Part shown: positions 1 through 44,726 of the stretch, one piece after another
Layout of the letters: every line of letters begins with the position of its first letter
Position numbering within the stretch: position 1 is the stretch's first letter
From: Punctularia strigosozonata HHB-11173 SS5
Taxonomy: Eukaryota > Basidiomycota > Agaricomycetes > Corticiales > Punctulariaceae
Direction: 5' to 3'
NCBI RefSeq assembly: GCF_000264995.1
Contig: NW_006767450.1
Span: 1 to 44,726 of the forward strand
DNA length: 44,726 bases
Notes under the pieces: generated by a model
Told to the model about the DNA's origin: nothing
The model's input: the letters and a program-made list of their open reading frames with translations, nothing else
Database searches by the model: none
Position numbers and translations under genes: made by a program

Positions 1-150
1 GAGATAGTTACTGACCCCAGAGATATTGTATTGGGCTCACAAACTGCCTTGCACGGTGTCTATCATAAACATTTTATTGGCGGCTGCGCTGTGATTCAAA
101 ATCTGTGGGGATGGTTCCTGACCACTGATATCTTGCTAATCTATGCATGT

Positions 151-280
151 AGGCTGTAATCAACCAAATCTGAGACGGGCGGAAAACAGCCTGTTTTCCA
201 CCCTGGGGCATGGATAGGCTGTAATCAACCAAATCTGAGACGGGCGGAAAACAGCCTGTTTTCCACCCTGGGGCATGGAT
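151..280. repeat. 65-bp tandem direct repeat, two copies
   Basis: Two essentially identical 65-bp units (151-215 and 216-280) begin AGGCTGTAATCAACCAAATC. Each contains the perfect palindrome GGAAAACAG-C-CTGTTTTCC (181-199 and 246-264), with 9-bp arms around a single C. The lead-in CTGAGACGGGCGG is shared with the 155-bp units that follow. Positions 1-150 hold nothing I can name. Confidence 0.95.
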
Positions 281-590
281 AGGAGGATATGATGAATTAC
301 GGAACGACTACCAATATAAAGTGAGGTGCGAGAACAGTTCTGGACTCAGTACTTCTGGGGCTATGCACTGACACCCCAAACATCCAAAACTGAGACGCCC
401 GGAGGTCAGCCTGACCTCCTGGCTGGGACAGGGGTAGGAGGATATGATGAATTACGGAACATCCACCAATATAACACGGGGTGCGGAAAGTACCACTGGA
501 CTCAGCACGTCTGTGGCTATACACTGACCCCCCAAACATCCAAAACTGAGACGGGCGGAGGTCAGCCTGACCTCCTGGCTGGGACGGGGC
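281..590. repeat. 155-bp tandem direct repeat, two diverged copies
   Basis: Copy 1 (281-435) and copy 2 (436-590) both begin AGGAGGATATGATGAATTAC and match along their length with scattered substitutions. Each carries the palindrome GGAGGTCAG-C-CTGACCTCC (401-419 and 557-575), in the same context (ACTGAGACG...CGG before, CTGG...TAGG after) as the palindrome of the 65-bp units. The 155-bp unit is therefore a longer relative of the 65-bp unit. Confidence 0.95.
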
Positions 591-663
591 TAGGAACATT
601 CCCACGGTCATGGGAGTGTGATATTCGGATTCCCACGAAATATCTGCACGGATTTAGGTACCC

Positions 664-688
664 GACGGAATTGAGCCTCAATTCCGTC
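664..688. repeat. 25-bp palindrome with 12-bp arms
   Basis: GACGGAATTGAG, then one C, then its exact reverse complement. It has the same one-base centre and the same AGCCT core as the four palindromes upstream, but different arms. Positions 691-834, up to the BTB stop codon, hold only a C-rich stretch (about 706-727). Confidence 0.9.
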
Positions 689-834
689 CGAACACAAGGA
701 TAGGCTCCCACCCCTCCCCCACCCCTGGCTCACCGCGCACCTCACGTATAACCCTAACTGATCCCCAGAGACCAGTAAGTGATTGCCTCGAGATCAACAA
801 AGTGCAACACTCGCCATACATGACAACGAATGGG

Positions 835-1816
835 CTATGGCTTCCGGCGCAACTGATTCCAAGGAGGCAAGCCGAATATTGCGGGCAGTTCGTTCCATGC
901 GTGCTGTCGTCCGGTTTCGCCGGTTTGAATCCCGTCCGCAACGCATTGTTTGCACATGCCAGATTTCTCCACGTTGGCCCATACAAAGGGGTTGAAGAAT
1001 GTCCAAACACGTTGTCTCCATGGGTTGTTCTCGAGTGTGTGGGAATGAGACTCTTTCAGGCGGTTGCATATACTCGGTGTAACACATGTTTCGTTACCAC
1101 GATACAACCATCGGTAAGGAAGTAGTCTCTGCATGGATAGCAGTTCCAAGCGCCCCTGCATGATGAGCAGTAGGTCCTGCGGACATAACGAGGCGTCGAT
1201 GATTTCGGCGATGGGTCGGTCGCACAGTGCGAACATAATCACAGGCAAGAGCGAAGTAAGATTGCATTGTCGAGCCACATTCATCACATCACGGTTGTCG
1301 GTAGGGGACAAGGACACGGACTCCCGCCGTACGGCGATCCATGCTTTCAGGGAGTCAGGGTACCACATTGCGAGGCGTTTGGCAGCGCGAATTCGAAGGT
1401 GTGGGATATCGTATTTGGTCGCAAGGGAAACGATCCCGATGACCTCCGCACATGGTGCGTTATCGATGCGCTCGACGGCTCTGCAAATAGGTTGAGATCA
1501 AACTGGGCTCAAGTACTCGGTGAGCGTACCTTGCATCATGTATGGCTAAAAGCAGTGAACGGAGATGATCGGCTGGGTCGGGCATGTGCACGAGCGGGCA
1601 ACCATATCGTGAATCGATGTTAGCCTGAGGCGTCGAGATCGCGAGCATATCCGCGAATATGGTAGAGTTCTGCGCCACCAGCATCTGGTAGACCTTAAAG
1701 CCGACTCCCTCTGCGGCGAGCACGATGCTGCCGTCCTCGTACCATAACTCTGTGCAAGGGGTCAATTCTATGCATGGCTGGCCGTCTTCGTCGCCTCCGG
1801 GGAGCGCAGGGTCCAT
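835..1816 (-). CDS. BTB/POZ domain protein (310 aa, 2 exons)
   Basis: Exon 1 is 1530-1816 and exon 2 is 835-1480. The intron 1481-1529 (49 nt) has GTACGC and TTGCAG ends. The start is the ATG at 1816, which lies directly behind an in-frame TAG. The N-terminal third (about residues 20-100) is a BTB/POZ fold: LWYEDGSIVLAAEG, then VGFKVYQMLVAQNSTIFADM. This is the form typical of the large agaricomycete BTB family. The middle reads GIVSLATKYDIPHLRIRAAK, the usual post-BTB helix pair. The C-terminus has paired cysteines (SGMCKQC) and ends in FGLPPWNQL, a family-typical tail. BTB domains mediate dimerisation or Cullin-3 adaptor functions; which applies here is unknown. The gene looks intact and is transcribed divergently from the phosphatase gene next door. 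Confidence 0.88.
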
Positions 1817-2162
1817 CTATAGCTGTAATATCGGTAGTATCTGTAGGAAAGCGTTCGTGAAGTGTAATGCGTCCTCCGTGGTCGCTGTACGAGGTCAAGG
1901 CAGACAACGACACGATCTCACCTTTGTTCGGTCAGCACGTGTTCCTTCCATTGGCTCTTTCTTTCTTCAGCCTTGGGTCGAGTTGCTCAGCTACGATTCA
2001 GACGAAACCGAGTGTGAAATAATGCCAGGACGGAAATCGAAAGGGGCGCGCGCTCTTCGTAGCAATGGACCCATTCTCCTCTCCGCCATGTACACAGTAA
2101 CCAGCCAATAATCATTGGATAACCGCACCCCCGAATCTTGGACCACTATCTCTCTCTCTGTT
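1817..2162. promoter_or_regulatory. Divergent intergenic region between BTB and HAD genes
   Basis: These 346 bp separate two start codons pointing away from each other, so both promoters must lie here or overlap. I see no convincing TATA box. A pyrimidine-rich stretch (CTATCTCTCTCTCTG, about 2147-2161) directly precedes the HAD start codon. Confidence 0.5.
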
Positions 2163-3339
2163 ATGCCGATGGTCTCCCGTCCAGCGATTCGCACTGTCCT
2201 CATCGACCTCTCGGGAACGCTGCACATCGGCACCTCCGCGCTCCCCGGCGCCGTCGCGGCCCTCCAGCGCCTGCGCGAGGCGCGCGTCCCCTCCCGGTTC
2301 TGCAGCAACACGAGCAAGGAGAGCACGGCCGACCTCGTGCGCAAGCTGCGCGCGATGGGTTTCGGTGTAAACTCCAAGGTTGTCGTCGGGCCAGAAGGCA
2401 AAGAAGGAGGAGAGGAGGAGGTGTGGACGAGCCTCGGTGCGGTCAAGAGGATGATCGAGGCGAGAGGACTTCATAGGTGAGGTATACTTTCGTGCTCGAA
2501 TCGTCTTTCCGTGCATGCCTTGCGTGAACTACGGGCAGTTCTATCTCTGATGCGGCCCGGAAACACGGATCGTTAACACCCCATCGCAGACCATACTTCC
2601 TCCTCTCGCCTTCAGCAGCCGAAGAATGTTCTGCCAACCTTCCCTCCTCCGACCCGAACACACCATACGATGCCGTCGTTGTTGGTCTCGCACCGGCAAT
2701 GTTCACCTACGATAACCTCACCACCGCCTTCCGCGTCCTAATCGGCGAGGAAGGCCAGCCTTCTTCTGCCTCTGCCTCTGCCTCTGCCTCTGCCTCGACC
2801 TCGACCTCGAAACCGAACATCGCTTTCCTCGCCACGCATAAGGCCAAATACGTCCGGACGCCTGATAAGCAGTTGTCCCTGGGCCCTGGGCCTTTTGTCG
2901 CAGCGCTCGAGGACGCGAGCGGCGCCAAAGCGGAGGTGGTCGGTAAGCCGACGAAGGCGTTTTTTGAGAGCGTCATCGGCAGCATGAACCTGGACGGTAC
3001 GCGAGCGATCCCATCGACCACCACGGTCCACGGGCTCTGATATCCCCAATGTGCAGGAAGCGACGCGGGGAGGATCGCCGTCATCGGCGACGACGTGGCC
3101 GCGGACCTTGGGGAGGGTGCGCTGGAGCTTGGCTTGTGGAGGGTCCTCGGTAATTTACTTCGCGTTGTCGACCGTGGTGCGGTAAGGAGAACTGAGCCGA
3201 TTTTGTAGTGAAAACCGGCAAGTATAGGCCCGGAGACGAAGCTAGGGAAGATGCGGTACCTCCCGACGAAGTGCAGGACAGCTTCGCGAGCTGGGTGGAC
3301 AGTTTGCTACTTGACCGCGAGGCGCGTTCACGCTTGTGA
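2163..3339 (+). CDS. HDHD2-type HAD-superfamily hydrolase (314 aa, 4 exons)
   Basis: Exons are 2163-2476, 2590-2996, 3057-3149 and 3209-3339. Introns of 113, 60 and 59 nt all have GT-AG ends. HAD motif I is LIDLSGTLHIG, with nucleophile Asp15. Position +2 is Ser rather than the usual Asp, as in animal HDHD2. Motif II is CSNTSKES, the Lys motif is VVGKPTKAFF (Lys223), and motif IV is VIGDD (Asp252/253). The stretches GLAPAMFTYDNLTTAFRVL, LGPGPFVAALE and VKTGKYR also match the HDHD2 subfamily. It is predicted to be a soluble, Mg-dependent, cap-containing phosphatase; the substrate is unknown. At 314 residues it exceeds the usual ~260, partly through a Ser-Ala/Ser-Thr insert (about residues 163-177). 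The first ATG (2163) is used; a second Met lies two codons on. Confidence 0.93.
2764..2810 (+). repeat. Coding hexanucleotide microsatellite (TCTGCC)n / (TCGACC)n
   Basis: A run of CTCTGC hexamers followed by CTCGAC hexamers inside exon 2 of the HAD gene. It encodes alternating Ser-Ala then Ser-Thr, and sits between the Ile-Gly-Glu-Glu helix and KPNIAFLATHKAKY in the cap region. Length change in steps of six bases would keep the frame. Confidence 0.9.
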
Positions 3340-3464
3340 GGAGGTTGTTGGTTGTGTTAGACGCGCGGGTGTTGCACTACATGACTGGAAGAATAGATCT
3401 ATAGAGTTTGTTGTACAGTACATGGCGCGAACCCGTAAAATATCGATACACTAAGAGGAGTTGG

Positions 3465-4631
3465 TCACGACTTCAGTATCTCCTCCACCTGCGTCTTCAC
3501 GGTTTTCCACTTCCATACGGATTGATCGGGGTTCACCAGCTCGTTATCGTTCGAGGACGACCAGTCCAGCTTCCCTTCGCCCATCAGGATCCTGTAAATC
3601 GACGATGAGCATTTTGTTACGAAATTGTAGGAGATGACGCGCACCGCAGATGTCCCGCGGGAGGAAGACTCCGATCGGCCAAATACCTCTTGCTCAGCTC
3701 CGCCTTCTCCCGCGCGAGGTCCAGGCTTTGAGTCCGTACCTCTCCTCCACACCAGCGGGCGACGTCCTCAAAGCTGGCGGTCGACCCCGCGATCCGAACG
3801 TGGTCTGGGACTTTGGACGCTGAGGAAGGCTGGGATGCGAGGAGGGAGAGTTCGGCCAGCGCGCGCGCGACGTCGGCCTGAGACGTGAAGGAGACGCGCT
3901 GGCTTGGCGGGCCGACGGGCGTGAGGAGGCGGTTTGGAATGTCGAATCCGGCTAATGGCTAGGATGCGTTGTCGGTCTGTGCTCCCTCGGTCTAGGAGCG
4001 GGTTCTCGACGCACCGCAAGCCCGAGCTCGAGAAACCACCCCGTGAAGACAACTACGACCTTCATCTTCCCTGCAGCGAGTTCGCGAGCGTGCTCAGCGT
4101 GCGCGCCCTTGGCGAGCCAGTCTTCGTGGTCAAATCCCGGGAAATCGTTCGCCCGATGGTCGCTTCGACAATCACTGTGAGCGATCCGATGGCGCGAAGA
4201 GGTGTGAGGACACTTACACTCCGTACTCGCTTGGAAAGTAGACTTGAACCCCAGCGGCAAGTGCCGATCTCAGGAGTACCTCCTTCTCCCCACCAGATGC
4301 GCTTCCGCTCAGCGCACCGACGAGGATGTCGATGTCTTGCAACGCTGATTTGAGGCCTTCTTCGGTCCACTGAGGAATCCCCTTCACTTCCGCGCCTTGA
4401 GACGCGAGCGCGCGCGCGTTGGGCGACGTTTCATTCCGAGTGAGGCATACCACGCGAAAGAACGACTTGTATTCTGAGAGGAATGTGGACGCGATGACGC
4501 TGCCTGCCTCCATGAGCCCTCGGACTGTACCACGAGGTGCAAGGCGTTGACGTACCTAATCTACCCGTGGAGCCTGCGATGGCAACACCAAACCGACCAC
4601 GACTCAGTCGTGCGGATGTTGTCCAAGACAT
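3465..4631 (-). CDS. NmrA-like / isoflavone-reductase-like NAD(P)-binding protein (306 aa, 5 exons)
   Basis: Exons in gene order are 4556-4631, 4218-4503, 4015-4174, 3687-3958 and 3465-3591. Introns are 52, 43, 56 and 95 nt. The N-terminus has the Rossmann dinucleotide motif VAIAGSTGRLG (GSTGRLG, residues 20-26). VCLTRN follows at the end of the second strand, then DIDILVGALSG and VYFPSEYGVD, a family landmark. Later come KVVVVFTGWFLE and the typical tail NDNELVNP...W-WKTV. It is predicted to be a cytosolic NAD(P)(H)-binding reductase or regulator of the atypical SDR group; the substrate cannot be read from sequence. The first intron could end at three AGs. I chose the one giving 52 nt and the tightest Rossmann motif, because the others give 31 or 37 nt. 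It converges on the HAD gene with 125 bp between stop codons. Confidence 0.9.
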
Positions 4632-5526
4632 ATTCTGTCGAGTAGCACTAGCCGGTGCGTATAAGATACATATGAGTAAGTAGGTGTCCCGTGGAGATTA
4701 CATTGAGAGACCCGCGGATGGAGGAGCCGTCAATCTGATGGCTTCAGAAACGACGGCGCTTGGAGAAGGTGGACGGAACGAGGTGACGACGATCGGTCAC
4801 AAGCATGAGCGTGATGTGCGGGCGCCTTTTCCAACATTTTCAAGGTTGACGCTCGCCTTCACCATGCAACGTTTCACTCTGTCGCATGTCGATATCCATC
4901 ACGAGCTTCGACTCTTTCTCAGACAAGCACCTCGCGGCCTTCGGCTCACATCAATATTTCTCTTCATCATAGATGCTACAGCCGACGGCGTCAAGCTATC
5001 CAGCCCGTGTCGTTGTTCCTCGCGGTGCTGTGACATTGCTGTCCGCACTCGGCGCCTCCTGGCCACTGCTGCACCGATATATGTCATGGTATACACTCTG
5101 CTTGATCCATCGCTGATCCGCCGAGGGTCATTGATTCGCTCGTTTCGTCTCTATATCAGCGTACGCTAGTGGCACTGCGACCGCCCGGGCTACTTTAGGG
5201 AATGCAGTCCAACATTTCCGGCCTTCCCTTGCTCGTATCGTGCACCAGGACCTGATAATCCCTCCGTGAGTCATTTTTGTTCAGCATGACGTCCCGGATT
5301 TGCGCACCGCATCCTGACATGGCTCGTAGATGCGGCTGACGATTGGCCCCGTTGCTCTGCAGCCTCGCGGCACAGTCGCTGCCGTCGCACCAGCCCCGCG
5401 CAAGCTATCTCGAGGTCACTGAGGCGCCCGCGCGCTCCTTGCAGATAATGGCACACGGATATTTCGCTAGCTTCCAAGGTGGAATGGAACCCCAACATCG
5501 CGTCCGGCCATCATAGCTGACTGGAT
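4632..5526. other. Intergenic, mostly duplicated 5' flank of the C2HC gene
   Basis: No gene is supported. From about 4765 the sequence is shared with 41990-42769. A reading frame of about 120 codons is open in both copies (about 4810-5170 and 42354-42707). Nearly every base difference between the copies changes the amino acid (for example RLTSI against QFTST), which argues against a protein. Conserved non-coding or UTR sequence is more likely. Confidence 0.6.
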
Positions 5527-5532
5527 TATAAA
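5527..5532 (+). promoter_or_regulatory. TATA box of the left C2HC gene
   Basis: TATAAA lies about 92 bp upstream of the ATG at 5624. The same box sits at the same distance in the other copy (41985-41990), inside an identical GGATTATAAACACCGG context. Confidence 0.6.
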
Positions 5533-5623
5533 CACCGGGCCTGACCCCATCTCCTCCGTACCTTCGACCGTCCTGCGGCATCCAATTTCTGACCGTCCTC
5601 TGGAGCCGGCTAGTCACTGTTAT

Positions 5624-6570
5624 ATGGAAAGCCAGGGTCATCATCGACATCGCCGGCAACAGCTGGTGCTCACACCCAACGGGTGGATTAGCATCTACAC
5701 GCTCGCTACCCATGATCGTCCTCAAGCCCCCGCGTCAACACCCATCCCAAACTCGAACCGCCCACCCTGTACCTCTCCTGCGACTTCATCCGGCCCCTTT
5801 AACCCCGCCTCGACCAGCGCCCCAGACCCAGGCGGCTCCGCGCACGGCCACGTCCAACTGGTACCTCCTCGATCCCGCGTCCCAGTCGCAGCCTTACCTG
5901 CAGGCATCTCCGAATGCCCGCGATGCGGACGCCGCATGCGCGAGGTCGACCGCGCGGACCACAACGCCCGGCAGTGCCCGTCCAGGGCACCCGAGCTGCA
6001 CGACCCTAGCGCGCTCCTCGTCCCACCGGCCGACGCGCGAGACGACGGCGGCGGATACGTCAGACGCCGCCGTCGCGAGCTGGCCGCACGTCCGCTCGGG
6101 TTCGACTACCCGTCGCCGGCTTCCAGCTCCGGCTCCTCGCGCTCGAGCTCGAACTCGCGCTCCGGCACGTCGAACGACGAGCTCGCGCTCGGCGAGACGT
6201 GGCGGACATACCTCGCGAATCGGGCGCGCCGTCTAGGAGGAGGAGAAGGAGGAGGAGGAGGAGCCGCGTATGACGTAGGAGGGAGCTCGGTGAGCGAGGG
6301 TGTTTCGGCGTACCACCCCCGCCCCCGTTTTCCGGCTCCTTCCCATGCCGTAGTATCCCCTCCCGGGCGCGGTTATCACGGGTCGTTCACCGAACCAGGT
6401 GAGTCCGTCGACAATTTCCTCGACTCGGTGCGCCGAGAAACAGAGATAATGACTGTCGCCGTTTCGCGCTCCTCCTGCAGCGTATCGCGCTCTATGAGGC
6501 GGGCAGGATCGCGCGCCCCACGGAGACGAAGGTCGCGTCCGAGGTTTTCGATTTTCTACGAGTTTTGTGA
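5624..6570 (+). CDS. C2HC-motif protein of unknown function, left copy (299 aa, 2 exons)
   Basis: Exon 1 is 5624-6398 and exon 2 is 6446-6570. The donor is a perfect GTGAGT. The acceptor is the second AG of CAGAG (6444-6445). I chose it because it opens the frame CRRFALLLQRIALYEAGRIA, which has GC-ending codons and a helical look and is shared with the other copy; the first AG gives an Arg/Ser-rich low-complexity frame. One likely zinc motif is ECPRCGRRMREVDRADHNARQC: C98-x2-C101-x11-H113-x4-C118. Around it are Pro/Ser-rich disorder, the basic patch YVRRRRRELAARP, a Ser-rich run and a Gly/Glu tract from GGA repeats. No known family was recognised. It may be nuclear and nucleic-acid binding, by inference only. 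It is followed on the same strand by the C2H2 gene. Confidence 0.72.
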
Positions 6571-7879
6571 TGTATCAGAAAAGAAAGGGGAAGGGAGAGA
6601 AGAGAAAATGGAACTTTCCGTCCGTGGAAGTCGTAGGACCACGAGAACGCGATATAGCGAGGCGCCTGTTGATAATGACACGGCGTCTGTTGCGCACCGT
6701 GCGCAGCTGTACCGTCAAGCGATCGAACAGGATACAGAGACAAGGAAATCTGATTGTGCACGGGCATCGGCTTCGTTCAAATCTACCGGGCAAATGCGAG
6801 TTTCGCGTGCACATGCGGGCAAAAATAAGGATATCGTGCACGACAGTAGAGTGCGTGCGATCAGAATGGAGACGTGCGCGGTGCCGGGGTGTGGCGGAGC
6901 TCTTTTTGCAAAGGCTACATGATTATCCCATTAGTTTTGGCGTGGTTGGCTTTCTACAATAGCGTCTTGGCAGCCTTTGTTCGACATTGCGGTTGTTATG
7001 GCTATATTATAATCCGCCTTCGGAATGAGCAATCGCGAGATGGAAGTGGTGCCCCTGTTCGGGCATTCTGGGCAAGGAGGAACAGCGAAGTCGTCGATAT
7101 TGGCATCATTGAAAAGGTCATGTGAGCAACGATATTGCTTGTCCCCGATTGGACGGAGCACCTCCTGCATTTGTGCTGTCATTCTGGTTGCAAGACCTTC
7201 GTTCGCCACAAAGCCGCCTTTCGCGGGCGCAAGGACTTTACATGTTCTCCGCGGCGAAGCCAGCCGTTTGCTGCTCTCCGCGAAAGCTCGTGCGCTCGCA
7301 AGAGTCCTTCCCACTTCCCACCTCAGCCCTGCATTACCCCGCTTGCCTCTGAGCCTCCACGCCGCCTCTTCATCGCCGTCCGGCCCGACTGTCGTTGACA
7401 TTGACAGCCTCGTCGCAAGCTCTATCTCCCAAAAAGGCAAAATTTGGGAGTGACCCGCCATCGGGGCCTTCGAGATCTCCCCAACCCGCGCTTCTTTCGT
7501 GCTTGCTTACTGCGCCTGCCCGACCTGGTGTATTTGAGTGCCTCGGCTACGCTGGCCAAACTTCATATCACACTCTCGCAGAACAATGGAATAAGCGATC
7601 TCTCATCTGCGCATGATGCCATCAGACGACTCTGAGGTGGCAATCCGCGATTGCTGAAAGCCTCAGCACAGAACAATCTCAGCGCCGATCCATTTTTATC
7701 ATTTCTCTCCGCGAGGCATCGTTCCAGCTCCTTGGCGACACGCGTCAACGTTCGGGATCCGCAAAGGCGCAGCACGCCCCCGCCGGTCACGATGATCACC
7801 GAATGCGTCTGTCTCCCCGCTTTGTCTGAGGGTAGGATGATTTCCTGTCTAGCGCGATGGACTGGAACGCCAATTCGGT
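6571..7879. other. Spacer between the two duplicated genes, left arm
   Basis: No supported gene. It aligns in inverted orientation to 39474-40865 but is visibly more diverged than the coding parts and the outer flank. Landmarks shared by both copies include GGCAAAATT(T/C)GGG, GGGCCTTCGAGATCT and CATCAGACGA(C/T)TCTGAG(G/C)TGGCAAT. It probably holds the 3' UTR of the C2HC gene and the promoter region of the C2H2 gene. Confidence 0.55.
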
Positions 7880-7885
7880 TATAAA
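7880..7885 (+). promoter_or_regulatory. TATA box of the left C2H2 gene
   Basis: TATAAA in the context TATAAAGCATGG, 65 bp upstream of the chosen ATG at 7950. The other copy has TATAAAGCAATGG at the equivalent place. The ATG within this context lies only a few bases past the TATA box, so it is probably upstream of the transcription start. That is why the ATG at 7950 is preferred. Confidence 0.6.
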
Positions 7886-7949
7886 GCATGGCCGCGTCCT
7901 CTGAATGGACGAACTTGCTCTTGTGAAGGACATCGACGTCGACCTCGAG

Positions 7950-9426
7950 ATGAGCACGAAACATTTCTCGTTGCCCAGCATCCATGAGATGCTTCCGGGT
8001 ATGTTTTGGTCTTGTATCTATCATTGCATAAGACTGGTACTAATACCAGCGTGTAGGCTACGTTTCTCCTGAGCCTGACCACCTCCACAAAGCTCGACGC
8101 CACTCGACAGCTGAAGCGCTACCGGGACCTCTTCACGTCCCCTCATACGCTCGACCACCTCCGTTTCGTCCGGCCTCGTTGGTATCTGTAAACCCTCCGT
8201 CTACTCGAGCGGTCCGTCACGGCTCGGAACCTGCGCCAGCTCCCCCCGCCCGCACCGATTGCAGGCCATCACCTCCAGCCTACGCATCCAGGGAGCCGGC
8301 AACGCGTCGCGCTCCCCTCCCTCCACGCTGCATCTCGCCTCACCCTCGGTCTCCTGCCCCGTCAGCACAGTTCGCGCCGTATACGCCACCTCATCCTCCG
8401 CGCCCTGTGCGTACGGGAATATACCATACGCGCCCCGTTCCAGGCCCGCAGGCGCAGCCTCCGTTCGTCGTCGTGCGCGGCGTGCCCTGCGCCCGCTTCT
8501 TCTCTACCTCGTCACCCGAAATGCGCGAGGAAGACGAGGCGCGCATGAGGGACCGAAAGCGCACGCGGACCAATGGACCCGAGCATCCCCCACCAGCAAC
8601 TGGTCGCGCGCAAGCGTCTCCTTACCCTGGTGCATACCGAACCGAGGGCAAGCCCGTGAAGATCGAGCAACACGTCATACGCAGTCCCGAGTACGGCTCT
8701 CAGCGATACGGACTACGACAGGAAGACGGAGAGCGCGCTCGCTACGACTTTTCCCCCGCTGCAAGAGTGATCTCTATACCGAACGCGCTGGACGACGCGA
8801 TTGCGCTGCACCAGCAGAGGATGCAATACGGGAGCTTTGATGCCGGAGATAACGCTCAACGGAAGCACGTCTGCCACCTTTGCAACAAACGGTTCAGTAG
8901 ACCCTCGAGCCTCCAGATCCACATCAACACGCATACCGGTGATAAACGTGAGTCTCGCTCCTAACTTTCTCTGCTACTTCCCCCATACATACAGATATCA
9001 TATCGGCGTGTTCGCTTACCCGGGCAACGCATATATATGATCGGTTGCCCCACACGCTGACATCGACGATTACATACAGCCTTCGAATGCCCGCACCCGA
9101 CCTGCGGACGACAGTTCAGCGTGAACAGCAACATGCGCCGGCACTATCGCAACCACATCACCGACACCGATGGGCATCCCGCTCCTCTCGACACGACCAC
9201 ACTGGACGAAGAGAGACAGAGCACCGTCGAAGAGCCCGTCTACGTCCACTTCACCCCGTCCTCGATGCGTCCGTGTATAGAGTCCGATTTTCGCGCGATG
9301 TCTCCTACACCTTCGCCCGCGTCGCCTTCCCGGTCTTCGTCCGAGCCGGAAGTCTCCATGATCGGGTCGGACGACGAGCTCGATGACCAGCCGTCCTCAG
9401 GCTCGGAGTCAGTCGGAGTCGCCTGA
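7950..9426 (+). CDS. C2H2 zinc-finger transcription factor, left copy (428 aa, 3 exons)
   Basis: Exons are 7950-7998, 8057-8947 and 9080-9426. Introns are 58 and 132 nt, both phase 1. The 49-nt first exon encodes MSTKHFSLPSIHEMLP. The LPSIHEM(L/F)P motif also opens the paralogs at 15433 and 39416. A long Pro/Arg-rich disordered middle follows, with conserved islands such as PVRTGIYHTRPVPGPQAQPP and GVPCARFFSTSSPE. Two C2H2 fingers follow. Finger 1 is C289-x2-C292-x12-H305-x3-H309 (CHLCNKRFSRPSSLQIHINTH). Finger 2 is C317-x4-C322-x12-H335-x3-H339 (CGRQFSVNSNMRRH). Intron 2 falls exactly between the fingers, after TGDK. The tail is acidic and Ser-rich. It should be a nuclear DNA-binding protein; the target is unknown. 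The architecture resembles fungal developmental C2H2 regulators. Confidence 0.92.
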
Positions 9427-10981
9427 TTGCGTGGTTCGAAAGAAAACCCCAAGAAAAATACTGCCTGTGTGCGGCTACTCGCTGCAATATCTACACCTGT
9501 TGTACTGGAGTGGCGTTGATAACATGACGACCTTGAGGGCTTCGTATGGATTACTCCATCGCAGTATCATCGGCGGCCTGCGTGTGGCGAGGAATCTCCC
9601 ATTGATAAGCGCAGGAACCCATGTGTCGAATGAGCGAAACCCGAGTGACCGCATACTTGTATTCCAAGAATATCTACGACAACACGAGGCTCGCGCGGGA
9701 TCGGCACCCTTTCAGAGGGAGAGCCTTGAGTGATCGACCCAAGTACTCACGAGAGGTACCCGCCTGGGCGCGATTGACCTCCAGCACGGTGACCTCATTC
9801 GAAGCTGGCTTAGTAGTACGATCGCCAGACCTCGACAGGCGTCGAGAGATGTGCGTACGAGCGGTATCGGCTGTGCGCAACGTATATTCATAGCGTTGTT
9901 CAAGCAGTGGTGTACATACGCGTACATTGATATACATACACATCTGTCCTCGTTGACGTCCTAACGTGAATCGTGCATAAGCCCGCCTTGATCTATTCGC
10001 GATGCTGACATGATCCACTCGGGGTATTCAAGGCCTTCAAACAACCGGTCCGTGGGATCACTATTCAAGCCGCAGCAGCATGGGATCTTTGGGAGCAAAG
10101 AGGTACACGAGGCCTCTCGGCCTCCGGCCTGCGGCGTGTATCCATAAACCCATGTGTTTATCTGTGCGCCCCATAGTAAGCGGACAGTCGCTACCGTTCA
10201 TAACCATGTTCGGATGCGGACACGCACCGTGATCCGCCGCTGACCCAACGCGATGCACCTCGCATCGCCTCAGGGACATGGCGCAGAAAGTTCAGAGAGT
10301 CTGATCAAGCGGGCCGCCGTGCTCCGCTGCGGTCGTCGCTAATTGCCATCCGCGATTTGCGCAAGGTCGCTGCGTACTCTGCTAAGCAATCGCGGCCTCA
10401 TACGGTGCTCTGAGCAAAGATGCAAGCCCGGCGCGCCCTTGTCTATCATTGATTGAGCGGGAGACCGTGATCCAGAGAGACGATGGCGAACCTGAGTGTG
10501 GTGGAGCGATACATACTAAACGCCGCAACGCGAAAGCGTCCGCGCGTAAGGGGAAAAAGGTGAGATAACGTTGATCCCGTTTCGTTTCTTTCAGGGTCGC
10601 TGGTGAAGGTTCCTACCGCAGGACTGCGATCAGCTTATGTTTGTCCGAGAATGGGTAAATCGCGAGTACATACGGTCCGTAGTGCTCGGGAGCAGATACT
10701 GTATCCCCGACGATCGTGTTGGCTCCGGCGGATCTGGCCTTGCATGTGCGACCCTCCTCTTGCTAGTATATTGCGTTGCAGGGCCGCTGGTGCAAAGTCG
10801 TACTGCGATCAGCTATGTTGGTCCGAATACGGATAGATAGCGTGTACATACCGTCCGTAGCGCCCTAGAATAAAAATACACAGTAGACGGTATTGTCTAT
10901 CGCGCATCTGATTCTGCCGAGGTTCGGCTCGAATCAACCATAAATTTCCTCTTGAAGGCATCTAGGCTTACCACGTATACC
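9427..10981. other. Gene-poor interval downstream of the left arm
   Basis: No coding exon with splice sites or a recognisable domain was found on either strand. The inverted duplication ends at the start of this interval, since the sequence after the C2H2 stop does not match the other copy. It contains an imperfect tandem duplication (10594-10867), and its last 8 bases are the target-site duplication of the adjoining MITE. Confidence 0.5.
10594..10867. repeat. Imperfect ~90-bp direct repeat, ~187-bp period
   Basis: Copy 1 (10594-10686) and copy 2 (10781-10867) share GGG(T/C)CGCTGGTG, ACTGCGATCAGCT(T)ATGTT, GTCCGA and GTACATAC(G/C)GTCCGTAG in the same order, with substitutions and small indels between. 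Neither copy encodes a recognisable product. Confidence 0.75.
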
Positions 10982-11375
10982 AGGACCCCCGTTAATACAG
11001 TTAAAGGTCGGAATATTCGCTGACCCAAAATGAGTCGTATTGTCGGCAATTTTCTGCTTCCATCGGCACGTTTTTGTCGGCAAATATTCCGACATCGGGC
11101 CTGCGGCGCCCATTTCGTCCGCGCTCTATTCCGGCATCGTGGGAATTAATGGCTATATCTGGGCTGTTCCTCTCCGGGCCCTCGATGGTTCGATCCTTTT
11201 GTCGACAAATATTCCGACCTTGGTTTGTCGCTCCGAACGGATGTCGTCAAAATTATACCGGCCTGCGGCGCCCTCAGACGTGCTTTTGTCGGCAATTATT
11301 CCGACGTACGGCCCTTTTCAGGGCCCAAAATGTCGTCGGAATATTCTAACATTAAACCGTATTAACGGGGGTCCT
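10982..11375. mobile_element. hAT-like MITE, 394 bp, with 8-bp target-site duplication
   Basis: The element begins AGGACCCCCGTTAATAC and ends with the exact reverse complement of those 17 bases. The inverted similarity continues imperfectly to about 37 bp (through GGAATATTC on the left). It is flanked by the direct 8-bp repeat CGTATACC (10974-10981 and 11376-11383). The inside has no coding capacity. It holds three spaced copies of a near-palindrome GTCGRCAAWTATTCCGAC (11076-11093, 11201-11218, 11288-11305), partial ones, and GC-rich GGCCTGCGGCGCC segments. Terminal inverted repeats, 8-bp TSDs, small size and no ORF fit a non-autonomous hAT-superfamily element; assignment to hAT rests on TSD length. 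Confidence 0.82.
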
Positions 11376-11383
11376 CGTATACC

Positions 11384-14300
11384 CCTGCTACGGCGTTACC
11401 ATGGTTATCGACATGGCGAAGATCGATACAGATTCCGATCTTCCCAACTTGATTGCAAGGTGCAACGTCTACGCTGATATCGATTGAAGAAATACGGTGA
11501 GAAACTCGACGCGAATAGACTTACAACAGCGAACGGCGCTCTCTCACCATCAGCGATGACAACCCACACGGCCACCGCGCGTTCTTCGGCGAAGGTCTGA
11601 ACTCTTGGGCGAGAATGGGCTTCGGGCCCTTCGTGGCGTGGGGTCGTGGCGGTACGCAATATCGCAGCCGGGAGATCCGTCCGTGAACGCGGGCGCATTG
11701 TGGATTCGCTATTCTTCGTGTGGAAATTCGTATCAGAAAGGGATCGGATCTTGGTGAGGCGGTACGCACCTGTGTGAGCTCGATCCACTGTTTGCATACA
11801 AAGAACGTTGGGGGGACTGTACCGCGCCGGGACGCGGTGGGTCTAGCGATGCACGAAGGAATGTTTCGAACGCGGGAGGAGAGACCGAGCGTGAGCGCCG
11901 TCAGTTGATGCACAGATGGGATAGGTAAGGGAACTAACTTGCCAGGATCGCGCGGGATCAGAGATGCACGCACGGAGTGACCGCATCGGCGAGGTTTTGA
12001 TAGCGGTGAGACTGGGCTTGATGCATTGGAGCACCGCGAGATGCGGTGCACTCCACAGGGACCGTACCGCCGGCGATGGAGGGAAGACGTTAGCGTATCA
12101 AACAGAACCGATGTGGAAGGGCGAGCGAGCGATCGGAGGGCAATCGGACTGAGTTACGTCCGGCGGCAGTGGACCAGTGGTGCTGGTGAAACAAGATGGG
12201 ATTCCAGAGCGGCGCATCGCGCCAGCAGGCCCACCCGGAGAGCCGTGATCCAAAGAGTCGAAAAGAAGAGCAACGGTCACGGGTGCAGAACCGGGTTTCC
12301 AACTCTATCAGAGAGATCACGCCGAGCAGAACCATCCCGTCGACATCTATGGAGGGAAGGGGGAATGTCTCTCATGCCCCAAGCGGCTGGTAGCCATCAA
12401 GGAGCGTGAGGCGTACATCTGAACGAAGGCCTGTGGCAGAGCCCCGCATCAGTTCTCTTGCCCGAGGTTTCGCGTTGGGTGCGTGGATAAAGCTCAAAAT
12501 CTGCGTGTGCTCAGCCCGCCTCTGGACGGGTGGGAGAGGGCCGGTGCGTCCCAGTCGGTTCGAAGCTGATGCGTGTGATGCCGCGCGCAGGACGGGCGCT
12601 GGTTCGGGATTGTTGGCCGTACGATCTCGTCCGCGGTGAACAGCTTGCTACGTCGGATTGGATGTTGGATACTTCGCCTGGGTAAACGGGATGTTGGGAT
12701 CTCGTTCCATCGCAAGCGGGTGTCCGGTTCCGAGCCCTGAGCGCGAGCAACACGAGGCGATCGTACCCTGACGGTTCTTTGGGTCTAGTCCGCGCCCGTG
12801 ACGAGGAAGGTGCTGGAAGGAGGATAACGTTAGGATTCACCCCGACGTCATATCCACAGCACGCGTCCGATGAAGAGACGCATGGGCGATTAGTCGATAA
12901 ACGTGCCGCGGACGATCCGTCGTCATATCTGAGACACACCCGTATGGTGTAACTGAATGCGACGAATGTCCCCCCACGAGCGGGACGCGCGACAGATCGT
13001 AAGTATTCTTGTCGCTCGATGGCGTCGATAAGCACCAGACGGCCCGGGCGATTGCCCGGGAGAAGAGCATCAAACGGGCGCGCGCGTGCAAGCCCAAGAT
13101 CGTGCGCCATACCGATGAGGCCCAGGGACGAGAGAAAACCAAAATCGTCATTTTCTTTCTCACCGCCACGGACGCGCGGCGCGGCGTCCAAGGCACGAAA
13201 AAGGGGGGAGCCGTTGGCATAGCATCCGCGTGCTTTTTTTATTATTATTTTTTGGTTCGTGAGCATCCTCGCCAAATCGGGAAAGGGATCACGCAGAGCT
13301 CTTTTCTGTGCCCACGACAGAGAGGGGCCCGTTGCCGTTTCCGTTCTGATGGGGAAATTGAAAAGAGGGATCCGCGCCCGGCATGTGGCGCGGTAAACGA
13401 TTCGGATCGGGGCCCGTACGTTGCCGATGTGAGGAGAGAGGAATGCCGAAAAGCGTTTGGGTTCTCGCCTCGACAATCCCGGAGGCTTTTTTTTTGCGTC
13501 CGCGGAGGTTCTCACCCTGTCTTACTTTTATACATTTCGGTCTCTGGACGTGACTGATCTGCACGCAATATTGAAGAGGGTGTTCGTGGTCGCGATGCCA
13601 ACTCGCGTTGGATTTGAGAGTGCGGGGATTGGGCTTGCGTTTAACACGGGGTAACACCGAGGAGGTTAGAGATGGCTTTGAGATGGCTGCCCGAACGCGA
13701 CCCCGTGTTTTAGATATGACGAAAGGCAACGCAATCTGATTTGCATCTTCTGGATCGGATTGGAGAGAGAGGAGAGGGGGGACGGACACGGGCAATCCCC
13801 GCAAATCACCACGCGGCGTTGCCGACGCCGCTGGCTTTGGCATACGTACTCAGTCGCCGTTCTGTTAGGAAAGAAGGCCTGCGATTTCACCGTATCCAGG
13901 GAACATCCGACTTTGTCTTACATGTCAGTTTGACCTGTCCCCGCTGGCTGGAAGCGCGACTCGTGCCCCTTCTCCGTTTGACATGTCGTGAGCGGCCGAT
14001 GTGGGTCTCGCGTCCCCCGGTGGTCGATAGACTTTCGAGTGCCGTGCCATGGGAAGACCGTTTTTTTTTTTCGCCCGGCTGGGGGCTTACTTCGTTTGGC
14101 AGGGCGCTTCCATATCCAGGGACGGTTGCACAGCAGTTCAGCCCGAATTGGGCGGGTGATCGGACTGGTAATCGAGGGGCATCAGTGCGTCACGCGCAAA
14201 TCCTCCGGAACAAGCAAATCGGCTGAGATCCGGATGCGACCGAGAGGATATGGCAATTTGGGATGGTGGTCGGTTTACATTATCGTTTGCCCCGGAAGAT

Positions 14301-15307
14301 CTGCAAGGCACACACACACGTCACCAACCAGAACTGAGTCCGACAGAGATATGGACACCACGTATGCGCTGGAGGGTTTCGGGGCATGTACATATAGCCT
14401 AGGATAGCGCACACGATGCCCGCAGCGGTCGGATATCGCTCGCTCACGAGGTGCGCCCGAGGTTGTAATACGGAAGCTCGTTCCCTGGGTCGCGCATGAC
14501 GGCATAGCGCGGAGGAAGAGAGCACAGAGAACGCTTTTCGCCTAAACCGGGCGGCCATTCTCCCGCCGCCGTCCCTGCAAGCGTGATGGCGCGGAGATGG
14601 GGGGCCTCGAACGCGGCAAGAACGGGGCGGGGACGGCGATGGCAACATGACATACGTACATACGTCGCTGCGTGTTGGGTCTCGAATTCATATCTGCCTA
14701 GCGGACGGGGCGCGTGACGGCCAGGGCGAACGCGAAACGCGCTTCCATTTGAGGAGGGGACGCCCACGCCATCGCCAATCCCCCTGCTCGCTCTCAAGCG
14801 CAACCGGCGCCGATCAACGCTGTGCCACACGTCCGCCCGTCTTACTCTCTCTACGATCTGAAAGGAGGGAAAATGTGCAGGGGACGCGGCAGCAGTTGCC
14901 CAGTTTGGCATATACGAGTTATACGGAGCCATAACCACCCCCGGGCGGTGCGACCCACGCCGGAGCGAAGGGGACGGTATAGAGTAGAGAAGAATGCTGT
15001 GACGCGAAGGGCAGGCAGGATCCGCGCTCGTCACGGAGGTTGGCGACGCGGATAGAGACAGCAGGAACTGGAAGAAGCCGAACGACGAGCTGGGAAAGAA
15101 GGCCGGAAGGGGTGGCCATCACTGCGGCGATGATGAATCATGGTACGCCCTCGGGCGCTGATCCTGTGGTTGGGGCACGCACCCACCCTTCCCCGTCCGC
15201 GCCGCCACTCTAGATCGCCCAACGCCGCGCCCCGCTGCCGCCGCCACCCGGCACAAACAGAAACAGATGACTGTCCCATCTCTTCCTCCGCGTCCCCGAT
15301 CTCTCGC
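11384..15307. other. Gene-poor interval upstream of the central C2H2 gene
   Basis: About 3.9 kb with no supported gene. The longest open frame (minus strand, about 12511-13515) is Arg/Ser/Pro-rich without domain, splice pattern or codon-bias support. Homopolymer tracts occur at about 13234-13253 (T/A-rich), 13486-13494 and 14058-14070 (T runs). A small hairpin CCCGGGC-GATT-GCCCGGG lies near 13043-13060. It may be a long regulatory region of the zinc-finger gene, by inference from position only. Confidence 0.4.
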
Positions 15308-15313
15308 TATAAA
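15308..15313 (+). promoter_or_regulatory. TATA box of the central C2H2 gene
   Basis: TATAAA in CTCGCTATAAAGCGTCCC, 120 bp upstream of the ATG at 15433. The intervening sequence is C/T-rich, like fungal 5' leaders. Confidence 0.6.
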
Positions 15314-15432
15314 GCGTCCCTGGGTCCGCTCCGGGATCGGGGCCCTGACGCATCCCTTCCCCTCGCTGTTCCCTTCATCGTCATCGACAGATCTATCCGC
15401 CGCTATCTCCTGCCCGTCGACCGCCCGTAGCC

Positions 15433-17088
15433 ATGCGCGTCACCCTCCCCAGCATCCACGAGATGTTCCCCGGTACGTTCCCCCCCGCACCCTCGCGCCG
15501 AACCATCGCCCTCATCGCCGCCCGCAGAACACCTCGCGCGCACCGCGCAGCCCCCGACCCCGCCGCCCTACCGTCACGCGACCTACCCGACCCCGACGTC
15601 GCCGTCCTTCCCGTCCTCGCCGGCCTCGCCCCGCACCGCCGCCCAGTACCGCCAGCCCCACGGCCCCGAGTACAGCGCGGGCACCTACGCCCGCCCCCGC
15701 CCCTACTCGCCTCCCCCGGCCGCGGCCACGTACGGCTTCCACCACCCCGGCGCCCCCACCGCCTTCCCCGCGGTCTCCGGCACCACCACCGCCGCCTCCT
15801 CCCCCGCCGCCGCCGCCGCCGCACACAAGGCCGCCAACTCGCCCGCCTTCCGCGTCGCCATGCACCCGCACCCGCACCCGCACCCGGCGCCCCCGCGGTC
15901 TCGGACGTCCGCGATGCCCTCGCCGCCGCCCACCTCGGCCTCGGCCTTCTTCACCTTCGACTCGTCCGCGCACGCGCACGTCCACCCGGCCGCGGCGTCG
16001 ACTTCGCAGGCGGTGCCGGGAGCGGCTGTTCTCGCTGGCACCGGCAGCCCGCCCCTGCTCGTCCCCGCCGCCACCGCCCGCTCGGCCGAGCACCCCGCGT
16101 CGCAGCGCCGTCGCGAGCGCAGGGAGCTCGCCAAGGTCCTCCCCGCGCCCTCGGCCCGCCCGCGCGCGGGCTCGACCAAGTCGGCCGCTTCGCCCGTCGT
16201 CGCCGCGAAGGAGGAGGGCTCTCCCGGCCAGCAGAGTTTTCAGCTCGGGTCGGCGTCGTCGACCAGCGAGGCCGACTCCGCCGCTCGCGATGAAGAGGCG
16301 GCCGAGGCCGAGGCCGACTCGAAGCACGGAGACAGGAAGCACCAGTGCCCCGAATGCAAGAAGCGGTTCAACCGCCCTTCGTCGTTGCGCATCCATTTTA
16401 ACGTCCACGACGGTAACAAACGTGAGCGTTCCCCTCTCCTCGCTTCGTCTCTTTGTCTCGCATGTTCTGATGTGTTTCATTGCGATTTTTTTCTGCCTCA
16501 CAGCGTTCAAGTGCCCGTTCCCCGGATGCGGACGGTTCTTCAACGTCAACTCCAACATGCGCAGGTAAGACCAAATTTTTTGTTATTTACTCGTGCGCCG
16601 CATCGTGACAGCGTTCTTTCTCACTCAGACATTTCCGTAACCATGGCCAGCCCTCGATCGCGAAGCCAGGGCCGAACCACTTCCCCTACGACGGACAGGC
16701 CTCCTCGCCTTCGGCCGACGCCGCGCGGCCTTCGCAGTCGCCGCGTCAGCTTCAAAAGGCCTATCCTCCCCTCGCCGTGTCCGACTCGATGGACGTCGAC
16801 GAAGACGAGGACGAGGATATGGCTTACAACGCTCCTCGACGCATCATTTCCTATCGCGCCAGCGTCGCCGCCGCCGCGGCGGCGTCCTTCGTCGGACAGC
16901 CGCCGGCGCCTCGCCACATCTCGCCCGCGTCCGAATCGGGCTGGTCGCAAGACAGCTCCAACTCGTACGAGTCGTCGTCGAATCACCACGGCGGCCACAT
17001 GCCGCTCCATCAACGGTACTCGTACGAGCGCTCCCGATCGCGCTCGCACTCGTTCTCTCCGGCGGGCTCGGACGCAGACGAGCGATGA
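15433..17088 (+). CDS. C2H2 zinc-finger transcription factor, central paralog (484 aa, 4 exons)
   Basis: Exons are 15433-15472, 15528-16421, 16504-16564 and 16629-17088. Introns are 55, 82 and 64 nt. The 40-nt exon 1 plus the start of exon 2 reads MRVTLPSIHEMFPEHLART. A Pro/Ala/Tyr/His-rich region with Ala and His-Pro repeats follows. Finger 1 is C287-x2-C290-x12-H303-x3-H307 (CPECKKRFNRPSSLRIHFNVH). Finger 2 is C315-x4-C320-x12-H333-x3-H337. The third intron cuts finger 2 just before its first His, between RR and HFRNH. The two duplicated paralogs lack this intron. The tail has an acidic VDEDEDEDM patch, an Ala run and Ser/Arg repeats. It is predicted to be a nuclear DNA-binding regulator. 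Third positions are very GC-rich, so other frames are spuriously open. Confidence 0.92.
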
Positions 17089-17952
17089 CATGGGGAGCAT
17101 ATGACCGCCCCCTTTCGCCTTCTCTTTCCCGCTGGCGCGGATCCCCTCTTCCTTCCCTTTCGGACCCTTTTGCGGCCAGCTCAGCACGAGCCTTGCTCCT
17201 TTTGGGGATGGCCGATTCAGGGTCGCGCGCCGTGCTGTCGGATCGGCGAGATCGCCGCGGGGGGCTTCTCCGCGCGCCCCGATTCCCCCTCTCATCGGGA
17301 TTCTGGCGTAAAGAAACCCTCGCTCTGTTTCTAGTATTCTTCGATCGACTTTTGATCTTACTTTGCTGGCCATGACCGCCAGCGCCGTTGATGGCGCGCG
17401 CGCGCGCCAGTAAAGTTGCTGTCACGCGCGGGCTTCCGGCTTTTCCGCCTCGCCCCGCGTTGGTCTCTCTCTCGGCCGGATCCTTTCTTTGTAGTATACA
17501 ATACAATACGACGCAGGGCGCGCCGCATAGAGTAGACACGACACGTCAATCCGGATACCGAATGTAATGATAGCCCTTTCCCCTCTCCTTCACTCGCATG
17601 TAGAGTTTACATACCATACATCATACTCACGCATGCCAACGTATACTTAACATATGCAACTTCGTCCACGGGCTTCCCGGTGTTTCTATCTCATTACGCC
17701 CGGGGGGCCCAGATGCGTTTACGGTGGTTTCGGCGTTTTCTCTGTAAACGTTATCGGCCGTCATCATGCGTCTTGTTATATATATATATACCCTGGGATC
17801 CCCGCACCCAGATCGGGCAAGGCGAAATGGAAGGGCGAGGACCACAGCCATCGAGGTCCGGCGAGGAAGGGCGCGAATTCGTCTTGCGGCTGTGCGCGTG
17901 GCGACGAGACACGGTGCGGGGCTCGCGCGAGGCATATTATGATCGTATCGTA

Positions 17953-17971
17953 GTAGAGTACAGTACTCTAC
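17953..17971. repeat. 19-bp palindrome with single-base centre
   Basis: GTAGAGTAC, then A, then GTACTCTAC, a perfect 9-bp inverted repeat. The length and one-base centre are the same as in the palindromes at 181-575, but the sequence differs. Confidence 0.85.
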
Positions 17972-20382
17972 ACCCACACCTTCGGCATCCGTGCCATCGC
18001 CGTTCAGCCATGCTTTCCTAGATGTATGCATGTCGTTCGGGCCTCTGTTCGGCCGTTCATAGCACGCGCTATACGATGGCGTGTCACGGGGTCGCAGTTG
18101 GGGGGGGAGGGGTTTCAGAGGAATCTAGAACGAGGATGGGGGGAATCCCGGTATAGCCGCACGCGGGGGAGAGTTTCTTTTCATTTAGCCAGGAAGGGGG
18201 GGCGGGGCGGGCGGTTTTCGCTCGCTCGCTCTCCCCTTCCCGCGGAGGGCGGAGATGTGTACGGTAGTACACACGCACGACCGCTGCGTTAGGAGACGTG
18301 AGCGGGGGGGCGGGGGAGCTGGGGTCGTCCTCTCCCCCTTGCCCTATCCACGAAAATCCGCCGAAAGGGAAGTTTCGTCATTGGCGTTTCGCGAAAAGGG
18401 ACCGGCGACCCTGGCTCTGACAGACCGCGGGTCTAGCTCACTCTGTTTTTGTTTCTTTGGGTCCGTAACGAGTTTATGTAAAGTGCGTTATGTCGTCAAC
18501 GGTCCTGAAGTGAGGAAGAACGAAGAACGAAGAACGAACCAGCGCACGGGAAGGCGCGGGTGGCCCGGTATCGTAACATAACGAGGCGTTTGACTTGCCC
18601 CCTCGATGCATGAATGCTGCCTGATCCCACGCCGATCTCTGCTCTTGCCAATTCATCGAGCACAGCGCCAGCCCGACGAGCGCGAACGGGGTGCCTTTAT
18701 CGCCCGATCCTACGACGTGCAGTTGCCCTACAACCGGGTGCAGTAACACTTTTCAATTGTACGAGAGCAGGAGTGGAGTTCTGTTCTCCGTTAACGCCGT
18801 TTGGGCGCCTTGGTGGGGATTCACGCCCCCCGTTCTGGTGGGCCATGGTTGTCTTGTGGCAGTCATGACGCCGCCGTTACCCCCCCCCCCCCCCACGGCA
18901 TCCGCGCAGGACCGTCGAGGCGCCATATGCGATCATATAGCCTCCGTCGGGTCCCCGTGTGGGGCACCGGGGCACATGAGTTCGACCTGTCAATCCGGGC
19001 GCTCTCTGTGAGACCCGCCCGAGCCCGCTCGTCAATGGTGTAACGCAATACGAACTGACGGGGTATAAGGATACAATACCGTATGCGAGCAACAACGCGC
19101 GTTAACGGCATGGGCTTCCCCGGCAGTGGCGCCGCGAAGATCGACGGATACGGGGGGGACGGCTACATGGTATACTGTAGAACCCCCGGTGTTGCATCTT
19201 GCCGCCTGCTGGTGGCGCGGCACGCTGGCGACTTCCCGCGGGAGGAGGGAAGAGCATACATAAGTGCGCCGGTGCCATCGTGCCATCCGTGTCGAGCGAC
19301 GATTGAGCTGCGCTGGAAGCCGTTCGTCGTTTCTGTTGAGTTGTTTTTGCATGGAGACAAGCTTAATCGGGGCGGATGGTGCGTGCCTAACACGCGGCAG
19401 CCCAATGCTATCAGCGCGCTGGGAAGAGAGAAAAGGAACAGGGAAGATCTCCAATATGACCATACCGGGAAAAGGTGTTCTGTCTGTTTCTCGTGCTTTC
19501 GGCCGTTGGTAACGTGGACGCTCGCGCGCGACGCGTTGCTGTTCATTTCGAGGAGATTGGCGTCGTAATCACCGTACGGTGTGCGTCATGCTGGGAAACT
19601 TCTTTGGAGCCTTTGGGTAATATTCGTCCCATGGCGAACGGTCGAGCATCGGGCCTGCTACGATGCACCGGATAGCGGATCGCAGCATTCGTGTCGTTGG
19701 GCAATTAGCGGTAGTACTGCGATCCAGGAGCAGAAACGTGATCGCCAATCCACTCTGAACGCCGAACGAAGAATTCAGTGGCTGACTTTGGGAAGCGGTA
19801 TTGATGACGTACACATGCGCATTCGGTGTTTGCGGTAAAAGTGCGACGGGAGAGGCCGAGAGCGAATAACGCCGACAGGATCGTCGTATGTCGTAAGCCA
19901 CGCGGAAACAGGGTTGCGTAGGCACAACTGAAAGTCAGACTTCATATGTCGCTTTCAGGAATCGGCCTTCGGGCGCTGGCTTGACACGTCTCGCACAAAT
20001 TCCAGGCTTTCTGATCATCCCTTGGGTGCTGGAATACAACTGGAAAAGAAGTCGATCAGCGGTGATCTCCGACGGATTGCATTGCAGGCGACGCACAAAG
20101 AACTCGCCTTGTGTTGTTTTAACCTTGTTTCCTGCATCGGTGATCAGCAGTATCGCTGCTCCGGGATTCGGTCTCCAAACATTATCCGTGAGGGGCCTCG
20201 ACGTGACCACTGCTGTCCGGAACCATATGTAACAAGCGGTCTTCGGATTCTGCCGTATGTCAAGATCGGGCTACTTTCGACAAGCAGACGGAGATGGTGG
20301 ATCTGAGACGTGTCATATTACGACGAGGCGTTCAAGTTTGATGTTTTAGCCTGATTAACTATGCGAGTTCCTGTCTATCCAG

Positions 20383-20715
20383 CGCAACAGGCTGAGGACA
20401 CAGGATGCGAGATCTGATGACTGCAAGTCCCGAAGTAAAGATCTGGAAACACGGAGTAAGTTAACGGAGAGAGCAGATAATTTTTGCGAAGCGTACGGTA
20501 TCGTCATGAACACCGAGTTAGAAGCGGCATTTCGTACCCATCGGGGAACAAACAAGTCGCACGAGGATAGTTTACCTCCTGAACGAACTGCTAATAGCAG
20601 TGCGCAGAGGTCGAATGAATCAGAGCTGGAGTCGTGCCGTAGGATCAGAATCGTATGGGCGAAACACAAGGGATCCAATTGCCTAACGTCAGCGAGAAGT
20701 TCTAACTCTGAGTAA
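20383..20715 (+). other. Possible orphan 3' exon or gene remnant
   Basis: A 111-codon open stretch starts right after a plausible acceptor (CTGATTAACT branch-like sequence, then CTATCCAG) and ends at TAA. The peptide is charged and helix-like (LETRSKLTERADNFCEAYGI, then NTELEAAF). No partner exons, start codon or known family were found upstream. It could equally be chance. Confidence 0.2.
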
Positions 20716-21866
20716 CACCGAAGGAGGAGTTGGGCCAGCGAGGAGACGCGCTACGAGCACATACACAAGCCGTCGGAGGAGAGAAGAAGGCTGCGCGACC
20801 ATAGATGGATTTCCAGGAAATGAGAGGAGGGATCAACCTGGGTATGCAGCCCGGCATGATATTTGAACGAAGACGTTGAGTGTCGATGCATCACGGTCGA
20901 TGATATAGATCGGTCCTCCCATCGTCTCACCCCGGTGTCACGAATTCGTCAGCTAGAAGTTGAAAGATAGCAGGTGAGATCTTCTGGAGAATGTGTTATG
21001 GTCATAGTCGAGCGTACAGAACGATATTGCAAACGAGGAGCAGGCTCGCGCGGACTTGGATTGCAATTTATCCATCACGTGCCTCATTGAAACGGACTTG
21101 TGGTTGCTCGTCGACGTTATCCTCTGACTCTGCCGCGTCGTCTGCTTTATGGTCTTGTCCCGTACCGTGCTTTCCATGCAACTATTTGGTCAAATATCGG
21201 ACTGCATACCACCGTATGGTCAGTGAGATGTGATAAGGATACGCCTGATGTCTGCGCTCGCCTCAAGCTTCAGCTAGTTCAACCTGGGATGTTCTTTCTG
21301 TCGTTGTTCTGTCTTGGACTTCGCACTGCGTATAAACTCTCCACTCACGACATCCGTCAAACTTGACTTGGACTGAAGACAGTTCACTCATGTAGGAGTA
21401 TAGAGATCTCTATGGGGCTCCGAGCAAAATCGGATTTCTCGATGTGTGACAAACGGCGCGTCTAGATAGTGCCTCCAATGCATCTCGTACTGATGCTCAT
21501 CATGAAGATCCAGAAAACGTGTACTGACGCGCGAAGCGTACTGTTGACGTCCCAACATTGAGCGCTGTACGGCAAGGTCATGTCACACGTACGCTCGGCA
21601 CACACCTGCCAGACATCCGTCCGCCTGAGTACAAAGGCTCCCACTTCAACTGCCCGCTCCCCATCCTCTTCCACCTCTTCTCGCGTTGAACGGTACGCAA
21701 CTCCCTGTGCAATGATGGCGTGGGGTCTTACAGCGATTGCCAGCGTTTTCTTTCGCCCTCCATCTTACCAACCCACACTTCTACGCGCATCGAAGTCGCC
21801 CAACTAACTTGACATCCGCTCTTTCCCATTCACCTGAAATATCCACTACAAGCTTCGATCGCGACC

Positions 21867-23181
21867 ATGGTCCACTCGATGTTGCGCGCTGGCGCCCTCG
21901 CGGCGATATCTGTCCACTTCGCCACTTCAACCTACGCTCTTCCGCTACCAATCGCTGCGCGACACACAGGTGCGTACCCTTTCTTATGCCACGATCGGAC
22001 ATAGCGTGCTAACGTTCCACGGGATTGCGGTCACCAGATGGTTATCGGTCTGTCGGTAGCGCTCAGCAACACTCAAAGGTCGGTGCTTCGGGTTCTTCCG
22101 GAGCGAGCATCTATTGACATCGTTGTTCCTCATAGCGAAACGTTGTGATTGCTGGAGATGTGTTGCCTGACAACCTCCTGGATGGATCATCGGCCTGCGT
22201 TGACGTGAACTGTGGCGATAGCCTCGGGATCGCGAGCCTTAGTGCCATCACCGTTTCTGAGGCTCCCGCTGCGGCACCTGCTCCGGACGTTTCAGCCGTT
22301 CGCCATCACGATAACGATACTGTAGTCATTGTTGATGGCGATCACAAGACCGTCAGGATCCCACGAAGTACGCTCTCGATGAACGCAACGACGTCAGGGA
22401 CGCTCGCACTGATGGTACGAGAAGTCGTTGGCTTTCGCGATGCGATATTCTAACTCTTTCACAGATGCCTGAAGAGGGATCTGCCGATATGACGGAAATC
22501 GCTTCGCTAGTCATCGCCTCATCCAACGATACCCCGTCCCCTTTCGTCTTGGATGCGTCTGCCGTGAACTCGACCCAATTCATGATGAACGTCCTGGATC
22601 AAAGCATGCTCGCTACCATGGGTGCCGAGCAATCACCTCTGCCCTCTGCAAAAGTCACGGTCACGCTATCCACTGCGCATCCGGATAGCGTCGAGGGCCG
22701 GGTTCTATGTACGACTTTCGACCCGGCTCCAACGTCCCCAGCACAGTTCACCATGGAAGGTTGTCTCACCGGTCCTGGATCGGGCAGCAAGAGCCAGCTC
22801 TTCTTGTTCGACCAGGAGACGGGTCAAGTCTCGCCGATGTGGCAGGGCCAGTCGGATGCCTCTGCGGCAGCCGTCGACGACGCTCCCAACGAGGATCCCG
22901 AGTTCGGCTCCAAGGACGCCTCGGACGGCAACGATATGCCGTCGATGGCGGCTGGCGTCGACCCGCTTACGCCCTTAAACAATCAGATCGCCTCCGTGAC
23001 AGATGTCGGTGACGATCTCGCTGGTTCCGAGCTGGCTATGTCGGAGTCTCCTGTGACGTTTTCCTCTACCCCGGATGTGGCTTTCTCCAGTCCAACGCCC
23101 TCGGCTGCCGCCTCCTCTACGAATGCACCTGCCGGTGCAGCACCTCAGAGCGTCATCTTCGTATTCAAACCAAGTGACTGA
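21867..23181 (+). CDS. Secreted protein of unknown function (379 aa, 4 exons)
   Basis: Exons are 21867-21969, 22038-22078, 22136-22414 and 22465-23181. Introns are 68, 57 and 50 nt. The N-terminus is a clear signal peptide: MVHSMLRAGALAAISVHFAT, with likely cleavage after STYA near residue 24. The mature part starts with NVVIAGDVLPDNLLDGSSAC and two cysteines (CVDVNC). A segment TVVIVDGDHKTVRIPRSTLS follows, then SKSQLFLFDQETGQVSPMWQ and an acidic linker. A Ser/Ala/Pro-rich tail ends in SVIFVFKPSD. There are no membrane segments after the signal and no recognised domain. It is probably exported to the medium or cell wall. It converges with the pectate lyase gene. All four exons stay in phase, so the model is well constrained although the function is not. 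Confidence 0.8.
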
Positions 23182-23698
23182 TTCCACGACCCGACGTGCT
23201 AGCGCACTTCGCTACACCAAGACGCTATCGGACCGTATTTGTTTTCCAGAAAACCGTATGTGCATGCCTGTGCCTGTATTCGACCTCATGAATGCGAGTA
23301 GCTGATATTCTGGAAAACAGGACGGATCTGGTGGCGACGGCTTCCGCACCTCGACGTAGAGTGTATCCGGACCTTGTCGAATTCTGTAGCTAATTCGTAG
23401 TGATTGTTCCATTCTGATGAGAGTGAATTGAAGGAACTGGCGCTTCGAGAAGAATACGAAGTGGCGCGGCAGAAGCGTCTCGCTTTCTTGCGCCTGCTCC
23501 AGCTCAATGCTCAATTGTGCAGCTCGGAAGTATACGAAGGAAGGCCTGTCGTGCGAGCTTCTAGCATGTACTCTCTTGAAAACGTGGAACGATTGAGCGT
23601 CTAGCACGTAGAACGCCATGAACTCAGGATAACATTGCCAAATGTCACACAATGTACCCAGATATGTACCGCGTCCATCGAATGGAGCAAAGGATCAA
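23182..23698. other. Convergent 3' intergenic region
   Basis: 517 bp between the stop codons of the secreted-protein gene and the pectate lyase gene. It must hold both 3' UTRs and polyadenylation regions. A 66-codon open frame (23404-23604, +) has no supporting signal. Confidence 0.5.
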
Positions 23699-25311
23699 TC
23701 AAGGAAGAGACGTCACTATAGCAGCCCCAGCTGAAGCAGTCACGGCAGCTACGACCGCGCTTGCCGCATCAGTCCTGGAGGAGCATGAGTGATAGTTATA
23801 GCAACGTATACATGAACTTACGCGTAAGTGTATGGAACACTGGTGAGTGTTCCGACCGCGAGATCAGAATCGAGCGTGGTATCCTGGAAGATATTGTTAC
23901 GTTGGTTGGAGCTGCAACCGCGTTATCAATAGATAGACCCGCCAGAGCGGATATGAAGGCTTACAATCCACCGTTGAGGGTCGTCTCGATGGGGTCGGTG
24001 ACGTTGTTGAAGACGTTGGATTCTGGAGCATGTTGAGGAAACTCCGCTACATGACAGGCACGGAGAAATCGGAAGACCCACCGACCAAGGTTTGAGCACC
24101 GTCACGAGAGTCGATAGCAGAATCGAAGACGTTGTCAAAGTAGTTGTTGTAGATATGGCTGTGATGCATCAGATGAGTCCATGCGCACCAGCGGAAGCAA
24201 CGTCTCCCATACCCAGTACCAAAACGAATGGAGGGTGTGCGCGAATTGACGTCGAGGAACCAGTTGTGGCTGTAGCACGTAAATCATAGTCCGTGTATCC
24301 CTTGCGCGGACGGCTTACTGGTACGTGACTCTAAGGAGAGGAGAGTTAAGATATCTCGAATCATCCTCCGAATCAGTGTGACGCACGTACCGAAGATGAC
24401 CCGAGTCCTCGTCGCCGGTATTGTCAGAACCTCCAACAAGTGACGTCTTGAAGTGCTGCTGGAAAATGTTCCAAGAAACAGTGACGAAGCTGAAATGACC
24501 CGGTCAACTCCGGCTTTGACATGGTAAACATACACGCCACGTACTCGGTGCCGTGGTTCATGTCGAGCTGCCCATCGTAGAAGTCCTTGTCATGGTCCAA
24601 GTCCGAGGTGAATGTGTTATGCTAAGAAACGTTGGGGCGAAAGGTGAAACTACTATTCAGGGCATCCACGTACGTCAACCCAGATGTTGGTAGACGTTTG
24701 GAGCTCAATCAGGTCAGTTGGGTGCGGAGACTTGGACAGTTTGAGGTTGCGGAAGATGACGTTGGTTCCCTTCTTCACGCGGAAGCCTCCACCGGTGACG
24801 CCGGAGTTGCTCCCAAGTCCGATGACGGTGGTGCTGAAAAATGGGTCAGTCAACGTCACCTCCAAGGCCACCGAGTCATGCGCACTGATTTCCAACGTCG
24901 ATGGTGTCTCCATCTAGCATCATAAATTGCGCGATTAAGTGTTGCTCGATGAGGATCTGCTACGGTGCCTACCGCCAGTGATAATGCCAGATACCTGAAC
25001 GATTTTCGGCGTAGCGCCTGTGACAGCACTACGCAAATCTGCCAGCGACGTGACGCTGTGTGTTTGTGAATAAAAATCCCGCGGGTCATGGTCGAGGCCA
25101 TCTTACGTGGTCACTGTGCCGCCCGCACCTCCGGTAGTGCCACCATTCAACGTCGCATAACCGAAGAGTTGGTTGTCTGCTCTACATTCACCATCGCACT
25201 TCAATAACGTGGTGCAATATTGGACGTACCAGATACAGCTCGGCGGTCGAGGACCGTAGCAATTGCGACGGAGAGCGACACAAGGCCGAGGAAGAAGGTC
25301 GAGAACTTCAT
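23699..25311 (-). CDS. Secreted pectate lyase, family PL1 (322 aa, 13 exons)
   Basis: Exons in gene order are 25230-25311, 25107-25176, 24973-25055, 24886-24913, 24674-24833, 24545-24621, 24391-24489, 24319-24330, 24213-24269, 24082-24158, 23965-24022, 23822-23911 and 23699-23774. All introns are 47-60 nt with GT-AG ends. The enzyme cleaves polygalacturonate by Ca-dependent beta-elimination outside the cell. The signal peptide is MKFSTFFLGLVSLSVAIA. Parallel beta-helix motifs follow: TTVIGLGSNSGVTGGGFRVK, NVIFRNLKLS, WVD-HNTF at an exon joint (residues 139-145), HGTDFVTVSWN, HFKTSLVGGSD and RTPSIRFG (R214, P216, R219, the catalytic-arginine region). IYNNYFDNVFDSAIDSRDGA and NVFNNVTDPIE then lead to an Ala/Val-rich tail. 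Exon 8 is only 12 nt. The gene appears intact. Confidence 0.94.
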
Positions 25312-25360
25312 GTGAGCAACGCAGGACAAGAGGCCTACAGCGGTGATGAGTTGGTGAGAC

Positions 25361-25370
25361 CCTTTTATGC
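25361..25370 (-). promoter_or_regulatory. TATA-like element of the pectate lyase gene
   Basis: Read on the minus strand this is GCATAAAAGG, about 50 bp upstream of the ATG at 25311. Position and sequence suit a core promoter. Confidence 0.5.
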
Positions 25371-28300
25371 TCGTCACGTCGCAGCAGCCGGTATCGGTCT
25401 TGAGGGCAGGACGTGAGCCGGGCCGCTAGGATGTTCCACAGCACGCCGTCTGACGCAAGTTCCATATCATCGGTGAAAGTAGTCGACGGGCCGCCTGAAG
25501 AAGCGCGGTCACCACCGACTAGGCAAGGGTCAACGCTTCATTTGTCCGCGCCAAGCATGAACTTACGTGCGAAGGCTGGACGAGGGGCGTAATCCGAGGA
25601 CGCGTGAGGGCAAACATCGGACAGAACGTCGCGTTGGCTGTTTGACCATGGTTCCAATGCCGGCTGACCATGTAATGTATCTCGACTGGCGGCCCGGAAG
25701 GTAGCGTCAGACGTAAGAAGATCTGAGTTAACCTTTTTACAGTGCTTCTCGCTGATCGCATTGCCCACGAAGCCTGGCCTGCGGTGATATTTTCAGCATG
25801 TTATGTTCTCACAGACACGACAAGAACGACTTGCGATGCGGAAGCTCCACCGAGAGAGGTCGAGCGAACGGCGCCCACGAGACGGCTTTAGAGGAAGGTC
25901 ATGAGATGGCCGTACAGCCGAAGTATAACCTGCGGCTGAACATCGCATCTGTTTGTTGAGGTCGGATTTCTGGCAGACTTATACGACGCTGAGAGCGTTG
26001 TTGGGCACGGCAAAGGTGATTATTGAAGGTGTAATGCTGTCTGGGATAGGATGCACAATATCAATGTTACCGGTTGTTCTTGTTCAACGGACGGACGACC
26101 GGATCTTTTCATGAAGCATTCGTGGAGTCCATATGATCGTCCTTACCCGTTGTTACGCCGGACGAAGTCCTTAACCATCACTTCTTCTCGTCGATCCCGT
26201 GATCGTTATGGAGGACGGGCGCCTTATGGCGTGATTCCCGGGCTTGTTGCCAGTGTAATTGTGCGTGGTAGTGCATAAGCTCTTCGGCAGCCAGTCGTGA
26301 GGATTGCGTCATTCAGGTGGTAAGCAGAAGTCTCGCAAGGGAGGTTGTAGGGGGGAGAAACGAAAAGCGAATGACGATATGCCGACCTGATCCATAGTGG
26401 CTGCAGTACGTCCAATCTGACGTTCATTCAATCGTCCGTATGTGATGGCATGATGACCCGTGAGGAAAAGCTTTGCATGTTGTGATCGTGACGATACACG
26501 GTAATGATCGTATGGAGGGGTCTACGCTTAGGAGTGTGCAGTCAATCGCAACGCAAGCAATGTCCTGACAGAGTTCGTCATTACGGCCCACTATGCTATT
26601 CTTCAAGTTCTCAGGTATCTCGCACCTTTTGGCTCCAGAATACCCCCCCCCCGCGCCTCAGTTCTTGGGTTCCCATCGTGAGTATGTGGCTGAGCGATGG
26701 GTCTGATATCGAACGTCGAACCAAGCTGTTGCTTCCCCTACGTTGAGCACTGATTAGCATGCAAGAGAACGGTCCGTTATTCAAGTTGAATCTCGTTCAA
26801 GTCAAGAAAAAGAGCCTAGGAGGTTGGGCAGCGGGTGACGTGGAAGAGGATGGATCGTTGACAGATCACTTGGCGAAGTGGCAAAAGCATAGGACAATGT
26901 TGGAACCAAGGATCAAGTGGTACAGGTGGTTATATCGCCCAAGACTGGCTGTGGGCTGGGCGAAGGTCAGGCGATGAGCGTGAGAATTCACACATGACCC
27001 ATCCGCGGTGCTGGACCAATTGCATGCTGTGTGCACTGTTCGATGCGGGGGAAAGAGTTTTTGCTCCTCAATTCACTGAAAGAAAACAGAACTCCACTCT
27101 TATGAGTAGCTGAACCGACCAACAAGTGGTATTGAACACATTAACCAGCATATGTGTAACGCAGAACCCCGTGATAATGCTGCATTTTCGTAGTCTTCAC
27201 TGCTCAAGTATTACCCTCGCTCCTCCGTAAGATATATGATGCTGCGCTGGTGTTTTATGCTACAAAACGGAAGCAAATGCGACCCGCATACTTTGCTCCT
27301 GGTAGAGCCACGTCCAGAAGATGCACCGGCACAGACGAATCGGGATCAAAAGGCGGAGGAGAGTCAGTGCATCCCAGTTGATATCTTAGCGCACTACCCA
27401 TCACTCCATGCCCTGCGGTGCAGCGATGTAGATAGTGCAGAAGTCTTGGCAGTCGAGCGAGCATAAGAGGACATTTGTCACCACAGGCGTGAGCGCATCG
27501 GATGGCGCACCTAAATATGGTCGACGTGCGCAGTGAGCAGCTGAGTAAACCAGTTACCCGAACGAATTGACAGTCACGGTGAGAATCCTTGAGCTATCAG
27601 AGCCACGAGCAAGGCTGCTTTCCGGAACGTTCATGTACGGTGCGGGGGAAGTTCACGAGTGTGGTACTTGCAAGCGCGTACATAGTGTCGCCGTGGTTGG
27701 ATGCTATACTGACATGGCGATAGGTCGTCAACGGCTCGGTACGCTCCGGGCGGGCAAAGGGGCGCGGATGCAATCCGTTTCGCAGAGAGCTCACCAGCAT
27801 AGCGGGTCTAAGAGCAACACAGTGGCGGCGAACATGCGGCCGGGGCGCGCGTAACCTCAGGAAGATCCGAGTGCAGGGATGATCGTGTCTTCGGCCAGGA
27901 CTAGGCAGCAACAGTCGAGCGGCGGCTGGCAGCGGTGTCCGGGGTAGCCCACCCCATCCTCGGTGGCATCGTGGGCAGCCCAAGCAGAAAATACGACGGA
28001 ACGCCCACCGGCGTGAGACGGCGCGCCTCGTTCGCAGGTCAGGCCCGACGCGCAGTCCAGCGAAGGGCACCTTGGCGGGGGGCGTTGGAGGGCTCCGCAG
28101 CAGGAGGCGGAAAGCTGCTGCCCAAAACGGGTATCGAGGTCGGGCTCGTGTACGCCAGGAATAGACCGGGCGCAGCAAGCGGGGTTGCGTTTTCCCCCGG
28201 GTTCTGAAAAGAAGCGTGAGAAGTGGAAGTGAATCGGGGGAGAGGGCGTGCGCAAAGAGCGGGTGCGACGAGCTCGGGACGGTTTGGGTTGCCCACGCAT

Positions 28301-31300
28301 CTTGCGCGTGTGTATAGCCGCAGCGCGCTAAGAACTGGGATGAGTTGCTGACGATGTCATCGCCGGCGCTGCCGGATCTTCGCATGATCGAGATGTGGGT
28401 ATCTTTGCATAAACGCGCATCGAGACGGGCTTCGGCTGTGTAGTTACTCCGGAAGAGCCCTGAAGACCAACAAAGGGCGTGTAACGAGCTTTTTCTGGGG
28501 TCGAGATGGGTATGCCAAGAGGCCGGGATACAAGCCACGGTAGGGGTCTGAGCCGTAGGGAATGTTCATGGCGATTCGGTATCACTGCGATGTGTTGATA
28601 TACCGTTCTGAACAGCTGGCAGGGTCAGAGTTAGTCATGCATTGCGTGCATCAGAAAAGACGCCATTATACGCCAAGGTGCCTGACCTCTGGCACCTGTG
28701 TCACGACGTCACCAAATGCGCGGCTACGCACTTGGTGTTCTCGTCCACCCGTGTATCCTGGACGCTAGTGACATGAGGGGTGGTCAATAAATGAAGGGAC
28801 ACGGGGTACGCGACACCGCACGTTGTCGTGGAAGAGCCTCGATTGCGAGCCCACAAGTCACAGGTCCGGGATCACGAGTTGCTGAAGGATTCATAATCGA
28901 ACGCGTGCGATATGAGAGGAGGGTGGGGAGCATGACGGGTCAACAGTGAGAACATAGTGCCGGGCGACGATGGGACGTACGGTGGGATCCTGACAACCGA
29001 GCGTCGCTCACGGACACGGAACTTGACATCATCTCCACGCCGTACTCGATAGGCTTCGCGCATTCTCGAGAGACGCCTTGCGGGAAGGGGGGGAGAGGAT
29101 ATCCAGACCGTCTCATCGACGTCCCGGAACAAGGATCGCGATCGATAACGAAGAGGGGAGGAGAAAGCGGAAGGGAGGGGGGTATAGGTGTCATCATCGA
29201 GTGCGTCGGCGCGGAGAGGCGCGACGTCCGCGAGGCGCGAAGCCGGGCCAAAAGGAAGCGCGCTCGAGCGAAGGCAGCGAAGCACGCGCCAGGAATCACA
29301 GGTGCGGGGCGGATGGCTCGCGATCTTCCGCGATGCGGCGATGGGCGGGGTTCAAGCTGACCAGCTGACCTCTCCTACGGGCGGCTATGTACGCATAAGC
29401 ACGGAGCTGTACATGTTTATAATGCGTGCGGCCCCTCGGAGCGGCGGACGGAAAACGCGTCGCGGAAAACACGAGGCGGCACTGCGGGAAGGTTTGGGGA
29501 TAGGGGGCCGCTTCGGCCCTGTCAGGCGGGACAGGGACAGGGGAGGCCCCCAGGCGGCTTTATTTGGAAAAGCGGAAGCGGAGGCAACGCCGAACAGGCG
29601 TGTTCGAAGCAGGCTTTCCCCGGTTTTGCTACCGGGGGTTGGGTAGAGAGCACTCAGGTGCCAAGATGCGCGACACCTACGACGGATTCTTGTGCTCTGC
29701 GCAAAGGCATGAGCGGCCGTTTGACCTATTGCACGAAACACTCAATCGTCGGTTGCGTGGTCAAGACAGAGTGACAAGCAGCTTACAAGAAGCGGGAGGG
29801 AATATCGAGGCGTTCGTTGCTGCATATAACGTCCGGGGAAGGCGCGATCCCTAGCAGTCTGTACCTGGCGAACAGTGGTCGAAAGCAGTTAGCCTGTGGC
29901 GATGTCAGCACGTCGAAGGCGGAGTGAGAAACGTAGATCACGATATTGCTCAGAAAAGAGCGGCGGCATCGGAAGGGACGGTACGCGCCCAATATTTGCG
30001 GCAATCCAAGGTTCCATCGGGCGATACGTAAGGGCTCTCTGGTGGCGCAGGCTGCTTGAGCGGACCCCGATAGCAAGGAGGTCCCGCCATCCGAGAGCCG
30101 AGGTGCTAGCGCTGCTGTGCGATTCGTCTCCGATAAGGGCGAAACGATACGGTTCAGCGCTGGTACAAGTTGGCCGATCTCGCTGATCGAAAGTGGACCC
30201 CCGTGATGAGGTGCAGGGGCCGGAGCGTGCGGAATGGTCTGAATAGAGATGTGGATGGCGACCTGCAAGGGAAGGTGGAGGTGAACGCGTTGGACACTAC
30301 GTGCTGCAGGAAGGTGGCAATGTAAACTCACCGGTATGGCGCGGCCATCGCGAGGATGGGGCGGAGCCGCGCTCATCAAGTGGCCGGACGCGAGGAAGTG
30401 GAGAGTTGGCATCGAGCAACGGGGATAGCTGTTGTGACGCGTTTCGAAACCCTCGGCGTCGTGTTCTTCCCCCCCGGAAGCTCTCGAATGGTCGGGTGAC
30501 CACACTCACTGCGCGGGATGGAGTAACCGATGAACGACAAAGATGCGGCGATGTGAATGGAAGACCGAACTTTGACATGATGTGATGCAACGTCGCTCTG
30601 GCTGAGGCTGGCGCGCGGACGTTTCGTCGGGTTGCATGATGGTGCGTTCGAGGCGAATCGTTTTGAAATGCGATAGAGGCATGTTTGCTCACCAGATCGG
30701 CGTGGTCCTTTGCGCTATACCAATAATACCGCTGCACAAAGAGGCCGCCAAGCTATCGGCTTGCGGCCGCCTATGCACAGCGTACGTGCTCAGGGGAACG
30801 TTCACGGCCAAGTATCCCGTAGTTTTCGGCATCGGTTGCGGCGCGATTGCCAACGCCACGAAGGAAACTCGACGATTTTGTGAAAACAGGCGGGCTTGAC
30901 GGGGGTATATTCATCATTCCATGGATTGGATTCTCCGGGAGGCATCGGATGATGTAACACATTCGCACAGGCGAGCTAACGGAGGTACTGAGCGAAGCCG
31001 CAGCGGGTGAGTGTTATCGGGTGGGCAGGGCTGTTCCCGTACGTGGCGGGTCACGGGTCGCCTTACCAGACCGGTCAAGAGGCGAGGGCGGCGTTTCATG
31101 GATGTCAGAGGCGTGTTTGACCTTCCCTCCCAGGTTCCGCAATATTCGCCCATCGCGATTGAAATTCCAGTACAGATTACAATCGCTGCCGAGAGCAAGA
31201 ACGCCCGGCGTCTGAGCTTGCAGCTCGTGGCGATCGAAAGTCCTTTCGCGATGCAGATTATGGTTGGCGCCGGCGCAGACCAGTCGAGCCGGGTCCATTC

Positions 31301-32767
31301 CTGATGTGGTCAAGCCAACCTGTGCGACGCGCGGGTGTAACGGCGGGAAGCTGACACCAGTGACCGAGAGACAGCAAGGGGGGGCGTGTGAGGATCTGTT
31401 TTACGTGAACATGACGCGACGGTTCGAGAAGAAGGCTCCGAGCTATGAATAACGCGGCCGAGGTTTTCATGCAGAACCGAGATGGGAGCATCTTTCCAAA
31501 GGAGAGAGGACCGGGGTCAGGCCGTCGATGATCGGCGGTGGTTTGGTCGGGTCGGGTCTGTGGGCCACGGCTGCTGCGGGAGGCCAGCCAGGATGCTTAC
31601 GTGCGCCTCCTCGAGATGCGAAGGTTCTTGGGGAGGGAGCGAAATCGGGCGGAAAGGTCTCCCAAACACGGCCGCCCGGGCCAGCGGCGTACGACCACGC
31701 CGGCGAGAAAGGATCGGGAAGGGTGGTCGACGAAGTGGGCGGGTGGGCATGCGCTACCCTCGCCATGACAGCCTTGCTGTGCCGCCACCCCGGTGCCACC
31801 AGCCCCTCTCCCATCCGAAGCCCACGCAGAAACCAAGCGGAGGGGGGCGAAGAGGGGCATCCGCCGAGGATCAACCCTGATAAGGCGCGTAGCCTCGCTG
31901 GGCTCGCGCATGCGGTGCTGCGCGGCGGCGTGCCATTCGTCGGCGCTGGCGCGATTCCGGGGCGGGGCAAGCGCGGGCCGGGTAGAGCGTTAGTTCGGGG
32001 CTAGAGGCCAGGTACGGACGCTGCTGGGCGACAGCCGGCGCGGGTTTGCGGGTCCCTGTGCTGCTGGCCGTTGCTGGCAACCGTCTTTCCCTCGAGCCCT
32101 CGATATCATGGTCGGCGCAAGTGGGGCACCCGCGACGGCGGCGACGGCGGGGTAACTCAACCAGGACGTGGGAAGCAGCGGTGGCGCCCGGTGGCTCGGC
32201 GATGAGAACGGCACGGGGCCAAGCGTCGGGAAGCGGGGCTGGGCGCGTACGTCAGCAACGCGTCCTTCCGAGGAATGCCCTCCGGCGCGGCGCACGTTGG
32301 CCGACAGCCGTGACGGCGCGCGCGTAAGGCCGGAATGTATTGGCGCGCAGACGACTTGGCCTTGCCGCGCGTTTCCCTCCTCTCCTGCTTTCCCTTCCGC
32401 ACACCATCGGTGCGGCACGCTTGGCGCAGCGCGGGAAGTCGCCGCGCGCGCACAGGGGCGACGCGGAGGCGGCGTGCTACGGGCGGTGGGAGGCCCACCC
32501 CCGTGGCCCGGGGCGACTGCGCAACGCGGCGGCGCGCGGGCGTGAACCCGGGGTGGCCGGGGGCCGTCGCTTGCCATAACGGGCGTGCGCTCGTCGGCAC
32601 CGCCGGCGTGTTGTGCCTGGGGACGCGTGACACGATCGCTCCGTGTTCAAGGCCATCATCGGTTGCCCGATTCGGAATGGGGGCGAACCACCCCGCGAGG
32701 CCTGGCGTCCCGCCGAGAACCGTGAGTGGCCCATCCGGAATGATACATCGCCCGCGTGGACGCCGCA
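25371..32767. other. Gene-poor interval, about 7.4 kb, upstream of the GATA-like gene
   Basis: I could not support a gene on either strand. Long open frames (minus, about 27597-28538 and 29783-30505) are Arg/Ser/Pro-rich without domains. On the minus strand around 25540-25770 a short frame runs into a good GTAAGT donor (PRPAFAR|GTAAGT). This could be one exon of an unrecognised gene or a relic. GC content rises sharply from about 31500 towards the GATA-like gene. Confidence 0.35.
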
Positions 32768-32773
32768 TATAAG
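32768..32773 (+). promoter_or_regulatory. TATA-like box of the GATA-like gene
   Basis: TATAAG in CGCATATAAGACC, 141 bp upstream of the ATG at 32909. A C-rich leader lies between, and no earlier in-frame ATG exists. Confidence 0.5.
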
Positions 32774-32908
32774 ACCGCGCGGGGCGCGCCGCCGCCCTCG
32801 ACTGTCGCCCCCCGCCCCCGCCCGCCGCTCGTGCCCCGCCCTACCTGCCCGCCAGCGCTGACCCCTCCTCCTCCAACCACACGCCCCACCCCGCCGCCGA
32901 CGTTCGCC

Positions 32909-35900
32909 ATGACGCCGGCGCCCGCGTCTCCGGAACGCTCGCCATCGTCGGTCGGCACCGCCGTCAACGGTGTCGTCAAAAAGGAGCCCACGACCGTGTC
33001 GGCCGTTTTGCCCCGCTCGCACTCGCCGTCGCCGCTCAGGAGTCCAAGGGCGACCATCGCATTGCCTGCTTTAGACACCGCCGCTGTTCGACCTCCGACG
33101 CGTGACGAGAGCCCCGCCGCGCTCGCCGGCTTGCTGTCCGCCAGTTACAAGGAGATCGAGGAGCTCAAGCACGAGCTCGCCGTCGCCCAGAAGCGCGCCG
33201 CAAAAGCCGAGAGACTGCTCGCAGCGGTGAGCCTTGTCACGCCCCTATCGTTTTGGCGCGTTTCTGACGCCTGTTGTCGTGCCCCCCTTCAAAGGTATCG
33301 CACCCCTCATCACCCCATCCGTCCTCTAAAGATGGACATGATTCAGGAAAAATGCCTGAAGCGGCCATAAAGGCCATCACCGATGCTGAAACACGCGCAG
33401 AACGAGCAGAGCTCGCGCGCGACGAGGCCATGGCACGCCTCAAGTGCGTATATGCTATTTCCTTCGATGAAACTCGCTTCCTGACGCGCACGCGATCTCC
33501 GTTCAGGGTCGTTCAAGATCTTTACCATCAACTAGACGATTATCTGAACACTGCCCAATACCGCATGGCCGATGCACGCGCAGGTATGCATATATTCAAT
33601 CGTGATGCGCATGTGTTTCCGTTTCTCTCGGGTGCTGTCTCTTCCGAGGTTCCCGAAGCGCCACTCAGGCAGTGAAAAGGCCGCTCGTCTCCCCGCACCT
33701 CCCGTTGCAGTATACAGATCAGCGCGCTGACAGCCATGTTGCTCCACAGGTTTCCGCAAGGTCATCGATGAAGGTGGCGGTCGAATCGTTGTCACACCCA
33801 TCAACCTTCCCGGCGAGGTACGTTCTCCTTCTCAACCTCCTCCTTCCAACTTTCTATTCTTTTGCCATGTACTTATTTGCTCCGTACCCCTCTTTTACGT
33901 CGCTTTCGCCACCAATAAACACCAGTATCAGACCAGTCCTCACGCCCGCCCCAAACAGCCTCCCGCCACCGCGCAAATCATCAGCGCCTCGTCGCACGTG
34001 CCCTCGTCCCGTTTCCCTCTTCCGACGCCGCCATTCAACGTCGGCCCCTCGTCCTTAAACCTCTCCAACGCCGCAGCCGGCCCTTCTCTCTCGAGCGCAA
34101 CCCGACCCATCACCGCTCTGAACGTACCCGCGGGCTCCGCCTCCTCCTCCCTGAGGAGGAGCTCCAATGCCCAACTACCGATCTCGGCGGGGTTGCAGCT
34201 TCCGCCACCGCCGCACCCGCATCCGCACGGGCACGCGTACCAGGGAAGCGCCGCGCCGCAGTACCCGCCCGCGCCCTCCGCCTACACCTCCTATGCCGCT
34301 CGGGAACGGGAACGCGAGCGAGACGAATCGTTCGGGAGCAGGAGGATGAGGGAAGAGAGCATCGATAGCGCGTACCCGCACAAGCGCCCGCGCGGAGATG
34401 ACCGCGACCCGCATCGCGAGCGTGAACGCGAGCGGGAGAGGGGCAGGGAGCGAGAGAGAGCCAGGAGGGATTCCTACCTCGACCAGGTGATTCGATAACG
34501 CTTCCCGATTTGCAACGACGACGTGACTGATGGGTGGACGTTTTTTTTCGCAGCGCCCGTCGTATGCGCAGGGGCAGCCGCTGCCTCAGGCTTCGACGTC
34601 GATGTCTGGCCCTGGACACCACCCGCTTCCGCCCGTTCAGCACTCGCAGCCGGCGTACGACCCTCGTTACCACCAACGCCCCACCGCAAGCCCCGACGAA
34701 CCCAGGAGACGATACCCAGACGATAGCAAACACCCCCAAACCCACGCATACCAGCAGCAGCAGCAACAACAACAACAGGCTCACGCGCGCCACCAGAGCC
34801 AGCGCAGGAGCCGGCGCTCGCGCAGCCGAAGCGGCGGCAGCTCGCACAGCCGGAGTACGTCGCGCTCGACGTCGCCGTCGCTGGACGAGATGCTCCTCGA
34901 GGCCGCCGACGGCAGCGAGGAGCGTGAGCGCAGGAGGTCTGGCAGCCCGGACTACCGCGATCGGCGGAGGGAGCGGTACCCGCCGGGCGCGTACGGGGTG
35001 AACGGCCATTATGGTGCGCCGCCGCCGCACGCGATGGGACCTGGCTCGTACCACGCCGGATACCCGCACGCGTCGGGCGCGATGCCGCCTGGGTAAGCAA
35101 TCAATCCTTCGCCTTTGCGACGGATCGGAGGGTCTGACGTTTCCGCTCCCGTGACATTTATAGCCCGCTTCCCGCGCCCGGTCAACTGCAAACGTATCAG
35201 ACGCATATTTTCGCTCCACCCGTGACGGGCGCGCCCGTCAAGAAGCCCAAGGGCGGCGCACCGCCGATGCCGCTCCCCGGTCCCGGAACAGCGCCCCAAG
35301 GGCACGCCGTTCAACAACAGCCTCTCGTCCCCGCCGGCAGCACCGGTAGCGTGATGACGCTCGGTCCCAACGGATCCGTCATCTCCGGCCCATCGACCGT
35401 GGGCGGCCCCGGCGGCTTCCCGCCGACGAACAACTCTGGGCAGCGCATCTGCCGCCAGTGCGGTGTCGCGGGGCGTTACAAGGACGGCAAGTGCGTCGAG
35501 AAGTGGGGGCCGGGACCCGAGGGCCCGGGCACGGTGTGCGACCGATGCCGGAAGAAGATGAAGAGGGTGGAGAGGAGGGGGACGATGGAGGCACAGCAGA
35601 TCGCGCGAGGGGACGCGGCCGCGCTTGCGCATCACCATTCGATACCGAGGCAGCCGCCGACGGCGGTTGGGCTGCAGAGGACGGGGACGGAGGCGTTGAG
35701 CGTGCCTGCGCCGCAGGGACCGGGCCTCGGGCCTCACGGCACGCAGCTGCTGTCGCCTCGAGGGTCGTTTCGCGAGGTGACGAATACCGGCGTCGGCGCC
35801 GCCGTGAACGGTACATCGGCACGCAAGTCTTCGTCGCCTTACACGTCCGCGCGTCGTCATTTCTCCCCGCCTTATGGACACGGCACGTCGGATCGCCACC

Positions 35901-36193
35901 GCGCCAAGTCGCATTCGGGGTCGAGCGTGAGCGGGTCGCCGTTGAGCCAGCCTTCTGGCGCGAGCAGCACCGAGAAGGTTCCCTCGCCCGAGCTGAGGGA
36001 CTCGCGCACCGGCAATAACGCCATGGAGGTGGACGAGGGGGATGCGGATGCGGAAGGCGACGAGATCGACGCGGACGCGGACGGGGAGACCAACGTCGAG
36101 GGTGAGGCCGAGGTTGACGCTGAGGCCGACGCCGATGCCGAGTTGCTTGAGGCGGTCGACGCGGCCGAAGCTGCTCATGCTGGCGACGACTGA
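32909..36193 (+). CDS. Coiled-coil protein with atypical GATA-like zinc finger (913 aa, 7 exons)
   Basis: Exons are 32909-33226, 33295-33443, 33507-33583, 33750-33817, 33926-34486, 34554-35092 and 35164-36193. Introns are 68, 63, 166, 108, 67 and 71 nt. The N-terminus is Pro/Ser-rich with VKKEP, a SUMO-site-like motif. Residues about 75-175 form heptad-like helices (YKEIEELKHELAVAQKRAAK, AETRAERAELARDEAMARLK, VVQDLYHQLDDYL). Disordered regions follow, with Arg-Glu repeats, a poly-Gln run and SR repeats. The zinc motif is C667-x2-C670-x25-C696-x2-C699, reading ICRQCG...KWGPGPEGPGTVCDRC then RKKMKR. Its second half mimics the GATA finger W-x-x-GPDGP-x-x-LC-x-x-C. The tail is strongly acidic (Asp/Glu-Ala repeats). 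It is probably a nuclear transcription or chromatin factor; DNA specificity is unknown. Confidence 0.87.
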
Positions 36194-37958
36194 GCGCCTC
36201 CGAGGTTTTTTTTTTCGTTCGTCATTTTTGTTCGCTGCCCCCCCCCCCCCCCACTGCTTTCGGTTTCGTTGCATATGCCATTTGTTGTCTCTCGTCCATC
36301 GCACTGATTTGTACCGAAGCCATTTTTTTCCACCTCAGTTTTGTGCCATGTTGTATCATATCTATCTTATCGAGCATTCAACATTATCCTTTTTTTGCGG
36401 ACCATCCACGGTGCGAGTGCTTTGACGGAACACCCTATGTGGTGGTAGTGACCATAGCTTCATCAGCATCTTGCCTTTGGGCACGAGATCAGATAACCTC
36501 GAGACCCCGTAACGTGTTTCTCGGCGATGACCGACCGCACGGGCGCGCGCGCAAACGGGAAACCACCAGGCGCGAGATTCTCGTCCAACGATTGACTTCG
36601 GTTGATCCGTGAAAGGAGGGGGCGGGTATCGCCGGCGCTATCTCGCGCCCATCGGACGCGGTGACGTCGGTGAAAGCCTTGCAGCTGCGTCGGTGGTGGG
36701 GCGGCTTCCGATGCCGTAGGCAGTACGAGAGGCGGGGGTCGCCACGAATGGGAGGGGGGGGGGGCTCATATGACTTCGGGCACGACTGGAACAGTGATAC
36801 ATAACACATGATACGTAGCGCAGCGTTAGAGCGTATACGTCCCCCCCGCGCCTCGAAGCTCGCAGCTCGATCGCTCGAGGTCCGTGGGTCCCACCCTCCT
36901 CCTCCCATCCCGCCTGCGCGGCCCACGCTCCACCTCGTTGTTACGGCGACTTCGAACTCCCCGTCTTCCGCGCTGCATCGTCGCCTTTTGGCCGCTCTGT
37001 CCAGAGAGCCCGGGGATCCAGAGAGTGGTGAGCGAGAGCAAAAAAGCAAAGTGACCTCAACTCTTCGGGGGGCCCCCCCGCTCGCAGCGACGTGTTGGGT
37101 CTCCCTCCCTTCGCGGCCGCTGGGGAGTTTTGCTGAAACGCAGGGTAGTCACGCCCGTCGTCACCGAGACCTGAGGAGCGCGGCTTCTTCTGGCTATGCT
37201 CCGAAGATGGAAGGGGGGGGGCGCCAGGGAGGAATGAGCCAACGGGGAACACCGCGAAAACGCCACAGCCGCGCGATCTCCACATCTCCACATTGTTTTT
37301 TTTGGTCAAAAGTGATAGCTGTTTTCGCTCGCGTTGGCCGTTGGGGGAGGGTAGGGGGGTAGGGGAAAAGAGAGAGAAAAAAGGGGGCGTCCTAGAGTCA
37401 CACGGTCTTTCGCGCTGGTATTTAGCAACGTGCTCGAACGCGTTCAGACGACGCGGGGAAGGGACAGAGGTATGCCAAAACCTCCATATGCCGGACCGGG
37501 GCGTTGAGCGCGGCCGGCCGCCGCCGCCTCCACCTACGAAGCACGTTTTGGAAACACACTACCACCACCGTTCCCAATATAAGTGACAAATGATTTTCGA
37601 GGGACAAGCAAGCATCTCCTTTTGACCCGAGGATGTGACATTTGCGGGATGAGATGATGAAGGAGTGAGGAATGTAAGGGAGCCACTGCTCACCATTATC
37701 GCCCCTCTTCCCCTCCCCGTTTGTGTGCCCAGGTGGGCGGGCATGCTTGACATCCTGAAGGGTCACAGTGACCCTAAAAAGTGCAGAAGGCAAAAAGCGG
37801 GGCGAGCTCGGGCGATTTTTTTTTTCTGTCTAGATTGCTTGCAACGGGACTCATGGGTAGAAGGAAGCATTGCGGGCAGGAGGAGTCTGGGGAGGGAGAT
37901 GAGCTGGAGCGGTGTGAGGAACAAAGCAGATTGTGCCGTGTAGGGCTGCCCACCAAAG
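36194..37958. other. Intergenic between GATA-like gene and right arm
   Basis: No gene is supported. It opens with the likely 3' UTR of the GATA-like gene: a T run at 36206-36215 and 15 consecutive C at 36238-36252. G-rich runs follow (about 36751-36763, 37205-37211 and 37341-37363). It ends against the C2H2 stop codon, where similarity to the left arm begins. Confidence 0.5.
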
Positions 37959-39416
37959 CTAGCACTCTGAGCCCGAGTCCTCGTCTTCGTCGGAACCTAT
38001 CATCGCGACATCCGGCTCGGACGAAAACCGAGACAACGACGGCGTGGGCGAAGGTGCAGGAGGCGTCGCGCGAAGTTCCGAGTCCGCGCTCGGGCGCATC
38101 AAGGACGGGGTGAGGTGAACGTAGACGAGCTCGTCGTCGGTGTCCTGATCCTCATCGTCCGGCGGAACGGAAGAAGGAGGAGCGGGAGCGTGGGCGGTGC
38201 CGCCGTCGGCGTCGGCGATGTGGTTGCGATAGTGCCGGCGCATGTTGCTGTTCACGCTGAACTGCCGGCCGCAGGTCGGGTGCGGGCATTCGAAGGCTAA
38301 AAAAAAAAAAACATAATCCGTCGATCAGCACGTCGATATCGGTTACCGGCAGGGGGGAGGGGCGTTGGTAGGAGGAGAGAAGAGACGGATGGGGGGGGGA
38401 GCGAAGAACTCAACGTTTATCGCCGGTATGCGTGTTGATGTGGATCTGGAGGCTCGAGGGCCTACTAAATCGTTTGTTGCACAGGTGGCAGACGTGCCTC
38501 CGTTGAGCGTGATCGCCGTCGTGAACGCTCCCCAAGCGCATCTTGTGCTGGTGCAGCGCGATCGCGTCGTCCAGCGCGTTCGGTATGGAGATCACTCTTG
38601 CCGCGGCGCGGGAGTCGTAGCGAGCGCCTTCCTCCCTCGACGCGTATCGCTGAGCGCCGTACTCGGGATTGCGCATGACGTGCTGCTCGATCTCCACGGG
38701 CTTGCCCTGGGTTCGGTATGCACCAGGGTAAGGAGACGCTTGCGCGCGACCGGTTACCGGCGGGGGATGCTCGGGTCCATCCGTACGCGTGCGCTGTCGG
38801 TCCCTCGTGCGCGCCTCGTCTTCCTCGCGCGTTTCGGGAGACGAGGTAGAGAAGAAGCGGGCGCAGGGCACGCCGCGCACGACGACGTACGGAGGCTGCG
38901 CCTGCGGGCCGGGAACGGGGCGCGTGTGGTATATGCCCGTGCGCACGGGGCGCGGGGGAGGAGGCGCCGGCGCGTACGGCGCGAAGCGCGCGGAGGGGGC
39001 GGGAGAGCGGGGTCGGGGAGAGACGCAGCGGGGAGGGAGGGGAGCGCGATGCGGTGCCGGTTCCCGGGATGGGTAGGCCGGAGGTGGTGGGGGTCTGTGA
39101 ATCTGATCTGTGCGGGCGGGGGGAGCTGGTGCCGGTGCCGAGCCGTGACGGACCGCTCGAGTGGAGGGAGGGATTACGGAGACCGACGAGGCGGGACGAA
39201 ACGGGGGTGGTCGAGCGTACGAGGGGACGTGAAGAGGCCCCGGAAGCGATTCGGCTGCAGAATGACGCCGAGGTTTGTGAGGGTGGTAAGGTTCCGGATT
39301 TATATAGCCTAATCCGCTGACCTCAGTCGCTGTTGACGGCGATGATACATCCGGGATGGAAACTTACCGGGAAGCATCTCGTGGATGCTTGGCAAGGAGA
39401 TGTTGTTTGAGCTCAT
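37959..39416 (-). CDS. C2H2 zinc-finger transcription factor, right copy (426 aa, 3 exons)
   Basis: Exons in gene order are 39368-39416, 38415-39308 and 37959-38296. Introns are 59 and 118 nt, in the same positions and phases as the left copy. Exon 1 encodes MSSNNISLPSIHEMLP. Finger 1 (CHLCNKRFSRPSSLQIHINTH) is identical to the left copy; finger 2 keeps CGRQFSVNSNMRRH. The middle has scattered substitutions and small indels, and the acidic tail is shorter. The second donor reads C|GTTGAGT where the left copy has C|GTGAGT, so an extra T weakens the consensus. The matching acceptor has 13 T directly before AG. An in-frame upstream ATG (39461) lies just past the TATA box and is probably not transcribed. 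It is likely functional, provided intron 2 still splices. Confidence 0.88.
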
Positions 39417-39467
39417 ATCGACCGAAGAACGGTTCGTTAGGGTCAGTCGCCCCAGTTCAGCCATTGC

Positions 39468-39473
39468 TTTATA
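39468..39473 (-). promoter_or_regulatory. TATA box of the right C2H2 gene
   Basis: Read on the minus strand this is TATAAA in ATATAAAGCAATGG, 52 bp upstream of the ATG at 39416. It is the counterpart of the box at 7880-7885. Confidence 0.6.
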
Positions 39474-40865
39474 TCGAGGACGAACGCTCGCGGGTGCCAT
39501 GCCAGAACGGAAAAGGACCTACCCTCAGAAAAATGGCGAGACGGAACGCTTTCGGTGATCATCGCGACCGGCGGGGGGGCATGTTGCGCCTTTGCGAATC
39601 CCATACATTGACGCGTGTCGCCAACGAGCTGGGACAACGCCTCGCGGAGAGAAAGAATATACATGGATTGGTGGTGGGCTACTCTGTGCGGAGGTTTTTT
39701 TCAGCTTTAGCAAAAGCGAATTGCCAGCTCAGAATCGTCTGATGGGATCATGCACGGACGACGGGCTCACTGCACATGGACTGTCCTGCGAGACTTTGCT
39801 GCGCGGTCAATTGATGATACGACGAGAGCCCAAGCGCTGATGAAGGAGATATATATATATTAAAAGAGAAATCGAAGACCCATTTCCGGTAGAGGATGCA
39901 GCGTAGTCAGCAAGCACGAAGGAAGCGCGGGGACAGTGGAAGATCTCGAAGGCCCGGATGGCGCGTCGTCCCCGAATTTTGCCCTTTCGGGTGATAGGCC
40001 TCCCTGCGTCGCGGTCGCGTCGCTCGGCCCGGACGGCGATGAGGAGCAAACGTGGATTCTGTCACTATGGAGCACCAAGGCCGCGGAGTCCAAGCAGCGC
40101 TGAGGTTGGAAGTGGAGAGTACTCTCGCAAAGCACGCGCTTTCACGGGGAGTCGAGAGCGGATCGGTGCGCCGCGGAGCGCAGATAAGTAGAACGTTCCT
40201 GCTCCCGCGAGAGACGGCACTGAGGTGCAGGAAGACCTTGGGACATCCTGATGGGTACGGCAGCGTAGATGCAGGTCGTTTATTTTATTGGTTTCAGCAA
40301 GTTGAAAACGGAGTCACTGCTCACGTGACCTATTCAATGAATCCGATGAATCGGACGACAGGTTCGCCGCTGCTGTCCCGAGACCCCCGAACCCCCGTAT
40401 CACCTACTTTCCAGTGGTCTCGCGACTATGATATGTACTCCGAGGGGACAATATCGCCTGACGTCGCACGAAAGCTGCAAAGGCGTTGCCATAAGACGGC
40501 AAGACACGTCGAAACCGACGAGACTAACTCACAGCCCATCGCGGAGGCGCGCTCGAGTTCGGTTAGCCTTTGCAGGAAAAAAAGTAGAAGAAGAAAAATC
40601 CTCGCCACACCCCGGCACCGCGCAACCCTTGCGTCTTCCATTTTGATCGTGCTCTACTTAGAACGGCGCGATATTAAGTATATTCGAACAAAAGCCGATG
40701 CCCTCGCATCCAATTTTTTCCTTGCGTCTCCATCACTAATCCCTTCGATCGTCCGACGAAAACGTCGACGGAACAGGTGCGCATGGCGCGCAACAGACGC
40801 GGCCGTCACCCTCGATAAGCGGGTCTCCCTCTGATGCGCGCGACTGCGGACCGCCACGGATGGTA
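39474..40865. other. Spacer between the two duplicated genes, right arm
   Basis: No supported gene. It aligns in inverted order to 6571-7879 with more substitutions and indels than the rest of the arm. It contains (TA)n at about 39850-39860, absent from the left copy. Open frames here do not correspond to those in the left copy, which supports a non-coding nature. Confidence 0.55.
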
Positions 40866-41892
40866 TCAAAGTTTCCGATTTTTTTTTTCTCTTTTCTTAC
40901 CTTCTCTCATCTTCTCTGCATTCCCTTTTTCTTTTCTGATGCATCCCAAAACTCGTAGAACCTCGAGAACCTCGGACGCGACCTTCGTCTCCGTGGGGCG
41001 CGCGATCCTGCCCGCCTCATAGAGCGCGATACGCTGCAGGAGGAGCGCGAAACGGCGACAGTCATTATCTCTATTTCTCGGGGCACCGAGTCGAGAAATT
41101 GTCGACGGACTCACCTGGTTCGGTGAACGACCCGTGATAACCGCGCCCGGGAGGGGATACTACGGCACGGGAAGGAGCCGGAAAACGGGGGCGGGGGTGG
41201 TACGTCGGAACGCCCTCGCTCACCGAGCTCCCTCCTACGTCGTACGTGGCTCCTCCCCTTCCTCCTCCTCCTCCTCCTCCTAGACGGCGCGCCCGGTTCG
41301 CGAGGTACGTCCGCCACGTCTCGCCGAGCGCAAGCTCGTCATTCGACGTGCCGGAGCGCGAGCGCGAGCTCGAGCGCGAGGAGCCGGAGCTGGAAGCCGG
41401 CGACGGGTAGTCGAACCCGAGCGGACGTGCGGCGAGCTCGCGACGGCGGCGTCTGACGTATCCGCCGCCGTCGTCTCGCGCGGCGGCCGGTGGGACGAGG
41501 AGCGCGCTAGGGTCGTGCAGCTCGGGTGCCCTGGACGGGCACTGCCGGGCGTTGTGGTCCGCGCGGTCGACCTCGCGCATGGGGCGCCCGCATCGCGGGC
41601 ATTCAGAGATGCCTGCAGGTAAGGCTGCGACTGGGGCGCGGGATCGAGGAGGTAGCATTTGGACTGGGCCGGGCGCGCTGCCGCCTGGGTATGGGGCGCT
41701 GGTCGATGCGGAGTTAAAGGGGCCGGATGAAGTCGCAGGAGAGGTACACGGTGAGCGGGTTGAGTTTGGGATGGGCGCTGACGCGGGGGCTTGAGGACGA
41801 TCTGGGGTAGCGAGCGTGTAGATGCTAATCCACCCGTTGGGTATGAGCACCAGCTGTTGCCGGCGATGTCGATGATAGTCCTGGCTTGCCAT
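40866..41892 (-). CDS. C2HC-motif protein of unknown function, right copy (326 aa, 2 exons)
   Basis: Exon 1 is 41115-41892 and exon 2 is 40866-41068, with a 46-nt intron using the same GTGAGT donor and tandem-AG acceptor as the left copy. Without splicing the frame closes at TAG (41072-41074), which supports the intron in this copy. The zinc motif ECPRCGRPMREVDRADHNARQC is kept (R to P in the loop). The C-terminal helix ends EVLEVLRVLG. The left copy stops with TGA where this copy has GGA, and reads on for 27 more codons into a Lys/Arg-rich tail (KEKGNAEKMREGKKREKKN). The extension comes from sequence that is 3' UTR in the left copy. The function is unknown; see the left copy. Confidence 0.7.
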
Positions 41893-41984
41893 ACAACAGT
41901 GACTAGCCGGCTCCAGAGGACGGTCAGAAATTGGATGCCGGAGGACGGTCGAAGGTACGGGGGCGAGGGGGGTCGATTCCGGTG

Positions 41985-41990
41985 TTTATA
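41985..41990 (-). promoter_or_regulatory. TATA box of the right C2HC gene
   Basis: Minus-strand TATAAA, 93 bp upstream of the ATG at 41892, in the same context as 5527-5532. Confidence 0.6.
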
Positions 41991-43660
41991 ATCCGGTCAG
42001 CTATGATGGCCGGACACGATGTTGGGGTTCCATTCCACCTTGGAAGCTAGCGAAATATCCGTGGGCCATTATCTGCAAAGAGCGCGCGGGCGCCTGAGTG
42101 ACCTCGAGATAGCTTGCGCGGGGCTGGTGCGACGGCAGCGACTGTGCCGCGAGGCTGCAGAGCAACGGGGCCAATCGTCAGCCGCATCTACGAGCCATGT
42201 CAGGAAGCGGTGCGCAAATCCGGGACGTCATGCTGTACAAAAATGACTCACGGAGGGACCATCAGGTCCTAGTGCACGATACCGATACGAGGAAGGGAAG
42301 GCCAGAAATGTTGGACTGCATTCCCTAAAGTAGCCCGGGCGGTCGCGGTGCCGCTACCGTACGATGACATAGAGACGAAACGAGCGAATCAATGACCCTC
42401 GGCGGATCAGCGATGGATCAAGCAGAATGTATACCATGACATATATCGGTGCAGCAGTGGCCAGGAGGCGCCGAGTGCGGACAGAAATGTCACAGCACCG
42501 CGAGGAACAACGACACGGGCTGGATAGCTTGACGCCGTCGGCTGTCGCATCTATGATGAAGAGAAATGTTGATGTGAACTGAAGGCCGCGAGGTGCTTGT
42601 CTGAGAAAGATTCGAAGCTCGTGATGGATATCGACATGCGACAGAGTGAAACGTTGCCTGGTGAAGGCGAGCGTCAACCTTGAAAATGTTGGAAAAGGCG
42701 CCCGCACATCACGCTCGTGTCTGTGACCGATCGTAACGTCGACGTCGTCGCCTCGTTCCGTCCACCTTGGTCCTTCTCTGTAAAGTATATAGCTTATGTA
42801 AAGCTATGCTACGACGCGACTAGACCGAAACAGAACAGAACCGAGTGTATTGAGCTAAAGACGACATACATGATTGTCTGTACGGCGCTTATATCTTAGC
42901 GGTCCGGATTATACACGGCCAGACAAGATGACGGCGGAAATCGCGTGGATTACACGCCATGTGGTTACCATGCGCCCAATCCACGGGAATCCACGCCGCG
43001 TCCAGTGTCAATCGACGAGATTGGCGCGCAGTGGAATGCCCTTCGACCCAAGCTGTAGAATACGACTGTACCGCGGTTCCGTTGAGAATACATTGTGTGG
43101 CCAGTCGTAATCCATCGTTTCGCTTTGTGTTTTCCACCGCAAGCTACCAGCGCCGTCACGTGTGCAAGGACTTGCCAAAGTCAATGGGTGATTCGTGCAG
43201 CAGCGGCAACGCGCGCGGTCAAGCTGCTCCAACTCATCTCCCGCCAACAGCACCAGCGAAGACGATTAGACGATGGGTCACTCTCGCCATGGCCAAGGGC
43301 ACGGGCCTTGGTAGAGTCATGCCACTCTCTGAGCCTGCTCAGAGAGTATGGGTCGGGAGATGGGGTGTGCGTCTATAGCGGTTGTGCCCACCGTTGCAAG
43401 ATGAACCCCCGGACGACCTGGCATGCCAACCCCCTATCGTCTACGCGTCCTCACGGCGCTGTGCGCATTTCGGATATGTTTGATATGCTGAGGGCATGGT
43501 ACGTTCTGAGTTTTCCTCTTACCGTTGTAAACCCAATGCGCTCATACTTTCATCCAGGTGTGCCGTTGCACTTTTTACCTAATCCCGGTCGCCATTCGAC
43601 CACCGCAGTGGCCTCGTCGCCGCAACTGCCTCCACTCATGTGCCCACGCCCGTCACAGTG
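41991..43660. other. Duplicated 5' flank (to 42769), then unique intergenic sequence
   Basis: Up to 42769 this mirrors 4765-5526. From 42770 to 43660 it is unique. It may contain the promoter or unrecognised upstream exons of the next gene. Plausible acceptors occur at CATCCAG (about 43558) and ACCGCAG (about 43608), but I could not build a convincing upstream exon. A strong hairpin lies at 43324-43347. Confidence 0.45.
43324..43347. repeat. Inverted repeat, 11-bp arms, 2-base loop
   Basis: ACTCTCTGAGC, then CT, then GCTCAGAGAGT. The arms are perfect. No gene function can be attached to it. Confidence 0.85.
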
Positions 43661-44614
43661 ATGACTCCCAAGACGTCTCCACCACCTACAGCAGTGGGCA
43701 CGCCGTACGGCCACCCTGCGCCCTCGCCTCTCGCTCATGCGTACCACCACGTTCACGACCCCGACCGCGATACCTCGGACGCGGACTCACGTGAGTCCGC
43801 TATCTCGTAGAGCATGGCACGCATCTAACGAATGCATCTCGTCGCAGTACGCACATCGTACGGGTTCGGACCCAGCCCAAGCGCGAGCTGCGCCAGCCTG
43901 ACGTCGCTCACCACATCCGCCTCCTCGCGCTACTCTCAATCGCAATCTCCCTTGCATACCCGCTCCTTTGTCGTCAAGAAGCCACTGCCGCCCACGCCAA
44001 CCTCGGCGCCACCGCTCGCCGTGCCCTCCTCGCCTTCGTCAACGTCCCTCGTCTCCGTCTTCCGCACGGCATCTCTCAACCGCTTCCGGCGGAGCAAGTC
44101 CAAGGCGAAGGAGAGGCCCAAGAAAGAACCCGCGACACCCGAAGACACGGTTCGCGTCGACTACCCGTACATTGGCGCGCACCTCGATCGCGAGCGCTCG
44201 GCCGTGCCGCCCCCGCCCGAGCATGCATACACGCACGGGCTCCCAGACCCGCACTTGCCTTTGCCCCCACACAACGTACGGTGGCAATTGGCACACAGTC
44301 CGTTGGATGTCCGAGCCAGGCCACACCGTTCGCGCACGGACCCCGACGCCGACCCCACGCCCGTCACTCCACCGAGCGAGTTCAGCGCTCGGTTTCAGGC
44401 CTGGGGGAAAGCGCGCGCGCACCGTGCTCCAGCGACTCCGGAGCCTCTCAGCCCGCGCCGGGAGATGTCACGCTCGCCGCTGGCCACGCTCGCCCTCGAG
44501 GAGGAGGACCGTGCGTCCCGGGAGATCTCTCCTGCGCCCGAAGCAGATGCACCGCGGTCATCGACATGCTCGTATTCGGAGAGCGACGAACAGCAGACAC
44601 TGCGCGGACGTTGA
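43661..44614 (+). CDS. Disordered Ser/Pro-rich protein of unknown function (298 aa, 2 exons)
   Basis: Exon 1 is 43661-43790 and exon 2 is 43848-44614. The 57-nt intron has GTGAGT and TCGCAG ends. The first convincing Met is 43661 (MTPKTSPPPTAVGTPYGHP). The frame is open further upstream, so 5' exons may be missing. The protein is hydrophilic. It has DRDTSDADSLRTSYGFGPSP and a Ser-rich run, then VVKKPLPPTP, which could be an SH3-binding site. A basic cluster NRFRRSKSKAKERPKKEP might be a nuclear or membrane-targeting signal. VDYPYIGAHLDRERS and SEFSARFQAWGKARAHR follow, and the end is Ser/Glu-rich. No catalytic domain or membrane span was seen. Downstream to 44726 nothing is resolved. Confidence 0.6.
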
Positions 44615-44726
44615 GCCCCTCTTGCGCCTTGTGCCGCGTCCGCGAGCGACCTGCCTACGTCCTTCCTCGACCTCGACGTGGACGAGAGGCCTGCGCATCC
44701 ACGTTGACGCCACCGCCGACGCCGGG

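Follow-up and report, generated by a model that had tools for sequence, protein, structure and literature searches.

An inverted duplication of a C2HC-motif and C2H2 gene pair in Punctularia strigosozonata with a divergence mosaic suggestive of gene conversion

The closest known case to the locus described here is the flip/flop region of Saccharomyces chromosome XIV, where two inverted copies of about 4.2 kb, each with two protein genes, lie 24 kb apart (PMC9731477). According to the available text of that study, in the reference strain identity between the copies is 97.6% over their whole length, and similarity is maintained in noncoding DNA as well, for which the authors propose gene conversion; inversion was seen among strains and species (PMC9731477). 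Ectopic gene conversion among paralogues, with changed gene structures, is described for chromosome 1 of Aspergillus in the accessible part of another report (PMC12844118). A survey of the C2H2 family in Basidiomycota reports duplicated genes across basidiomycetes, including dispersed and tandem copies; the portions available to us describe no inverted gene pair and use the term 'gene conversion' once, in a cited title (PMC12295980). Our literature search found no description of the present locus and no match for interlocus gene conversion of inverted duplicated genes in basidiomycetes.

The window analysed is a stretch of 44,726 nucleotides at the start of a contig of 585,901 bases (C18:1–44726), and the genome searched comprises 33.57 Mb in 32 contigs. 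The window contains inverted repeats with recent homogenisation of about 1.8 kb, as judged from low divergence. It thus resembles flip/flop in its inverted two-gene copies and in a homogenisation that includes noncoding DNA; the likeness drawn here is one of arrangement (PMC9731477). In contrast to the yeast copies as described there, homogenisation here is confined to about 1.8 of 4.7 kb and reaches about 95% identity, and the orientation comes from one assembly; the yeast region is near a centromere, whereas the present locus is probably near a chromosome end (PMC9731477). The likeness to the Aspergillus case is the conversion, here proposed, between paralogues within one fungal chromosome region, although that study, in the part accessible, used two species and phylogenetic analysis, whereas the present data are one pair in one genome (PMC12844118).

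Comparison of the window with itself by BLASTN gave a single large inverted match (4766–9377 with 42768–37984, 78.6% identity over 4870 columns), which a global alignment extends as far as the stop codons of the C2H2 genes (9426 and 37959). Arm A (4766–9426, forward strand) and arm B (37959–42768, reverse strand) face each other across a spacer of about 28.5 kb, and when the DNA of arm A was used as the query against the whole genome, the two arms were the only matches, such counts being lower bounds. Each arm holds both genes, in agreement with the inverted duplication of a C2HC and C2H2 gene pair proposed in a preliminary description of this DNA. The arms have in common the C2HC starts (5624 and 41892), one C2HC intron and two C2H2 introns, and TATAAA is located 57–97 bp upstream of the gene starts in both (for C2H2 measured from the downstream start); the matching introns, TATA boxes and start codons noted earlier are therefore shared, except that the donor of the second C2H2 intron in arm B is abnormal. 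Of the two arm edges, the left, where similarity had been noted to start abruptly, is sharp. An old duplication would in any case appear to end at the stop codon, as the right edge does, because the noncoding DNA of that half is already 28–58% diverged. The outer flanks of the arms show no match by blastn or tblastx; the inner flanks show weak translated matches only, in direct rather than inverted orientation (best E 4.7e-4).

The similarity of the arms is real, but it is a mosaic along their length and not uniform. A one-break model places a change after position 6586 (log-likelihood ratio 230; 2-lnL interval 6543–6587), with 4.8% divergence to the left and 28.4% to the right. The homogenised tract occupies 4776–6586 on the forward strand of arm A and 40928–42758 on the reverse strand of arm B (ends taken from the alignment). 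Within it both coding and noncoding DNA show low divergence: 4.2% upstream of the C2HC gene (34 of 807 sites), 5.4% in the first C2HC exon and 2.5% in the C2HC intron. Just beyond the break, intergenic DNA at 6584–7300 differs at 306 of 711 sites (43%), followed by 28–30% at 7301–7904, 13.7% in C2H2 exon 2, 21.5% in exon 3 and 42–58% in the C2H2 introns. Fourfold-degenerate sites differ at 9 of 168 in C2HC and 59 of 209 in C2H2 (p = 2.4e-9); the two genes of one duplication have about a fivefold different apparent silent age. At 8459–8558, within the C2H2 gene, 1 of 19 fourfold sites differs; this window was chosen after viewing nine, and we claim no second conversion patch. Homology remains detectable in the DNA just beyond the break (local score 34, at most 19 in 60 block shuffles) and is in register, so the original duplication had reached the 3′ flank of C2HC. 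On the left, the high-identity tract and detectable homology stop together at about 4766, and the outermost segment (4776–4816) contains a gap of 11 bases and differs at 4 of 41 sites. An all-purine run of 32 nt (6577–6608, forward strand) lies at the identity break of arm A; the longest run in the arm-B counterpart is 20 nt. The window has four purine or pyrimidine runs of at least 25 nt, and two of the other three are also within the arms, distant from the break. Differences in the left tract are mixed (31 C/T, 19 A/G and 37 transversions), and repeat-induced point mutation was rejected as their source.

The pattern is probably best explained by one old inverted duplication followed, much later, by interlocus gene conversion that covered the C2HC gene together with the DNA upstream of it and its 3′ flank. 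An old segmental duplication, probably near a chromosome end, would have placed C2HC and C2H2 at a second, facing site, and the copies would then have diverged as paralogues. Long afterwards, a DNA break within one of the C2HC regions would have been repaired from the other arm, re-homogenising about 1.8 kb of upstream DNA, gene and 3′ flank; the conversion would have ended near 6586 in the purine run, short of the intergenic DNA and the C2H2 genes. The first duplication already covered the C2HC 3′ flank, and a single later overwrite of 1.8 kb would account for the rest. The tract has the high identity and the abrupt right end within diverged paralogous DNA that are hallmarks of interlocus conversion, and divergence is low at fourfold and upstream noncoding sites too; its left end is the end of homology. 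The case is a divergence contrast within one genome, not a tree, and C2HC has no outgroup sequence. Conversion as the cause of the mosaic, its date and its direction are what we infer from this contrast, as is a role for the purine run, whose influence on the conversion end is a guess.

The left edge bears most on how the tract arose. As identity and homology end there together, one-ended copying is a serious rival; the edge fits it as well as, or better than, repair with homology on both sides. C2H2 and some upstream DNA could have been duplicated early, and the C2HC unit could have reached the second site afterwards through break-induced replication that ran from the shared C2H2-upstream DNA through C2HC to 4766 and was joined there to unrelated DNA. 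That blastn and tblastx find nothing outside this end, and that the C2HC gene is found as just these two copies, would suit such a two-step origin. It needs an extra gene gain that conversion does without, and the differences and gap at 4776–4816 may be left over from older homology (not significant); we regard two-step copying as the less likely course, with perhaps one chance in several. A duplication of a single age, with strong selection or a low rate of mutation holding the C2HC half similar, is very improbable. Upstream noncoding divergence (0.043) is somewhat below the C2HC dS (0.073), and some promoter constraint is possible; however, dN is about equal to dS in C2HC codons 1–95, yet fourfold sites differ at just 9 of 168, and divergence leaps from 4.8% to 43% across a break that is located to within 45 bp. 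With little difference in codons whose dN is close to dS, constraint alone cannot explain the left tract.

Identical flanks, which the preliminary description had named as the sign of a haplotype or assembly artefact, are not seen: the outer flanks are without a match. The window does lie at a contig end, in repeats, and one arm might have been an allele or a mis-joined copy. Both arms are nevertheless on one contig of 585,901 bases, and the matches of the inner flanks are weak, translated and direct. As the two parts of the arms differ by 4.8% and 28.4% and the outer flanks are unmatched, an artefact is unlikely, in our estimate the least probable of these explanations. Under the preferred reading, a duplication overwritten in part by conversion, the apparent ages of the adjoining genes differ most likely because one was overwritten. 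The locus is then a compact case of two adjoining duplicated genes with very different apparent ages, in which an age for the duplication taken only from C2HC would be misleading. Such copy-overwriting is already known in yeast and other fungi, and on this reading the locus is a real, well-supported example of it.

The C2HC gene of arm A (5624–6497, forward strand; 263 amino acids) has exons at 5624–6398 and 6481–6497 and an intron at 6399–6480 of textbook form (GTGAGT...TGCAG). The arm-B gene, placed by alignment at 41017–41892 on the reverse strand, has the same structure (exons 41892–41115 and 41033–41017, intron 41114–41034), and the apparent frameshift between the copies vanishes on splicing, since the one-base difference between the arms sits in the intron. 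With the protein as query, these two copies were the only matches in the genome at E ≤ 1, as a lower bound. Pfam gave only Zn_ribbon_TFIIB, at 19.1 bits and below its cut-off of 22, with no curated C2HC family over cut-off; the 'C2HC' label is therefore a motif read by eye. No PDB match was found at E ≤ 1, and the PSIHEMFP motif had no match in our literature search. A structure model from two sequences places CxxC...H...C on a β-β-α arrangement at residues 95–116 (strands 95–97 and 104–106, helix 107–116), with moderate confidence (pLDDT block means 70–80 at residues 91–120; whole-protein mean 47.9).

Between the arms, the whole C2HC gene has dN 0.049 and dS 0.073, with an omega (0.67, 0.37–1.31) that is indistinguishable from 1. 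Codons 1–95 have dN 0.092 and dS 0.082; codons 96–203, which contain the motif, have dN 0.017 and dS 0.085, with 4 of 11 changes nonsynonymous when 73% are expected (binomial p = 0.012). Compared directly, the first and second parts (18 nonsynonymous and 6 synonymous changes against 4 and 7; Fisher p = 0.057) show a contrast that is no more than suggestive, with a border at codon 95 that was picked once the alignment had been seen. These values give some support to the motif as a functioning part of the protein.

The C2H2 gene has three exons and two fingers in both arms. In arm A it spans 7905–9426 on the forward strand (start at 7905 or 7950; exons to 7998, 8057–8947 and 9080–9426) and in arm B 37959–39464 on the reverse strand (start at 39464 or 39416; exons to 39368, 39308–38415 and 38296–37959), the start being ambiguous because an in-frame upstream ATG is present in both. 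Pfam identifies zf-C2H2 in two stretches of the arm-A protein (1.7e-10; 41.2 bits, cut-off 25.2). In arm B, one extra T turns the intron-2 donor (38414–38409) into GTTGAG; the donor is GTGAGT in arm A and in a gene on contig C10, which holds the best-scoring C2H2 match outside C18, and GTGAGC in a paralogue located between the arms. If the arm-B intron is unspliced, a TGA follows immediately and the second finger is lost, so this gene may lose its second finger, judging from the donor. The extra T may be a sequencing error or recent damage, or the site may be a rare donor, and the protein sequence of the second finger is identical between the arms, which counts against decay of arm B. The earlier view that both gene pairs are intact is thus doubtful for this one gene. 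Selection for retention, also suggested at the time, is favoured by the C2H2 pair (dN 0.121, dS 0.393, omega 0.31, bootstrap 0.22–0.41) and by the low dN of the motif half of C2HC, although the arm-B C2H2 copy may now be damaged. The paralogue between the arms (15433–17088, forward strand, 3′ end approximate) has exon 1 at 15433–15472, finger 1 at 16337–16435 and finger 2 from about 16503. Its first intron is in the same position as in the arm genes, and the Pfam score of the first finger, 22.1 bits, is below the cut-off of 25.2.

The mosaic points to ectopic recombination between the arms in the past, which makes an inversion of the middle segment plausible; the orientation of this segment is known from one assembly. 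There is a small chance, we think, that the arms are an active pair, in which repeated conversion keeps C2HC alike and an occasional crossover inverts the stretch of roughly 34 kb that separates the homogenised tracts. Such a pair would be an equivalent, in a basidiomycete, of the yeast flip/flop region, and each inversion would swap which C2H2 copy is nearer the chromosome end, with possible telomere position effects on expression. If the middle segment occurs in both orientations among strains, the locus would join the cases in which an inversion accompanies homogenised gene pairs, this one from a basidiomycete and probably close to the end of a chromosome; unless strains show inversion, the interest of the locus is modest.

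The start of the window is probably subtelomeric. A repeat occupies positions 1–710, and of the 32 genome matches to window 1–800, a count that includes the window itself, 20 are no more than 2.5 kb from a contig end and are spread over 13 contigs; seven are not near a contig end and five are on contigs whose size is not shown. This evidence is good but not final, as repeats themselves can produce contig ends, and there is no array of telomere repeats. Subtelomeric regions commonly undergo ectopic recombination.

Two other identities for the region were rejected. All 25 STE3 receptor matches are on contig C12 and none on C18, so the window is not the pheromone-receptor locus, and a six-frame Pfam scan of 9.4–38.4 kb (hits up to E 0.05) gave no homeobox of a mating-type locus. 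The STE3 receptors, together with multicopper oxidases, suit a basidiomycete, and a search for 5.8S rRNA gave no match at E ≤ 0.001 (39 of 1266 first-look candidates scored). For a mobile element, six-frame Pfam scans of 1–4.8 and 9.4–38.4 kb gave no transposase or mobile-element domain, and arm A is found just twice; 4.8–9.4 kb was scanned in one frame and as the two arm-A gene products. The plus strand of C18:44000–52400 gave no Pfam hit. A GATA-like cysteine motif, without a Pfam hit, was spotted by eye near 35.5 kb between the arms, where the Pfam scan also located a pectate lyase gene.

The third C2H2 gene, located in the middle stretch between the two arms (window 15433-17088), has the LPSIHEM start, and its first intron occupies the same position as that of the C2H2 genes of the arms. 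An extra intron seems to split its second finger. In the arm-B C2H2 gene, the donor of intron 2 is abnormal (GTTGAG, window 38414-38409, minus strand). In the C2H2 gene of arm A, one of the 19 fourfold sites differs within window 8459-8558, a possible second small patch with low silent divergence.

A pectate lyase gene is located in the middle stretch on the minus strand, at about 24.3-24.9 kb of the window (Pfam, 1.7e-7); Pfam detected little else between the arms. Outside arm A, window 2.1-4.6 kb holds a HAD-like hydrolase gene on the plus strand and an NmrA-like gene on the minus strand, the latter scoring just under the cut-off. Window 1-710 is a repeat common to many contig ends, probably subtelomeric; within it are tandemly repeated units that are 65 and 156 bases long.

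Elsewhere in the genome, four weak C2H2-finger matches lie on contig C5 in a stretch of about 41 kb (C5:1658490-1699280), in short open frames of 58-123 aa; this is possibly another local C2H2 cluster. On contig C12, STE3 pheromone-receptor matches are densely clustered (C12:141735-199840), with 25 exon matches in 58 kb.
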